Assembly (NCBI RefSeq): GCF_001296025.1
Contig: NZ_LJHV01000007.1
Span: 1 to 59,998 of the forward strand
Origin: Porphyrobacter sp. AAP60
GTDB taxonomy: Bacteria > Pseudomonadota > Alphaproteobacteria > Sphingomonadales > Sphingomonadaceae
Direction of reading: 5' to 3'
DNA length: 59,998 bases
A program made the position numbers and the translations under genes. Shown here one piece after another: positions 1-59,998 of this stretch. Positions within the stretch are counted from its first letter, which is position 1; every line of letters begins with the position of its first letter. The notes beneath the pieces are model-generated. The model was not told where the DNA came from, did no database searches, and saw nothing but the letters and a program-made list of their open reading frames with translations.

Positions 1-12
1 GGGGGGGGGGGG
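1..12. other. Poly-G run at window start
   Basis: Twelve consecutive G residues open the window. Read on the minus strand they would extend the partial gene below with proline codons. A homopolymer exactly at the end is more typical of a contig-end or sequencing artefact than of a biological feature. Only the base run itself is certain. Confidence 0.5.
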
Positions 13-551
13 AGCCTCTGCCGCAAGGCTTCGGGCACAGGCTTGGTATTTTCATCGATTTGCCGGCGCGTGAACAGCGCCACGAGCTTATCGTCGACGA
101 CCGCAAAATGATCTCGACGCAGAGCGATGACCCCCTCGTTGCGAAGGATGACGACCGAATTGACCTGATCCTCAATCGCCACAATCCTACCGATAGGCTG
201 ACTGTCCACGCTGCGAACAAGCCGACCCGCCGCAATATATTCGTCACGTCGGGCAGCCTCCTTGCGCTGCTGCTCTTCGACCATCTCGACCAGCTCTTCC
301 TTCGTGGCGCTGATTTCCAAAGTATCGCCCGAACGCAAAAGTGATCTCGCTGTAATCAATGCGACCGCGGTGCCCGTGTTCAGCAATACCGCCTCTCCCT
401 GCACTTCGTCGATCGTGCCGACCGGCTCTCCGTCGGCACCCAGAACCCTCTCGCCCGCAGCAAGGGGCGGGTCGCCTGCAGCCCATGACGGTGCAGCAAA
501 AACAAGGAATGCGATCGTGAAGGCGGAGCTCGGAATTGTGAACAGTGTCAT
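1..551 (-). CDS. Exported protein with PRC-barrel-like repeats, 3' end truncated by window
   Basis: This reading frame is open from an ATG at 551 to the left edge with no stop, so the gene is partial. The protein starts MTLFTIPSSAFTIAFLVFAA and reaches a likely signal-peptidase site at SWAAGD, so it is probably periplasmic. The mature part has two similar stretches, GERVLGADGEPVGTIDEV near residue 33 and RLVRSVDSQPIGRIVAIED near residue 109. This is the alternating beta pattern of PRC-barrel-like repeats, separated by a charged helix rich in E, K and R. No enzyme motif is seen. The function is unknown; a surface or structural role is a guess. The last few codons run into the poly-G block and may be unreliable. 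Confidence 0.6.
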   Translation of the reverse strand, partial: MTLFTIPSSAFTIAFLVFAAPSWAAGDPPLAAGERVLGADGEPVGTIDEVQGEAVLLNTGTAVALITARSLLRSGDTLEISATKEELVEMVEEQQRKEAARRDEYIAAGRLVRSVDSQPIGRIVAIEDQVNSVVILRNEGVIALRRDHFAVVDDKLVALFTRRQIDENTKPVPEALRQRLPPP

Positions 552-1282
552 GACGTGCCTGACGTTGAATTGCGGCGAGGTTCTGAAGGTGACATGAAAG
601 CGACCGTTTCCGTGCCATGCCGCCTCAATTTAAGGAAGTCAGAGCGGGTGGCAATGCCAGCGAGGTATCTCAGCGCAATGATGCTTCACTCTGCCGATTT
701 CCCATGCTCACATCGCCCGCATGCGACTTTCAGGGCATTTCGCTATGGTAGACGACACTGCAATGCGCGCGCGCACGTCCCCAAAAATCGAGATTGCTGA
801 CGGCTAGGCTGGCATCATCGTGCCAGCCCCGCCCTTCACCTTACCACCCAGCTTCGGTCGTAAGCGGTGCCGATCGGCGATCTCAACAGCAGCGTGGCGG
901 CTTTTGGCAGAACTGGCCGTTCAACTCGGCGGTCGTCATTGGCCGGGTCTGTGTCGACAACTGCCGTCGATGCGTGCGGGGTTGAAAGGTGGCAATATGC
1001 TTCTTGTTGCCCCATCGATACAGTTGCTAATCAGCCCGCTGGAAGTGGCGGAAGAACCTATGCGAAGCTGCAAAGAAAAGGCCGTATTTGAACGTCGCAC
1101 GGCAGCAGTCCTGTAATGTCAGCCGGAAAGCTGCCAAACAGTCGCCGTTTAAAGTTTCGGATGCCGAGAGGCGTCGGAAAATCGACGATGTCCGAACCCG
1201 CGGATCGCATGCGATGCGTTGTAGGGATCTTCTCCTCATCAAGACAGTCGGGATCGAGGGAGTCGCTGCAGGCGCGCTGCCG
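552..1282. other. Gene-free interval with one small hairpin
   Basis: I find no supportable gene here; plus-strand open frames are arginine-rich and lack family features. One perfect inverted repeat is present at 807-828 (GGCTGGCA, 6-base loop, TGCCAGCC). It has no adjacent T run on either strand, so it is not a convincing terminator. Confidence 0.4.
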
Positions 1283-1945
1283 CTATCCAGCCAATCTGAC
1301 ATCCACACGATCCGTCACCTCGGTCATCGCGTCGCGAAAAAACGAGGCGAATGGCACGAGCAGTTCCGATTCCTTGCGTCCATTGAGAAAGGCAAAGACG
1401 TCGTCCCACTCTACCTGCATGGAGACAATCATCGGCTCCCGCTCGATGCCCCATCGTTTAGGCCAGTCCAACGCATAAAATTTGGCAATCTCGAGGTCCA
1501 ACGTCCAGCTGACACCCTGCGCAACCTCGTCGATGCTGCCGGTCCCTCCCCGATATACAGTAAGGGGGAATTCCATTGCCTCGAACTTCTTTTCCTCTTC
1601 GGAGGTCATCAGGGTCGGTCCCCAGGCTTCGGCGAACTCATCAATGTTCCAATAGATATCGATGTCATCGTCGTGCGCGACCTTGCTCACGAAGGACCCG
1701 CACCGCATCCCACCCAAATATGGTTCGCTTTCCCAAGCTTGTCGCAGTGCGCCGCTGGCCATCGCCCGGTTCAGTGGAAGCTCGAACTGCCATGCTTGGA
1801 TGAGATCGGAAGTGAGACAGCAGCGCGCCCAATCATTGAGGCGCAAGAAGATTGAGACGCCATCGTCAAAGTCCTTGTTCCAGCCCTTTGCGCCGCGCCT
1901 TGCAGGACGTTCGAAGTCCTTCCATTGTTCGCTGATCTTGAACAC
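1283..1945 (-). CDS. ADP-ribosyltransferase-like protein
   Basis: A 220-aa protein starting with GTG at 1945, with GGAG nine bases upstream. The C-terminal half has the three-part signature of R-S-E class ADP-ribosyltransferase folds: TVYRGG (arginine strand, about residue 130), GVSWTLD followed by AKFYA (S-T-S-like strand and helix, about residue 145), and a later beta strand SMQVEWDDVFAF with a candidate catalytic glutamate (about residue 178). The N-terminal 100 residues are helical and charged. Such proteins are often phage- or element-borne toxins or effectors, which transfer ADP-ribose from NAD+. Activity is inferred from motif order alone. No immunity gene is evident beside it. An ADP-ribosylglycohydrolase lies 40 kb away at 41869-42801. 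Confidence 0.55.
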   Translation of the reverse strand: MFKISEQWKDFERPARRGAKGWNKDFDDGVSIFLRLNDWARCCLTSDLIQAWQFELPLNRAMASGALRQAWESEPYLGGMRCGSFVSKVAHDDDIDIYWNIDEFAEAWGPTLMTSEEEKKFEAMEFPLTVYRGGTGSIDEVAQGVSWTLDLEIAKFYALDWPKRWGIEREPMIVSMQVEWDDVFAFLNGRKESELLVPFASFFRDAMTEVTDRVDVRLAG

Positions 1946-2196
1946 GCCTGAAACTCCATCTTGCTTGCTTGGAAGGCCGGCCGGTTTTCCTTACCATTGC
2001 CAACCGCCGTGCTGCCGGTTTAGGCATTGATTCTAAAGAAAGTGCGACCGCGATTGCGGCAGGCTGATGCGACGCAGACCTCTAACGGGGCCGGACGGGT
2101 TGGGTTGGAAACTTCACCTGCCTACTTCGGTTCTGTTAATGGCGGCGATGAAGGGGAATGGTGGGGATGCTGATCAACGAACAGCACCCCCGCCCA

Positions 2197-2994
2197 TTAC
2201 GCTAGGTCTATCGGCTCGTCAGCAAACCGCAGGCGCAGAAGATGTTCGCTGAAGGCCCGTGAGCCTTCGACGGCCGCCATTTCGCCCCAGAATTGCCAGC
2301 GATCGAGACGATCCGCGAGCCAGGCGAACAGGCGATCACGCGCGTAATCGTCTGGAAACGCGATTGTCCACAGCACCCGTGTGAGCGGGATGTTGTTGCC
2401 CATCTCGAACCCGATCAGCTTCAAGCCGGGCTTTCCCGCAACCGGCTCTCGGACAAAGCGGTAACGCAGCGCCCTGCCCATGGCCTCCCGCATTTCCATC
2501 ACCTGCTCGCGCCGTTCGCGGGTTATACCGCGATCAAGCCCGTTCCAGCTCGCGGCGAAGTCGATCGGAGCAATATCGGGGGCGTCGACCGGACGCGTGG
2601 CGGCCAGCATTCGCACTGCAGCCTCGCCTTCTATGGTAACGTGAGAGTTATCGAGGAGGCCTTGGCCATAGAGCCACGATTTGTAGTGGCGCCCCCCCTC
2701 CCAGCTTTCACCGAACAGGTCTAAAACCCACTCCTCATACCCAACCGTGCGGTTCATCTCGGCATGCAGGACGCTGAGCAGCACATCGCAGCCCCGATCG
2801 ACCGAACCTATTCCGCTTCCTGGCATGCCGAGGCGATGCACCCAGAAGTAGTGTCGCAAGCTTGGCCATACGCCGCCCTCTTCATCGATCAGCCCATCGA
2901 CGTCTGGGTCCACTCGCATCCAATGGCCCCATGGAAGATCAGGGTGGCGGTGGGAAGCATAGCCGCGCGGATCAGGTCTCCAGTTATGCTTCAT
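2197..2994 (-). CDS. Unrecognised accessory protein (265 aa)
   Basis: The start is the ATG at 2994, preceded by GGAGGT five bases upstream. It overlaps the end of the upstream gene by 11 bases, so the two are translationally coupled. The frame stays open farther upstream, but that extension only shadows the neighbour. The protein begins MKHNWRPDPRGYASHRHPD and is rich in W, R, D and G throughout, with a helical C-terminus (ADRLDRWQFW, SEHLLRLRFADEP). No family motif, signal peptide or membrane segment is visible. With its partner it looks like plasmid or integrative-element cargo, as often seen in sphingomonads. Function unknown. Confidence 0.7.
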   Translation of the reverse strand: MKHNWRPDPRGYASHRHPDLPWGHWMRVDPDVDGLIDEEGGVWPSLRHYFWVHRLGMPGSGIGSVDRGCDVLLSVLHAEMNRTVGYEEWVLDLFGESWEGGRHYKSWLYGQGLLDNSHVTIEGEAAVRMLAATRPVDAPDIAPIDFAASWNGLDRGITRERREQVMEMREAMGRALRYRFVREPVAGKPGLKLIGFEMGNNIPLTRVLWTIAFPDDYARDRLFAWLADRLDRWQFWGEMAAVEGSRAFSEHLLRLRFADEPIDLA

Positions 2995-3748
2995 GGCTAC
3001 CTCCCTTGCGAGGAAGCAGCGCTTTGGATTTGGAATGAAGGGTAAGCGGCACGCCTCGGTCGGGAGCGCCCTCGCCATCGATGCCAGGCGCCTGATCGTC
3101 GAGTGCCCAGAGCTTATCAGCAAGGTGCACGACCTGATCTGCGACATAGCCGATGTCGCGGTATACGCGCGGGCCGACCTCCCGGTTCTTGTCGTTGCGA
3201 AAGTTTCCTTTGGGCAGAAGGTCGCCGTCCTTGTCGCAGGTAAAGCCGAACCACCAGGCGTCGGGAGAACCTGCCGCATCGCTGTCCGATGCCATAGGCG
3301 CGCTTTGCTGCACCCGCGTAACATGGCGCACGTGACAGATCTGGAGCGCAGGCGGGCCGTTTTGATTACACAGCGCCGCATAATCGATCCCCTCGTGCGG
3401 CCGTATGCCAAGCTCGGGCGGGATCGCATCGTGCTCATAACCCCACAGCGGATGCGACGATCCGATGGCAACATAACCGGCCAGTGTTCCGTCCTTTTGG
3501 CGCAGGATCAGGCAGGCGTAGCCGGTGGCGGCGTCTGTCCACGCCACTCTGTCAGGCTCATCTTTCCACGGCCCCTCCCCATAAGGTCGGCGTTCCGAGA
3601 TGTTGAGGATCTGCTCGGGGTGGATTTCGTGGTCACCGAGGGTCAGGCGTTGGGGCAACGCGATCGCGGTAGATGGGCGATTGCTGGGCACCAGACTGCG
3701 GCATGTGCTGCTGGCACGGCCGCGACGCGGTTTGGTAGATTTGGGCAT
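2984..3748 (-). CDS. Unrecognised accessory protein (254 aa)
   Basis: Begins at ATG 3748 behind AAGGAAAC. The first 30 residues are basic and low in structure (MPKSTKPRRGRASS). The body has segments such as SHPLWGYEHDAIP, GIDYAALCNQNGPP and WWFGFTCDKDGD followed by DIGYVADQVVHLADKLW. This resembles uncharacterised proteins carried by plasmids and integrated elements, with conserved W, G, H and D residues but no catalytic signature I can name. The stop overlaps the start of the 265-aa gene by 11 bases, so the two form an operon. They probably act together; what they do cannot be read from the sequence. Confidence 0.7.
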   Translation of the reverse strand: MPKSTKPRRGRASSTCRSLVPSNRPSTAIALPQRLTLGDHEIHPEQILNISERRPYGEGPWKDEPDRVAWTDAATGYACLILRQKDGTLAGYVAIGSSHPLWGYEHDAIPPELGIRPHEGIDYAALCNQNGPPALQICHVRHVTRVQQSAPMASDSDAAGSPDAWWFGFTCDKDGDLLPKGNFRNDKNREVGPRVYRDIGYVADQVVHLADKLWALDDQAPGIDGEGAPDRGVPLTLHSKSKALLPRKGGSHEA

Positions 3749-3962
3749 TGTAGGTTTCCTTTGGATACAAAAAAGCCGCAGCGTCCGGAATGGACTTGCG
3801 GCGGATTGGCTCCCTGATTGCGGGAGCCGAATGGGTGGCGCTTGATGCTACGGCGACGGGCATGCGCAACGCGTCCGGGCGGTCAGCGTGGTGATCAGGT
3901 CATGGGGTTCTCCTTATTTTGGGTAGGGTCAGGTCGAGGATATGGAGAATTGCCGCAGCGTT

Positions 3963-4868
3963 TCACTCAGCCCGGTGCACCACACCCTTCAACTTTGAGG
4001 CGGCAACCTGATCGCGGGACCAAGGGGCAAAGCTATTGCGGACGAACCGGCTGGCGGGCACCGCCCTCCCCGCTGCCTCCGCCAGAACCTCAAGGCTGCG
4101 AGGCGGATGACAGGCGATCACCCCTTGCGCATGCAGATGCCGAAGGGCGACAACACATGTCGTCAGCACGTCGGCGAGGCACTGGTCACGCACCTCTAGC
4201 CACTTACCCTTCTCGACCAGCGGGCCGATGTCCTTGCTCGGTGAAGGCTTGCACGGGATGTGCGTGCCCATCGCGTATTCGGGCAGATGCACTGGCTTCG
4301 CCTTGCCAGTTACCGCTTGGCACAGGTCAAGCCGCGCATAGGCATAGGGGTTGAGGTCACGCAGCTGATGGGGAAGCTGCAAGCCCAGTTCGCCCGCACA
4401 TTTCCGTAGCACCGCCAGATCCTTGAACTCCCCGGCCCAGGTTGTGCAGATCGCATCAGGGTATTGAGACAACGCATCGAAAAAGCGACTGACGAGTCCC
4501 TGCTCATCAGCTTCATCGTTGGCAATGACAACGCATTCCTCGATCGCCGGCAAATCGGCCTGCGGGTCAAATCGCAGCACCATCCATGACGCAGCCGCGA
4601 CCCGGTGAAACGGCCAGCGCAGATCAGTGCGACCGCCCTTTCCTTCGCTGACGGTATACCCGGCATAAGCACTGCGATCATACGCATATTCGAAATCGCA
4701 AACGATCAGGCGCAGCGGTCGGTGCTGCTCAGGCCCACTGCTTTTGGGCCGGGAGACAAACATGGCCGCATCACGCTCAAGCGCTGCTGCCAATGCGCTT
4801 TCGTCGGCGGTCGAAACCGGATCGGCAAGCATGCCAGTTACATTGGCGGTGTCGTTGAAACTGTTCAC
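3963..4868 (-). CDS. PolB-type 3'-5' exonuclease domain protein
   Basis: I place the start at GTG 4868 because GAGGAG lies seven bases upstream. A TTG at 4883 in the same frame would lie upstream of that site. The roughly 301-aa protein has an exonuclease motif I-like segment LIVCDFEYAYD (about residue 60), a middle segment ICTTWAGEFKDLAVLRK (about residue 140, motif II position), and a final helix DQCLADVLTTCVVALRHL (about residue 235) matching the DxxxT-type motif III. This is the layout of the predicted exonucleases related to the proofreading domain of DNA polymerase B. It would digest single-stranded DNA or RNA ends using two metal ions. It lies just downstream of a second, DnaQ-type exonuclease on the same strand. 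Confidence 0.6.
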   Translation of the reverse strand: MNSFNDTANVTGMLADPVSTADESALAAALERDAAMFVSRPKSSGPEQHRPLRLIVCDFEYAYDRSAYAGYTVSEGKGGRTDLRWPFHRVAAASWMVLRFDPQADLPAIEECVVIANDEADEQGLVSRFFDALSQYPDAICTTWAGEFKDLAVLRKCAGELGLQLPHQLRDLNPYAYARLDLCQAVTGKAKPVHLPEYAMGTHIPCKPSPSKDIGPLVEKGKWLEVRDQCLADVLTTCVVALRHLHAQGVIACHPPRSLEVLAEAAGRAVPASRFVRNSFAPWSRDQVAASKLKGVVHRAE

Positions 4869-4968
4869 TTCTATTCTCCTCAAAACGCATCAAGCCCGCA
4901 CTAGGCGGGCCTGATGGGGTGATTGGTTGTTGGATGTTTGGGTTATGGGATGACCGGCGGTGCGCCGA

Positions 4969-5910
4969 TCAACGGTGGCGCTCATGTGCGCCGATCGGCA
5001 CGCATCGCGGTTCGGGCAAACCACGACGGCTGAACCACACTTGCTCGGCCTCGACATCTTTGGGGTCCAGCTGTCGCCACCAATACCGGCGCTTCAAACC
5101 GGGATCCCAGCGATAGCCTCGCTGCGCCAGCAAGGCCTTCTTGCTGAACGGGATACCAATCGCTTCGATCTTGATGCTGGTCCGGCCGCTGGCTGCTAGC
5201 AAACGTTGCAAGTGGGTTGGCGTGGCCAGAGCAGTGCGATCATCAGCACTGATCTGACCAAGAGCGCCTTGCCCTTCACGTTCGGACCCGGATTGCAGGA
5301 GCAGCCAAAACAGCGACCAGACATCGCCTGCGGCCCGGTGCGCCCGAGAGAACCAACCATGCTGTTGGAGTAGATACTGCTGACCTCGTCCATCGAGCCC
5401 AAGCCCAAGCCAGTCGATCTCCTGGCAGGAACACGCCCAGGCACGCCCCGCTAGCTGCGGCCAACGTTGCTCGATCCAAGCCGCATCAAACGCTGCATTA
5501 TGCGCGACGATCAGGTCGGACCGGTCCAATAATCGCGCCACGGCCTCGTCATCGATTTTCTTCCCGGACAAATCCGCGTCCCGCAATCCCGTCAAATGGA
5601 CAATCTGCGGATCGAGCGGAAAGCCCGGATCTTCCAGCCAAGAGTAGATCGGGAAATGCCCCAAAAGCTTCCCATCCTCCGCAACCCAAAGCAGCTTGAT
5701 CGCCACTTCGATGATCGCGCCAGTTTCTGGGTAAAGAGAGGTGGTCTCCAGATCGACCAGGGCCACGCATTGGCCTTCGGGAGGGCTGCCCTCCCCCATC
5801 ATTTTAGAATAGGGCTGCGGAAGCGTCCGCAGGACTCTGTAATCGGGATTGTCAGTAAGCCGGTCAGCGAAAGCTTCGCTGACCGGATCGAGGTGGTGTG
5901 CATTCAACAT
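4969..5910 (-). CDS. DnaQ/epsilon-like DEDDh 3'-5' exonuclease
   Basis: A 313-aa protein from ATG 5910 with GGAG eight bases upstream. The exonuclease domain starts at about residue 48. It shows LVDLETTSLYPETGAIIEVA (Exo I, catalytic D and E), then DLIVAHNAAFDAAWI (Exo II, about residue 135), and RAHRAAGDVWSLFWLL (Exo III, H and D, about residue 185). These are the DEDDh-type ligands of the DNA polymerase III epsilon and RNase T superfamily. The last 90 residues (IEAIGIPFSKKALLAQRGYRW and on) are an additional small domain seen in stand-alone epsilon-like nucleases. It probably forms an operon with the PolB-type exonuclease gene 100 bases downstream. The role could be repair or element maintenance. 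Confidence 0.8.
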   Translation of the reverse strand: MLNAHHLDPVSEAFADRLTDNPDYRVLRTLPQPYSKMMGEGSPPEGQCVALVDLETTSLYPETGAIIEVAIKLLWVAEDGKLLGHFPIYSWLEDPGFPLDPQIVHLTGLRDADLSGKKIDDEAVARLLDRSDLIVAHNAAFDAAWIEQRWPQLAGRAWACSCQEIDWLGLGLDGRGQQYLLQQHGWFSRAHRAAGDVWSLFWLLLQSGSEREGQGALGQISADDRTALATPTHLQRLLAASGRTSIKIEAIGIPFSKKALLAQRGYRWDPGLKRRYWWRQLDPKDVEAEQVWFSRRGLPEPRCVPIGAHERHR

Positions 5911-6292
5911 AGATTTACTCCAGTTTCGGTTATCGAAACCGGCAGGGCGAAGGCCAAGCCGTTAAGCCCAACACTTCCTTTTCCTCCCACCTTGCCGATT
6001 TCACGGCAGGTTTCCTTTTCCCTTTTTGCCTTCATACGACGTCGAACTCGCCAGCTGCGACCATGAGCTGGCGATGTCGGTTCGTGCTTTTCAGCGCCGA
6101 ACGGGACGAAACGGCAGAAAAAATTCCAACGGCTGTCAACACTGCTCAATTTTGAGGGTTTAGGACCTCATAAAACTCTCGTTTTGGCCGGCTTTATGGG
6201 GGATCGCGGTAATCACTTGTCCTTTTTATGCCTTTGTTAAGCCTGAACCGCCACTTCTGTGCTCTCTCCCAGAGGATTTGAAGTGACTGAAA
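5911..6292. other. Divergent intergenic region
   Basis: This 382-base gap separates the minus-strand exonuclease gene from the plus-strand recombinase module and so should hold promoters for both. I see no strong -35/-10 pair, no obvious palindrome and no gene. A recombination site for the recombinases could lie here or beyond 11 kb, but no repeat pair was recognised. Confidence 0.3.
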
Positions 6293-7765
6293 ATGCCTCA
6301 AATTGAGATCACGTCATCAGATAAATGCAAGGCCAGTTCTGCCGAGCGCAGCAACGCTCGAATTCTCCGCGGGTGGGGGCAAGCCTATGCTCGGCAGAAC
6401 CAGATGCTTCCCTATGCCGGCACCAGCCTTACCGCAGCGGAGATAGAGGGGCTGCGCCAACATCTCGATGCCCGTGCGGTCCGCGCGACCCACTCTGAAA
6501 TCACGTCAGCTGCACTCTTGTCGGCGGTTCTTACAACAGGGCGATCTGCGGGGTCCTTCGCTGGCATTCCAGTCCTATGCGAACCCGAAAGTATGCCAAG
6601 CACACCCTGCCTTGCAATTGGCTCGCAGTGGGTGTGGTGGCTAAAGCCCGGCCGACCAAGTAGTCAGCAGAAATTCCCCGAGGACCAAGAACCAGCACAC
6701 GCAAAAAGGGGCGATCTTATCGCCCTGCCCTGTTCGGTGCGAACACGGCGTCTCCTTGAACAAATGGCCTCTCCGCCGACACCAGGCCAGCCGCTGTTTC
6801 CCTGGAATTCGGACGAGGCGCACGACGCTGCACATAAGGAAATCCGCAAGGCCGCAATTCGGAGCTCCTTGCGCCTCGCTGAAGGCTGGTTGTTTCAGCG
6901 GCTGAGCGAAATGGAGAATGGCGATACCGCGATAGCTGCAATCATCACTGGTAACGTCCCGCTCATTGCCAAGACGGTCATCCACTACACGTCTGTATCT
7001 GCTTCAAAGGCGGTGACCATCCTTGGCAAGGCATTGGACGGCTTCGACATCGTCGAACCACTTCTGAACTTCGATGACGAGCAACACTACGGAAGCCGAT
7101 ATGCGCCGCGGATTGGCGATGTTTCCGACCTTCTGGCGCAAATTCGTGCACCGCTTTTGATACGTCGCAAGCTCCGCAAAAAGCCGATCGTCGCGATGCA
7201 TAACGCAATGACGCTTTACACCGTCCTGTTTTATCTGATCGCGACATGCGCACGGCCCACACGCGCGTTGTTGCCTTCGTTGGATCGGATTGATCCTCTC
7301 ACAGGCTACCAAATGCTGGACGACAAGCCCACCAAAGGCCAATTTAAAACCCGTCTCATATGGGTTAGCGAGGAATGCCTGGAACAACTGGGCTTCTACC
7401 AATCTCATATGCGGACGATGCATGAACGCCATCCGCAGCTCGTGCCCGATGATCATGATGGCTCGCCTTACCTGATTGCGGATGACGGATCGCTTCAGGT
7501 TCTGGACCGAGCCCTGTTGCGCAAAACCTTCCGCGGAAAGGGTTGGCCCTACCCCCCGAACTTTGCCCGCCACTTTGCCAGATCCGCTCTGATTGGAACC
7601 GTTAGCAGCGAAACACTCCATGCCTTTTTTGGTCACTGGCACCAGGGGACTGAACCATGGAGCAAAACGGCGGGCCTTGACCCTCTAGCCTATCGCGCCG
7701 AGCTGAAACGAGCGATCACCGCACTCTGTCAATGTTGCGGCCTTGAGCCCCAGCGAGGACTATAA
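6293..7765 (+). CDS. Tyrosine-recombinase-like protein (degenerate active site)
   Basis: A 490-aa protein from ATG 6293. The C-terminal quarter resembles a tyrosine recombinase catalytic domain. It has FARHFARSALIG (HxxR box, about residue 424), HAFFGHWHQGTEPW (G-H box, about residue 445) and a tyrosine in LAYRAEL (about residue 467). The first arginine box may lie in LIATCARPTRALLP (about residue 320). This is looser than the canonical enzyme encoded next to it. The gene ends five bases before the 963-aa recombinase, so the two are co-transcribed and probably work as a pair. In Tn554-type elements two dissimilar tyrosine recombinases act together; the analogy is mine. Confidence 0.6.
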   Translation: MPQIEITSSDKCKASSAERSNARILRGWGQAYARQNQMLPYAGTSLTAAEIEGLRQHLDARAVRATHSEITSAALLSAVLTTGRSAGSFAGIPVLCEPESMPSTPCLAIGSQWVWWLKPGRPSSQQKFPEDQEPAHAKRGDLIALPCSVRTRRLLEQMASPPTPGQPLFPWNSDEAHDAAHKEIRKAAIRSSLRLAEGWLFQRLSEMENGDTAIAAIITGNVPLIAKTVIHYTSVSASKAVTILGKALDGFDIVEPLLNFDDEQHYGSRYAPRIGDVSDLLAQIRAPLLIRRKLRKKPIVAMHNAMTLYTVLFYLIATCARPTRALLPSLDRIDPLTGYQMLDDKPTKGQFKTRLIWVSEECLEQLGFYQSHMRTMHERHPQLVPDDHDGSPYLIADDGSLQVLDRALLRKTFRGKGWPYPPNFARHFARSALIGTVSSETLHAFFGHWHQGTEPWSKTAGLDPLAYRAELKRAITALCQCCGLEPQRGL

Positions 7766-7770
7766 CGACC

Positions 7771-10662
7771 GTGGCACTGCATGAACGGCTCCATCTACGG
7801 GGAGCTGAAAAAAATCTGCTCGACCTTGGTCAGATCGTCGAGCTCAAGCGTGCTGACCTCTTCGAACGCGTGCTAATCAATCGGCTTTCCGCATTTGAGC
7901 AGCCTTATGATGAGTTCAACGCCAAATGCTATGCATTCGCGAGCGCAGTCTTGTTCGGTGCACTGCTCGACAAGCGGGTCTGGCAAGAATTCTTCCGCGC
8001 GGCCTGCGCGCCTGTCATAGACTTTCGATCGACGCCTCGTGAGCGTGTCGGAAAAGAAACGCACATCCGAATTGCCGATCAGATCTGGATAAATTTTTCG
8101 TTGCCCGAAAAAAACGGCAAGGCTCACGAACGTCGTTGGGTCGCCGATCCACTAACGCATCTGATATTGCTCAAAATCCAATCGGCCGGTCCACAAAACT
8201 TCAAGCTCAAACCGGATGTGCTAGAGAAAAACACCGAGTTTGAGAACGATCATGTCCTTGAGAGCTGGTGGGGGGCGCCTGAAAGTCGAACGAGATATAA
8301 GCGGAAGGACAGAGGCTCAACAGCTGAAGCTGATCGTGCAACGCCCTTTGATCATGTGGAAGTCATCGCTCAGGCGTTTGGCGCCGAAACATGGCATCCT
8401 GACCGCCGAAAAGCACTGGCCAAGAGCTTTTTCGCTGCTGCAAAAGTCAAGTGGCGCACAAGAATGCCCGGCTTCCTCATCGAGAGCCTTCTAGCCGCCG
8501 GCCAAAGCACAAGCCTGCCAGAGCCGCACTGGGAGCGGTTGATGGGCAAGGCTGCGGTGCCATTGAACCGTCCGAAGAAAAATCTTCCGAATACACGGCG
8601 ATGGCCTGCAAATGACCCTATCCTACGTCTGATGGATGATGTGCTACCTCAATCACGTGCAAGCCGTCCGACGGAATTCAAGAAAGCAGCACAAGCCCTT
8701 CAAAATGCGTCGATGAGAAACGACCTGCTTCCCGTTGAACGTCATGTTCTTACGTGGGCTGCGGCTCGCCTTGATCCGTCGATTGACCCCCGACAACGCA
8801 GGAAAGGCCTTGCTCCGTCCACAATCCGGCAACGCGCGTCTGTCTTGCTTTCCATGCTGCGCACAAGCTTCGGTAGCGACGACCCGTGGCTCTGCAACCC
8901 AAGGGATTTGGCTAAGGCCCTTTCCGACGGTGTCGAAGAAAGAGGAGGGAGCGACACAACATGGAACCACATGGCGTGCTTTCTCGACTGGCAGAACCGA
9001 TCGCTCGGCTCATTCGCACTGACGATCGAGGACCGTGCGGTGAGGGAAGCTAACGTCCCTCGAGCCCAGGTCGTTACGGCGGAGGAGTATGCACTCATTT
9101 TGGACAGCTTCGACCGACAAAAGCCGGAAGGGGCGACTTCACGCATCCTCGTTATCTTGGGGTTCCGCGCAGGGCTGAGGTGGCTGGAAGCCATTCACTT
9201 GAATATCAATGATCTGGTGTTCACCGCGTCATGCGCCGAGCTTCATGTCAGAGACAACGAAGGAGCTAGGACAAAAACGCTCGCAGGACGGCGGGTTGTG
9301 CCATTGCATTGTCTGCTGGAGCAGCCTGAACTCGATGAGGTCAAAGCATGGTGGCTACACCGACGAACCGAAGTCATGGTGTTGATGGGCAGAGTGCATC
9401 GACCGCGCAATCGGCAGCTATTTCCGATAACCGATACCGATTTCTATCGTCGGATTAAGCGAGACGTTGAGCACGAAATCAAGCGGTTCACTGGAAACAC
9501 AGGCGCCGTGTTCCATGATCTTCGCCATAGCTTCGGCTCCTATTTGATTGCGACGCTTGCGCTCCCTTTTGATGTGCCGGATGAAGAGCTGGTTCTTCCT
9601 ATCGATAGATCAGTAGTTTCCCACGAGCGGAGAGGTCGGATCGCGGACACGCTGCTTGGAAAGGACAGGCTCGGGCTGAACGCGCTTCATGCTGCGGGAG
9701 CTCTGCTGGGGCATTCGGGCGAGCGTTCGACCCTCGTGTCATACTTTCACCTGCATGACTGGCTCGCTGGGAACTATGTCTCGCGCTCCGAGACCATGCG
9801 CGCCATCCCGACGAGGCTCGCGGCAAGGTTGTTGAGGATTAGCGATGAAGCAGCTGCCCAGGCCTCAAGCCGGAAGAGAAAACAGAAAGAACATGGGCAG
9901 ACTGTCCGGCGTAAGCGGGGCCGGCCTGCGCAAAGCGATCATGCTCTAGATGCTATCATGCTAGGCGAACTTATCGAAAGGGGAGAGGCGGCCTTCAGCC
10001 CATCTCTTGGAGCGAAAGTCCGTGCCCCACTGTTGCCCGGAAACGGCGAGCCTAGCTGCGAAGTGCTGGCCGCATTTCTGTGCGCTTCCACACAAGACGA
10101 ACGGGATCTCATCCGCCAGCACCCAACGCTGACCACCCTCTATGGCAAGCGCTTAGCTCGGGAACTGGACGACATTGTTGCAATGACCACTAGGGGTCGT
10201 AACGGGAAATCAAGTCTTCGGTTTATGGAAATCGACCTCACCGACCGCCAAAGGTCAGTGCGTCAGCTGACGGATGACGAGCATGCCGTCCTTGCGAAAC
10301 TTTATCACGGGTTTCGACACCTTGATCCTCCGGTCATGGATCTGATCAGCCAATGTTTTCTGGCAGGTTATGACCGTGTGCGCGGCTATATCACGGTTCC
10401 GCAAACGGCCTGTGCCAAAATGATCACTGCGCTGCGCAAAGCCGGATTGTCGGCCGCTGAGATCAATGTCGAACCTCGTGCCCGGACCACACTCATTCGT
10501 ATTGGAACAGCCGGTAGAATGCATCGTGGCTATGTCTGGGGCATTCTGTTCGCTTGTGCAGCCCATAAGGCATCGGCATCGATCATTAACGGCTCAAACG
10601 ACATAGCATCACCCTCTCCGGGCAAAATCAATCCACAATCAAAATCTCATCTCTCCAATTAA
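7771..10662 (+). CDS. Large tyrosine recombinase / integrase
   Basis: A 963-aa protein starting with GTG at 7771. It carries a full catalytic set: GLRWLE (Arg I, about residue 470), FHDLRHSFGSYLI (HxxR, about residue 583), LLGHSGERST (G-H, about residue 647) and the nucleophile in SYFH (about residue 657). The N-terminal 460 residues include a probable core-binding segment (PSTIRQRASVLLSMLRT). About 300 residues follow the tyrosine, beginning with a basic segment SRKRKQKEHGQT and RRKRGRP that could bind DNA. At 963 aa it is two to three times the length of phage integrases, like other large recombinases of genomic-island elements. It probably catalyses integration or excision of the element carrying the neighbouring genes. 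Confidence 0.85.
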   Translation: MALHERLHLRGAEKNLLDLGQIVELKRADLFERVLINRLSAFEQPYDEFNAKCYAFASAVLFGALLDKRVWQEFFRAACAPVIDFRSTPRERVGKETHIRIADQIWINFSLPEKNGKAHERRWVADPLTHLILLKIQSAGPQNFKLKPDVLEKNTEFENDHVLESWWGAPESRTRYKRKDRGSTAEADRATPFDHVEVIAQAFGAETWHPDRRKALAKSFFAAAKVKWRTRMPGFLIESLLAAGQSTSLPEPHWERLMGKAAVPLNRPKKNLPNTRRWPANDPILRLMDDVLPQSRASRPTEFKKAAQALQNASMRNDLLPVERHVLTWAAARLDPSIDPRQRRKGLAPSTIRQRASVLLSMLRTSFGSDDPWLCNPRDLAKALSDGVEERGGSDTTWNHMACFLDWQNRSLGSFALTIEDRAVREANVPRAQVVTAEEYALILDSFDRQKPEGATSRILVILGFRAGLRWLEAIHLNINDLVFTASCAELHVRDNEGARTKTLAGRRVVPLHCLLEQPELDEVKAWWLHRRTEVMVLMGRVHRPRNRQLFPITDTDFYRRIKRDVEHEIKRFTGNTGAVFHDLRHSFGSYLIATLALPFDVPDEELVLPIDRSVVSHERRGRIADTLLGKDRLGLNALHAAGALLGHSGERSTLVSYFHLHDWLAGNYVSRSETMRAIPTRLAARLLRISDEAAAQASSRKRKQKEHGQTVRRKRGRPAQSDHALDAIMLGELIERGEAAFSPSLGAKVRAPLLPGNGEPSCEVLAAFLCASTQDERDLIRQHPTLTTLYGKRLARELDDIVAMTTRGRNGKSSLRFMEIDLTDRQRSVRQLTDDEHAVLAKLYHGFRHLDPPVMDLISQCFLAGYDRVRGYITVPQTACAKMITALRKAGLSAAEINVEPRARTTLIRIGTAGRMHRGYVWGILFACAAHKASASIINGSNDIASPSPGKINPQSKSHLSN

Positions 10663-10693
10663 TCAGTCGATTACCATTTCCATCACTCCCTAT

Positions 10694-10732
10694 TTGTTCT
10701 TTTAATGTTCTCATTCTATAAATAGGTGAGAA
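10694..10732 (+). promoter_or_regulatory. Candidate promoter overlapping a palindrome
   Basis: A TTGTTC box at 10694-10699 and a TATAAA box at 10717-10722 are separated by 17 bases, a good sigma-70-like spacing. The second box sits inside an imperfect palindrome (TTCTCA at 10708-10713, TGAGAA at 10727-10732, with TAT/ATA inside). An autoregulated promoter for the small gene at 10754 is the simplest reading. Not tested beyond inspection. Confidence 0.4.
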
Positions 10733-10753
10733 ACCACTATTGGAGAACCTCTA

Positions 10754-11047
10754 ATGAAGAGATCGAAGTCGAAAATCGCCAGTGCCAGCCAAAGATCAGC
10801 GGCTCCCACAGCCACACACTTGGGCACAGTCCTATATGACGCTGAGATATTGAGGAATCTCCTCAACGTTCTCGCTGACGGTGATGGTCTCGCTTCAAAC
10901 CGGCGGATATCGGCGCTGGCTTTGGCCAGCCTAAAGTGTCTTGATGACATAGAAGAAGCGGTGAATGCCGCGCTGTCCCAGCCCGCTGAACCGGGCCCGA
11001 ATGCTTCTTCAATCACAAACTACGTTCTGTGTGACTGTATAGACTGA
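10754..11047 (+). CDS. Small protein of the recombinase module (97 aa)
   Basis: Starts at ATG 10754 behind GGAGAA with an eight-base spacer. The N-terminus is basic and serine-rich (MKRSKSKIASASQRSA). The middle is an amphipathic helix pair (AEILRNLLNVLADGDG and ALALASLKCLDDIEEAVNAAL), and the tail contains a short cysteine-bearing end. No known domain is recognised. Its place directly behind two tyrosine recombinases is like that of the small TnpC protein in Tn554-type elements, which helps set insertion orientation. That equivalence is only positional. It has its own promoter candidate, so it may be expressed separately from the recombinases. Confidence 0.65.
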   Translation: MKRSKSKIASASQRSAAPTATHLGTVLYDAEILRNLLNVLADGDGLASNRRISALALASLKCLDDIEEAVNAALSQPAEPGPNASSITNYVLCDCID

Positions 11048-11152
11048 GCCAGCCGACTGCTCACGCTGCTGCGCTGAAAGGACGGTCGCCATATGCCTAT
11101 GGCCGATAAGTCGGTGCAGTGAACGTTGGCGAGCCGGCCCACGACAGTCTGT

Positions 11153-11956
11153 TCATGCTTCGAAGCCGAAGTGGCTGCGGTGCCACATCAGCGAGCGGCG
11201 GTGCGAGTCCTCAAGCGGGACTAACGGAGCGTGGTCCGGCGCGAGCAATTCACGTGCCGCCGCGCTCAGATCCGGCTTCAACAATGCCCGCCCGTCATCA
11301 TCGAAGCTCACCAAACCACGATCAAATGCCGCATCCCAGTGAGCTGCCAAAAGTAGCCCGTTGAACACGTCAAGACGCTGCTCGTCGGTGTGACAATGGG
11401 CCCATGGCACGATGTGGCTGGCACGTAGGAGCGGCTCGTCACTGATCCCGGTTACGGGGCAACGACCTGCCCAAAAATCGAGCAACGCTCGGCGGAAATA
11501 CCCTTGTCCCACCCGCTCTTTAACGATGCGCTCGACCTCGGTGTTGCCTAAACCAGCTACCTCAGCCTCGTATTGAGCGAGCGGAAACGTCGGCAGGCTG
11601 CGGGCCAGATGGAATGCACGGGACAGTGCAGAGCGAAGTTCAGCTTGGGTGACAAAGGCGAACGCACCCTTGAAATGTGCGGGCGGATTGACTGCCGCGT
11701 CCGCCAATTCCGCCCCTAGTTTGGCGGCCACACCCGCATGTTCGACCGCGAGAAACCAAGGCGAACCATCGGGATTGATACCACTGGCAAGTGCCACTTC
11801 CCCTGGCACGCCCTCATCGGATTTGAACCAAAGCCACCCGTCGGCGATGCCATTGGCCTTGCGGAAGCCGTGATTATAAGCTGCCTGATCAAGCTCGACC
11901 CGGAAGATGGGATGGGGAATGTTGCTTCGGAAATCGAGCCAAGCGTCTTGCGACAT
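11153..11956 (-). CDS. HNH endonuclease (HNH_2 type)
   Basis: A 267-aa protein from ATG 11956, only six bases after the stop of the SF1 helicase gene, and the last gene of the long minus-strand defence operon. The C-terminal domain (about residues 155-235) has CPVTG, LRASHIVPW, DVFNGLLLAAHWDAAFDRGL and a following beta strand. This is the HNH_2 pattern: metal-binding C/H positions, catalytic histidine in SHI and the N-G-L helix. The N-terminal 110 residues (SNIPHPIFRVELDQAAYNHG and onward) form a separate domain common in restriction-linked HNH proteins, probably for DNA recognition. Expected role: metal-dependent cleavage of invading or modified DNA. Confidence 0.8.
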   Translation of the reverse strand: MSQDAWLDFRSNIPHPIFRVELDQAAYNHGFRKANGIADGWLWFKSDEGVPGEVALASGINPDGSPWFLAVEHAGVAAKLGAELADAAVNPPAHFKGAFAFVTQAELRSALSRAFHLARSLPTFPLAQYEAEVAGLGNTEVERIVKERVGQGYFRRALLDFWAGRCPVTGISDEPLLRASHIVPWAHCHTDEQRLDVFNGLLLAAHWDAAFDRGLVSFDDDGRALLKPDLSAAARELLAPDHAPLVPLEDSHRRSLMWHRSHFGFEA

Positions 11957-11962
11957 CTCAGC

Positions 11963-14644
11963 CTAACTCCACGCGAGGCACATGTCGGGCCGGAGTAGCT
12001 CAAGCACGTTTGGTAGCTGATTGTCCGACGACGTAAGGCCGAGGAAAGTTGCAGCTCTCGTAGCCCCGACGTAGATAAATCGGTCGAACAGGTCTGGCTG
12101 CTCGAGGGCGAGACGATCAACGTTTGTGAAGAAGACAGCTTCGAACTCGAGGCCCTTAATGTGCTTCACATCGAAGATCCGAACCTCTGTTGCCTGGCCC
12201 TTCACTTGGCCGCGCGGACATGGAACCACCGGCAGGTTGAGGTGCTCGACCATACCGCCCAACGCGACCGCGAGCTCGTCCATCTCGTCCTCATTTTCAA
12301 CAAGCACGGCGATGGTCGGCATCGTTCCGGAGCTAAGCCTATTGATCTCGGCAATACGGGACGCCAGCCACCGCGCGCGCTCATCGATCGAGCTCAAGCC
12401 CAACCCAAGCGCAGGCGAGAAGCCCTCATTATCCATTCCAACAGGACCCTGCTCGTCAACTTCGCCACCCTGCAGCTTCGCGAGAGTTACAGCGAATTCG
12501 GCGAGCTTGCGGCTTTGTCGATAGCTGATCGAGATCGGATAAACATCGATGGCCGGCACGGCCCACCGAAGATCTTCTTGGCTTCGGCTGCCCCAGACCG
12601 TGAGACGTTGATTGAAGTCCCCCGATATGAAGACTGCGTCAGTTTCGATGCTCGCGAGGTTGCGCATCACCGCCAACTGGAGCGGCGAAAAGTCCGTCGC
12701 CTCATCGATGAGGATCTGATTTCGGCGGAGTCGCGCTACCGCGTCCAAAAGCACGGGTCTGCGCCCATCGAGCCGTGATGGAAGTAGCCGATCCTTGGAC
12801 ATCGCTCGGGCTTGAGCGACGATCGCGAGCAAAATGGCGTCGACCTCAGCCGGATGGGCGTCGCTACTGCCAATCGCGTTGTCGGAATACCATCGCCCTT
12901 CTGCACGCATCGCTCTGCGGAATTGTCGGTAACGTAGCGACACGCCCGACAGCCACGTTGCCGGTGCTTTCGCTATCCGCCGGGCAGCTCGCTGCACGAG
13001 GAGGCGCCCGCCAATGGCCTTCAGATCAGGTAATTCGAGCGGCCGATCGCGTAGAAACTGGAGAACCCTGCCGCTCCGGGTGCGTGCGCCCGGAGACCGG
13101 CCAGTTGCCTGTCCGATCGCGCGGGCACGCATCGCACTTCGGAATACGTCGACCGTCAGTTTGCGTCCGGAAACAGGGCGTCGAGCATCTTCATCCTCGT
13201 CGTCTTCATCGTCCACGTCATCGTCAAGGTCTTCGGCGACTTCCCCGGCGGCCTCAGACATCAGCTTGGCCACGAAAGCGGAAAGGTCATCAAGAAGGCC
13301 AGCATCAGCTCGTGCATAGGATTGCAAGGGAGCATCAAGCGCGGCTTGCACAGCGCCAGTCATTTCACTCGCCGCCTTTCGCAATTCTTCGGCAACGCCC
13401 GCAATTTCGCCGACGATCTGGAGCGGATTGACTGCGCCGCGGTCAAGCATTCCGATCACTCGGCGGCCGATGGCTGCAATGCGCGCGTCCTCTGCCACAG
13501 CTAGGCGCTCTGCCTCGGCACGCAGTTGCGCTACGAAAAGGTCCCTCTGGAATGCATCGAACGCATCGAACCATTCGATCTGACTCTGCAATGTTCCTGG
13601 CAGAAACACCGGCAAGTCGGGCTTGTAAACAAGGCCACTACGCGTCCCCGTGCTCAGGATGGCCAGATCATTCCGGCAGATCTCGTGACGGTAGACGTCC
13701 CACACTTTGAGCCGCTGATCGTGGACTGGGACACCTTCCTTCCCCAGAGCGTCCATCACATAGAGCCGAAGTAACTCAGTCGGCGTGAACATCGTCCAGC
13801 TGTTCGGGTGTTCAAGCCCCGCCTCATCTGTGCCATCGACGATCTCACGTTCATCATCGGAGAGGTGGTGCATGTCGACAGTCCTGCGCAGGCGCTTGAT
13901 CAGGGTGGTCGTCTTCCCCGTCCCCGGCGGCCCGAGAACTGCGATCTGGCTATCGATGGGTTTACGGAGGATCTCGTCCTGGAACTGGTCCAGCAAGGCT
14001 GCGACACGAAGCTGCATCGCGGTCAGACTGTCCCGCATCAGCCCTTCGACGACGTTCTCCGATGCCTCATCGTCCGCCAGCCAGTCCGCCAAAGCATCAG
14101 CTTCTTCGGCGGAAAAGCCTTCGTCGCGCAGCAGTTCGCGCAGTGACTTAATAGTCCGTGGGCCCATGCCTTCCCGAAATTCGACCGCCGGACAAGAGTC
14201 CCACTCACCAGCGACCTGAGTCGGCTTGAAGGTCATTTTCTCGACGACGTCGAACCATCGATTACCGCTCGGCAGCCGGATATCCGTGCCTTGGCCGACT
14301 GGGAGCGAAGCCAGCCGCCCTTTAGGGCTGAGATAGCTGCATGATACAACACCGGCCGCGCTGACGGTCCCGACCGGAGAGATATAGATCGTCTCCTGCT
14401 TCTCGTCCTCATCGATGACGACGATGCGGGCGATGGTCGGTTCATACCGGAGCCGCTGACAGTCGCTATTCCGCGCCGCATTGCGGAGCTGCATATCCCG
14501 CGCGATCGTCTCTGCTGTCGCCTGATTGACCACGGCAAGGCTTTCTAGGCTCAGCCCTTTGTCGCGCAGAGTCTGACCGGCCGAATTCGATATCTTGGCG
14601 AATGCATCGAGCGCCTCGCGCGCTACAGCCTTCAGCTCTTCCAT
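11963..14644 (-). CDS. UvrD-like SF1A helicase
   Basis: I choose ATG 14644 because GAGGAAGAGG lies six bases upstream; an in-frame ATG at 14662 falls inside the upstream gene. The 893-aa protein has Walker A GPPGTGKTTT (about residue 235), a motif II variant LIDEATDFSPLQ (about residue 641), motif III FISGDFNQRLTVWG, and motifs V-VI as HIKGLEFEAVFF and FIYVGATRA (about residues 826-860). Between Walker A and motif II lie roughly 400 residues, including a highly acidic stretch (EDLDDDVDDEDDEDED, about residue 490) that is unusual for UvrD. The N-terminal 220 residues are unassigned. Likely an ATP-driven 3'-5' translocase acting with the adjacent GIY-YIG and HNH proteins. Confidence 0.8.
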   Translation of the reverse strand: MEELKAVAREALDAFAKISNSAGQTLRDKGLSLESLAVVNQATAETIARDMQLRNAARNSDCQRLRYEPTIARIVVIDEDEKQETIYISPVGTVSAAGVVSCSYLSPKGRLASLPVGQGTDIRLPSGNRWFDVVEKMTFKPTQVAGEWDSCPAVEFREGMGPRTIKSLRELLRDEGFSAEEADALADWLADDEASENVVEGLMRDSLTAMQLRVAALLDQFQDEILRKPIDSQIAVLGPPGTGKTTTLIKRLRRTVDMHHLSDDEREIVDGTDEAGLEHPNSWTMFTPTELLRLYVMDALGKEGVPVHDQRLKVWDVYRHEICRNDLAILSTGTRSGLVYKPDLPVFLPGTLQSQIEWFDAFDAFQRDLFVAQLRAEAERLAVAEDARIAAIGRRVIGMLDRGAVNPLQIVGEIAGVAEELRKAASEMTGAVQAALDAPLQSYARADAGLLDDLSAFVAKLMSEAAGEVAEDLDDDVDDEDDEDEDARRPVSGRKLTVDVFRSAMRARAIGQATGRSPGARTRSGRVLQFLRDRPLELPDLKAIGGRLLVQRAARRIAKAPATWLSGVSLRYRQFRRAMRAEGRWYSDNAIGSSDAHPAEVDAILLAIVAQARAMSKDRLLPSRLDGRRPVLLDAVARLRRNQILIDEATDFSPLQLAVMRNLASIETDAVFISGDFNQRLTVWGSRSQEDLRWAVPAIDVYPISISYRQSRKLAEFAVTLAKLQGGEVDEQGPVGMDNEGFSPALGLGLSSIDERARWLASRIAEINRLSSGTMPTIAVLVENEDEMDELAVALGGMVEHLNLPVVPCPRGQVKGQATEVRIFDVKHIKGLEFEAVFFTNVDRLALEQPDLFDRFIYVGATRAATFLGLTSSDNQLPNVLELLRPDMCLAWS

Positions 14645-14645
14645 G

Positions 14646-15152
14646 TTAAGCCTCTTCCTCATCGCCGCCGGTGATTGTGTCTGTGATCGGCTCCCGCTCG
14701 CTCTTGGCGCCCGTCTCCGACAATGTGTCGATGATCCGGCTCAGACGGTCGAACGAGAACCGATCAAACTCGTCCTGCAACTTCATTGCTCGTCCCTGCA
14801 CGTTGCACATCGGGGGCTCGCCGAACTTTTCCCGGAACGCCAAGATGAGCGCACGTTCAAGCTTCATCCACGACTTGAAACCCTGCCGGGGTCGGCACGT
14901 TACGATGCGCACGTCGGCCGAATGCACGCCGCGCGACCAGAGGACATCCCAAGATCGGAAAGCAGCACTGGCTGCGACGCGGGCAATGCCGTTCTTCGTC
15001 GTCCCGATATAGGCAATCTGAGAATAGCCGTTCGGATACTTGAGCTTCTTATCGGCGCAGATGACGTAGACCAGACGCTCGTGCTCGAGCGCGACCCTGC
15101 GCATCGTCAGCGCCGGCTTGGGCTTGAGCGAAACCTTCAGCCTTTGTGCCAT
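14646..15152 (-). CDS. GIY-YIG-like nuclease domain protein
   Basis: A 168-aa protein from ATG 15152 with GGGGGGAAG upstream. The core reads ERLVYVICAD, then QIAYIGTTKNGIARV, a central arginine-rich helix, LERALILAFREKFGEPPMCN and a final NVQGR. This matches the order of GIY-YIG endonucleases: a VYxI strand, the Y-I-G strand, a catalytic-type arginine, the metal-binding glutamate in LERALI and a terminal asparagine. The first strand is VYV rather than GIY, so it is a divergent member. The stop lies one base before the helicase start, so the two products are co-translated. It may be the nicking partner of that helicase. Confidence 0.6.
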   Translation of the reverse strand: MAQRLKVSLKPKPALTMRRVALEHERLVYVICADKKLKYPNGYSQIAYIGTTKNGIARVAASAAFRSWDVLWSRGVHSADVRIVTCRPRQGFKSWMKLERALILAFREKFGEPPMCNVQGRAMKLQDEFDRFSFDRLSRIIDTLSETGAKSEREPITDTITGGDEEEA

Positions 15153-15174
15153 GTTCTTCCCCCCTTTTTGAAAT

Positions 15175-18100
15175 TCATCGATACCCCTCCACTCTCGGCC
15201 TCATGCCTTGGGCCGTCAGTTCGTCGTAGGCGGCGAGGACGAGGCGGCGGGTGCGGTATTCGCCGTGGCGGGCGATTTCGTTCTTCTGGAGGACGCGGAA
15301 GGTTTCGCTGGGGTAGTCTTCGCCCATCACGTCCTTGGGATCGAGGACGTAGCGCAGTTCGTCACGGGTGAGGCCGTAGGCGAGGGCATACCAGGCGTCG
15401 AGCTCGGCGCGCAGGTGGGCGCGGCGGTCTTCGTCCCATGCGAAGGGCGGGCCTTCGTAGCCGAGGTCGCGGGCGAAGGGGGCCATGGAATGGCTGGTAT
15501 AGGTAAGCTCCAGCACACGCGGGACGATGAAGGCGAGCGCGGCTTCGTCGTAGGCGCTGGGGGGGAGGATGGGGAACTGCTTGACCATCTCCACGGTTAA
15601 GTGCGTCCCACCGACTTGTTGGCGAGCCACAAAATCGAGCGGAATACAGCAGGTGTTTCCGATGAAAGCGGCGGCCACTTCGGTCGGCTGACGCAGGAAC
15701 AGATTTCGGATCGTGTGGCCTATCGCGAACGCCGGATAGACGCTGAATATCGCTGTCCGTTCATTGGTCGAGTTGGTGATATCGCGCCAGCCCATCAGCC
15801 AGCCTCGGTCCCAATCTTTCGTTTTCTGACGACCTTTTGCGAGGCTCACGCTCAGCCAGTATCGCGGTAGAGGCTCAAATGCCGGGTCCTTTTTCTCGGC
15901 AAGCGTTGAGTCGCGACTGCTCGCATTATCGAACGTCGCCCAGCGATGATCGTAATGATGGACCATCTTGGCCTCGTAGAGGGGCACGTATCGAGTTCCT
16001 GTCTCTTGCACCCAATCTGTGCCGTCTTTGACGAAGTTCTCGGCCTCAAGTTGTCCGATATCTCGGAACAGGTGGCTGCTATCCGCCATGTCGAACATCT
16101 TCGTCATGTAGTCGAACCCCCACGGATTGCCCGCTGCACCCCGCTCCTCCTCGATCAGCACCGGAACTCTTTCATAGATCGCCGAGGTCAGTTCAGCATC
16201 GCGTCGTGCGCGAAAAACCGGGGCGGTTTTAGTATTAGGGTTTATCCGAGAAATCTGAGATGGTGATAGAGTGAACCGCCGCTCAACATGTTCAAGCTGT
16301 GCGGGGTCGGTGAGGAAGAACGAGAACGTTGCCTCAGCCACGGCGCTGCTGATGGTCAGCAGACAGAACTTAAAGCTGCGATGGACGCCCTCGAACAGCG
16401 GCGCGCTGTTCTCGAAGTCAACCAGCCCCGCAAGCCGCCGGGAGTTGACCAAATAGCCAAAGAATGGCGCAAAGGTCGCATCGGCAGCAATCCCGGTCGG
16501 AACAATCAGCCCCGCCCCGCCACCTTCGCGCGTGAGATTAAGGAAGTGCTCGGCGAACAGGGCATAGGTGTTGACGTCGCCCGTGCCGGTGTAGCGGTAG
16601 CGCCCGCCACTTTCACCCAGCACGCGGGCGAAGGTGCTGGTCGCTTCGGCGATACGCTTGGCGATCTGGAAGGCCTCGTAGAGCCTGCGGTCAGGTGAAC
16701 CTTCGGGCGCTTCGGCGAGCTTCGCGATGGCCCGGGTGCGGGCGGCGGCGTTAGGCTCTTCGGCCACCGGATGCCCAGCGAAGAACTCCTGCTCCTGAAG
16801 CTTGATCCGCTCCCACGGCGGATTGCCGAGCACCACATCAAAGCCGCCCTTGCCCACCATCACGTCGGGGAATTCGAGCGGCCAGTGCAGCACGCTCGCC
16901 GCGCCGGCGACTTCGCGGGCAGCCCCCTCCAGCGGGCCGTAGACCTGACCGCCCGCCAGCCTTTGCCGCACATCGCCGGTGGTCGGCACCATCGCACGGT
17001 GGTGGCTCGCGGGCACCTCGGTCTTCGGCATCAGGAAGGCGGCCATGTAGAGATCGCAGGCGACTTCTGTGCTGTAGCGTGCGGCATCGGCTTTCCACGC
17101 CTCAAACGCCTGCCGCTTCTTCTCGACCTGGCCGACGGTATCCTCGGACATCGCTTTGATCCGGCCGAGCCCCGCCGCAATGGGCTTGGAAGGCATGAAC
17201 CCGCCGCCGCCTGCGAAATCGAAGGCGCCCTGCCCCTTCTTCGCGTCGCGGTTCAGCTTGAGATAGAACTTGGCCGCGTCCTTGCTGTCACCGGTGAGCG
17301 GCTTGTAGGCCTCGTCCGGGATGCCATCTTCGAGCACGGCGAGGTCGAACACGCCGAGCAGCGCGTCTCCGCAGCGGATGTTGGCATCGAGGAAGCCCAA
17401 GGGCTGGCCGGGCGAGACGGACTCGATCCACAGCGCGACCTTGGCGAGTTCGACCGCCATCGGGTTGCGATCGACCCCGTGGATGCAGCGGGAGACGACA
17501 TCGCGCAGGGCGGCCTGCGTCTCTTCTTTGCCCGCATCCTCGTTGCGCAGGCGCGCGACCCGGTCGGCCATGCGGCGGGCGGCACCGAGCAGGAAGTGGC
17601 CCGATCCGCAGGCCGGATCGATGACCTTGAGATCGAGGATGGCGGCGACCTTCTCCTCGGGCGTTGCGCCGGATGCCTCGGCGCGTTCGAGCACCGGGTT
17701 GAGGGCGCTGTCGAGCAGGCATTCGACGAGGCTGTCCGGGGTGTAGTAGGAACCGGAGGTCTTGCGGTCGTTGCCCTTGGCCCCGGTGCCGAGCTGGAAA
17801 TCGCCGCTAGCGGTAAGGCTGGGGCGGATTTCGAGGAGGCCTTCGTAGACGGAGCCCAGTTCCTCGGTTTTGAGATCGCGCCAGTTGATGCGGTGGGTGA
17901 TTCCGTCCTTGCGGATGAAGCCGAGGCAGAACAGCGCGGCGAGGAAGGCGCGGTTGGGGATGGTGGCGGCGTTGAGGTGGCGGGTGGAGGATTGGGAGAA
18001 CAGGCCGCCCAGCGCGGGCAGTCCGAGCATTTCCTCGCCATGTTCGAGCGCGGCGAGCGTGACCTTCATCGCCTCCCACGCATCATGATGGCTGTCACGC

Positions 18101-19125
18101 GCAACACGGCGGCGGCTGCGTTCGCGCCAGAAGGTGAAGCTGTAGCCTTGCGCATAAAGCTGGCGGGCTTCGCGCGGGGTGCGGCGGGGGTGGAGGAGGT
18201 CGCGGTCCTCAGCGACGGCGAGGAAGATGAGGCGGTAGACGGTGCGGAGCAGTTCCTCGAACAGTGCCTGCATGGGGAGCGCGCCGGTGGCGATCTGGTC
18301 GCGCAGGTCCGGGTTGGCGGTGACGATGCCCTGCCCCAGTTCCTCCAGCGCGGTGGCGACGTTGGCGTAGAGGTCCTTGCGGGCCTCGACCCCCTGTTTG
18401 AGCCCGGCCTCGCGCCACTGTTCCAGCGGGCAATCGGATGGGGCAGCCTCCTGCGCGCCGAAGCGGGTTGCGTGGGCAAGGAGCCAGAAGGCGGTGAAGT
18501 CCGCGAACATCTCGTCACGGAACATCGCCCCGAGATCGGCCTCGATCCAGGCGGGGCGTGTGAGGCTGGCGTTGTCGCGCATGATCCGCACGCGGTCTCC
18601 CGCGAAGACGAGGCCCCACAGGGCGTGTTCGGTGCCGTTGAGCCAGTCCTGCAGGAGCGCGGTGGGCGAACGGCGCGGGCGGCCGCCTTCGCCGTCGCCG
18701 AACTCGGGCTGGGATTTGGCGAAGCTATCGCCGGTCTCAACCGGGGCAGCGACGACTACCGGAACTCTGCCGCCCTTGCCTTCCCATGCGATGCGGTAAC
18801 GGCGAGTGCCCTCGCGGTGTTCGACCGGGCCTTGCAGGTCGGTGAAGCCGAGGCACTGGGTCAGCAGGTCGCGGGCGAAGGCGGCGGTCCGGGCGATGGT
18901 CTTGGCGTCCGCCTGATCATAGTCGCGCCAGATCGCCTGACCGATGCGGAAGAAGCGCGCGATCTCGTCGCCGAGGCTGGTGCCTTTGGGGCAGGCGTAG
19001 CTGTCGGCAGTCTTGGGGGTGCGATCGGCGGCGATGACCTTCTGCACCTGTTCGGGCGCAATCAGTCCACCCTCGATGGTGACGGCGACAAGACCGAGTT
19101 CGGTGGAGGAAGAACGGCGTGCCAT
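15175..19125 (-). CDS. Large N6-adenine DNA methyltransferase (DrmMI/PglX-like)
   Basis: A 1316-aa protein starting at ATG 19125, overlapping the SNF2 stop by one base (TGATG). It shows GSYYTPDSLVECLL (about residue 457), the typical entry of PglX and class 1 DISARM methylases. SAM-binding motif I is DPACGSGHFLLG (about residue 503) and catalytic motif IV is NPPWERIKL (about residue 766). The N-terminal 400 residues resemble those of Eco57I-type restriction-modification enzymes, but I see no clear PD-(D/E)XK centre. The C-terminal 450 residues should be the target-recognition part. Expected role: marking host DNA, and possibly sensing or restricting unmarked DNA together with the two helicases encoded just upstream. 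Confidence 0.85.
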   Translation of the reverse strand: MARRSSSTELGLVAVTIEGGLIAPEQVQKVIAADRTPKTADSYACPKGTSLGDEIARFFRIGQAIWRDYDQADAKTIARTAAFARDLLTQCLGFTDLQGPVEHREGTRRYRIAWEGKGGRVPVVVAAPVETGDSFAKSQPEFGDGEGGRPRRSPTALLQDWLNGTEHALWGLVFAGDRVRIMRDNASLTRPAWIEADLGAMFRDEMFADFTAFWLLAHATRFGAQEAAPSDCPLEQWREAGLKQGVEARKDLYANVATALEELGQGIVTANPDLRDQIATGALPMQALFEELLRTVYRLIFLAVAEDRDLLHPRRTPREARQLYAQGYSFTFWRERSRRRVARDSHHDAWEAMKVTLAALEHGEEMLGLPALGGLFSQSSTRHLNAATIPNRAFLAALFCLGFIRKDGITHRINWRDLKTEELGSVYEGLLEIRPSLTASGDFQLGTGAKGNDRKTSGSYYTPDSLVECLLDSALNPVLERAEASGATPEEKVAAILDLKVIDPACGSGHFLLGAARRMADRVARLRNEDAGKEETQAALRDVVSRCIHGVDRNPMAVELAKVALWIESVSPGQPLGFLDANIRCGDALLGVFDLAVLEDGIPDEAYKPLTGDSKDAAKFYLKLNRDAKKGQGAFDFAGGGGFMPSKPIAAGLGRIKAMSEDTVGQVEKKRQAFEAWKADAARYSTEVACDLYMAAFLMPKTEVPASHHRAMVPTTGDVRQRLAGGQVYGPLEGAAREVAGAASVLHWPLEFPDVMVGKGGFDVVLGNPPWERIKLQEQEFFAGHPVAEEPNAAARTRAIAKLAEAPEGSPDRRLYEAFQIAKRIAEATSTFARVLGESGGRYRYTGTGDVNTYALFAEHFLNLTREGGGAGLIVPTGIAADATFAPFFGYLVNSRRLAGLVDFENSAPLFEGVHRSFKFCLLTISSAVAEATFSFFLTDPAQLEHVERRFTLSPSQISRINPNTKTAPVFRARRDAELTSAIYERVPVLIEEERGAAGNPWGFDYMTKMFDMADSSHLFRDIGQLEAENFVKDGTDWVQETGTRYVPLYEAKMVHHYDHRWATFDNASSRDSTLAEKKDPAFEPLPRYWLSVSLAKGRQKTKDWDRGWLMGWRDITNSTNERTAIFSVYPAFAIGHTIRNLFLRQPTEVAAAFIGNTCCIPLDFVARQQVGGTHLTVEMVKQFPILPPSAYDEAALAFIVPRVLELTYTSHSMAPFARDLGYEGPPFAWDEDRRAHLRAELDAWYALAYGLTRDELRYVLDPKDVMGEDYPSETFRVLQKNEIARHGEYRTRRLVLAAYDELTAQGMRPRVEGYR

Positions 19126-21926
19126 CAGTTGGCCTCCGGCACGAGGACATAGAGGCCGATGATGTCGGCGGGCAGAACTGGCTCGACGGTGGTGGTGACG
19201 CCATCCCCGCGGGTGGCGGCCTTTACACGCTCGTGATCATGCGAGAGAGCGGCGGCGCGTTCGGCGGCATAGGCGGCGATTGCGGGTTGGAAATCGGCGT
19301 GGCGCGCGAGTGCAAGGTCGATCTGGCGCTGGTTCGCGGGCGGCTCGATACTGCGGGTGGCTTCGTGCTCCAGTAAGGCCAGCGCCTCGGCGCCGATCGC
19401 AATGGGCTCATTAGACTGCGGGCCAAAGGCAATGCCGGTCGCTTCTTCGGCGAGCAGAGTGCGGCGCCCGCTGGTGACCAGCTTGAAGCGTAGCCGCAGA
19501 GCGAGAAGGACCGTCAGCTTGTCTACGCCGCGGGTCATCCACACGCCGGCCCGTCCAAGGGTCGCCTTACCCTCGACACCGTTCGGATCGAGCGCGCCCT
19601 CGGCCATTGTTCCGGCGAGCGTTGCCACAAGCGGATGGGTGCGGCCGACCTGCGCGACATTAGGGGACAACTTGTCACGGAAGCCAATGATGCGGGTGCC
19701 AGTCAGCCCCCGCGTCGCGAGCTTCTCGCGGAGCTGCTGCGGCATATCATCATAGCGCACACGCCAATGCTTGCTTTGCTGCCCTAGCGGCACATCAAGC
19801 CGTGCCAGCGCGCGGCGAGTGAACCGCTCAACCTCGTCCGGCCCTCCGAGCAGATCGCGCAGCTTGTGCCATTCGGGCAGCACTTCCTCGGGCTTCAGCG
19901 CCGTCTGGGCATAGCGGGTCTGCGTCTTATGAGCGTTTTCCTGAGCATTGCGCCACTGGGTCTCGAGCGTGGCCTCGGCGTCGCCGAAATCGAACAGGCC
20001 CTGCGCACGTGGCTTGCTCGAGTGCAGCAGCATGGCCTGCATCAAGGCATTGGATACGCTCGATGAGTCCTCGGGAACGGGGACGATAACCCCGGTTTCC
20101 TTCTGAATCCGCTTCATCTTCTCGGTGATGACCTTGATCACCGCGCCATCGATGATCGAATTCGCCCCGAACATCATGACCGACCAGACGTGCTCAGCCT
20201 GCTGACCGAAGCGGTCGACGCGGCCATCGCGCTGCTGGTGGCGCGTTGGGTTCCAGTTGAGGTCGTAATGGATCACGGCGTTGAACAGCGACTGGAGGTT
20301 GATCCCCTCCGACAGGCAATCCGTGGCGACCAGGATGCGATTGGGATGATCCTCGAGCGCCTCGACCCGCGCGCGCCGTTCCTCGGGCGTGAGGCGACCG
20401 GTGACAACCTCGACGGTGTGGGACTTGAAGCGGCCGCGCAGCGCCTCGCCCACAGCTTCGGCAGTGGCGATGAAGCGGCAGAAGATGACAGGGCGGGCTT
20501 CCTTGTTGCTGGTAAGATCCTTGACCTGTGCGAGAAGTTCGCGAAATTTGGGATCGTCAGCAAATCGCGCGCACAGGTCTTCGGCTTGCGTAATCAGTTG
20601 GCGAAGTTTTGTGATCTCTTCGCTGTCTCCGGCGGTCGCCGGCTCGATATCGGTATCGGCAAACTCATCGTCATCGTCGTCGAAAAGGACCGGCCCAAGT
20701 AGAGCCTCATCGGCCATGCCGGACAGCCGATTCCGCAATGCACTCAATGCCGCAGCAGGGGACGAGCCGACACAGCGCATCAGGGCGAGCGTGCCCCAGA
20801 AGGCCAGACGGCGAGCTTGCGCCCCATCGGCGCGTGTTGCGACGCCCAAGCAGTATTCGAGGACATCTTCCTGAAATGCCTGAAAATCGCCCGTCAAACT
20901 ATAGGGTGCGTCAGCCTTCATGGGCTCGGCAAAAGAATCGCTCTCGCCCCACTTGCCAGCAATGTCGGCCCGGCGACGCTGGACGAAATGCTGAGCAAGC
21001 CGCCGCCGGTAGCGTTCGAGGGCGTTGGCATCGAGCGTATCCGGCGCACGTGACAGATCGGGATGGAGCAGGCTCAAGAGGCGGGCATAGGCATCCTGAT
21101 TGCCGCTGTGGGGCGTGGCGGTCAGCAGGAGCATGTGGCGGGCCTCATCCTCGACGAGGCGTTGCAACAAGGAGAAGCGCTGCTGGGTGCCCTTCTCACT
21201 GCCGCCGACGCAGCTATGCGCCTCATCGACGATCACGAACTTCGGACACGCCTGCGCAAAGCCTTCGCGGCGGCTATCGGCCTTGATGTAGTCGAGGCTC
21301 ACGACCGTGAAGGGATGAACGCCGAAGATCGTGTCGCCAAGAGCAATACCCTGCTCCAGCGAACGCGCACGCGCTGAGGTAACGGCCACAGCATCGATGT
21401 CGAATTTCTGGGCGAGTTCGCCCACCCATTGATCGACCAGATGCGGCGGGCACAGGACCGTGAAGCTGTCGATCTCCCCGCGGTCCAGCATCTCGCGCAG
21501 GATCATGCCGGCTTCAATCGTCTTCCCGATGCCGACATCGTCCGCGATCAGCATCCGTTTGACCTCGAGCCGCAAAGCCATGAGCAGCGGCACGAGCTGA
21601 TACGCACGCGGTTCGACGCCGAGATGGGCCGCGCTGCGGAATGGCCCCGCCCCCCGGCGCAAGGAGAGCCGCAGTGCATCGGTCAGGAGCCGTGCGGCAT
21701 CCTGCGTGTCTAGCTGCTCTGCGTTGGGCAGAGCAAAGCTCGCCTCACGCACGGGCTCGCGTTCCAGTTTCGGGGCGATGAGGATCGCATCGTCCTCCGA
21801 GCCCGACAAAGGCCGAACCCGCAGAAGGCCTTCCGACGGCTTTGCCAACACGATCCACTCGCGTCCCCGGGCATGCACCAGGTCACCGATCTGGAGCTGG
21901 CCGGGGGCAACGGAAACGGATGTCAT
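19125..21926 (-). CDS. SNF2-family helicase (DrmD-like)
   Basis: A 933-aa protein from ATG 21926, overlapping the upstream helicase stop by four bases (ATGA). Features in order are: a small N-terminal domain (GDLVHARGREWIVL, also found in front of DISARM and RapA-like SNF2 proteins), RAYQLVPLL (Q-like motif), Walker A DDVGIGKTIEAG (about residue 129), LCPPHLVDQW (Ia), VDEAHSC (motif II, about residue 234), LLTATPHSGN (III), and a C-terminal RecA domain with LVATDCLSEGINLQ and HQQRDGRVDRFGQ (V-VI, about residues 540-590). It would translocate on double-stranded DNA using ATP. Together with the following methylase it forms the class 1 DISARM drmD-drmMI pair. Confidence 0.88.
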   Translation of the reverse strand: MTSVSVAPGQLQIGDLVHARGREWIVLAKPSEGLLRVRPLSGSEDDAILIAPKLEREPVREASFALPNAEQLDTQDAARLLTDALRLSLRRGAGPFRSAAHLGVEPRAYQLVPLLMALRLEVKRMLIADDVGIGKTIEAGMILREMLDRGEIDSFTVLCPPHLVDQWVGELAQKFDIDAVAVTSARARSLEQGIALGDTIFGVHPFTVVSLDYIKADSRREGFAQACPKFVIVDEAHSCVGGSEKGTQQRFSLLQRLVEDEARHMLLLTATPHSGNQDAYARLLSLLHPDLSRAPDTLDANALERYRRRLAQHFVQRRRADIAGKWGESDSFAEPMKADAPYSLTGDFQAFQEDVLEYCLGVATRADGAQARRLAFWGTLALMRCVGSSPAAALSALRNRLSGMADEALLGPVLFDDDDDEFADTDIEPATAGDSEEITKLRQLITQAEDLCARFADDPKFRELLAQVKDLTSNKEARPVIFCRFIATAEAVGEALRGRFKSHTVEVVTGRLTPEERRARVEALEDHPNRILVATDCLSEGINLQSLFNAVIHYDLNWNPTRHQQRDGRVDRFGQQAEHVWSVMMFGANSIIDGAVIKVITEKMKRIQKETGVIVPVPEDSSSVSNALMQAMLLHSSKPRAQGLFDFGDAEATLETQWRNAQENAHKTQTRYAQTALKPEEVLPEWHKLRDLLGGPDEVERFTRRALARLDVPLGQQSKHWRVRYDDMPQQLREKLATRGLTGTRIIGFRDKLSPNVAQVGRTHPLVATLAGTMAEGALDPNGVEGKATLGRAGVWMTRGVDKLTVLLALRLRFKLVTSGRRTLLAEEATGIAFGPQSNEPIAIGAEALALLEHEATRSIEPPANQRQIDLALARHADFQPAIAAYAAERAAALSHDHERVKAATRGDGVTTTVEPVLPADIIGLYVLVPEAN

Positions 21927-24900
21927 GCAGAAACTCCCAATGCGATCGCCAGATCTGATGGCGGCGTGGTGCCGGGTTCATCGGGCAGCACAATCAATTC
22001 TCGGCCGAGCTCTGCGCAGCGATCACGCAAGGCGTCCGATGGAGATTGCGTAACCGCCATCACCATGTGGCCGGGCCAGACCATGGAATACTCGATCCCC
22101 GCAATGGTCTCGCTCGAGGGCGCAGGCAAACCCCAGCTGGCGAAGGCCGCAAGCCAAGGATCAGATTGGGTGTCGGCGCCCGCAGGACCGCTCGCAGGCC
22201 AGTCCCTCTCGCACGCGGCGAGCCCGACAAGCACATCAAGCACCCCTTCGTCACGCCGGTCGATCATCTCATGATCTGGCTGGTTGTAGTAGGACAGGAC
22301 GCAGCGATAGCAGCCGGCAACACAGGCATCATCTTTCGCGACGAGCCTGCCCGCCTCGAGACGGTAATGCATCAGATCGAGCGCGACGGCGGCGAGGCGA
22401 CGCCAATGTTCTGGCCCATCCATCAACCGCTTCAGAACGCCAGCACCGCCTTCAGAGGCTTCGTAGAACAGAAGCGCTTTGCGGTTGTCCTTGGTCGGCA
22501 GGGGTTCGCCCAAAAGCTCGCCCGCTTCCAGCACATGCTCGGCTTCGATGGCGCGCACTAGCGCATGCTGCAGTGTCGCCATTTGATTGTTGTCGAGCTC
22601 GATCAGATGATCGAACTTCAGCAGTAGCGCGTTCTTGGTGTCTTCGACGACAGGCACGATAGATTGGCGTTTGGCGCTATTGTCGACGTAGCCCTCATCC
22701 TCACCCTGCGCCTCATTCTTGAGCCAGCGGCCCGAGATCGTGTCGATATCGAAGCCTGTATGTTCCTTATGCGCACGGCGCCGCAAGCCGAGGTTCACAC
22801 GCGAAAGCTTGGTCTGCGGGCCATAACGCAACGCTGCCAAAGGTCCGTCCGAAGTCTTGAGCAACAGGCTTTCCTGGCGAACCGGATCCCACTCAAAGAT
22901 TGTCCTCAGGTCGAATCCGCGGCGTTGGCGGTCCTCGTCGTTCGCCGTAATGCGAGACCTCGGGGCCGCATCGACATTCTCGATCCGATAAAGCTTCGAC
23001 AGTCGCCCTTCCTCGGTGAGCGGCTCATGACACACGATGCACCGTTCGATGGTCTCGCTGCTATGAGCGGCACCGCAGGCGTGGCAGCAGCGCATCGTCG
23101 ATGTGATGAGCTTGTTATCGTTACCTCGAGTGCCAGCAGGAAGCTTGGCGCGGTTGCAGCTGAACGCCTTGCCCTCATGATAGACGAGGCTGTTTGGCCC
23201 GAACTCGGCAATTGCCAGAAAGCGCGGTCGCTGCAGCACTGCCGATCCACGGTCACTATCGACGAAGGCGTAGAGCGGAAGCCGCGGAAAATTGTAGCCA
23301 GGCAGGAAGCCTTCGGTCGCCAAGTAGCGATAGGCGTAGAAGTCCGAGCTTGCTGATGAGACACCCTTGGCCAAAAGTTCGACCTGTTTGTCGGCCGCCA
23401 CGTAGCGCGACCGGGCATCCTTGCGTTCCTGAGCCGAAAGGCCAGGCCGATCAGCGATAGCCGATGCTTCACGCCGCTCTTCGTTTGCTGATCGATAGAG
23501 CGTGCGCCAGCGCTTGAAGGCTTGGTCAATGGCATGCCCCGCGATCCCCCACCGGGCCGTCACGAAATCCTCGGGGCTACCGGTCATTGGTGAACCTTCT
23601 GCCGGCAGCGCCGAGCCGACGATCCTGACCGCCCGCTCGCGCGCTTCTATATCGCTCGTCGCCGAGGCGAATGCCGAGATCAGCCGTGAACAGATCGGCA
23701 AAGCCTCATCATTCATATCGAGATTTTCGGGGATCGATTTGCCAAGACCTTCCTTCGCTGCCGCTAGCCACTCAGCATTGACGTGCGAGGCCAGCAGGTC
23801 CGGGTTGACCAGATCGATCGCGGGCGCCTTGACGATCCCAGCAACGAGATCGGTCCGACGCTCGAAATAGTATTGATCGTGAGGGCTCTGGGCGGCGCAG
23901 TAGGTGACGACCAGAGCGGCTTGGCCGCTTCGTCCCGCCCGCCCGGCACGCTGGGCGTAATTGGCCGGGGTCGGGGGCGCGTTGCGCAGATAGACGACGT
24001 TGAGCTGGGAGATATCGACGCCAAGCTCCATGGTAGGCGAGCAGTAGAGCAGCGGCAGGAAATCCCGCTTCTCTGCGATCACTTTGGCATCGCTGGCGAT
24101 CTCGACCATGCGCTGCTTGTCGCTGTCCCCGAAGCGAAAACGACATTCGCGCATCTCGCGGAGCAAGGACTCGACCTGTGCGGTATGCTCGCGCGCTTCA
24201 AATGCCAGAGGCAACCCGCCGGGTGCAGCAAGCCGCACGGCAACGTCGGAGTAGAGCTCGGCGAAGAACTTGTTGTCCTGCCCCTTCTTCGGTTGCCCCT
24301 CACCCGGTATGATCCGCAGCGCGCCGGGCGCAAGCCGCCAACCCAAGAGCTGACCGGCTGCAAACTCCCGCGCCATCTGATGCCGCGCAGCTGCGAGGAG
24401 CATCGCTTCAATAAGTGGCTCGCGATCAACAAGGGGCAGGTCACCGACCTCAGCCGCGATCGTCCTCGCCAAACCACCGCGTGCTGAAACACGGACGATT
24501 CGGTCATACTTGCTGCCTTGCGTGCCCACGACCAGCGCTGTCTGCGCGCTGAGGTCGTGGTTCTGTTCCTCCTGCGAAATAGCCCACGGGTCCTTGAGGA
24601 ACTGGCGCGACTTGATCGACACCGCTTCAAGCTCATTCGGATCGAGCGCATCGACTGCGATAGCCAAGCCCTGACGCATATGGTCGAACAACAGCCGGAA
24701 CATCTTCTCGCGTTTGTCCGCCGGGACTTGCGACAAGATCGAGAAGCCGCGCTCTTCGGTTTCGCTCATGCGTTCGCGATGTGCGCCTGAGCATGTCGCC
24801 TGATCTTCGGCCAACATCCGAATCCCAGGATAGACGATCCTGATCAGATCGAGCTGGTCGAGGTTTGGGTTGGTAAAACGCCAGCCTCTGCGCAGGTCAT

Positions 24901-27037
24901 TCCAAAGCCGGTGCGCGAGCACCCTGTTGATCGACTTCTTGGCTTCATCGATTGCGGAGAAACTCACCGGGTCGGGATCGAGCATCCATTCCGTCCGGCG
25001 CTCCCGCAGATCGGGATCGAACCCGAGCGCCTTTCTAAGCGCGTTTCCGAACTCCTCATGAGAGAGGCCATCTTCCCCCGCTGACCGCACCGCCTGCAGC
25101 ATGGCGCCGCGCAGCAATGTTACGAAGATGAAGTCGTTGAAATGGCCTGACTGGAGGGCTGCGTCCTGCCGATTATCGGTAAAGCCGAGCAGTTTGCGGC
25201 GATGTATCTCGACCGGTTGACCTGCCCGTTCCATCCAGTCGAGCGCTGCCGTTGTGATCAGGGTCGTTGCGGAACTTCTGCCTTCTGCCGAAAGTCCTGC
25301 CAGCTTGTTGATATCGCGCGCTTGCGGCGCAGGCTGGCTCTTGCAGTGCGGGCAGAATCGAAACTGACCGGGGAAGAACCAGCATAGCAGGCCTTCCGGG
25401 TCATGCCGGCCATCCCGTCCAAGTCGCATCTGACGGCCATCGTGCTTACCGCGATGGGAATTCTTGAGACGCAACTGCCCCGTTGCGGTGGTCTCCTGCC
25501 AACTGGCGGGATAGTCTTCGACATCGCCTGCAAACTCGAGATCACCGCTCGCATCGGGCACGAGAAAGCCGTGTTCGATATCTTCGCCTGTCGCGTCAGG
25601 GCGAGGAGCGACGTCGATAGGACGAGCGATGACACTGCCCCAGTTGTCGATCGAGACGCTATGGACTTCCTGACCGCAGTCCCGACAGAAATAGACGGGA
25701 TAGAGCCGGGATCTGGTCTCCTCTCGGTCAAACTTCTCGCCAACCAGAGAAACACGGCGGCTACCGGATGGCGCAAGCGTTGTATGCGCAGTCCCTGCAC
25801 CCGACAGAAAGCGATGAATTTTAAAAGCCATGAAGGCCTGATCGCGGTCATTGCGACATTCATTCATGGCGACCAGCCGCTCAGCGATAGCAGCGCGGCA
25901 CTGCGTCGGCTCTAGCTGCGTCACTTGTGCAAGCGCGTCCGCCGCCTCGGTCATCGTGCTCGGGGTCGCACGTTTCAGGACTTCGCCGCCATCAAGCCCG
26001 ATGTTCATCTCGATCCAGCAGGCGAGCGGATCGCAAGCGAATTCTTCGAATGTTGCAGCTTCGGCAGACTCGAGGATGGCGGCACGCAGTGCAGCGTCTG
26101 ACGGCAAGCCCTGAGTGCGCCGAACAAGGCTTTCCGTGATAACATCTTCTGAGAAAACAGGACTTCCGAACAACGTGCTTCCGACCTTGGATACCGCATT
26201 TCGTCCTGCGTCTTCGTCGCCCGATGCCATAGTAGCCGATGTGCCAACGCACAGCATCTTGTTCGACCCCATGCGTTCGCGCACCCGGCGAACAAGCATG
26301 GCAACGTCCGCGCCTTGGCGACCGCGATAGGTGTGGAGCTCGTCAAGAACGAGAAACTCGAGCCCTTTCATGTTTTCGATAACTTGCTGGTCGAGTTCAT
26401 CCTGCCGCGTCATCAGCAGCTCGAGCATCATGAAGTTAGTCAGGATGATATCCGGCGCATTGGCGGCCACTGTCCTGCGTTCGCTGTCCTGCTCCTGACC
26501 GGTGTAGCGCGCGAAGGTCGGCTTTAGGTTCGTGTCCAAGCCGCAGTGTTCGATGAATTTCTCCAACTCCTCACGTTGCGAGTTGGCCAGAGCATTCATC
26601 GGATAGATCACAATCGCGCGTGTCCGCCGCGGCTCACCAGCACGCCGCGCAGCAAGGATCCGGTTGATGATCGGAACGAAGAAGCAAAGCGATTTGCCAG
26701 ACCCGGTGCCGGTCGTGACGATGTAGTTCCGGTTTTGCAGCGCCTTCATCAGCGCCTGCTCTTGATGGAGATGCAAGCTGATAGGTGTGCGAGGAGACCC
26801 GAGCGAAAAGACAGCTTCAAGATCCGGGTCGACAACCCCTTGCTGGGCTAAGTCAGAAACTGAGCGTCCGCGCTTGAACTCGGGGTTGAGCCCGATGAGC
26901 GGTTCGGGCCAGAACTTGCCACCTTCATAAACAGCATCAATCTGCTCTCGAAGGTCTGAGGCACGGATCGAGGTAAACGAACGCGCGAACTTCTCGTATC
27001 TGGCGATCAGATCAGCATCGAGCTCGAAAACGTTCAT
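21923..27037 (-). CDS. Giant SF2 helicase with C-terminal DUF1998 (DrmA/DrmB-like fusion)
   Basis: A 1704-aa protein from ATG 27037 with AAGGGG six bases upstream. The N-terminal helicase has LHLHQEQAL, TTGTGSGKSLCFF (about residue 107), VLDELHTYRGRQG (motif II as DELH, about residue 232), VGTSATM, then YCSPTMELGVDIS and QRAGRAGRSGQ (V-VI, about residues 1000-1040). A CRDCG...CPHC pair lies near 449-566 and a second CCHACG...CIVCH zinc site near 1314. The C-terminus holds the DUF1998/MZB cysteine cluster CVAGCYRCVLSYYNQ (about residue 1572). Domain order is that of YprA/MrfA-type helicases. DISARM divides comparable functions between DrmA (helicase) and DrmB (DUF1998). Probable role: DNA loading and unwinding in the defence complex. 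Confidence 0.85.
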   Translation of the reverse strand: MNVFELDADLIARYEKFARSFTSIRASDLREQIDAVYEGGKFWPEPLIGLNPEFKRGRSVSDLAQQGVVDPDLEAVFSLGSPRTPISLHLHQEQALMKALQNRNYIVTTGTGSGKSLCFFVPIINRILAARRAGEPRRTRAIVIYPMNALANSQREELEKFIEHCGLDTNLKPTFARYTGQEQDSERRTVAANAPDIILTNFMMLELLMTRQDELDQQVIENMKGLEFLVLDELHTYRGRQGADVAMLVRRVRERMGSNKMLCVGTSATMASGDEDAGRNAVSKVGSTLFGSPVFSEDVITESLVRRTQGLPSDAALRAAILESAEAATFEEFACDPLACWIEMNIGLDGGEVLKRATPSTMTEAADALAQVTQLEPTQCRAAIAERLVAMNECRNDRDQAFMAFKIHRFLSGAGTAHTTLAPSGSRRVSLVGEKFDREETRSRLYPVYFCRDCGQEVHSVSIDNWGSVIARPIDVAPRPDATGEDIEHGFLVPDASGDLEFAGDVEDYPASWQETTATGQLRLKNSHRGKHDGRQMRLGRDGRHDPEGLLCWFFPGQFRFCPHCKSQPAPQARDINKLAGLSAEGRSSATTLITTAALDWMERAGQPVEIHRRKLLGFTDNRQDAALQSGHFNDFIFVTLLRGAMLQAVRSAGEDGLSHEEFGNALRKALGFDPDLRERRTEWMLDPDPVSFSAIDEAKKSINRVLAHRLWNDLRRGWRFTNPNLDQLDLIRIVYPGIRMLAEDQATCSGAHRERMSETEERGFSILSQVPADKREKMFRLLFDHMRQGLAIAVDALDPNELEAVSIKSRQFLKDPWAISQEEQNHDLSAQTALVVGTQGSKYDRIVRVSARGGLARTIAAEVGDLPLVDREPLIEAMLLAAARHQMAREFAAGQLLGWRLAPGALRIIPGEGQPKKGQDNKFFAELYSDVAVRLAAPGGLPLAFEAREHTAQVESLLREMRECRFRFGDSDKQRMVEIASDAKVIAEKRDFLPLLYCSPTMELGVDISQLNVVYLRNAPPTPANYAQRAGRAGRSGQAALVVTYCAAQSPHDQYYFERRTDLVAGIVKAPAIDLVNPDLLASHVNAEWLAAAKEGLGKSIPENLDMNDEALPICSRLISAFASATSDIEARERAVRIVGSALPAEGSPMTGSPEDFVTARWGIAGHAIDQAFKRWRTLYRSANEERREASAIADRPGLSAQERKDARSRYVAADKQVELLAKGVSSASSDFYAYRYLATEGFLPGYNFPRLPLYAFVDSDRGSAVLQRPRFLAIAEFGPNSLVYHEGKAFSCNRAKLPAGTRGNDNKLITSTMRCCHACGAAHSSETIERCIVCHEPLTEEGRLSKLYRIENVDAAPRSRITANDEDRQRRGFDLRTIFEWDPVRQESLLLKTSDGPLAALRYGPQTKLSRVNLGLRRRAHKEHTGFDIDTISGRWLKNEAQGEDEGYVDNSAKRQSIVPVVEDTKNALLLKFDHLIELDNNQMATLQHALVRAIEAEHVLEAGELLGEPLPTKDNRKALLFYEASEGGAGVLKRLMDGPEHWRRLAAVALDLMHYRLEAGRLVAKDDACVAGCYRCVLSYYNQPDHEMIDRRDEGVLDVLVGLAACERDWPASGPAGADTQSDPWLAAFASWGLPAPSSETIAGIEYSMVWPGHMVMAVTQSPSDALRDRCAELGRELIVLPDEPGTTPPSDLAIALGVSA

Positions 27038-27106
27038 GGCAACCCCTTGAGTATTATGCCCATCATAGCCGCCAATGGGCGGATTGCAGCGGTTAATCTA
27101 GGAAAG

Positions 27107-28084
27107 CTAAGCGAAACTCTGAGACGCTGCAGACAGTCTCTCCCGCATCACCGCCCGAAGTTCGTCCGGGGACTCGATCCGCACCGCACCACCCCACGTG
27201 AACAGATGTTCTGCGATCTCGCGCAGGCCTCCGGAGCAAAATCGCACCACCAGTTCATCACCATCCTGTTCGATCACCTGCTGAGGGTGAAAACGCCACC
27301 GACGCGCACGTTCGGCGCTTTCCGGAGCAACTCTCAACACGATGTCGTGGCCTTGTTCGCGCCAGATGCCGAAACTGGCGCTCATCCATTGGTCCAAATC
27401 CCAATCCTCGCTCGCCGCACCGGGCTGATTGCTGACCCGAGCTTCGGTAATGCGATCGAGACGATAGGGGGCAGGTTCCAGATCGCGGCCGGGGATCTTG
27501 CCGATCAGATAGGTCGCAGGCCCGTGGATCAGGCCCAACGGAATGACCCGCCGCCACTTCGGCTCTGTCGCACCGTCGGCAAGGTAATCAAATTCAAGGC
27601 ACATCCCGGCCATCATCGCGCCCTGAACCTGCGCCACGGTCTCCGGCGCATGTTCGATCATCGGGCCAGCGGGGACATGGTGGCGCTGAAGCCGCACTAG
27701 CGGGTCAAGGTCTGGAGCCATACGGCTCTTGACCTCGCGCCTCAGGCCCGCCTGCACTTTGCCAACCAGGGTTTCGAGCAGAAGGGCCTGCGCCGATCCC
27801 GCCTTCCGAGCGGTATCGGCGAGCGACTGCAGAGCGGCGATCTCGGCGACATTGGGCTGGGTGAAAGGCGACGGCAGCGCGCCCGGAATGCGGAAGCGCT
27901 TGTGGCGGTCATCGACGCTTTCCTCGAGATCGAAGTGCACGAGGATGAGATCGCGCAGCCGCTCGGCGGTGCGGCGGTTGGCGCCGATCAGCTCGGCCAT
28001 CTCGTCGAGGGTCAGACCTTCGGCACTCTCTCCCAGCGCCTTGACCAGGGTGAGCAGCCGGTCGAGTTTTGCATTGCGTGCCAT
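27107..28084 (-). CDS. WYL-domain transcriptional regulator
   Basis: A 325-aa protein from ATG 28084. Residues 1-70 are a winged helix (KLDRLLTLVKALGESAEG, LTLDEMAELIGANRRTAER). The WYL domain follows (LEFDYLADG, VIPLGLIHGPATYLIGKI, about residues 180-225), and a WCX-type C-terminal domain (HDIVLRVAPESAERARRW, LREIAEHLFTWGG) completes it. Regulators of this make-up sit in many defence islands (BREX BrxR, CBASS CapW) and act as repressors relieved by ligands such as nucleic-acid fragments. Here the gene is inside the operon, between mcrC and the SF2 helicase gene, so it probably autoregulates the whole unit. A candidate shared upstream motif is described among the findings. Confidence 0.88.
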   Translation of the reverse strand: MARNAKLDRLLTLVKALGESAEGLTLDEMAELIGANRRTAERLRDLILVHFDLEESVDDRHKRFRIPGALPSPFTQPNVAEIAALQSLADTARKAGSAQALLLETLVGKVQAGLRREVKSRMAPDLDPLVRLQRHHVPAGPMIEHAPETVAQVQGAMMAGMCLEFDYLADGATEPKWRRVIPLGLIHGPATYLIGKIPGRDLEPAPYRLDRITEARVSNQPGAASEDWDLDQWMSASFGIWREQGHDIVLRVAPESAERARRWRFHPQQVIEQDGDELVVRFCSGGLREIAEHLFTWGGAVRIESPDELRAVMRERLSAASQSFA

Positions 28085-28093
28085 GGCGTCTCG

Positions 28094-29425
28094 CTATTCT
28101 GTTGCCAGAAGTAATGGGACCGCATCGGCGGCCGAGGGCTCCATCACCAGTGTCCTGAGAGCCTCGATCAAAACCTGCTCGTCCAGCGAGACATCCGCCG
28201 TTGCGATCCTGAGACGCTCGCTCCCGCCCGCCATGCCGAACTGCGCGCGCTCAGCGCACCCCTGCCCCGGTCGTCCGGGATAGAGCAACATCAGCTCGGC
28301 CGTTCGATAAAGCCGCGCATAGGCCATCAGCTGATAGACGTCGGCCTGGCTTACCCCGTGCTTGCGATCGAGCGGGTCGGGGCTGAGCTTCTTCCACTTA
28401 GTGTCAATGATCGCCACGACCTGGCCACGCTGGCAAAGCATGATGTCGGGCTTTGTGCGGAAAACATTGCCGCTTTCGAGATGCTCGCCGGTGAAGGCGC
28501 CGAGGCAGGCACGGTGGCCGCCTTGGTCGAGCACTTCGATGTCGCTGCCCGCCAGCGCCCGGCGCAGCAGCACCGCGACATACTTCTCGAACAGGTCGTT
28601 CATCGGGAACAGCAGCGTCAGGCCCTCGGGGGCCTTTGCCTCATGGTGGGTCGCTTGCCAATCGCGCTGGAGCAGCAGCCGGGCGAGCCGGAACAGCGCC
28701 TCCCAGCGCCGGTTGGTGCGATCGATTCGCACTGCCTGCCATGGCAGCCGCGTGATCGGCATCAGCGGGATGTCAGCCAGGGCGTGTCGCAGCTCGTCAA
28801 GCTTGCGCCGGGTGCCGAGGGAGCGGGTATGGCGGGCGAGGAACACGGTGGCCGCCGCCATGATCCGCATCAATGGCGTATCAGCCTCAAGCTGATCGAA
28901 GCGGCAGGCAAGCCGGTCGGGCCGCACTGCATTGCGGGTGAATTGGCGGGTCACATCAAGCCGGCCGCGCAAAGCCGGTAGATCTTCTTCGCACTGGATA
29001 TAGGCGCGCGGCAGGCCGCGCCGCACCTCGGCAAGCAGGCGGGTGGCAAAGGCGTCGATCAGGATTTCCAGCAGAGTGCTCTTCTGCCGGGCAATTGCAG
29101 CCTCGGCCCCGCTATCGAGGTCGAGCCCGAGCGCCACATCCAGCATCCGCACGAGGCGGCTGCGCACGGTCTTGTCGCTCTCCTCTGCCCCGGCATCAGA
29201 ATCGACCTTGGGCAAGATCTCCAGGCTGCATCCCTTGGCCGAAACCATCCCGACCATCTGGCGCGCGATGATCCGGTCGCGCCCGAGAACGAGGATATTG
29301 GTCGCATCATCATGCGCCAGCGGGTGCTCGCAGGCAGCCGCGTGAAGCGCGTGAGCGTGGGTTTGGGTCAGCCCATGATCGCCAAACCGGACATGGCCCC
29401 ACTCGTGGATCGTCAGATGCGTCAC
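28094..29425 (-). CDS. mcrC: McrC family nuclease subunit
   Basis: A 443-aa protein starting with GTG at 29425, its start overlapping the upstream stop (GTGA). The first 100 residues are the McrC head domain. The family signature PMNDLFEKYVAVLL is at about residue 272. The PD-(D/E)XK centre is KPDIML followed by VAIIDTKWKKL (about residues 320-340), giving the catalytic D, D and K. McrC supplies the cleaving subunit that associates with the McrB AAA+ ring and cuts DNA after translocation. The pair is separated here by an extra nuclease-like gene, which is not the usual mcrB-mcrC order. Confidence 0.92.
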   Translation of the reverse strand: MTHLTIHEWGHVRFGDHGLTQTHAHALHAAACEHPLAHDDATNILVLGRDRIIARQMVGMVSAKGCSLEILPKVDSDAGAEESDKTVRSRLVRMLDVALGLDLDSGAEAAIARQKSTLLEILIDAFATRLLAEVRRGLPRAYIQCEEDLPALRGRLDVTRQFTRNAVRPDRLACRFDQLEADTPLMRIMAAATVFLARHTRSLGTRRKLDELRHALADIPLMPITRLPWQAVRIDRTNRRWEALFRLARLLLQRDWQATHHEAKAPEGLTLLFPMNDLFEKYVAVLLRRALAGSDIEVLDQGGHRACLGAFTGEHLESGNVFRTKPDIMLCQRGQVVAIIDTKWKKLSPDPLDRKHGVSQADVYQLMAYARLYRTAELMLLYPGRPGQGCAERAQFGMAGGSERLRIATADVSLDEQVLIEALRTLVMEPSAADAVPLLLATE

Positions 29426-30165
29426 GGGGCAAATGCCTCGCGCACCGCGCGGGCATGATCGGCTGCCTCACCGGTAAAGCAGGCCAACCATCCGCCCCAC
29501 GAACACGTGGCAAAGCGCACTCGGTTGCCCGCGACGATGCCGTGAAAATCTTCGATCTCGCGGCGGTGGGCAAGGAAGGCCTCTAGCGAGTTGCGGCAGG
29601 CATCCTGCGGCTCGGCGTAGAGGTAAACCAGCGCGGGGGACAGGCCTGACCGGGTGCTTTCGGTCGCAAGGCCCAGCGCATGCTTTACCAGCTGCGCGGC
29701 ATCGAGATGCTTGTAGCGCCGTGGTTCGGCCCGCAGCAGGTCCCGCATAGCGCACCAACCCTGCATGCCCTCACCCCAGACATCGCGGTCATAAGCGTCG
29801 GACAACTCTGCAACCTTGCTGTCGCGATAGGGCTCGTAGCGCTTGGATTCGACGCCGATGACTTGAGTGTCGGTCCACACCACCGCATCGAGCCACGGAT
29901 GACGCCCGCCGCTCCACGGGAAGCGCAGCTCGCGTTCGATTGCGACCGCAGTCACCGGGCCACCAAGGTCGGCAACCGACGGAAACAGCGGGCAATCGGC
30001 GGGCCGGTCAAGGAACCACCCGAAGCCATTTGCCGCCAGTGCCGCGCTGCTCTGCGGACTGGCAAACTTACCGCTGGCAATCTCATTGCCCGCCGCCCGC
30101 CCAAAGATCTCGCGCACCTTGTCCTCGGGCACGCCCGGAAGGAAGACCGGCTGCGCCCCGCTCAA
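29422..30165 (-). CDS. PD-(D/E)XK nuclease-like protein between mcrB and mcrC
   Basis: I accept the TTG start at 30165 because GGAGGA lies six bases upstream and the codon overlaps the mcrB stop by four bases (TTGA). The 247-aa product has HPWLDAVVWTDTQVIGVESKRYEPY (conserved D near residue 90, then E-S-K near residue 102). This is the D-(E/D)xK active site of PD-(D/E)XK enzymes, and the protein resembles PGN_0703-type putative restriction endonucleases. The rest is helical. Its stop overlaps the mcrC start by four bases, so all three are translationally coupled. It may be a second nuclease of the McrBC machine, or a guard with separate specificity. Confidence 0.6.
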   Translation of the reverse strand: MSGAQPVFLPGVPEDKVREIFGRAAGNEIASGKFASPQSSAALAANGFGWFLDRPADCPLFPSVADLGGPVTAVAIERELRFPWSGGRHPWLDAVVWTDTQVIGVESKRYEPYRDSKVAELSDAYDRDVWGEGMQGWCAMRDLLRAEPRRYKHLDAAQLVKHALGLATESTRSGLSPALVYLYAEPQDACRNSLEAFLAHRREIEDFHGIVAGNRVRFATCSWGGWLACFTGEAADHARAVREAFAP

Positions 30166-33100
30166 GCTTCATCCTCCAAATCGGAGGGCGTTGCAGCGCG
30201 CGCGGACACGAGCCGGGTATAGGCCCCCTCATCGAAATGCGACCGAACCCGCCAGCTTTTCAGCGGCTCCCCGCCCTCGCCCATCGGATCCTCGATGATC
30301 TCGCAGGTCAGGAAATTGCCGCCCTTGTCCTTCTCGCCCAACACAGCTGCGAGCCGGTTCCAGTCGTCGAAGAAGTATTCCTGGAGCAGCGGGATGACCT
30401 TGTCGCGCATCACCGCATCGACGTCAGCCTTGGTGTCGCAGCCGATGAAGAACGCATGGCCGATACGGTGATCCCGGTCGACGAGGTATTCTATCCGGCG
30501 ATTCATGGTGTTGAGGACGGCACCCAGCGGCAAGCCGGTCGAGTTCTCCGCAGCGATGAAGGCAGGGATCGAAGTGTCAGGCGCCATCTCCTCGAAACGG
30601 AACCGCCGGCGCAGCGCGGTGTCGAGCAGCGCAATCGACCGATCAGCGGTGTTCATGGTGCCGATCATGTGGAGGTTGGCCGGCACCCCGAACTCGCGCT
30701 TGGAATAGGGCAACCGCACCTTGAGGGGATTGCGCATGCCGAGCCTTTTGTCGGGTTCGATCAGCGTGATCAGCTCACCGAACACCTTGGAGACATTGGC
30801 ACGGTTGATTTCATCGATAATCAGGACGAATTGCTGTGTTTCTCCACTGTCAGCAAATCCATTATCCGATGCTGCAACGGGCTGGATCAGACGGGCCAAT
30901 GCATCGTGGTTCACCCTTCTAGCAGGGATCGAATAGAAGGATCGCATCATGAAATCCCCCTCGATGATCGTATCGAGCGGAAGAGGTTCATCCAGGACAA
31001 CCAACCACCGGACGCGGCGCCTGTGGTAATAGGTCGGCTCCCCTTCCGGCTCATAGTAATAGTCGCCGACCACCTCACCGACAGCGCGGAATGTCCGGTT
31101 GCTGGCAGGAACGATCACAATATCGCCGATCTTCAGCTCGTTGCGGAAAGGGTGAAGCTGACGGTAATTGCTGGGACGGTCATCCTCGCGCGGAGCACTC
31201 TCCCACTCATTGCGGATCGCATCGAGTGTCGCAAAACGCTCATCCGACCAGTCAATGTCCCTGCCATAGCCAAGGGAAATGTGCCCGTCTTCGATGGCCC
31301 GATCATAGACGCTATCCTGCTGGCCCACCCTGCCAAGGCTCATCTTCCAGAATTTGCGTCCAGTGAAATCGAAACCGGGTTGATGGGCTTTAGGGCGCTT
31401 GCGAGCCTCCTCCGCGACTGCACACAGTTCACGAAAGATTCCGGGAACCGGTTCGAGACGAAACCCGCCCACAGACCCTTCTTGCTCATCATTAAGGGCG
31501 GTCTCTGGCCGCAGCCCTTCAACGAATTCCTCGTAGGAAAAGCTCTGGTGGAACGTCACGAAGCGAATGCGACCTGCCTTGGATAGCTCCTCATAACGCC
31601 GCATGAGCTCGTCGCGATCGTCAGGCGCTGTTTCGCCGCACAGCCGCACAGCCTCCTGCGCTGTGCGATAGGTCTTGCCCGTTCCCGGAGGGCCATAAAG
31701 GATGAGGTTCGTGGGTTGCATGGTCGGCATCTCGTCGCTTGCTCCGGCACCGAACAGCCGGTCGCGCCAGAAGGGATCATTCAGAAACATGGCGTGGTCT
31801 TGCGGCTCGCCGTCGAGCAGGAAGCGCCGCAGTTGATCGGCATAAACGCTGTCGCCGGGCTCGCGCAGCCGCCAGACCGCGTCGTTGTTGGTGTAGAAGA
31901 ACCAGGTGCGCGGCTCCGGCCACGTCTGCCAGTCGACACCGACCCGGAGGCCATCCTCACTCACCTCAGTGATAGTGCCCTCGGCGCGGAAACGCAGCGC
32001 GGTGACGATCCCCGTCCCGACATCGAAGGGCAGATCGCGGGCGCGCGGCACGAAGTCCTTCAAGAAGATGCGATCGCCAGCATGCATTTCGCGAACGCGG
32101 CGGTTGTTGGCGCTTCCGGTGTCGGTAAGCAGGCTCCACTCTCCGCGCTCGACAAAGCGCGGCAAGCCGTCTTCTTGTCCCCAAAGCGAAGTGACCATCC
32201 ATATTGGCACCGGATCAAGTTCGCGGGGCGCTTCCAGCTTGTCCTTACAGGTTACCCAAAGAAAGCCTTGGACGTCCCACATGTCACGCGGGTTCCAGTT
32301 CCAATCTTCATCCATGATCCGCAAAATTTCGCGGGCCATGGCATTCACCCGTTCGAGTTCACCGCGCGCAAGGGGCGCATTTGCGAAAGCAGGACTGCCA
32401 AGCAGCAAGCGCGCGGCATAGTCGGTTGGTGTTGATCGGATCGGCAATACCCCATTCGGCTCAACAAGGGCCCGAAGCATTGTGGGGAACATCCTGCTTT
32501 CGGCGTAAGGATTGCTCGGCAAATCCCCGCGCATGACCGGCCAGACGGTCGCCAGATAGGCGACGACGCCTTCAACAGAATCTTCAGCGCGCGCCAGTCG
32601 TCCGGTAGCCGCTTCAACTAAGCCTGGATGCGACGTGCGCGCATTATCGATGACCTTTTGCGCCCGCCAATCGATGAGATTGCATTCTACCCCTGCTCGC
32701 CCAGCCAAGAGGTCGATGAGTGCAGCGCCAAGAGCTTCGTCGCTTTGACCTTCCACAGCGAGGGTCAAGGCAGCCTTCAGCACAACTACATGCTTATAGT
32801 CCCGCTCCAACGACGCGAAGCTTGGACTTTCATCGAAAGTCTTGAAATCATGATGAATTGAAAGGAATTTATCCCTCAGGCGCTCCAAAGCGGCGCGGTC
32901 GATCTGGATATCGTTCCCGCCCTGCAGCCCGAAACGATAGCGAATAGTCGAGCTGGGCTGATCGCTGCCAATCGGGCTGCGTCGATCAATCAGGGTAACC
33001 TTAGCTCTTTCCGCAAACATCCGCCCTTCCAGCGCTCCGCAGACCGCAGGCATAGCGTTCTCAAGGCCCATACGGGTGTGAACATCACCAGACACGACTT

Positions 33101-33464
33101 CGACCACACGCTCGCGGCTCTGCCGAGCTGGTTCTATGAAGTTGGTGATTACAAAATCACGAATTCGGTCAGCTTGGGTTTGAGACACATCACCGCGCCG
33201 ATCCACGATGCGAAGGCCAAGCCGCGCTAGATGCTCCCGAGCTTCGGTGCCGTTGCATGTTTCGCTGTCACGAGCTTCCCCGTCGGGCATGTAGGCAAAT
33301 GCTGCGCCGAAGATTGCTTTCGATGGATACTTTTTGCCATCAATTTCAACTTCATAAGTGATGTTTCGGTCAGCAAATTGGTATTTCTTCATGAATGCGC
33401 CGCGCCCGAGCCGATCGAACTCAGCTGCAGCTCGTTCTACGGCCTGAATATCAGGTCTTCTCAC
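30162..33464 (-). CDS. mcrB: McrB-type AAA+ NTPase with extra EVE-like domains
   Basis: The GTG at 33464 overlaps the upstream stop (GTGA) and lies eight bases behind GAGGAG, so it is preferred over the GTG at 33470. In about 1100 aa: an N-terminal domain like the ScoMcrA head (YEVEIDGKKYPSKAIFGAAF, about residue 38); an EVE/PUA-like domain (WMVTSLWGQ to GDRIFLKDFVPRAR, about 420-560); Walker A LILYGPPGTGKTYRT (about 586); an inserted second EVE-like domain (KFWKMSLG, GHISLGYG, LKIGDIVIVPASN, about 706-821); Walker B FVLIIDEINRAN (about 878); and the McrB hallmark MNTADRS (about 935). McrB proteins bind modified DNA through N-terminal modules and power McrC cleavage by GTP or ATP hydrolysis. 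Two candidate base-reading domains in one chain are unusual. Confidence 0.85.
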   Translation of the reverse strand: MRRPDIQAVERAAAEFDRLGRGAFMKKYQFADRNITYEVEIDGKKYPSKAIFGAAFAYMPDGEARDSETCNGTEAREHLARLGLRIVDRRGDVSQTQADRIRDFVITNFIEPARQSRERVVEVVSGDVHTRMGLENAMPAVCGALEGRMFAERAKVTLIDRRSPIGSDQPSSTIRYRFGLQGGNDIQIDRAALERLRDKFLSIHHDFKTFDESPSFASLERDYKHVVVLKAALTLAVEGQSDEALGAALIDLLAGRAGVECNLIDWRAQKVIDNARTSHPGLVEAATGRLARAEDSVEGVVAYLATVWPVMRGDLPSNPYAESRMFPTMLRALVEPNGVLPIRSTPTDYAARLLLGSPAFANAPLARGELERVNAMAREILRIMDEDWNWNPRDMWDVQGFLWVTCKDKLEAPRELDPVPIWMVTSLWGQEDGLPRFVERGEWSLLTDTGSANNRRVREMHAGDRIFLKDFVPRARDLPFDVGTGIVTALRFRAEGTITEVSEDGLRVGVDWQTWPEPRTWFFYTNNDAVWRLREPGDSVYADQLRRFLLDGEPQDHAMFLNDPFWRDRLFGAGASDEMPTMQPTNLILYGPPGTGKTYRTAQEAVRLCGETAPDDRDELMRRYEELSKAGRIRFVTFHQSFSYEEFVEGLRPETALNDEQEGSVGGFRLEPVPGIFRELCAVAEEARKRPKAHQPGFDFTGRKFWKMSLGRVGQQDSVYDRAIEDGHISLGYGRDIDWSDERFATLDAIRNEWESAPREDDRPSNYRQLHPFRNELKIGDIVIVPASNRTFRAVGEVVGDYYYEPEGEPTYYHRRRVRWLVVLDEPLPLDTIIEGDFMMRSFYSIPARRVNHDALARLIQPVAASDNGFADSGETQQFVLIIDEINRANVSKVFGELITLIEPDKRLGMRNPLKVRLPYSKREFGVPANLHMIGTMNTADRSIALLDTALRRRFRFEEMAPDTSIPAFIAAENSTGLPLGAVLNTMNRRIEYLVDRDHRIGHAFFIGCDTKADVDAVMRDKVIPLLQEYFFDDWNRLAAVLGEKDKGGNFLTCEIIEDPMGEGGEPLKSWRVRSHFDEGAYTRLVSARAATPSDLEDEA

Positions 33465-36400
33465 TTGCACCCCTCCTCGGCTACCCAGGCCAGCGTATTC
33501 ACAAGTCTCAGATGTTCAATGCTTTTTGCATCGAGCTCCAGCAGTTTCGGATTGGCCAGCACGAGCGCAAGCGTGCGCGCGCGGCTGATGGCGACGTTGA
33601 TGCGGTTCTTGGAGTAGAAGAACTCAACGTTGCGCGGCAGGTCATCGGGGCTGGAAGTCGCAAGCGAGACGATCACCACCTCGGCTTCCTGACCCTGGAA
33701 CTTGTCGACCGTGCCCACCCTCGCGGCTTGCGGCAGCGCAGCCCTAAGCGCGTTGACCTGCACGTTATAGGGCGCGACGATCAGAATGTTGTTCCAGCCG
33801 ATGGTCCCTTGAGAACCGTCGCGCGCGGTAAACGGCGTGCCGATCAGTGCTTCGGCCAGCTGCTTGACCCGCGCCACCTCGGCATCGCTGCGCTGGCCGC
33901 ATCCCGTATGATCCATGGCTACGAAGCTGATGCCGCTCTCCGCCAGCGCCGGATCATGACCACGCGAAAGGTGCAACCGTTGGCGTGCGCAGTCGGGATG
34001 CGCCTTGAGCCGCCCATCGTAGACTGCCTCGGAAATAAACCCGCAAATCGAAGGATGCATTCGCCAGCTGGTGTCGAGCAGGATTCCCCGATCGGGCGCC
34101 ACAGTTGCTTCGCCCTGCAACAAGTAATCGAGCGCTGATAAGCCGCTCTCGCCCGGATGCGCGCCTTGGATCGGCTGGGATAGCTGCATCTGGTCGCCAA
34201 CGAGCACGACATTCTTGGCCGCCGAACCCATCGCCAGCAGATGGCCAAGAGACACTTGCCCCGCTTCGTCGATAAACAGGTAATCGAAATGCTGATCGAA
34301 ATCGCTGTCCGCAAACAGCCACGCCGTGCCCCCAACCAGATCCGGAAGATAATCGTGGACGTCCTGCACGGCTTCAACGTCGGTGATGATGCGCCCGTTA
34401 AGCCGCTGATCCTCCTTGCCTCGCGTGGACTTTTTGACACCGCAGAAGTCGAGCCCAGTTTCCTCGGCAACGTCCTCAATCTTGGCTAGCAGGTTGTTGA
34501 TCGCCTTATGGCTGTTGCTCGACACACCAACGCGCTTGCCTGCCGCCAGTAGCGCGCAGATCACGTGGGCCGAAGTGTAGGTCTTGCCGGTGCCGGGCGG
34601 TCCCTGAATAAACAAGGCTGTCTCGTCCATAGCAAGGCAGCGCAAGGTTGCGGCCTCGACAAGGCTTTCGCCTTCACGAACCAGCGGTCCGCCCTCCCAT
34701 CCGACAAGGCGCGGCGGTTCGCGTTCAATCAGATCGAGGAGCGCGCGGTAGGGCGGGCCGTCTGATAGACCGCAGGACCATGTTTCCAGACCGTCGGGAT
34801 CGGTATCGCCGTGCAGCCACTGCGCCTCGTTCATCCCCGCCCAAGCCATTGCCACGCGGCGGACTGCAGAGACGAGGATCTCGCTGGGGACGGTCGGCTC
34901 GGGAATAAGGGATCCGTCCTCGGGCCAAATACCCTTCGCACCATTGCCCCGCTTGACCTCGACCTGCCCGGCTTCCCCATCGAGCGCGACGATCGTTCCA
35001 ACTTTCGACAGCGTCGGCGCATGCAATACGACATCGCCTTCGCGCAGCTTCGTCTCTTGGGGCGGAAAGCGATAGCGGGCGATGGTGCTACGTTTCTCCG
35101 GGCGCCGCCATACCCCGTCGCCGTCGGGGTCAGGCTCAATCGCACCGATGCATTCGGTGTCCTCAACCAGCTCGTCAACCTCGCGCTCGCAACGATCGAA
35201 CATTTCCCAGAGGGCAGGCTTGTCCGCCCTGCGGTGAAATTCAGTCAGGTGTCCGACCAGAGCACGGCCCGCGGGTGTTGTTGGCAAAGTGCCTGCATCA
35301 ATTGCTTCGATCAGCCGCCTTGAGCGTTGCTCGGCCTGCTCGCGCTGTTCAGACTTCTCCTCGCTCACGGCAACCGGCGGACCGATGTCTCGCCAGGGTA
35401 GGTGATCCATGCGGAGCGACACCAGCCAGTCGCGCAGGCCTTCGGTGTTCTCGCAATCGACCTTGTTGTATTCGAGGATGTCATCAAGGATCCGTTGTTC
35501 GCCGGTCTGCTGCCAGCTCTTGTATTCGACCACCGACTGGTCAGCCTTGGTCACAGCCCCGTCGCGCTTTTCGGCAAAGAAAACTTCCATCGTCTTGAGC
35601 GAGAGGTTGGGTTCCGAGGTGCGCACGGCCTGACGCAAAACGGCGTAGAGATCGACAAAGCGGCGCTCGCGCAGCAGGCGATCAAGCACAGCCTCGCGGC
35701 TGGCATGCAGCGTAGAAAGACGGCGCAGCGCGGTAATCTCATAAGGCGCGTAGTGATAAATGTGGGCGCCCGGATTACGGACGAGATGATCAGCCATCCA
35801 GTCAAGCGTGTCTTCGAAGGCGCGACGCTCCTCGGCCGCATCGTGACCCCAGCGGAAGCGAAACTCGGATCGTCCGCCATCGCGGTAATGCACGCCCCAA
35901 AGATAATCACGACCGCCGTCCTCCAACGGATCACCCTCGAGATCGAAGAACAGATCCGCCGGATCCGGCGGTGGCAGCAGGGCGAGGCCTCGCCCTGTTT
36001 CCACCGGCAGCGCCACGACCACAGGCTCGCCGCCGGCCCGCCGCGCCAGTTGCAGCTGGGCCTGGGCGCGCAGCTTGTCCAGCGTCGCGGGCGCCATCCG
36101 CGGCACTTTGATACGATCGGGCAATTGTGCAAGCGCCGCCAACGTCTCGATCCCGGCGTCCTTGAGCTTCTGAGCCTGCGGCCTCCCGAGCCCGGCGACG
36201 AGCGAAAGATGCTCCTCGGTTTCCCACACCGCGCCGCAATGCTCGCGCCACGGGCACAACGGACAAGCGGCGCATGGCTCGGGGCTCGTGGCGCCGGGAT
36301 CGCCTGACACGAAGTCCGTGAACCGTTCAATTGCGGCCGAAAGCACCTTGGCGAAATCGACGAACCGGTAACTTTCGCGCCGTCCGTCACCGAGTTCGAC

Positions 36401-36904
36401 GTGAACCCGCCGCGGGCTGCGACCCTGAATGGTCGCGATCATTCGCGCATAAAGCCCGAGCTGGACGAGATGTGAAGCCTTGGCCGAGCGGGCGAGCTTG
36501 GTGTCGACCGGTTCATAGGACCATGCACCCATTGCAGAGGGCTCCTCCACCCGCACCAGAAAATCAGCAAAGCCGCTCCACGGGGACTGCAGGAACGCCG
36601 CCTGAAAAATTGCGGGCACGCCCCTCTGGATGGCTTCGGTCGTTAGCCGGGCACGTTCATCTAAAGACCGATTAGTGGGAATTTCGACGAGCTCGCCCTC
36701 GCCCGCAAGCTGCTTGCGGAACCGTTCCTCGTGCTCGAGTCCGGCTTGCTGAACCAGCTTTGCCATCGCATCGTCTTGGGCCAGTGCGGGCGCACCGTCC
36801 GGATCGGCCAGACGCACCAGATCGAGCGCGGTGGCATGGTTGCAACCGAGAAACCGCACAAGGTCGGTGGGCGAAAAAAGTGTTTGTCCTTCGTGGAGGC
36901 GCAT
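33461..36904 (-). CDS. RecB-like nuclease / RNase H-like / SF1B helicase fusion (TM0106 type)
   Basis: An 1147-aa protein from ATG 36904 with AAGGGATGATCC before it. Residues 1-225 are a TM0106-type RecB-like nuclease ending in a cysteine set (EPCAACPLCPW and HC, about 208-222) like the Fe-S cluster of Cas4/AddB nucleases. A helix-hairpin-helix piece (GLGRPQAQKLKDAGI) and an RNase H-like domain follow (LFFDLEGDPLEDG, about 316). A DNA2/UPF1-like helicase makes up the end: GPPGTGKTYTS (about 765), YLFIDEAGQVS (about 873), GTVDKFQGQEAEVVIVS and NVAISRA (about 1070-1105). It is the first gene of the compact operon and would resect or unwind DNA. Similar fusions occur in several defence islands. 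Confidence 0.82.
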   Translation of the reverse strand: MRLHEGQTLFSPTDLVRFLGCNHATALDLVRLADPDGAPALAQDDAMAKLVQQAGLEHEERFRKQLAGEGELVEIPTNRSLDERARLTTEAIQRGVPAIFQAAFLQSPWSGFADFLVRVEEPSAMGAWSYEPVDTKLARSAKASHLVQLGLYARMIATIQGRSPRRVHVELGDGRRESYRFVDFAKVLSAAIERFTDFVSGDPGATSPEPCAACPLCPWREHCGAVWETEEHLSLVAGLGRPQAQKLKDAGIETLAALAQLPDRIKVPRMAPATLDKLRAQAQLQLARRAGGEPVVVALPVETGRGLALLPPPDPADLFFDLEGDPLEDGGRDYLWGVHYRDGGRSEFRFRWGHDAAEERRAFEDTLDWMADHLVRNPGAHIYHYAPYEITALRRLSTLHASREAVLDRLLRERRFVDLYAVLRQAVRTSEPNLSLKTMEVFFAEKRDGAVTKADQSVVEYKSWQQTGEQRILDDILEYNKVDCENTEGLRDWLVSLRMDHLPWRDIGPPVAVSEEKSEQREQAEQRSRRLIEAIDAGTLPTTPAGRALVGHLTEFHRRADKPALWEMFDRCEREVDELVEDTECIGAIEPDPDGDGVWRRPEKRSTIARYRFPPQETKLREGDVVLHAPTLSKVGTIVALDGEAGQVEVKRGNGAKGIWPEDGSLIPEPTVPSEILVSAVRRVAMAWAGMNEAQWLHGDTDPDGLETWSCGLSDGPPYRALLDLIEREPPRLVGWEGGPLVREGESLVEAATLRCLAMDETALFIQGPPGTGKTYTSAHVICALLAAGKRVGVSSNSHKAINNLLAKIEDVAEETGLDFCGVKKSTRGKEDQRLNGRIITDVEAVQDVHDYLPDLVGGTAWLFADSDFDQHFDYLFIDEAGQVSLGHLLAMGSAAKNVVLVGDQMQLSQPIQGAHPGESGLSALDYLLQGEATVAPDRGILLDTSWRMHPSICGFISEAVYDGRLKAHPDCARQRLHLSRGHDPALAESGISFVAMDHTGCGQRSDAEVARVKQLAEALIGTPFTARDGSQGTIGWNNILIVAPYNVQVNALRAALPQAARVGTVDKFQGQEAEVVIVSLATSSPDDLPRNVEFFYSKNRINVAISRARTLALVLANPKLLELDAKSIEHLRLVNTLAWVAEEGCK

Positions 36905-37040
36905 GGATCATCCCTTCGATCGCAGGCTTAGGGCAGCGATACGACAGAATTGGTCATCGAAATGATAATGAACGAGAATTGCAAGGATCTACCGACTGGC
37001 GCTACCCTTAAGGCGGCCCGCTGACGCTGCAAGCCGGGGG
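36905..37040 (-). promoter_or_regulatory. Probable promoter region of the long defence operon
   Basis: This 136-base gap is the only sizeable break before the twelve-gene block starting at 36904. It contains the 9-mer TGTCGTATC (minus strand, 36938-36946), also found just upstream of the DUF2779 gene (39184-39192). A TTGCAA/TATCAT-like stretch is present, but the spacing is poor. I infer a promoter here without fixing its boxes. Confidence 0.35.
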
Positions 37041-37682
37041 TCAGGCCTCAGCGCCTGCTTCGGCAAGCCACGCTTCATGGTCGCCGATGTGCGAGCTATT
37101 GTAATTGCCCATTCCCGGCTTGGTCAGCCACCCCTTCGGAGCCGCATAGCTGTAGATGCTGCGCTCTGCCTTTTCGTGCCAAGAGATGTTGAAGGCCGCG
37201 AGCTTGGGGAAGAACGTCAGCCCGGCATTCCACGGCACATGATCGTGCACCCACCACGCCAGCGCCTGCCAGTTTCCGGTGCGCTCATAGTAAGGGAGGA
37301 AGCTGTGCACCACGATGCACGCAGTCGCGCCCATGTGGCCATCGGCGTCACGCCGGTCCCAGATATGGGCGGCGTAGTTCGCCTCGTTGCGCGCGCAATT
37401 GTGCTTACCTACCCCCGCTTCGTTGACCGCGCAGGAGCGGAACGCCGAGCGGATCGAGATGCGTCCCAGCTTTTCCCACATCGGCTCAAGCAGGTCCTCA
37501 CACAGCCGGGTCCCGGCCGCGATCGCCAGGTCAGGATCATCGGGGATGTTGGGGATGCCATAGAGATTGGCGATCTCGGAATAGAGCATGTCGCGCATGA
37601 AGAAGTTTTCGGACAGGCGCACTCGGCCAATATCTTCGAGCGCGGAAACTGATTTCGGTCGTCGCATAACTATCAGCCCCAT
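37041..37682 (-). CDS. Peptidase M15-like protein of unknown role
   Basis: The ATG at 37682 overlaps the DUF2779 stop by one base (TGATG), giving about 213 aa; an in-frame ATG at 37667 is an alternative start. Sequence landmarks are LSENFFMRDMLYSE, GIPNIPDDPDLAIAAGTRLC (helical N-terminus), and SIRSAFRSCAVNEAG, which resembles the SGYRSxxxN segment of M15 D-Ala-D-Ala peptidases. Histidines follow in KHNCARNEANYAAHIWD and ATACIVVHSF, but the zinc-ligand pattern is not canonical. Similar proteins are annotated simply as hypothetical or M15-like. There is no signal peptide, so a cytosolic, non-cell-wall role is likely. It is co-transcribed with the DUF2779 and HEPN genes. Confidence 0.6.
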   Translation of the reverse strand: MGLIVMRRPKSVSALEDIGRVRLSENFFMRDMLYSEIANLYGIPNIPDDPDLAIAAGTRLCEDLLEPMWEKLGRISIRSAFRSCAVNEAGVGKHNCARNEANYAAHIWDRRDADGHMGATACIVVHSFLPYYERTGNWQALAWWVHDHVPWNAGLTFFPKLAAFNISWHEKAERSIYSYAAPKGWLTKPGMGNYNSSHIGDHEAWLAEAGAEA

Positions 37683-39163
37683 CAGCTGCCAGCCAAGGAT
37701 CGGGCCACCGCGACCATGGCCCACGTGTCCCTCGCGCAATAGGTCTTGAGCGCCTCTTCCAGCGCCTCGCGCCGCAGCGGATCGCAAACCGGATCGGCAG
37801 CTTCGAACCATGCCGCCTGCGCATCGCCGCCATCCTTCACTTCAAGCGCGCCATAATCTAGCTCGGGGGCGATGGTCGGGAGCACCGCCTTGATCGACCA
37901 GCTGCCGCGCTGATCGCGGTGATACCAGTGATTGCGGGCGACGGGCAGGAGATCGACAGTCGCCTCCGCCATCGTTTCGAGGCGCGGCGCAAGATCGGGG
38001 AAGGACGTCGCCAACGCTCGCAGAACGCTGCGCTCGAACGCGGCATTGTAGGCGATAATCGTGGCGCCTGTGGGGATGTTCGCCACCAGCGCCTCGGCGC
38101 AGGCCCGGCGCGGGTCGCTACCGTCGCAACTCAGGAACTCGTGATGGGTCATGCGCCCGCCGCGCCGTTCGAGGTGAAGCGAGAACTGGAACGGAACCTG
38201 CTGAAAGGGGCGCGTGCCTAACCACCGAGGAATTGCAGGGGCGACGGTCTCGAAGTCAAGCCAGGCACGAGGCCAGCCCCACCCGGACATCGCTTTGCGT
38301 GCGCCTTCGGCATCGTGGAACGGGATGCCGTCGCGGGTGGCGGCAAGGATGCGGGCGTGGCGGTCGTTCAGATCGGCTTCGGCAAGGTCGAGCAAATCAT
38401 CGACCCCGCGCTCCAGCCAGCGCTTGCCCCCGCCATAGGGGAGCAGGGTCACAGGCCATTCCGGTCCTTGCGGTAGGTCGCGGCTGCAATAGGCAGCAAA
38501 TTCGCAGATAAAGGGTGCATTGCAATGATCACCCATCTCCTTCCGAGGTTCATCGCCAGACAAAACCGAGCGTGCCTCCGCCACCACTTCAGGGCGTGCG
38601 GAGATGGTGTCATACAGCTCGCCGAGCAAATCGGCGTCGGTAAACAGCCCAGCGTAATCACCCTCCCGCGACAACACGAAGCTGGTGTCGATATGGCGGA
38701 TGGCGGCGCGTTTCAGCTCAACCCCCGCCTCGCGCATGACCCAGATCTGTGTGGCAAGATCGCCGCGGTGGTAATCCTTGACCTTGCCCGAACTCTTGAC
38801 CTCGGCTGCGGTCCAGCCCCCGCTTTCCAGCCGTTCGAGCACGTCGACCCGCACCAGCACGCCATCATGCTCGAAGGTTGCCTCGAAAATCGGGCCGGGA
38901 TGGCCACCCATGATCAGCGAAGACGTCTTGGCCAGCGCTTCGGACAGTGACGGGGGGTCGACCATCACACCCCCTGGATGCAGGGCGCAAGCAATCTCGC
39001 CCACGGTGTTTCCAGTGGCAAACCGCGCTTCGGCACCGTCATCCTGTTCGGCTACTTCAGGCCGATGGACCGAAAGCCATAGTTTCTTCGGACATTGTTC
39101 GAAGGCAGTTATCTTCGATTTGGATAGGCCGAAGCGGCGATTGGAACTGTGAGTTTGTATCAT
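37682..39163 (-). CDS. DUF2779-type protein: RecB/Cas4-like plus DEDD-like nuclease
   Basis: The start is ATG 39163, with AGGAAA nine bases upstream; a TTG at 39193 in frame is less likely. In about 493 aa, the N-terminus has SKSKITAFEQCPKKLWL and a PD-(D/E)XK centre (VRVDVLER, then WTAAEVKSSGKVKDYH, about residues 110-135), with cysteines in HCNAPFICEFAAYC (about 215). The C-terminal half starts at AWLDFETVAPAIP (about 312), followed by TIIAYNAAFERSVLRAL and YCARDTWAMV near the end. This D-E...N...D pattern is a DEDD/RNase H-like exonuclease. It shares its two-nuclease architecture with the front half of the 33461-36904 protein. Probable role in nucleic-acid degradation during defence. Confidence 0.78.
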   Translation of the reverse strand: MIQTHSSNRRFGLSKSKITAFEQCPKKLWLSVHRPEVAEQDDGAEARFATGNTVGEIACALHPGGVMVDPPSLSEALAKTSSLIMGGHPGPIFEATFEHDGVLVRVDVLERLESGGWTAAEVKSSGKVKDYHRGDLATQIWVMREAGVELKRAAIRHIDTSFVLSREGDYAGLFTDADLLGELYDTISARPEVVAEARSVLSGDEPRKEMGDHCNAPFICEFAAYCSRDLPQGPEWPVTLLPYGGGKRWLERGVDDLLDLAEADLNDRHARILAATRDGIPFHDAEGARKAMSGWGWPRAWLDFETVAPAIPRWLGTRPFQQVPFQFSLHLERRGGRMTHHEFLSCDGSDPRRACAEALVANIPTGATIIAYNAAFERSVLRALATSFPDLAPRLETMAEATVDLLPVARNHWYHRDQRGSWSIKAVLPTIAPELDYGALEVKDGGDAQAAWFEAADPVCDPLRREALEEALKTYCARDTWAMVAVARSLAGS

Positions 39164-39203
39164 GCTGGGTTTCCTACAGCCATGATACGACAATAACGGT
39201 CAC

Positions 39204-39905
39204 TCATTCTTCAATCACCGGATACATCGGCATCGCCCAGTGCTCGTCCGGGTTGTCCATCATCAAATCAACAAAGAGCGGCAGCAGATGGTCAAGGATC
39301 GCAGCCCCGTCACGAACTTGCGCCCGGTTTGCAGCGCTGTTCCAAGTCGCACCGCCGTGGAGCAACTGGTTGCGCAGGACATAGAGCCGATCGAACAGAA
39401 TTGAGAGAACCACCGGGGTATTGCCCGCCGCCAGTGCGGAATTCGCCGCACGCTTAGCTGCCTCGAAGGTGATCTCCCACCCTGCACCGCCGGGCGAACG
39501 CGCGTGGTGCTTCCAGAACGGCGCGAAGACGAAACGGTTGTCGAGGAGAATGCGAATTTCCTGCGGAAAGCGCGTCCACAACGCCTTGTAGATCCGCCCG
39601 TCCGTATCGAGCCTCACGAGATCGCGGAAGAAACCGTCGAAGCGCTCCCGCTCGTTGGCAGCCTCTGGGCGTCGCCCTCCCCCCTGGTCGTCCAAGGCGC
39701 GCTCAAGATTGCCAGCATATGCCGCGTTGAAGCCGATCCACAGCATGATGAAGCGCGTGTCGAAATCTTCTTCCTCGCGATGTGCCCGAAGCAGCCAACT
39801 CAGCGCGCGGTGCACGCGCAATGTGAGTGGCAAGGCGAAGCCGTCACGCAAGGCGCGCTGCTTGTGCTTCAAGATGAGGGGGTGAAGCGGATCATCTGCA
39901 GTCAT
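39204..39905 (-). CDS. HEPN-domain protein
   Basis: A 233-aa all-helical protein from ATG 39905. It ends with the HEPN signature LYVLRNQLLHGGATW (Rx4-6H, about residue 182), in which the arginine and histidine form an RNase active site in active members. Other features are a long helix LRVHRALSWLLRAHREEEDF and FIMLWIGFNAAYAG, typical of Apea-like HEPN proteins. HEPN proteins in defence loci are often RNases that arrest growth, or adaptor subunits. It is the first minus-strand gene of the block, 40 bases from the DUF2779 gene, and probably co-transcribed with it. Whether it is catalytic cannot be told. Confidence 0.72.
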   Translation of the reverse strand: MTADDPLHPLILKHKQRALRDGFALPLTLRVHRALSWLLRAHREEEDFDTRFIMLWIGFNAAYAGNLERALDDQGGGRRPEAANERERFDGFFRDLVRLDTDGRIYKALWTRFPQEIRILLDNRFVFAPFWKHHARSPGGAGWEITFEAAKRAANSALAAGNTPVVLSILFDRLYVLRNQLLHGGATWNSAANRAQVRDGAAILDHLLPLFVDLMMDNPDEHWAMPMYPVIEE

Positions 39906-40211
39906 GTTGGTCCCGGCCCTGAGTTATACGGCAATGCCGAACATCATGGCAGGCACAAAAAGAAAATCGACTTAATTTTTCACTTCGATACAATTAGATG
40001 AGCACGAAGGCATCGTATCAGAAGGACAGCTAAATCGGTCCGTGAAGCGGAAAAGCCGGTGCCTGAGCAGCGTAAGCCGCCACAAACCAATTGGACGCAA
40101 TTGGACGCAATCGCTCTCCATACCAACCCAACCGATGCGTAAGACATGACCAGATTTGTCGCAGCTAACTACTAGAGGCCATTTGCCCTGACGCACAAAG
40201 GAGCACTGCCA
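39906..40211. promoter_or_regulatory. Divergent promoter region with a tandem 10-mer
   Basis: This 306-base region separates the minus-strand HEPN gene from the plus-strand YbjN-like gene. It holds an AT-rich core (39961-39997), an exact tandem repeat of TTGGACGCAA at 40091-40110, and ATCGTATCA at 40012-40020, similar to the 9-mer seen upstream of other genes of the block. Promoters in both directions are expected; I cannot assign the boxes. Confidence 0.3.
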
Positions 40212-40679
40212 TTGACGCCAATGAACCAAATCAATCCTGACCTTTTGAGCGCCATCCTTGCCGATGCAGCCATTGATCATGAGGTCCGCGGTGACAACGA
40301 TATCTATGTCACCGCCCTTGCGTTCAACTTTTGGATTCGGCTCGACGTCGAACGTCCGATCCTGATCTTTTCCACCTACTGGGATTTCACGGACGAGCCG
40401 AGCGAGCTTGAACAGCTGCTCTGCATCAACACGTTGAACTCTGACTTGCTTATGCTCCAATTCTTCGTCGGCGACCAGAGCAACCGGCTTTATGGGCACT
40501 ATGCCCTGCCTATCCATGATGGGCTGGACCAAAGGCAATTTCTTCGCATAGCCCGCATGTTCGCAGAGATTTTCCGCTCTTCCATCAGTTCAGACGAACA
40601 CGGCCACCTGTTTGAACCCTGGCCTGATGAGCCGGAAATTGCCGCGCTAGCCCCGCCAGCACCGAAAATGCTCAATTAG
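40212..40679 (+). CDS. YbjN-like protein
   Basis: The TTG at 40212 is preferred over the ATG at 40221 because AAAGGAG lies eight bases upstream of it. The 155-aa protein has the YbjN layout: DLLSAILADAAIDHEV, a strand-rich middle (NFWIRLDVERPILIFSTYW), a helix ELEQLLCINTLNSDLLMLQFF, then YALPIHDGLDQRQFLRIARMFAEIF. YbjN-type proteins are compact chaperone-like proteins, some linked to stress responses and some resembling type III secretion chaperones. The acidic, proline-rich tail is outside the domain. Its place at the edge of the defence block gives no specific function. Confidence 0.65.
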   Translation: MTPMNQINPDLLSAILADAAIDHEVRGDNDIYVTALAFNFWIRLDVERPILIFSTYWDFTDEPSELEQLLCINTLNSDLLMLQFFVGDQSNRLYGHYALPIHDGLDQRQFLRIARMFAEIFRSSISSDEHGHLFEPWPDEPEIAALAPPAPKMLN

Positions 40680-40835
40680 GTCTCGTAGGGACGAACAGCG
40701 TTCGCTGAGCGCCGCAGCCTATGTGTTCGCAGCATTTGCTAACCTAAACCCATCCAACACCCCATGCTTCAGAAGGGCGATTGATCAGCCTTGCGTCGAT
40801 CGCAGTCCAAAAAGACATTACATTGGGAGACCAAA

Positions 40836-41765
40836 ATGACCACAAACAAGACCAATTTTATTTTGAAAAGCTTGAGGAAAATCTCGCATAAAGGCTGGGA
40901 GCTCTTTGTCATATCGAGAATAATTCACAAACTGGACGATCCCGAAATTGAAATTGTTACTCAGCAGCTGGTAAGATTGCCGAATGGCAAGAGAGCGTTG
41001 ACTGATTTGTATTTCCCTCAGTTCGGCATTCATATCGAGGTTGATGAGGGGCACCACTTTCAAAAAAATGCGGAAGGTGAACTTGGGCTTGCCTATGTGC
41101 CAGATGACGAGATGAGGGAGCAGGACATCGTCCAGATCACTGGGCACGAGGTCCGGCGCATCCCAGTTGTTGACGGCAAAGGCGCTCACATGGATTATTC
41201 CGATGTCGCGGCTTTAGTAGACGTGGAAATCGACTTTATCAGGTCAGAGAAGCAGGTGCAGCTTGCACGAGGCCTCTTTGAACCTTGGGATTTCGAGTCG
41301 CGCTATGATCCACAGCGGATCATTGAAAAAGGCAGCATTTGCGTCGCCGACAACGTGCTTTTTCGCCGCCAAGTCGATGCATTGCGATGCTTCGGCTTCA
41401 CGGGGGTCAATTTGCAAAGAGGGGTTTGGACAATCCCAGATGGTAGCGGCGATACAGTTTGGTTTCCGCGCCTTTACCGCCACGATTGCTGGCTGAACGA
41501 ACTGACTGATGGCGGGAAAGTCATTTACGAACGGGCCATGGATGATCGGGGCCGGTCATCGATTCAGGATCAACGGCGCGACTACGAAAAGAACCCAGAT
41601 CGCAGGTTCATAGTTTTCGCTAAGGGTAAGGATGCGCTCGGCGCCAACCTGCTGCGCTACGTTGGCGTGTTCAAGCCCGATCTACAAAACTCGACCGACG
41701 AAGTGCTTCAATTCAACCTTGTCCAGGACGAGATCAAAGTTCGTCAGCCTCAACGGCGAACATGA
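40836..41765 (+). CDS. PvuRts1I/AbaSI-like modification-dependent endonuclease
   Basis: ATG 40836 follows GGGAG by seven bases; the frame extends upstream to 40791 without a ribosome site. The 309-aa protein has an N-terminal Vsr-like PD-(D/E)XK domain with TDLYFPQFGIHIEVDEGHHF (about residues 55-75) and a later EQDIVQITGHEVRRIPV. The C-terminal part ends with RRFIVFAKGKDALGANLLRYVGVFK (about 250-280), the pattern of an SRA/PUA-like reader. This architecture is that of the PvuRts1I family, which cuts DNA containing hydroxymethyl- or glucosyl-hydroxymethylcytosine as in T-even phages. It adds a second modification-dependent system beside McrBC. Substrate is inferred from family only. Confidence 0.72.
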   Translation: MTTNKTNFILKSLRKISHKGWELFVISRIIHKLDDPEIEIVTQQLVRLPNGKRALTDLYFPQFGIHIEVDEGHHFQKNAEGELGLAYVPDDEMREQDIVQITGHEVRRIPVVDGKGAHMDYSDVAALVDVEIDFIRSEKQVQLARGLFEPWDFESRYDPQRIIEKGSICVADNVLFRRQVDALRCFGFTGVNLQRGVWTIPDGSGDTVWFPRLYRHDCWLNELTDGGKVIYERAMDDRGRSSIQDQRRDYEKNPDRRFIVFAKGKDALGANLLRYVGVFKPDLQNSTDEVLQFNLVQDEIKVRQPQRRT

Positions 41766-41868
41766 TTCCGTGTGAAGCCGGCCGCGGTTCATCTTTGAAG
41801 CGGCCAGTGAGATGGGCCTAACTCCGACGAACCATCCCGCTTTGAAGGTTGAAGGGGGAGGAGGACAG

Positions 41869-42801
41869 ATGATCAATGATAAAGCCCCTCCATCAGGGTG
41901 GGCAGACGTTCGCTGCCGAGCGCGGGGTGCCTTGCTCGGGCTTGCAATCGGCGACGCAGTTGGCACCACTCTTGAGTTTAGCATGCGAGACAGCACAGCA
42001 TTGCTAACTGACATGATCGGAGGCGGCCCGTTCAATCTTCCCGTCGGCTATTGGACAGATGACACGTCAATGGCGCTAGCTTTGGCTGATAGCCTCATCG
42101 CGCATGATGGTTTGAACCCGAATGATCTCATGCAGCGGTTCTGCCTATGGTGGCGTGACGGCGAATACAGTCCGACCGGCGATTGTTTCGATATTGGACA
42201 TGCGACAAGCTCGGCATTGGCGCAGTTTGAACTAACCGGTGACCCGATTGCTGGATCAAGGCATCCTCAATCAGCGGGTAATGGTTCTTTGATGCGGCTT
42301 GCGCCAATTGCGATCCGCGGCGCCTGGCGTGATCCGCAGGCTATGCGCGATGAAGCGCGTTTGCAGAGTTCCACGACGCACGCGGCCTCCGCCTGCCTTG
42401 ATTCTTGCGAAGCATGGGCGGTCATTTTGCGTGCGGTGATCTTGGGCGCAGATATCGGAGACGCAATCGAACAAGCAAAGTCGCTCGATCATCCTGACCC
42501 GATTGGCCCGATCATTGCCGGCAGCTGGCAAGAAAAGTCGCGCTCGGAAATTTCCAGCAGCGGCTATGTTGCTCATTCGCTTGAGGCTGCCTTGTGGTGC
42601 AATGCACGCGCGACGAACTTTCGAGAGATCATCCTACTCGCCGCCAATCTTGGCGATGACGCCGACACGGTGGCGGCAATTGCAGGACAGCTCGCTGGCG
42701 GGCGTTTCGGCATCGATGGGATCCCTTACGAATGGCTTAAGAGGATCGCTTGGAGCGATCGGCTAATCGACACGGCCGACCGGCTGCTGGAGATTTCGTG
42801 A
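41869..42801 (+). CDS. ADP-ribosylglycohydrolase (DraG/ARH family)
   Basis: ATG 41869 follows GGAGGAGGACAG; the frame upstream to 41812 is probably untranslated. In about 310 aa the metal-binding motifs of the family are all visible: LGLAIGDAVGTTLEF (about residue 22), GYWTDDTSMALALADSL (about 60), a central GSRHPQSAGNGSLMRLAP, and NLGDDADTVAAIAGQLAG (about 260). These enzymes remove ADP-ribose from proteins, nucleic acids or metabolites using two magnesium ions. The stop overlaps the start of a 66-aa gene (GTGA), which in turn overlaps a phosphatase gene, so the three form one coupled operon. A defence or detoxification role for free or bound ADP-ribose is possible. Confidence 0.88.
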   Translation: MINDKAPPSGWADVRCRARGALLGLAIGDAVGTTLEFSMRDSTALLTDMIGGGPFNLPVGYWTDDTSMALALADSLIAHDGLNPNDLMQRFCLWWRDGEYSPTGDCFDIGHATSSALAQFELTGDPIAGSRHPQSAGNGSLMRLAPIAIRGAWRDPQAMRDEARLQSSTTHAASACLDSCEAWAVILRAVILGADIGDAIEQAKSLDHPDPIGPIIAGSWQEKSRSEISSSGYVAHSLEAALWCNARATNFREIILLAANLGDDADTVAAIAGQLAGGRFGIDGIPYEWLKRIAWSDRLIDTADRLLEIS

Positions 42802-42998
42802 CCCACGTAAGTCCTGCAAATTTGGCGTCGGGCTTGTTTCGCAGTTCGCCGGGCCAGCCAGAGTATAGGGAAAAGCCGATTTCTCTATCGCGATCACCCA
42901 AGCAGCTCAGAAGCGTTTTTCACAAACGTCGGCTGGCTTCCAATGGTGACGCCTTCATCGACGGAACCCCACCGGCATTGAAGGAAGGTTGCGAATGA
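42798..42998 (+). CDS. Small coupled protein between the hydrolase and phosphatase genes (66 aa)
   Basis: The GTG at 42798 overlaps the hydrolase stop (GTGA) and the TGA at 42996 overlaps the phosphatase ATG (ATGA). Such double coupling argues strongly for translation, although the protein is only 66 aa. It is basic and polar, with SPGQPEYREKPI in the middle, SRSPKQLRSVFHKRR, and an acidic-to-proline end GDAFIDGTPPALKEGCE. No known domain, membrane segment or signal is seen. It could be a small adaptor between the two enzymes. The frame is also open upstream of the GTG, but that part shadows the hydrolase. Confidence 0.6.
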   Translation: MTHVSPANLASGLFRSSPGQPEYREKPISLSRSPKQLRSVFHKRRLASNGDAFIDGTPPALKEGCE

Positions 42999-43564
42999 AG
43001 ACTAGCATCACTCACCCACTACTAATCGCGGAAATCGTGCCCTTCTCCGGCTCGGGCCGAATCGGCATCACATTCTGCCCGGGAAAGCACCAGTCTGACG
43101 CACTCTCTGGATCATGGACGCGCGATCTCGAGTTGGATTGCGATGCAATTACATTTTGGGGTGCTGCTGCCGTTGTCACCTTGGTAACGCAGCAGGAGCT
43201 CATAGATCTGCGTGTCGCAGGCCTTGGTGAAGCGTTTGGCGCGCGCGACCTCATTTGGGCGCATCTGCCGATTGCCGACGTGTCCGTCCCCTGCGATCAC
43301 TTTGAACGGGAATGGACCGATGCCAGTCCATCGCTTCGCGCGTTGCTCCGCGAAGGGGCAAACATTCTGATTCACTGCAAAGGCGGTTTAGGCCGTGCCG
43401 GAATGATCGCAGCCCGCCTCTTGGTCGAACTAGGCTGGGAGGCCGAAGCAGCGATTGCCTCGCTGAGAGAGGTGCGTCCTGGAGCAATCGAGACCCTCGA
43501 GCAGGAAGCTCACGTCCGGGCAGTGCGACACGACGACATAGTTCGGGGTGTGCATAAGGGGTGA
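42995..43564 (+). CDS. Dual-specificity protein phosphatase-like enzyme
   Basis: ATG 42995 lies behind AGGAAGG with a six-base spacer and overlaps the upstream stop (ATGA); a TTG at 42989 is less likely. The 189-aa protein has a beta-rich N-terminus (GSGRIGITFCPGKHQ), a VTLVTQQELIDL strand-helix, the conserved aspartate loop LPIADVSVP, and the signature HCKGGLGRAGMIAARLL (C-x5-R, about residue 127). This is the cyclin-dependent kinase inhibitor 3-like branch of the phosphatases. It would dephosphorylate protein, or a phosphorylated small molecule or nucleic-acid end. Pairing with an ADP-ribosylglycohydrolase suggests a shared substrate path. Confidence 0.85.
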   Translation: MKTSITHPLLIAEIVPFSGSGRIGITFCPGKHQSDALSGSWTRDLELDCDAITFWGAAAVVTLVTQQELIDLRVAGLGEAFGARDLIWAHLPIADVSVPCDHFEREWTDASPSLRALLREGANILIHCKGGLGRAGMIAARLLVELGWEAEAAIASLREVRPGAIETLEQEAHVRAVRHDDIVRGVHKG

Positions 43565-43723
43565 CAAGCGTAGCAGAGCCGTAACGCCGCTCGCGCTGTT
43601 CGTGGCTGACAGCGACGAACGAGCTTTACAAATCTGCTAGACAATCTGCGACCATGACCATGTTTTTCGTTATTGGCTGTCACACACCGAAATCAAATAA
43701 TCGTGGGAAGAGTTTCCGCTGCC

Positions 43724-44569
43724 ATGCAAGATAATAAAGCTTCGAATAGCCGCCCTTCCGGCTATTCGATCGATCCAACCGCCTCGCGCGTCCTTGCCGA
43801 AGCATTGGTGAAACACTTTGCGACAACGAGCTTCACCTACAAACCGAAGCGGGGCGCGGCTGGCCCTGAAGCGTCGAGTTGGGCTGACCGGTTCCTTGCC
43901 TACCAATGGCGTAAGGCTGGTCCGTTCAGCACCCTCAAAGCGCTGCTGCCGATTGAAGATATTCTTTGCGCTGCGGTCGATGTTCTTGAGAATGGAACGT
44001 CTTGGGCGCCCAATGAATCCGTTCAAATTGCCGGTGCGGTCGAAAAGCTTTTTGAATGGGGCGGCGTCTCCAGAGGGAAAGGACATCGAAACCCCGATAT
44101 CGACGTCATCCGAGCCGTCATGTTGACCGCTATGACTGGCGAGAACAAATTTGGAGCTCCTCTGGACTCAGCGTGGACCAAGCTAGCAGCGGTTTGCTCC
44201 TCACGACTGGCCAACCCGCACGTTATCTTTGACAGTCGCGTATCCATTTCCCTGCTACGGGCAATCGAGCGAGCGACACTCGATCACGGGCACGTCCAAC
44301 AGCTAGCGCCAGGCTTGAAGTCGGCTCTCGGGCTCGTTCCTGGCCGGGGTGGAAGCCGCCCACAGCACATCTCGGATCTCCGATCGAGAGGCTGGAAGTG
44401 GGGTTATGGGAAATGGAGCTGCCAATTTGCCGCATCACAAATTGTTCGTGAGATGGCTGCGGTTCTTAACTACAAGCGGGAATTTGGCCCCATGCCCGTC
44501 CGAGACGGGGGAAGCTCCTCTTGGACGGTGCGAGGCGTTGAAATGGTTCTTTTCATGGATGGATACTGA
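43724..44569 (+). CDS. Unrecognised protein, possibly glycosylase-like (281 aa)
   Basis: ATG 43724 is chosen; a TTG at 43673 in the same frame is an alternative. The protein is mostly helical: PTASRVLAEALVKHFATTSF, ALLPIEDILCAAVDVLENG, DIDVIRAVMLTAMTG. Then come NPHVIFDSRVSISLLRAIE (about residue 180), LGLVPGRGGSRP, and a tryptophan-rich segment WKWGYGKWSCQFAASQIVREM. The FDSRV segment and the helical layout remind me of the OGG-like glycosylase family found in some defence loci, but I cannot see a catalytic lysine-aspartate pair clearly. It follows the phosphatase gene by 159 bases. Function unknown. Confidence 0.6.
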   Translation: MQDNKASNSRPSGYSIDPTASRVLAEALVKHFATTSFTYKPKRGAAGPEASSWADRFLAYQWRKAGPFSTLKALLPIEDILCAAVDVLENGTSWAPNESVQIAGAVEKLFEWGGVSRGKGHRNPDIDVIRAVMLTAMTGENKFGAPLDSAWTKLAAVCSSRLANPHVIFDSRVSISLLRAIERATLDHGHVQQLAPGLKSALGLVPGRGGSRPQHISDLRSRGWKWGYGKWSCQFAASQIVREMAAVLNYKREFGPMPVRDGGSSSWTVRGVEMVLFMDGY

Positions 44570-44922
44570 CGGGAGGCTCCGCTTCACTTATCCATGAGGT
44601 CCACGCCACATCAGCGAAGTCATGTAACGGGCGCCCCATGGCCTCGAAAATCGCCGTGATCGACGAGTTCTACACCACGATCAGGACCCATCAGTTTCGC
44701 ATAAGCGTCTGAGCCACCGGACAACAGATGTCCTACGTTCTGGAAGCATGGTGACGCAGTTGAATGAATGGCTAAGTGAACGGACGAAGTCCGTCCTTCG
44801 TAAGGGTAAGATTCAGGAATTCTGCCTGCCTGACGCGAGGCAAGCATCAACCATTAGCGGGTCATAATGGAACGAGGGTGCCGCGAATTGCTCGACGGCC
44901 GAAGCTAGCAGCAGGGATAGTG
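44570..44922. other. Gene-free interval
   Basis: No supportable gene, repeat or hairpin was seen in these 353 bases. The frame of the next gene is open back to 44776, but the amino acids there are arginine-rich and unlike a protein domain. Confidence 0.35.
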
Positions 44923-45732
44923 ATGAAAGAGACAGGCTCCGACGGCCTCGGCGACTGCGAAGAAATTTCGGGCGAAGCTGTTGCTTCATGGCTTTCAGAA
45001 GAGATCGGCGCTGAACTCGCCGATGCACTTGTAGGCTGCAGGTTCTACCGACAGGATCCCGAAGATCCGGTGACGATCCTACACTGTGATCGCGATTCTC
45101 ACTTGTTGACGGTTCGTGATACGAGCGGTCGTCGGCGAAACTTCGCCCTCAATGGCGGTTTTGTATATTTCGATCCTCGCCTTGCGCCCGTATTCCAGAA
45201 AAAGCAGAATCTTCGTGCCGAAAGTGAGCGGCAGCGTAGGGAAATCATCGCCGCCTTTGGCTTCGCGGGTGAGATCAACTCGTGGGATTTAGATACGCTA
45301 ATTGACGCCATCGCATCAACCAAGGACGAAGATCCCCCTCACCTTGAGCGAAGACGAAATCTCGTTTCGGTCATATCAAGATATGACCGAGCGGAGGCCC
45401 TCGCAAAGATTATGGGCAACTGGGCCGACGCTGCTTATCCCAAGATCCTTGTGGATGTCCTGATCAATTTGGTCCCAGCTCTCAGGAAAGCTGGCCTTCA
45501 CAAAGAAGCAATATTCCGCACTGACTTTCTACACGACCGATCATACGACCTGAGCGTGGAAGAACGAAAAATATTGCTCACTACTCGCGCAGCGGCCTGC
45601 CTTGATCAGTTTGAGGAGAACCACGATCAGACTGCACTGGATAAGGCTGCATGGTGCATCAATGAATGTGAAGGGATGACCCCGTCGGAGCATTTGAGCA
45701 ATGTTCAAAGGCGCCTTAATCGGCTTCGTTGA
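44923..45732 (+). CDS. Unrecognised protein with TPR-like helical C-terminus (269 aa)
   Basis: I take ATG 44923, preceded by AGGG with a six-base gap. The N-terminus is acidic (MKETGSDGLGDCEEISGEAV). A small beta-strand region follows (TILHCDRDSHLLTVRDTSGR, FVYFDP, about residues 60-90). The rest is helical and arranged as repeat-like pairs: LVSVISRYDRAEALAKIMGNW, KILVDVLINLVPALRKAGLHKEAI, RAAACLDQFEENHDQTALDKAAWCINECEG. The last part resembles TPR-like units but no consensus repeat is certain. No catalytic motif is visible. It is the last plus-strand gene of this cluster. Confidence 0.55.
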   Translation: MKETGSDGLGDCEEISGEAVASWLSEEIGAELADALVGCRFYRQDPEDPVTILHCDRDSHLLTVRDTSGRRRNFALNGGFVYFDPRLAPVFQKKQNLRAESERQRREIIAAFGFAGEINSWDLDTLIDAIASTKDEDPPHLERRRNLVSVISRYDRAEALAKIMGNWADAAYPKILVDVLINLVPALRKAGLHKEAIFRTDFLHDRSYDLSVEERKILLTTRAAACLDQFEENHDQTALDKAAWCINECEGMTPSEHLSNVQRRLNRLR

Positions 45733-46371
45733 AGATCAGCAGGAACCCTGCAGAGGGAATTTTCATGAGATTCGGCAGAGCGAATTGCCGCTTTCCTCAT
45801 GACCAAGATAGCGAGCGATTAAGCGCGAGATAAAAGGTCCTGGCTATCTTCTTTTGAGTCGAAAAGCGCTAGCCATCGAAATCCGAGTAGATGTTCCTGC
45901 GATACAAGACTTGGAAGTTATAGCTGGTTGGGACGCCGAACAGAAAATGCCTTCCCGATTAACAGCCGACTTTGGGTAAGAGACTGGGCATGTCGCGTAA
46001 GGCGGGCCCGTCTGGAGAGAGCGAAAGGTGAAAGAGGAGCCGGCTAGCTCGCATCCGGAAGCGCCTTGGCATCAGCTACCAACGGATCCGGTGCCGACTG
46101 TCACCCACTAAGAGTTCGTAATATGTCTATTTCGGGGTCGGTTGCTGAAGGGTAGTAATTTTTCATGGCCGGGGCAAAGTCCTATGTCACCTGGTCTGAG
46201 TCCGACCCAAAGGGCATGTTCCAATCCGCGGTTTTCTAGGCTTTGGAGGTGGTCGGAAAAGTGGACCCGCATCCTGTCTTACAAACCAAAATAAAGAACG
46301 ACGCCAGCGTTCGCCCCACACATTCCTTCACCCTTAGCGGGCACCAGATCATATAGCCAAGCGTGGCAAGA
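45733..46371. other. Gene-poor scar
   Basis: This 639-base stretch has no complete gene. A short open stretch on the plus strand near 45818-45979 reads as plausible protein (for example GPGYLLLSRKALAIEI) but has no start, so it may be a decayed remnant. No terminal inverted repeats or intact transposase were found. It may be a recombination scar between accessory and core DNA. Confidence 0.35.
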
Positions 46372-47121
46372 TCACGCGGCGTTAGTGCTCCGGATAAATA
46401 CCTTCAGGTTCTCCCGCCTGACATCGAAAGCGCCCGACTTCTCAATCAGCGTCAGCAGCTTCGGACACCCGTAGGTGCGAGGGTCAAAATCGGGCATCAG
46501 GGCTGCAAGTCGTTGACCGACAGCGCCAAGGAAGTGCCAGCCATCCACGTCGTCCATCTGGCTCAGCGCGGTTTGGATCAGTGGTATAGCGGCAACGGGC
46601 GGCTGCTTGGGTGACGCCCCAGTCGATACAGTTTCATCCGCTCCTGTTCCGGAAGGCGCCGCGTTATCGGCAGGGGAAAGCAGGTTCTCGGTGTAGATGA
46701 AGCGCTTGCATGCCCGTCGGAAGCTCTCGGGGGTTTTCTGCTCGCCGAAACCATAGACATCCAGACCCTGCTCCCGGATCCGGGCGGCAAGCCGGGTGAA
46801 GTCGCTGTCTGATGACACGAGGCAAAACCCGTCGAAGCGGCCACTGTGGAGCAGATCCATCGCGTCGATGACGAGCGCGATGTCCGAAGCGTTCTTGCCT
46901 ACCGTATTGGCAAAATTCTGCTGCGGGATAATGGCAAAGGTGGCCAGCACTTCTGCCCAGCCCTTGAGGCGTGTGCCTGAAAAATCACCATAAATGCGCC
47001 GGGCACTCGCCTCCCCGATCGTCGCAATCTCCTCGAAGATCGCCGCCGCCGCTCGCGGCGACGCATTGTCCGCGTCGATAAGGATTGCGAGCCGCTGAGG
47101 ACGATCAAGTTCTGTAGCCAT
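46372..47121 (-). CDS. NYN/LabA-like PIN-fold RNase with LOTUS-type C-terminus
   Basis: A 249-aa protein from ATG 47121. The NYN domain occupies residues 8-150: RLAILIDADNASP (first acidic strand), ARRIYGDFSGTRLKGW, KNASDIALVIDAMDLLHSG (second acidic residue) and FCLVSSDSDFTRLAARIRE (third). These acidic positions form the metal-dependent RNase centre of the PIN-like fold. Residues 175-245 (LIQTALSQMDDVDGWHFLGAVGQRLAAL to LLTLIEKSGAFDVRR) match an OST-HTH/LOTUS domain that binds RNA. A stand-alone RNA-processing or decay enzyme is likely. It is divergent from the RES-Xre pair. Confidence 0.85.
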   Translation of the reverse strand: MATELDRPQRLAILIDADNASPRAAAAIFEEIATIGEASARRIYGDFSGTRLKGWAEVLATFAIIPQQNFANTVGKNASDIALVIDAMDLLHSGRFDGFCLVSSDSDFTRLAARIREQGLDVYGFGEQKTPESFRRACKRFIYTENLLSPADNAAPSGTGADETVSTGASPKQPPVAAIPLIQTALSQMDDVDGWHFLGAVGQRLAALMPDFDPRTYGCPKLLTLIEKSGAFDVRRENLKVFIRSTNAA

Positions 47122-47275
47122 GCCGCTTTATCACCCATTTGTCCTAACGTCTTGTTTCGACGAACAAGGCGGCAAATGGTCGCTCGCCATCGCAAATCAC
47201 TGACGGGAGCGACCAGCCAGCTTCTCATTGCTCTTCTCGCTCAAATGAACTATTTAAATGCTCAAAGGAGCAATG

Positions 47276-47797
47276 ATGGCCACCTCTGCCACCTACACCG
47301 ACAAGCCCATGACCAGCCGCGGTAAGCCGAAGGCCACAACCGCAGGCAAATCTGTAACGGGCAAAGTAGGCAAAACTTATAGCGAAATCTTCGCCGCCTC
47401 CCCGCAAGCGCGCATTGCCATGATCCGCGATGGTGTGCCGGCGATCGAGGCCAAGCGGCTGGTTCAGGCGCTTGGGGTCGAGCAGAAGGTGCTCTATCAG
47501 GCGCTCGGCCTCAAGACCGCCACCGTGAACCGCAAGATCACGCAGAGCGAGCAGCTCGCCAGTGATGAAAGCGAACGTCTGCTCGGCGTGGCGCGTCTGA
47601 TCGGGCAGGTCGAGGCGATCATTGCCGAGTCCGGCGAACCCGAGGATTTCGATGCCCCCGAATGGCTGTCGCGCTGGCTGCGCGAGCCGCTGCCTGCGCT
47701 CGGCGGCACGCTCCCGATGGCGCTGCTCGATACAATGGAGGGGCAATCGATGGTGTCCGAGGCCCTCGCCCGGATCCAGACCGGAGCCTATGCATGA
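47276..47797 (+). CDS. Xre/MbcA/ParS-type antitoxin
   Basis: I use ATG 47276, five bases behind AAAGGAG; ATGs at 47273 and 47258 are also in frame. The 173-aa protein has a basic disordered start, then a helix-turn-helix-like part (ARIAMIRDGVPAIEAKRLVQAL, LYQALGLKTATVNRKI, about residues 45-90). The DUF2384 end follows (DESERLLGVARLIGQVEAII, APEWLSRWLREPLPALGG, about 100-150). This is the usual antitoxin of RES toxins; it neutralises the toxin and represses the operon. The stop overlaps the RES start by four bases. Confidence 0.85.
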   Translation: MATSATYTDKPMTSRGKPKATTAGKSVTGKVGKTYSEIFAASPQARIAMIRDGVPAIEAKRLVQALGVEQKVLYQALGLKTATVNRKITQSEQLASDESERLLGVARLIGQVEAIIAESGEPEDFDAPEWLSRWLREPLPALGGTLPMALLDTMEGQSMVSEALARIQTGAYA

Positions 47798-48279
47798 GCA
47801 TATCAGTCTGGCGGATTGCGTCGGACACCCGGGATTACGAGGCCGATGACCTCAGCGGCAAGGGGGCCGAGATCACCGGCGGGCGCTGGAACGACAAGGG
47901 CACGCCGGTGGTCTATACCTCGGCCAACCGCGCGCTGGCAGCGCTTGAGACGATCGTCCATCTCAACGCGGGCGGCCTGCCGCTCAATCGCTACCTTATC
48001 GAGATCACCATCCCCGGCGCGGTCTGGAATGCAGCCGAATTGATCGACTCGACCTCTGCCCCGGTTGGATGGGATGCCGAGCCAGCCAGCAAGACGTCAT
48101 CGGACCTCGGCACGCGCTGGGCGCGGTCAAATGCCAGCCTGTTGCTGCGGGTGCCTTCTGTCATCGTGCCGGAGGAAAGCAACGTGCTCATCAATCCGCG
48201 ACATCCTGACATCGTGAAGGTCACCGCGCGGAAAGTTCGCAAATGGCTCTACGACCCGCGCACCGTTCGGAGCTTGTAA
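47794..48279 (+). CDS. RES-domain toxin (NAD+-consuming)
   Basis: Translation should start at ATG 47794, coupled to the antitoxin stop (ATGA). The 161-aa protein has VWRIASDTRDYEADDLSG, GGRWNDKGTPVVYTSANRALAALETI (residues about 30-60, containing the R and E positions of the RES name) and a later serine-containing strand (NASLLLRVPSVIVPEESNVLINP). RES toxins of this family degrade NAD+ when not bound by their Xre partner, halting growth. Length and composition match the family, and no disruption is seen, so the pair is probably functional. Confidence 0.88.
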   Translation: MSISVWRIASDTRDYEADDLSGKGAEITGGRWNDKGTPVVYTSANRALAALETIVHLNAGGLPLNRYLIEITIPGAVWNAAELIDSTSAPVGWDAEPASKTSSDLGTRWARSNASLLLRVPSVIVPEESNVLINPRHPDIVKVTARKVRKWLYDPRTVRSL

Positions 48280-48330
48280 CGGCTGCACCACACTTTCCGA
48301 GCCAAAGCGAAGAGCGGTTCCCGCATTTGC

Positions 48331-48395
48331 GCCCGATCCAACCGCGCCAAGATGGCGGGCAAGGCGGCTATGCTGCCCAACGGTCTGGATCGGGC
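48331..48395. repeat. Long inverted repeat at a convergent junction
   Basis: GCCCGATCCA at 48331-48340 and TGGATCGGGC at 48386-48395 form a perfect 10-base inverted repeat around a GC-rich loop. It lies where the RES gene (plus) and the Hsp70-like gene (minus) converge, with the right arm inside the 3' end of the Hsp70-like gene. A bidirectional terminator or cruciform is possible, though no T run follows. Confidence 0.35.
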
Positions 48396-49642
48396 AGCGC
48401 GCCGATCATGGCAAGCCCGTGCGCAATCGATGTGAGTTCCCCGCCCGAGGCAATCCGGTCGGTCCCGAAGCGCCGATCGAACAGACGGCGCACAGCAGGA
48501 ATCAGGGATGAGCCGCCGGTCAGAAACACGCGGTCAATCTGCTCCGCCGCGACACCGGCCCGAACAAGCGCATGATCGAGAGCTTGCTCGATGCGGGCAA
48601 GGTCAGGGGCAATCCAACCCTCAAAAGCAGCGCGCTCTACCTCAACAGCGATTTCGAGCCCTCCCCCGTCGAACCGGAATTGCGCGCTTTCCGCGTCCGA
48701 CAGCGCCCGCTTCAATTGTCCGACCGCTGCATAGAGCGGATAGCCTTGCTCATGTTCGATCAGCGCGATCAGCCGCTCGATTGCCGCCGGATCCACGGCG
48801 TTACGCTGTAGGCGCCGCAGTTCCTCAAGCGTCCGGCGGTTGCGCATCAAAGCGAGCCGCGACCAGTCGGAGAAGTCCGCGAACCAGCCGTTCGGAATAT
48901 CTAACAGTTTGTCGAACGACCGGTATTTGCCGCCCTTCCCCAGCATCGGCAGCACCAGCCGGTCGACAATCCGCTGGTCGAAGCGATCACCTGCAATCCC
49001 GATCCCGGACGAGGCCAGCGGGGTGCAGCGTTGCGCCGCGCCGGGTTCTGCAATCCGGACGATCGAGAAGTCTGTGGTCCCGCCACCGAAATCGGCAACC
49101 AGAACCGTGGCAGGCTCGGTCAGCCGAGTCGCATAGCTGAACGCAGCACCCAGAGGCTCGTAGACGTAGTGGACTTCAACGCCAAACTCGCTGAACATCG
49201 CCCGGTAACGCTCGCGCGCGAGATCGCTGTCAGGCTGGGCGCCAGCATATTCGACCGGGCGCCCCACGATCACGCGCCTTGGGCGATCATCCAGCTTCCC
49301 GCCCGCATGGGCCACCAGTTTGCGCAGAAACAGTTGGCCCATATCCTCGAACCGGTATGGACGGTTGAAGATGAGAGCGCGTTCAAAGGACGGGCTCGCC
49401 ACCACAGACTTGAAGGACTGGACGAAGCGGCAGTCGGAGGGGCTCTCAAGGTATTCCTCGATGGCCCATGGGCCGGCCTCACTGGCAACCCCGCCATCCT
49501 CCCAGAAGCACAATGCGGAGCGGAATGTCGCCCCGCTCGATTGTGCACTCTGGAATTCGATCAGTTCGGACCCGCCCGCGCCGTCCACCAGTGCGGCGAC
49601 GGTGTTGGTCGTGCCGAAATCCAGGCCGATAGCCTCGGTCAT
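48368..49642 (-). CDS. Hsp70-family ATPase (YegD-like)
   Basis: A 424-aa protein from ATG 49642 with GGAG six bases upstream. It starts with the phosphate-binding loop AIGLDFGTTNTVAAL. It continues with VIVGRPVEYAG, YVYEPLGAAFSYA, VLVADFGGGTTDFSIVRI (phosphate 2, about residue 200) and VFLTGGSSLIPAVR (adenosine motif, about 375). Only the actin-like ATPase domain is present. The C-terminal peptide-binding domain of DnaK is missing, as in YegD-type proteins. Probably a cytosolic accessory chaperone or regulator. No J-protein or nucleotide-exchange gene is nearby. Confidence 0.85.
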   Translation of the reverse strand: MTEAIGLDFGTTNTVAALVDGAGGSELIEFQSAQSSGATFRSALCFWEDGGVASEAGPWAIEEYLESPSDCRFVQSFKSVVASPSFERALIFNRPYRFEDMGQLFLRKLVAHAGGKLDDRPRRVIVGRPVEYAGAQPDSDLARERYRAMFSEFGVEVHYVYEPLGAAFSYATRLTEPATVLVADFGGGTTDFSIVRIAEPGAAQRCTPLASSGIGIAGDRFDQRIVDRLVLPMLGKGGKYRSFDKLLDIPNGWFADFSDWSRLALMRNRRTLEELRRLQRNAVDPAAIERLIALIEHEQGYPLYAAVGQLKRALSDAESAQFRFDGGGLEIAVEVERAAFEGWIAPDLARIEQALDHALVRAGVAAEQIDRVFLTGGSSLIPAVRRLFDRRFGTDRIASGGELTSIAHGLAMIGALPDPDRWAA

Positions 49643-49828
49643 GTCGAACTCCGTTTGCAGGTTGGGCTCTCGGGGCTACCGGCCAATTGCGTTCGCGCGC
49701 CCTAAGGCCGCCCGCAAAAGTTGCAAGCAGCGCGTCACCGATAGAACCCGCATTCCAAAAGCATTTTGTCGCCTGCTGGGAGCAAACGGCGTTTGACTAG
49801 TCCGCAACCGCCTGCGACCCAATCGGCC

Positions 49829-50701
49829 ATGACACATCTGCGCATCGCTCTCGAATGGTTCCTCAACCCCGATCACCTGCCCTTGCTGGCCGCAAGTGAA
49901 CGGTTGCAGGCCGATGGCTGGAATATCGAGCTGGTGATCCCTGACGATCACTATGATGGGTTTGCAGCGCTGGCTGAGGGCGCCGTTGATCTGGTGGTCA
50001 ATGAACCGCTTCACCTTGTGGAGCAGCGTGAGCTAGCGCTGACATCACATGGCTGTTTCTTTGCGACCGAGGGCGGCGTGCTGATGCATCGCGCCGCGCT
50101 GAAGCAGCTGATCAAGGGCGCTCCGGTGCGTATTGCATCGCCCGTTTCCAATCCGACAACCGACAGCCTGTGTGTCGACATCCTGCGCGGGTGGATGGCA
50201 GGGCGCGGCGCGGTGCTCGGCAGCGGCCAGGTCATAATCGAAGCCGCTGGCTTCAGCCATGTCGATAATCTTGCCGCTGGCTTTGACGGAGCGTGGCTGG
50301 CGTTTGCCAATGTCGAAGGCGTCTCGGCGCAGGTGCGCGGAATGAATACGCAGATGATCACTACCGCGGAGGCGGGTATTCCCAATTTCTCGGCGCTGGA
50401 ACTGATCGGCGCGAGCGATGCGCCTCAGGATGTGCGGGCGTCTATCGCAGGCTTGGTGGCCACGCTGAATGCGGTGACGCCCGGTCTGTGCGCCGACCCG
50501 GCTGCCGCTCGCGCGCTCTGGTATCGCGCCAGCGGCACGGAGCCGGATGCAGAGGCCGATGCGATTGTAGAGGCCTCCCTGCCCCGCTTCCTTGCGCCGG
50601 TGCGCCGGAGTGCTGACATGTGGCGGCCGATGTGGCGTTACCTGCACAGCCGGGGCGGCGATGTGGTGGATGAAGCGACATTCGAAGCGATATTCGCATG
50701 A
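49829..50701 (+). CDS. THI5/NMT1-like periplasmic-binding-fold protein, apparently cytosolic
   Basis: ATG 49829 is taken as start; the frame continues upstream to 49766 without protein-like sequence. The 290-aa protein begins HLRIALEWFLNPDHLPLLAA, the THI5/NMT1-like entry of substrate-binding proteins. It continues with DGFAALAEGAVDLVVNEPLH and IASPVSNPTTDSLCVDILRGW. There is no signal peptide, which is unusual for an ABC transporter component and more like cytosolic THI5-type relatives. The CCCFC motif of yeast THI5 enzymes is not seen. It overlaps a methyltransferase gene by four bases, so the two act together. Substrate unknown. Confidence 0.7.
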   Translation: MTHLRIALEWFLNPDHLPLLAASERLQADGWNIELVIPDDHYDGFAALAEGAVDLVVNEPLHLVEQRELALTSHGCFFATEGGVLMHRAALKQLIKGAPVRIASPVSNPTTDSLCVDILRGWMAGRGAVLGSGQVIIEAAGFSHVDNLAAGFDGAWLAFANVEGVSAQVRGMNTQMITTAEAGIPNFSALELIGASDAPQDVRASIAGLVATLNAVTPGLCADPAAARALWYRASGTEPDAEADAIVEASLPRFLAPVRRSADMWRPMWRYLHSRGGDVVDEATFEAIFA

Positions 50702-51333
50702 GCGATCATCCCTTCCCCGAATGCCCGCCCGAGGCGTTTGCCAAGCAGGATATGGGCGATGATCTGGACTTCTACGCCCCGCCCCGGCTGGTCACGCATA
50801 TTGATGAGGGCGCGGTTGCCGCATTGACGCATCTCTATCGCAAGCTACTTCCCGCTGGCGGTAGTCTGCTGGATTTGATGTCGAGCTGCGTCAGCCATCT
50901 GCCCGATGATCAGGGCTACGTCGAGGTCGTCGGCCACGGCATGAATGCCGTCGAACTGGAAGCGAACCCGCGCCTGACGCGGTGGTTCGTGCAGAACCTC
51001 AACCAGAAGTCGCTGCTCCCGCTTGGCGATCAGGCGTTCGATGCGGCAATGGCCTGCGTGGGCGTGCAATATCTCCAGCAGCCGCTGGCGGTATTCACAG
51101 AGGTGCGGCGTGTGCTGGCACCGGGCGCTCCGTTCATTATCAGCTTTTCCAATCGCTGCTTCCCGACCAAGGCGGTGGCGATCTGGCAGGCGCTAGACAC
51201 GGGCGGGCAGGCCGCCTTGGTAAAGCTCTATCTGGAGCGCGCCGGGTTTGTGAATATTAGCGCCAACTTGCTGGCGGATGGCGCGGCGGGAGATCCCCTG
51301 GTCGCTGTCATCGGCCTGACACCGCAGCCCTGA
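50698..51333 (+). CDS. SAM-dependent methyltransferase (class I)
   Basis: A 211-aa protein from ATG 50698, coupled to the upstream stop (ATGA). It has LLPAGGSLLDLMSSCVSHLP (motif I region, a variant with SSC for the usual glycine loop, about residue 52), VVGHGMNAVELEANPRL, SLLPLGDQAFDAAMACVGVQYLQQP (motif IV, about 105), EVRRVLAPGAPFIISFSNRCFP (V-VI) and a C-terminal strand. The fold is clear, but the atypical motif I leaves SAM binding less certain. Substrate unknown. The operon with a THI5-like protein and a TIGR03643 gene is seen as a small metabolic cluster. Confidence 0.78.
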   Translation: MSDHPFPECPPEAFAKQDMGDDLDFYAPPRLVTHIDEGAVAALTHLYRKLLPAGGSLLDLMSSCVSHLPDDQGYVEVVGHGMNAVELEANPRLTRWFVQNLNQKSLLPLGDQAFDAAMACVGVQYLQQPLAVFTEVRRVLAPGAPFIISFSNRCFPTKAVAIWQALDTGGQAALVKLYLERAGFVNISANLLADGAAGDPLVAVIGLTPQP

Positions 51334-51364
51334 CCCTTGCGCAATCCAACCTTCGGGAAGACCG

Positions 51365-51577
51365 ATGCCGAAACACAATCTGGACGATGCCACCTTAAGT
51401 GAGATCGTTGAAATGGCGTTGAGCGATTCAGCAAGCTTTGCCAGCATTGAGGCCCTGTATGGCCTGAGCGCGGATGAGGTGCGCGAAGTCATGCGCAAAA
51501 CCTTGAAGCCGGGCAGTTACCGGGCGTGGCGCCGGCGTGTGCGCGCCTTTTCGGACCGCCGCGAGACTTACAAATGA
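51365..51577 (+). CDS. TIGR03643/DUF2805 family protein
   Basis: A 70-aa basic protein from ATG 51365 behind GGGAAG. Its pattern matches the family along its length: TLSEIVEMALSDSASFASIE, YGLSADEVREVMRKTLKP, SYRAWRRRVRAF. It looks like a small helix-turn-helix protein and is often found near light- or photolyase-related genes in marine bacteria. The four-base overlap with a downstream 43-codon frame suggests further translation. Confidence 0.8.
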   Translation: MPKHNLDDATLSEIVEMALSDSASFASIEALYGLSADEVREVMRKTLKPGSYRAWRRRVRAFSDRRETYK

Positions 51578-51705
51578 CCACTGTGAGAAGTGACGATCGT
51601 GTTTGGAGGCAGATCAATGCTCATGGCGTCGCATCCCAGCCAGATCCTCGGCCCCAGGCGGATTACGACGAAGAGCCGGTGAACTGCCCGTCGGATTACA
51701 GGTGA
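51574..51705 (+). CDS. Possible 43-aa protein coupled to the TIGR03643 gene
   Basis: The ATG at 51574 overlaps the preceding stop (ATGA) and the frame ends with TGA at 51703. The product is polar and proline-rich (VASQPDPRPQADYDEEPVN), with no family match. The only support is the coupling geometry. It may be a chance open frame. Confidence 0.3.
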   Translation: MTTVRSDDRVWRQINAHGVASQPDPRPQADYDEEPVNCPSDYR

Positions 51706-52392
51706 AGCTCGACCCGTTGCGGCTGACCGATGTGGGGGGAGAGTCGAATGGCGGCACGTAGCTATAGTTGCGATCTTGAGTTGGTCTGTTGCTATTAATC
51801 AAGCGTTGCGCATAGTCTTGCACCCTATTGATTTTTTGAAATAGTTTCTCGGATTATCTGGGGGAGAGTTTGTTGGAGAGGTATCGTCAACTCGTCCCTT
51901 CGCGCCCCCTCTGACCTCGCCTTTGGGGCAGGGCTCGCTCTTGTCAGCGCGTATACGCTTCGCGCGCAAGACCCGATATGCCCGCCACCTCAGCGGGCCC
52001 GCAAATAGCGAGGGGGGGATTAGCTCCGGTCACCTATCTCACTATGGCACCTTGGCCTCCAATGTGAGCGGGTTGATCTTCCTATTTCGAGCACCTTTAG
52101 CGTAGCTTCTCTTTCGTCATCTCCGGCAGGTCGAGTAAATCCGGATTGCGGGCTTTTGGCGAACCCTGCCAATAGGCGGGCGACTTCGGAACAGCGGCTT
52201 TGTCTCATGACCTTCCGGCCGTTCGCGACCCACAATGCGCCATTCTGTTGAGCCGGCGCGAGTGGCCGCTATTTTCGAAACCAGCCACTTTATGAGCGTG
52301 CAGTCGCATCATGGCTTTAGGGTCCACCTTACCGCTAGACTTCAGCGAAGAACCCGCGTGCAGCCATTCCAGACTGGTAATCAAGGGCGTGA
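51706..52392. other. Gene-free interval
   Basis: About 690 bases with no supportable gene. Open frames of about 60 codons on both strands overlap one another and have arginine- or serine-rich, non-protein-like composition. No convincing promoter, hairpin or repeat was seen. Confidence 0.35.
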
Positions 52393-53268
52393 TCACAGCC
52401 CCAGAGTGCGACGCAATTTGGAAGGCAAAAGACCAAACCTACTTCGGGTCGCGTCAATGAAGCTTGTATAGGTTTCAAACCCGGCAGCGGCAGATACGAC
52501 TGTGAGACTCAAACCGGAATCCTGCATCAAGTCGAATGCCACGCGCGCGCGCTCATGCAGGATGTAGCGCCAGAGCGATGTGCCCATGACAACGCGAAAC
52601 TGACGGTTGAGATGAAACGGGCTAGTTCCGGCCGCCGCGGCAATTTCCGGAATGGTCATCGGCTCGGTCAGATGGGCATGGATATATTCTAATGCTCGCC
52701 GAACCCTCCAGTCTGGTGTTCCGGGCTGAGCCCGACACGCCCAGTCGTGTTCGGGCACCACAAGTGCAGACGCCAGTGCCACGAACACCGCATCGCCCAC
52801 CAGCGCACCATGTGGCTGGCCTGCTGCAGCATCGGCCTGGAGTGTTTCGAGCAACCGCCTGATATTTGATGACCGAAAACCCATTGCACTGCGCACCAGG
52901 TGCCCGCCCGGATCGACATCGCGTCCGAGAGCGAGAGCTAATGATTCGTCAGTGAAGTAAAAACAGGCCGATTCGAACGGTGTGTCCCACCAGGACGTTC
53001 CGCCCACACCGGCCTCGATCACTGCCATATCACCCCGGGCGAGAGCCGCGCCGAGCGGGCGGCCATCACCGGACATTCCCGCACGGACCGGGGCACTTCC
53101 CATGCAAAGTCCGAAGTGATGAAACGGCGCACCGGGGTCGGTCAGATGGACCGCTCCGATCAAGGAATGCTCCATCGCGCAAAGCGACCACTGGCCGCGA
53201 TGCAAAACCGCATCCTGCATTTCCTGAGGAATGCGGCGCAATGCTGAGGCGGGAGTAGCTGTCAGCAT
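52393..53268 (-). CDS. AraC-family transcriptional regulator
   Basis: A 291-aa protein from ATG 53268, with GAGGAA nine bases upstream. The C-terminal 100 residues hold both helix-turn-helix units: PMTIPEIAAAAGTSPFHLNRQFR (about residues 205-230) and LSLTVVSAAAGFETYTSFI followed by FGLLPSKLRR (about 255-285). The N-terminal part (about 1-180) is a beta-rich sensor domain similar to cupin-type AraC sensors. The gene is divergent from a secreted amidohydrolase with 108 bases between the two starts, so it most likely controls that enzyme. The ligand is unknown. Confidence 0.88.
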   Translation of the reverse strand: MLTATPASALRRIPQEMQDAVLHRGQWSLCAMEHSLIGAVHLTDPGAPFHHFGLCMGSAPVRAGMSGDGRPLGAALARGDMAVIEAGVGGTSWWDTPFESACFYFTDESLALALGRDVDPGGHLVRSAMGFRSSNIRRLLETLQADAAAGQPHGALVGDAVFVALASALVVPEHDWACRAQPGTPDWRVRRALEYIHAHLTEPMTIPEIAAAAGTSPFHLNRQFRVVMGTSLWRYILHERARVAFDLMQDSGLSLTVVSAAAGFETYTSFIDATRSRFGLLPSKLRRTLGL

Positions 53269-53376
53269 GTCGGACGTTCCTCAAATGCGGAGAGTCAGAA
53301 AAGCACGATTCCCAAATACGCGCAGCCCGTGATGAATTACAAGGAGCCCGACATCACTCCAACCAGCGAGGGCATA

Positions 53377-54402
53377 ATGGCATGTGTGTTTGCGAACAGG
53401 CTTCTGAGCTCGATTTTGCTGGCGGGGATGCCATACTTTGCCCACGCTCAAACGCCGCCTCCGATCATCGACATGCATGTCCATGCCGAACCTGTCGCAC
53501 TAGCTGGACCTTCTGTCTTTTGTGCGCCGTATGAAGTCATGCCGGTCGCAAATTCGGGCGCGGAGGCGCCGGCAGCAGTTATGGAGTGGATGACCAAGCC
53601 GGATTGCGAGAACCTCGTGACGATGCCGGCCGACGATGCCGAGCAGACCCTGCAGTTGCTCGCGATCATGGAGCGGCGCAACGTTATCTCCGTGGTCGGC
53701 GGAGACGCTGGCCTCATTGCCGAATGGACTGCGCGCGCGCCTGGCCGGTGGCTCAAGGGCATCCCGTCGTCGATGGACGTCCGAAAGCCGGAGGTCATCG
53801 CGGAATTGCGCAGGCGGCATGCTGCGGGCGAACTGGACGTGATCGCCGAAGTGGCCACGCAATATGAAGGGGTCGCACCGGACGATCCTTCGCTCGAGCC
53901 TCTATGGGCACTAGCCGAAGAGCTGGACGTGCCGGTCGGCATCCATGTCGGCACCGGCCCTCCAGGTGCCCCCTATTTCGCCTTTCCGCAGTATCGTGGG
54001 CGGCTGCATAGCCCCCTTGCCATGGAGGAAGTGGTGATGCGACACCCCAAGCTCCGCGTTTGGTTGATGCATGCGGGCTGGCCGATGCTCGATGATCTGC
54101 TGGTCACCCTCTACACACATCCGCAAATACACGTCGACATCGGGGCAATCGCGGTCGGTTTCCCCAAGCCGTCCTTCTATCGTTACCTTCAGGCGATCGT
54201 CGACGCCGGATTCATCGACCGTGTGATGTTCGGCTCGGACATGTTCTTTGCTCCGGAAATGCAGGAGCGGGCGATCCAGGTTGTCGAGGAAGCGCCCTTT
54301 CTCGACGAAGCCCATAAGCGCGCGATCTTTTACGACAACGCCGCGCGTTTCCTTCGCTTTGACGAAGATCGCATCCAGTCGCACCATCAGGGCCAAAAAT
54401 GA
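53377..54402 (+). CDS. Exported amidohydrolase (amidohydrolase_2 type)
   Basis: ATG 53377 is chosen because GAGGG lies five bases upstream. The 341-aa protein has a signal peptide (MACVFANRLLSSILLAGMPY, cleavage near AHAQ). The TIM-barrel metal motifs are IIDMHVHAEP (HxH, about residue 30), a central GIHVGTGPPG, LMHAGWPMLDDL and MFGSDMFF (final aspartate, about 287). The family hydrolyses or decarboxylates small carboxylic substrates. A metallopeptidase candidate gene follows 73 bases after it, and an AraC regulator lies in front. Substrate unknown, but a secreted place is likely. Confidence 0.82.
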   Translation: MACVFANRLLSSILLAGMPYFAHAQTPPPIIDMHVHAEPVALAGPSVFCAPYEVMPVANSGAEAPAAVMEWMTKPDCENLVTMPADDAEQTLQLLAIMERRNVISVVGGDAGLIAEWTARAPGRWLKGIPSSMDVRKPEVIAELRRRHAAGELDVIAEVATQYEGVAPDDPSLEPLWALAEELDVPVGIHVGTGPPGAPYFAFPQYRGRLHSPLAMEEVVMRHPKLRVWLMHAGWPMLDDLLVTLYTHPQIHVDIGAIAVGFPKPSFYRYLQAIVDAGFIDRVMFGSDMFFAPEMQERAIQVVEEAPFLDEAHKRAIFYDNAARFLRFDEDRIQSHHQGQK

Positions 54403-54475
54403 ATTTGCCGCGACGGGCCTGGTGATCGCTGTAACCCTCTCGAACCCTTCCTGATAATGAGCATTGGAGTAGAGT

Positions 54476-55162
54476 ATGGCTATCGTGACAGCGGGCTTTA
54501 TGTCGCTGACCATGTCGATGATGCAGCCTGTCGCACCCATTGATGCGCTGGCCAGCGACGTTCAACTGATCGGCGCAAATTTCGCTGCGGCCTACAACAG
54601 ATGCGGCGCTCGACCCAGTTTCCTACCTAATCTAAAAGTCGAAACTCACCCGGCGCTGATTTCTTATGAGCCGAGTGACCGCACCGTGCGTGTGAGCCGT
54701 TACAGCGAATTGCCGCCTGAGCTTCAGGGGCTAATGACTGGTTGGGCCGAAGCCGCAGGCATGGAGGACAGCCAAACGTTATTTGTCGATGTGTTCAACA
54801 GCTTGCTCGTTCCGCACGAGCTTGGGCACTGGGCGCAGCATGTGTCGGGGCGCCTCGCTGGTCTCGACCGTTGGGAAAGCGAGCTCGAGGCGAACCGCAT
54901 CGCAATCGCTTTCTGGCGTATCCATGAGACGACCGGAGGCGCGCTCCCGGCGCGGATCGATGCCTTCACGGGCTTTCTTGGCCGACTCCCCAATCCGGTC
55001 CCGGACGGGCAGGATCCGCGTGCCTTCTTCAACGACAATTACGAAACGCTCGATTCCATGCAATATGGCTGGTTCCAGGGTGCGCTGATGCAAGAGGCAT
55101 GGACCAACCCAGAAAATGTCAGCTTCTGCGAACTCGTGCAGCCGGAAGCAGTCGTGCCCTAA
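54476..55162 (+). CDS. Putative exported HExxH metalloprotease
   Basis: ATG 54476 is preceded by GGAG with a seven-base spacer. The 228-aa protein begins with a hydrophobic signal-like stretch (MAIVTAGFMSLTMSMMQPVA). The zinc motif is VPHELGHWAQH (about residue 112), with a downstream glutamate in WESELEANRIAIAF (about 135) as a candidate third ligand. This is the gluzincin-like arrangement. Length is small for a full protease. It may process or bind peptides outside the cytoplasm. It is probably co-transcribed with the amidohydrolase gene upstream. Confidence 0.65.
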   Translation: MAIVTAGFMSLTMSMMQPVAPIDALASDVQLIGANFAAAYNRCGARPSFLPNLKVETHPALISYEPSDRTVRVSRYSELPPELQGLMTGWAEAAGMEDSQTLFVDVFNSLLVPHELGHWAQHVSGRLAGLDRWESELEANRIAIAFWRIHETTGGALPARIDAFTGFLGRLPNPVPDGQDPRAFFNDNYETLDSMQYGWFQGALMQEAWTNPENVSFCELVQPEAVVP

Positions 55163-55327
55163 TTCGGCGATGGCATCTGCGATACAGGAGGCCTGAAGTT
55201 TACCGCAGTGCCCAGCATCGCGTCGGTTGTCACAAAATAGACCGGCATGTTCGGCTCAGCGTTTGCAATTACCCTTGCGCTAAATCCTTCTGCGCGAAGG
55301 ACCTTAAGCTTGCCGTGTTAGGCACTG

Positions 55328-55540
55328 CTAAAGACCACGGAAACGAAGCCAAGGTATTCTTCGGAACAATGCCTGAGCGAGCGGCAAGGCAGTCCACAGG
55401 CCCAAAATGAAGGCAAGGTCAATCCCGAGAAGGCTGACCTTCCCTATCCCCGGTAGCAATCTGAATAAAAAGGTCAGGGCGAGCGTGAGACTCGCGGTGA
55501 AGACCACGAATGCAACGCCTTGCAAAAAGTTCAGCAGCAT
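55328..55540 (-). CDS. Small membrane protein (70 aa)
   Basis: A 70-aa frame from ATG 55540, composed almost entirely of two hydrophobic segments (VAFVVFTASLTLALTFLF and SLLGIDLAFILGLWTALPLA) ending in a basic tail RRIPWLRFRG. Membrane proteins of this composition are rarely shadows. The ribosome site is weak (AGGA touching the ATG), so the start may be wrong. Function unknown. Confidence 0.45.
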   Translation of the reverse strand: MLLNFLQGVAFVVFTASLTLALTFLFRLLPGIGKVSLLGIDLAFILGLWTALPLAQALFRRIPWLRFRGL

Positions 55541-55961
55541 TCCTGCAACGTAGCAATGTGGGAACCTGAATCAAACGGCCCATGCTACGTCGAGAATGGG
55601 GTCGTTTCCTGAATGGCAGGGATTTTTCAGAAGCGAGGCAAAGCCGCCACGCCGCTTTTGGGATCGAACCGTGGCGCCGCTTATGACCATTGATGGATGG
55701 AGATCAGAAGGTCTGCTCTGGAGCAACGCCAGCATGCGAGCGGCGCAATGCGAAAGTTGATATGCTTCCTCGTGCGCTGCATCATTGACGACATCCCGAA
55801 TGGCCCTGCTCCAACGCGTGTTTTGACCCGGTCACGCTCAATTGTTAGGCACCTGAGGCCGTCTGCCCCCGGCGCCGCGAGCCCAGTGACAGCCCATCGA
55901 AGACCGCAAAGCGGCGCACCTCGCTCCAAGCGTCCGCCTCGGGCCAGCGGCCACGGCCCTG
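55541..55961. other. Gene-free interval
   Basis: No supportable gene in these 421 bases; minus-strand open frames here are arginine- and glycine-rich. A GGTTCGATCCC string on the minus strand near 55664 resembles a tRNA T-arm but no tRNA can be folded around it. Confidence 0.35.
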
Positions 55962-56255
55962 TCAGCTGGCCTCGAACAGGGCGTCGTGTTCGAGCACGAC
56001 ACCGTCCAGTAGCACGCGGCACACCACATGGGTCGCCTTCGCGCGCATTTCCACAGCGAGGATGCCGTCGCCCAGCGGGGTGAGCCACGGTTCGTCGAAT
56101 GAGCGGCGGAACACCCACCACCCGCTGGTCGCCCGTATGGCCTCGCCATTGATTTGCCAGCGCTCCTGCGCCCAACCCCATCAGCTGAAGGCGTTGTCGA
56201 CGACAACCTCGGCATTGCAGACGCGGTAAAGCCGTCGTTGCCCGTGGATCTTCAC
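55962..56255 (-). pseudogene. Small gene interrupted by an in-frame TGA
   Basis: Reading from GTG 56255, the frame gives 24 residues (ending VVVDNAFS), a TGA at 56181-56183, then 73 more codons in the same frame to a TGA at 55962. The second part reads as genuine protein (WAQERWQINGE, SGWWVFRRSFDEPWLTPLGD, HVVCRVLLDGVVLEHDALF), while the other open frames over it are arginine-rich shadows. I infer one gene of about 97 codons with a nonsense change or a base-call error. No family is recognised. Confidence 0.5.
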
Positions 56256-56288
56256 CGCGCCGCCCCTGTAATTTGGCCCGCGCCCCGA

Positions 56289-59180
56289 TCAGGGCTTCGC
56301 TTCGGGGACGACGCGCAGCTCGATCGGGGTGGCCCCCGCCAGATAGCGCTGCGCGGCGGCCTGCAGATCGGCCGAGGTGATCGCGTCGAGGGTGGCAGTG
56401 CGCTTGCGCCGCCGCTCAAGCAGCACCGGATCGCTTTGCGCTGCCGCGACGATGCTGACCCAGCCCTGGTTTTGCGTCTCGCCCCGCTCGAAGCTCGCGC
56501 GGATCGGGTTGCGCGCCCGTTCGACCAGATCTGCCGAGGGGGGCGCGGCTGCCAGTTCCTGCGCGATGGCGCGGATTGCCGCAGCGGTGTCGTCCATCCC
56601 TTCAGACGGCAGAGTGGCGATCGCCACGATATAGCCGAATCCGTCGTAGGTGAGCGGCGAATAGCTGAGCGCTTGCGGCGAATAGGTCGCGCCCAGCTCC
56701 TCGCGCAGCTTCTCGGTCAGGCGCAGGTTCATCACGGCGGCGAGCAGATCGCGGGTGTAATCGTCGCTCTGGTCGCGGCCGTCGGTGGTGGGCCAGGCGA
56801 GCGCCAGCGCGCCCTGATCGGCAGCGCCCGTGTGGGTCAGCACCCGCGTGGTGCGATCAGTGACAAAGGCGACCGGTGCGGCGCCATCCAGCGCCTCGCT
56901 GCGAACCGGGCGGGCCGGCAGCGCGCCCAGCGTCGCCGCGACCTCGGCAATCGCCGCGTCAGGATCGAAGTCGCCGACCAGACCGAGCGACAGCGCTCCG
57001 CTGGCCAATTGCCGCGCGACCACGGCCTTCAGGTCATCGACCGTGACCTGACCGATCTGGCTGACATCGCCGAGGCCGAAGCGCGCGTCACCATCGGCCA
57101 GCACCGCGCCCAGCGCCACCGAGAGCACTGGCACAGGGCCGGAACGGATATTCTGCACCACGATCGGCGCAACCCCGGCCCATTGGGCCGCAGTTTCAGG
57201 CCGCCAGCCGGTCGCGGTCAGCCGCGCGCCGAGCAGATCGAGCTGCAGTTTGAGATCGGTCGGCGTGGTCTGACCTTCCGCCACCAACGCATCTTCCTCG
57301 GCGCCGAGGCCGATGCCGACCGCCTTGCCCGCCAACACGCGGCGCAATTCGTCAATATCATGCTTTTCAAAGCCATCGATACTGGCGACCGTGGGGAGCA
57401 TCTCGCGCAGGCCCTGCCGGTCCTTGGGGAAGCTCGCCAAGCCGTCGCCGATGCGCAGTTCGAAGGCGACCTTGCCCGGCTCGAACGTGGTCGTCTTGAG
57501 ATTGAGCTGGAGGCCGTTGGCAAAGCGCACCGTGCGGATGCCGAGATCGGCGATAGTCTTGTCCTCTACCACCGTGCCGGGCTGGCCCCACTCGCTATAG
57601 GCGAATTGCACCTCGGCCGCCTCGGCCGGCGCGGTCACAGCGACAGCGGCGCTTTGCGTAAGCGCGGCGGCGATAGCCTGCGTGCCGCCATCAACCGGCT
57701 GCTTGGTCGATACGTGCACCACCGTCGGCCCACCCTGCCAGGCAGCGCCGAAGGCTTCGCTGACGGTCTCGGGCGTCAGCGAGGGGGCGATGGCGCGGTA
57801 GAATGCGAGATCGAGCGCGGGCGAGGTCCACACCGCATCGCGCAGGCTGGCATCCACCAGCCCTTCGGCAATCTCGGCGCTGTTGCGCCCGGCGGCCTGG
57901 GCCGCGGCATTGGCGAGCGCGGTTTCGATATTGGCCTTGGCCTCGGCGATTTCAGACGCGGTGAAGCCGTATTCATTTGCCCGGCGCAGTTCCTGTTCAG
58001 CCAAGGCGAGCGCCTCACGCCATTTCCCATCCTTTGCGACGACCAGCAGGCCGAAGGATTCTGCGCTGCCATACACTGGCTGCTGGCCCGCCTGTGCTAA
58101 CACCGTAGGCGCATCCGCCGCGCGCGAGAGAGCAGAAATGCGATTGGTCAGCGCCGCTCCGGCAATCGCGCGCAGCACATCGGCGCGCGCGTCCTCGACA
58201 GTGTTGGCCGCCGGCTCCCACGCCGAAATGCGCTGCAACTCGATGATCTCGGGGACGGCGGGATCGACGAAGGCGGCAATGGCTGGCGCCCCCGTGCCAT
58301 CGGGGATCGGGCTCTGATAGCGCTCGCGCGCCGCACCCTCGCCCTGCCAGTCGGAAAAGGCCGCCTTGATCTTGGCTTCCATCGCGGCGACATCGAAATC
58401 GCCGACGATCACCAGCGTCGCGCGCTCGGGGCGGTAGTAGCCATCGTAGAAGGCCTTGAGCTCCGCGGCCGTGATGTTGCGGATGCGTTCTTCATCGGCG
58501 CGCACCCGGTTGCCCAACCGTGATCCCGGCAGTGCTGCCTGGAGATAATCGGTCCCGCGCCGCCGGCCCGGATCGTTGCGCACCTGCGCCTCGCTCAGCA
58601 TGATGCCGCGCTCGCGATCGACGGCGGCGGGATCGAAGGTCAGCTCGCCCGCCATTTCGCGGATCACTTTCAGTGCAGTGTCGACCGTCTCGTCATTGGT
58701 GCGCGGCAGCTGCAGCTGGTAGGTGGTGAATTCAAAGCTGGTGGTGGCATTGGTGTCAGCGCCGAATGCCAGCCCAAGCCGCTCAAGCATCGGCAGCATC
58801 TGGCCTTCGGGGATGTTGGTGGAGCCGTTGAAGGCCATGTGCTCGACAAAGTGCGCTGCACCGTTTTCGGCATCGGTTTCCTCGCGCGCGCCGACCGCGA
58901 CGGCGAAGCGCACTGCGGCCTCACCCTGGGGGTTGGTGTTGCGCATCAGGGCATAACGCATCCCGTTGGAGAGGCGGCCGAAGGTGACAGCGGCATCGGC
59001 GGGAAAATCGGGGCTGGTGATCTCCCAGGCCGGGACGCCGCCAACCGGCGCGGCAGGGGCCGGAGCGCTCGGGGGGGGCGCATCCTGAGCCAGCACGGCT
59101 GGTGGCGCGGCGAGCGCCAGACTGGCTGCGATGGCAAGGCAGGATACGGCACGAAGCGAAAGAATAGTGGTGCGGGCCAT
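56289..59180 (-). CDS. M16 family zinc metallopeptidase with two M16 units
   Basis: ATG 59180, with GGAGAG seven bases upstream, is preferred to starts farther up because a signal peptide follows (MARTTILSLRAVSCLAIAAS, cleavage near VLAQD). In the 963-aa protein the inverted zinc motif HFVEHMAFNGS (HxxEH, about residue 111) lies in the first M16 domain. DFDVAAMEAKIKAAF follows, and a second, probably inactive M16 pair covers about 500-950 (GLVGDFDPDAAIAEVAATL). This is the usual form of periplasmic pitrilysin-like proteases in sphingomonads, which degrade peptides in a closed chamber. It appears intact and housekeeping in character. Confidence 0.92.
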   Translation of the reverse strand: MARTTILSLRAVSCLAIAASLALAAPPAVLAQDAPPPSAPAPAAPVGGVPAWEITSPDFPADAAVTFGRLSNGMRYALMRNTNPQGEAAVRFAVAVGAREETDAENGAAHFVEHMAFNGSTNIPEGQMLPMLERLGLAFGADTNATTSFEFTTYQLQLPRTNDETVDTALKVIREMAGELTFDPAAVDRERGIMLSEAQVRNDPGRRRGTDYLQAALPGSRLGNRVRADEERIRNITAAELKAFYDGYYRPERATLVIVGDFDVAAMEAKIKAAFSDWQGEGAARERYQSPIPDGTGAPAIAAFVDPAVPEIIELQRISAWEPAANTVEDARADVLRAIAGAALTNRISALSRAADAPTVLAQAGQQPVYGSAESFGLLVVAKDGKWREALALAEQELRRANEYGFTASEIAEAKANIETALANAAAQAAGRNSAEIAEGLVDASLRDAVWTSPALDLAFYRAIAPSLTPETVSEAFGAAWQGGPTVVHVSTKQPVDGGTQAIAAALTQSAAVAVTAPAEAAEVQFAYSEWGQPGTVVEDKTIADLGIRTVRFANGLQLNLKTTTFEPGKVAFELRIGDGLASFPKDRQGLREMLPTVASIDGFEKHDIDELRRVLAGKAVGIGLGAEEDALVAEGQTTPTDLKLQLDLLGARLTATGWRPETAAQWAGVAPIVVQNIRSGPVPVLSVALGAVLADGDARFGLGDVSQIGQVTVDDLKAVVARQLASGALSLGLVGDFDPDAAIAEVAATLGALPARPVRSEALDGAAPVAFVTDRTTRVLTHTGAADQGALALAWPTTDGRDQSDDYTRDLLAAVMNLRLTEKLREELGATYSPQALSYSPLTYDGFGYIVAIATLPSEGMDDTAAAIRAIAQELAAAPPSADLVERARNPIRASFERGETQNQGWVSIVAAAQSDPVLLERRRKRTATLDAITSADLQAAAQRYLAGATPIELRVVPEAKP

Positions 59181-59610
59181 GAAATCTCTCCCCAAGCAAA
59201 GGCAATGAAATCGCAGCAGAATCGCGGCGTCGGGGTTGACAATAAGCATCGGGCGAAGGGCCTGGCAATCGGCCATGCCATGGCTTCTCCGCACCCGCGC
59301 TAACCTGTTGCCGATTGGCCATAGTCGTGCCGTCGCTCGTTCCGAAAGGGCGTCAAACGGCGGGGTTGGGGAGGCTGACGCTCGGTCGGCTGCTGAAGCT
59401 AACTCCCGACAGGATCGAAATCGTCGTCAGAACCTAATGACCGTTACGGGGTCGCTTTCAGAATTTCCGCTGCTGGCACAAAACCCGTTGAATCTGCCCG
59501 GCGGCTTTCGGGGCCGCGCACCGGTCTGGCTCATGACCGATCGTGGGTGGTTTTCTGCCTTGGCTCGTTGCCTGATTATCATCTGCCGAAGTTCAGTGTA
59601 GCTCGCCAGA
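59181..59610. other. Gene-free interval
   Basis: About 430 bases between the M16 gene and the partial gene at the right edge. I see no supportable gene; promoter elements for the M16 gene should lie near its left end, but no clear boxes were found. Confidence 0.35.
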
Positions 59611-59998
59611 TCAGAGCCATACCGAGCGGCGGTCGACGTTTCGCTGAAATCCGGCTGCAAAAGACGACGCTCGCGCTTGCAGGATAAGCAGGCGGCTTTC
59701 TGCGGTCCGAGCGAAAACGAGATCGGAACAGCCAATTCGCTCCAGCCAAAGCTCCGCGAAGCGCTCGGCGAATTCCTTACGGGCCCCCAATGCCGCCGGG
59801 ACCGCGTGGTAATCGATACGCCTTCGCAGCCCCAGCCAAGAGCGGCGCACCAGCAGATAGCGCGGGTTCCGCACCGGTCCGAGAATTTCGGCGATAGCCT
59901 GCATCACCTGGCGTTCGGCGGCGCGGCTGACCCCGGTCAGGACCACACCCTTGCGACCGTCGACGCTGGTGTGGATTTCAACTGCAGCGTATTCCAGT
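59611..59998 (-). CDS. C-terminal end of an unidentified gene, truncated by the window edge
   Basis: The minus-strand frame is open from the right edge to a stop at 59611, about 128 codons, so this is the 3' part of a gene starting outside. It reads VEIHTSVDGRKGVVLTGV and continues with ILGPVRNPRYLLVRRSWLG, HAVPAALGARKEFAERFAELW, ARTAESRLLILQARASSFA and FQRNVDRRSVW. The end resembles C-terminal parts of helicase-like proteins on integrative elements, where a similar LLxAR...SFA pattern occurs; this is a weak memory-based match. A GTG at 59946 is only an internal candidate. Confidence 0.55.
   Translation of the reverse strand, partial: LEYAAVEIHTSVDGRKGVVLTGVSRAAERQVMQAIAEILGPVRNPRYLLVRRSWLGLRRRIDYHAVPAALGARKEFAERFAELWLERIGCSDLVFARTAESRLLILQARASSFAAGFQRNVDRRSVWL

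Follow-up and report, generated by a model that had tools for sequence, protein, structure and literature searches.

A McrBC cassette and a variant ARMADA type I core with a terminal HNH gene on one strand of Porphyrobacter sp. AAP60 DNA

An unbroken minus-strand run of eleven genes (11153-36904) lies in a 59,998-nt stretch of DNA from Porphyrobacter sp. AAP60, hereafter the window. We propose, with a probability of roughly 0.7, that this block holds two separable defence modules on one strand: a McrBC cassette, followed by an ARMADA type I core that likely cuts DNA through an HNH protein. The block does join two known defence modules and is, judged from its sequence, a predicted destroyer of viral DNA. 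Its new element would be the cutting function, which appears to have shifted from a Vsr domain fused to the core helicase to a separate HNH gene, a change that we found unreported.

Composition of the gene block

The genes are listed in order of transcription in Table 1. Neighbouring genes overlap by 1-17 bases or are spaced by 6-22 bases, the single exception being 69 bases between the WYL and YprA-like genes. The overlaps read TTGA at McrB/REase, GTGA at REase/McrC, ATGA at YprA/SNF2 and TGATG at SNF2/PglX, and extend to 10 bases at TM0106/McrB and 17 at GIY-YIG/UvrD; the remaining spacings are 9, 22 and 6 bases. The initial annotation of this DNA had rightly seen the continuous run, the overlap letters and the 69-base gap, and profile searches bore out its SNF2, N6-methylase, McrB, McrC and WYL identities; its count of twelve genes and its junction lengths (overlaps of 1-4 and spacings of 1-22 bases) had to be revised. 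Its general picture also stands, that of a defence-type block in which McrBC, WYL and additional nucleases and helicases accompany a DISARM-like cassette. A sigma-70-type scan of 26900-40700 placed no site in the WYL-YprA gap; it returned five sites in total, near chance (shuffles 3.6, sd 2.1), and alphaproteobacterial promoters may escape this model.

Table 1. Genes and module junction of the block, in order of transcription.
Feature	Position	Strand	Basis
TM0106-family RecB-like nuclease fused to SF1 (IGHMBP2-like) helicase, 1147 aa	33461..36904	-	TIGR03491 289 bits, above cut-off; AAA_12, RNase_H_2
McrB GTPase, 1102 aa	30162..33470	-	AAA+ motor, EVE-like insertion
REase-ARP-like protein, 247 aa, between McrB and McrC	29422..30165	-	PF22558 E 7.5e-7 (weak); D...ExK-like pattern from residue 93
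McrC, 443 aa	28094..29425	-	PF10117 247 bits; D...DTK nuclease motif present
WYL/WCX regulator, last gene of the McrBC cassette	27107..28084	-	PF13280, PF25583
69-base junction of McrBC cassette and ARMADA core	27038..27106	-	Sequence; no sigma-70-like site
YprA-like helicase (ArmC-like), 1704 aa	21923..27037	-	C-terminal Vsr-like domain without catalytic D...DG..H
BrxHII/DrmD/DpdE-like SNF2 helicase (ArmA-like), 933 aa	19125..21926	-	PADLOC DpdE 590 bits, DrmD 257, BrxHI/II 200
PglX/DrmMI-like N6-adenine methylase (ArmB-like), 1316 aa	15175..19125	-	Eco57I, N6_Mtase; DrmMI 235 bits; DPACGSG and NPPW
GIY-YIG-like small protein, 168 aa, variable PglX-HNH slot	14646..15152	-	Conserved residues in alignment
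UvrD/GajB-like helicase, 899 aa, variable slot	11963..14662	-	UvrD_C_2, UvrD-helicase; weak GajB matches, best 26 bits
HNH_2 endonuclease, 267 aa, last gene of the operon, proposed replacement nuclease	11153..11956	-	PF13391 E 1.2e-13

The YprA-like helicase, the SNF2 helicase and the PglX-like methylase form a core that belongs, by its domains and gene order, to ARMADA type I (Bell et al. 2025 preprint, PMC12458937) and not to class 1 DISARM, with which it had initially been compared. The first of these proteins, annotated at the outset as a DUF1998 helicase, is a YprA/MrfA-type helicase (Pfam MZB; MrfA is the best solved-structure match of its C-terminal half) to which OB-CON-DUF1998 is fused within one gene, as in ARMADA type I. 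The order YprA, BrxHII-like, PglX-like is likewise that of type I and is common to all sufficiently long genome loci. It is reversed in five cyanobacterial plasmids, an orientation that the accessible text of PMC12458937 states for many cyanobacterial type I systems. CxxC motifs at 451, 562 and 1318/1333 fit, by position only, the zinc-binding inserts expected of type I, namely two or more CxxC in the domain that follows RecA1 and one insert in the OB region. An NPP[YFW]-type motif is present in 85 of 85 aligned PglX sequences. The window differs from published type I systems in its terminal HNH gene, in the McrBC-WYL genes upstream of the core (downstream in two relatives, see below) and in its Vsr-like tail. 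That tail is called predicted active for ARMADA types I and II in the same text, whereas here the fold is kept in the model and the catalytic motif is absent; we therefore file the block as a variant ARMADA lineage and not as a canonical member.

The SNF2 and PglX-like genes are related to DrmD and DrmMI of class 1 DISARM. However, the NCBIfam DrmD model (NF038317) scored 299 of the 610 bits needed on the SNF2 helicase, and a DrmA model 19.6 of 999; the YprA-like helicase is a DruE-type protein with fused DUF1998 (DruE models 278 bits, DrmA models 56). Neither DrmB nor the PLD-domain nuclease DrmC was among the families listed for 14 proteins in profile searches (for PADLOC, the best 25 only). 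Class 1 DISARM was rejected on these grounds, order and fused helicase fitting ARMADA type I. Druantia was rejected as well: DruE models match in pieces only, and no DruH or DruA-D partner was among the families listed for the same 14 proteins (best 25 each).

A McrBC cassette found with and without ARMADA

The upstream genes form a McrBC system in which a McrB GTPase with Walker A/B and an MNxxD-type signature stands beside a McrC with its nuclease motif. An EVE-like domain is inserted in the AAA+ motor of McrB (residues ~703-861), and a second segment (~422-534) has the EVE-like order of strands and helices. The McrB motor adjoining a McrC nuclease is shared with type IV McrBC systems with EVE-type readers, as far as these are described in the accessible parts of PMC11090510 and PMC7641849; the REase-like gene between McrB and McrC, the helicase-nuclease in front and the WYL gene behind set the window apart from them. 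The TM0106 gene is an exchangeable head of the cassette, missing from the closest relative, L005. DruK matched the TM0106 protein at only 22 bits (PADLOC profiles, best 25 each).

For the neighbourhoods of the core we scanned the best 80 of 476 genome loci (helicase profile), 21 plasmid regions drawn from two overlapping record sets (71 and 67) and 16 loci drawn by kinship. The kinship sample leaves out G041, G112, G453, G384 and G267, equal to helicase-profile loci already included, and the partial or broken G006, G135, G390, G555, G597 and G744; for 12 of its rows (14-15 kb regions) the upstream room was set by hand. Of the eroded-tail ARMADA loci, 68 have 6 kb or more of upstream sequence. 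Ten of them show a same-strand McrC there (the window, L005, L016, L018, L021, L028, L093, G078, G226 and L062 of the Myxococcota), a distribution that takes four or more changes on the tree (88 rows counted); the other 58 have no McrC upstream. A WYL gene stood between McrC and YprA in nine of the ten, L062 being the exception, and the McrC-WYL-YprA run was uninterrupted in five (the window, L005, L018, G078, G226). Further genes lie inside this stretch in L016, L021, L028 and L093. Within L028, extra open frames stand amid McrC, WYL and YprA (6559-9908); the module junction takes insertions in some genomes.

Among 397 genomes of the order, McrC was found in 33, YprA in 12 and both in five, the window's own included, against about one expected (12 x 33 / 397); the two were adjacent in three. 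McrC thus occurred without this YprA in 28 of its 33 genomes. Ten of these 28 were read: McrB preceded McrC in all ten, the YprA profile had no match within 18-19 kb, and WYL followed directly in three. Its end adjoins a tRNA-Gln gene in G050; in G454, McrBC-WYL is followed by SNF2, GcrA-like, DNA methylase and ResIII genes, and in G234 a ResIII gene lies 1.4 kb beyond WYL. In a tree of McrC, linked copies clustered, with 6 label changes against a shuffled mean of ~10 (2 of 500 shuffles as low; the 12 rows labelled linked include L052, where McrBC is downstream on the opposite strand), and some unlinked copies, G050 and G454 for instance, sat among the linked ones. Because McrC loci occur without ARMADA and unlinked copies lie among linked ones in the tree, (TM0106)-McrB-(REase)-McrC-WYL is, on this comparative reading, a portable cassette that precedes ARMADA at several sites, the window among them. 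Since most comparable ARMADA loci have no upstream McrC, yet ten have it, the junction is modular, neither unique nor due to chance.

These observations bear on two other explanations. A single obligate complex of McrBC, WYL and ARMADA, the "one machine" of the initial annotation, is improbable. The tight overlapping run would fit such a complex, as would the clustering of linked McrC copies beyond shuffled labels and the repeated joining of the two parts, upstream in the window and downstream elsewhere (McrBC directly follows PglX in Nocardioides L095 and UvrD in G637); however, each part is mostly found without the other, McrBC-WYL precedes other restriction genes in G454 and G234, and the unlinked G050 copy falls among linked ones. 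We also hold it quite unlikely that the halves are chance neighbours in a defence island, sharing only a location. A gene for a Phage_integrase-domain protein and other defence-type genes flank the block, accessory genes differ between near relatives and four loci carry further genes inside the McrC-WYL-YprA stretch, all of which would be expected of such neighbours, but the same-strand arrangement with its intervening WYL gene has recurred over several changes on the tree, and the two genes share more genomes than expected. The neighbourhood comparison proposed initially, by which independent occurrence and chance meeting would count against a system, thus gave a divided answer: the halves do occur apart, and their meeting is not chance alone. 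We favour two separable modules, a reading which offers a reason for the frequent company of McrBC and ARMADA, an association already published (accessible text of PMC12458937 and PMC11090510).

In L006 (Erythrobacter cryptus; also G006), stop codons interrupt the ARMADA helicase, and McrC and WYL still match well.

The eroded Vsr tail and the terminal HNH gene

In the model of the YprA tail the H-EEE-H-E order is kept, and the structure matches the homing endonuclease I-Bth0305I. The catalytic loop is absent from every eroded tail of the clade (26 tails aligned), intermediate forms being found in L121, L096 and G725. Of the 114 rows of the helicase tree set, 18 carry the Vsr motif. The set comprises relatives of the window's helicase or of the D. 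radiodurans helicase and leaves out L006 for its broken helicase, short or edge rows, and second copies of genomes already included. The eroded clade counts 94 rows, or 93 after removal of G072, a copy of L031 left out of the final count. Downstream of the methylase, 65 of the 67 scorable rows of this clade have an HNH_2 gene. None of the 17 scorable rows whose Vsr motif is intact has one, and some of them have McrBC at this end of the locus. The kinship-drawn loci (n=16) gave the same picture, with HNH in 10/10 eroded loci (the L031 copy included) and in 0/5 motif-present ones, one locus being unscorable.

Motif loss and HNH gain fall on one branch (support 99 in FastTree, with long-branch and composition warnings), and HNH shows three changes in all on the tree. 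The link between Vsr and HNH is strong but not replicated, because it rests on a single evolutionary transition, and on this one shared branch cause and coincidence cannot be separated. That the HNH gene is functional is likely, because it has been retained over so many lineages and overlaps PglX directly in nine loci (L007-L009, L027, L036, L037, L046, L057, L079). Moreover, H181 and N199 are present in 58 of 58 aligned rows. The pattern thus likely reflects a nuclease swap, in which a fused Vsr domain gave way to a separate HNH protein. In the main text of the ARMADA preprint (PMC12458937), supplement aside, "HNH" appears in one reference title only, and among the papers listed by our literature searches none was seen to describe HNH in ARMADA.

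The HNH protein might instead be an independent auxiliary or backup nuclease, the Vsr tail having eroded for another reason. The accessible text of PMC12839542 does describe nucleases, HNH included, in an auxiliary or compensatory role next to BREX and BR systems, and this tree holds one transition only; we nevertheless regard this alternative as doubtful, given a gene that is kept almost throughout the clade with H and N invariant and that often overlaps PglX, when the other genes found after PglX (SMC-like, GmrSD_N, GIY-YIG, UvrD) were gained and lost. A broader idea, possible but tentative, takes the helicases and methylase of ARMADA type I as a chassis whose cutting end can be exchanged. 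That end would be a Vsr domain fused to the helicase, a McrBC pair at the terminus or, in a lineage found in at least six phyla, a separate HNH protein that took over once the Vsr active site had been deleted. The window would then be the HNH form with McrBC re-acquired at the other end, two nucleases serving one chassis. The nuclease swap itself yields a testable rule, by which loss of the Vsr motif from the helicase goes with retention of a separate HNH protein, and so predicts a phage-DNA-cutting gene for a large ARMADA lineage that is still unstudied. A search aimed at the canonical fused nuclease would wrongly class this eroded-tail lineage as effectorless.

Proposed working, exchangeable genes and surroundings

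Gene anatomy, neighbourhoods, Vsr motif loss and HNH conservation are observed directly; from them we infer every activity in the scheme that follows. The PglX-like enzyme would place N6-methyladenine on host DNA. The SNF2 and YprA helicases may load on unmarked or replicating phage DNA and unwind it, and the HNH protein would be delivered to the unwound DNA as the nuclease, in the role once held by the fused Vsr domain. Phages evading this layer by base modification would meet McrBC as a second one, McrB reading the modified base through its EVE-like domains and McrC cutting. The WYL protein probably regulates either the McrBC cassette, to which it belongs, or both modules.

ARMADA type II of E. 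coli shares the three core families and a GajB-like UvrD helicase with the window, and deletion of any of its four genes abolished protection, according to the accessible text of its description. It differs in its order, BrxHII-PglX-YprA-GajB, and no McrBC, HNH or WYL is described for it there. The type II UvrD helicase carries a RelE-like N-terminus. The Type-1 BREX-related (BR/Hma) systems of PMC12839542 also combine an SNF2 helicase with an N6-methylase, and the HmaA model matched the window's SNF2 helicase at 167 bits. The accessible part of that paper, however, centres them on a DUF499 ATPase, without YprA; nearby nucleases are said there to compensate wherever a fused one is lacking.

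The GIY-YIG, UvrD and TM0106 genes are exchangeable add-ons. All three are missing from L005, whose helicase is 97% identical; the top-matching helicase among the matches listed, at 97% identity, is that of Porphyrobacter sp. IPPAS B-1204. The GIY-YIG-like protein had no Pfam match; its Y, YIGTT, R, E and N are invariant in 13 aligned sequences, and one relative is annotated at source as a GIY-YIG nuclease. Elsewhere PglX is followed by GmrSD_N (L029), an M78 peptidase domain (L018), AAA_21/AAA_15 ATPases (L066) or HNH directly; in 21 loci a ~650-aa protein without Pfam match lies 3' of PglX, its L124 member annotated as SMC. At the position held by McrBC in the window, upstream of YprA, an SbcCD-like exonuclease/ATPase pair stands beside TM0106 in L007, L010 and L092.

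Upstream of the block, a ~212-aa protein without Pfam match (37041-37679, minus strand) recurs beside McrBC or YprA in L005, L021 and G234, and a DUF2779/Cas4-like protein (37682-39193, minus strand) is likewise upstream in L005, L006 and G078. Further on, a protein with a PvuRts1I-like N-terminal part and an SRA domain (40791-41765, plus strand), probably another modification-dependent restriction enzyme, is followed by an ADP-ribosylglycohydrolase gene (41812-42801, plus strand). The host also encodes a C5-cytosine methylase (G000:C12:749458-750453, 388-aa frame), whose methylation must be compatible with McrBC. Beside the 3' end of the block, the 963-aa Phage_integrase-domain protein (7771-10662, plus strand) may mark the boundary of a mobile element.
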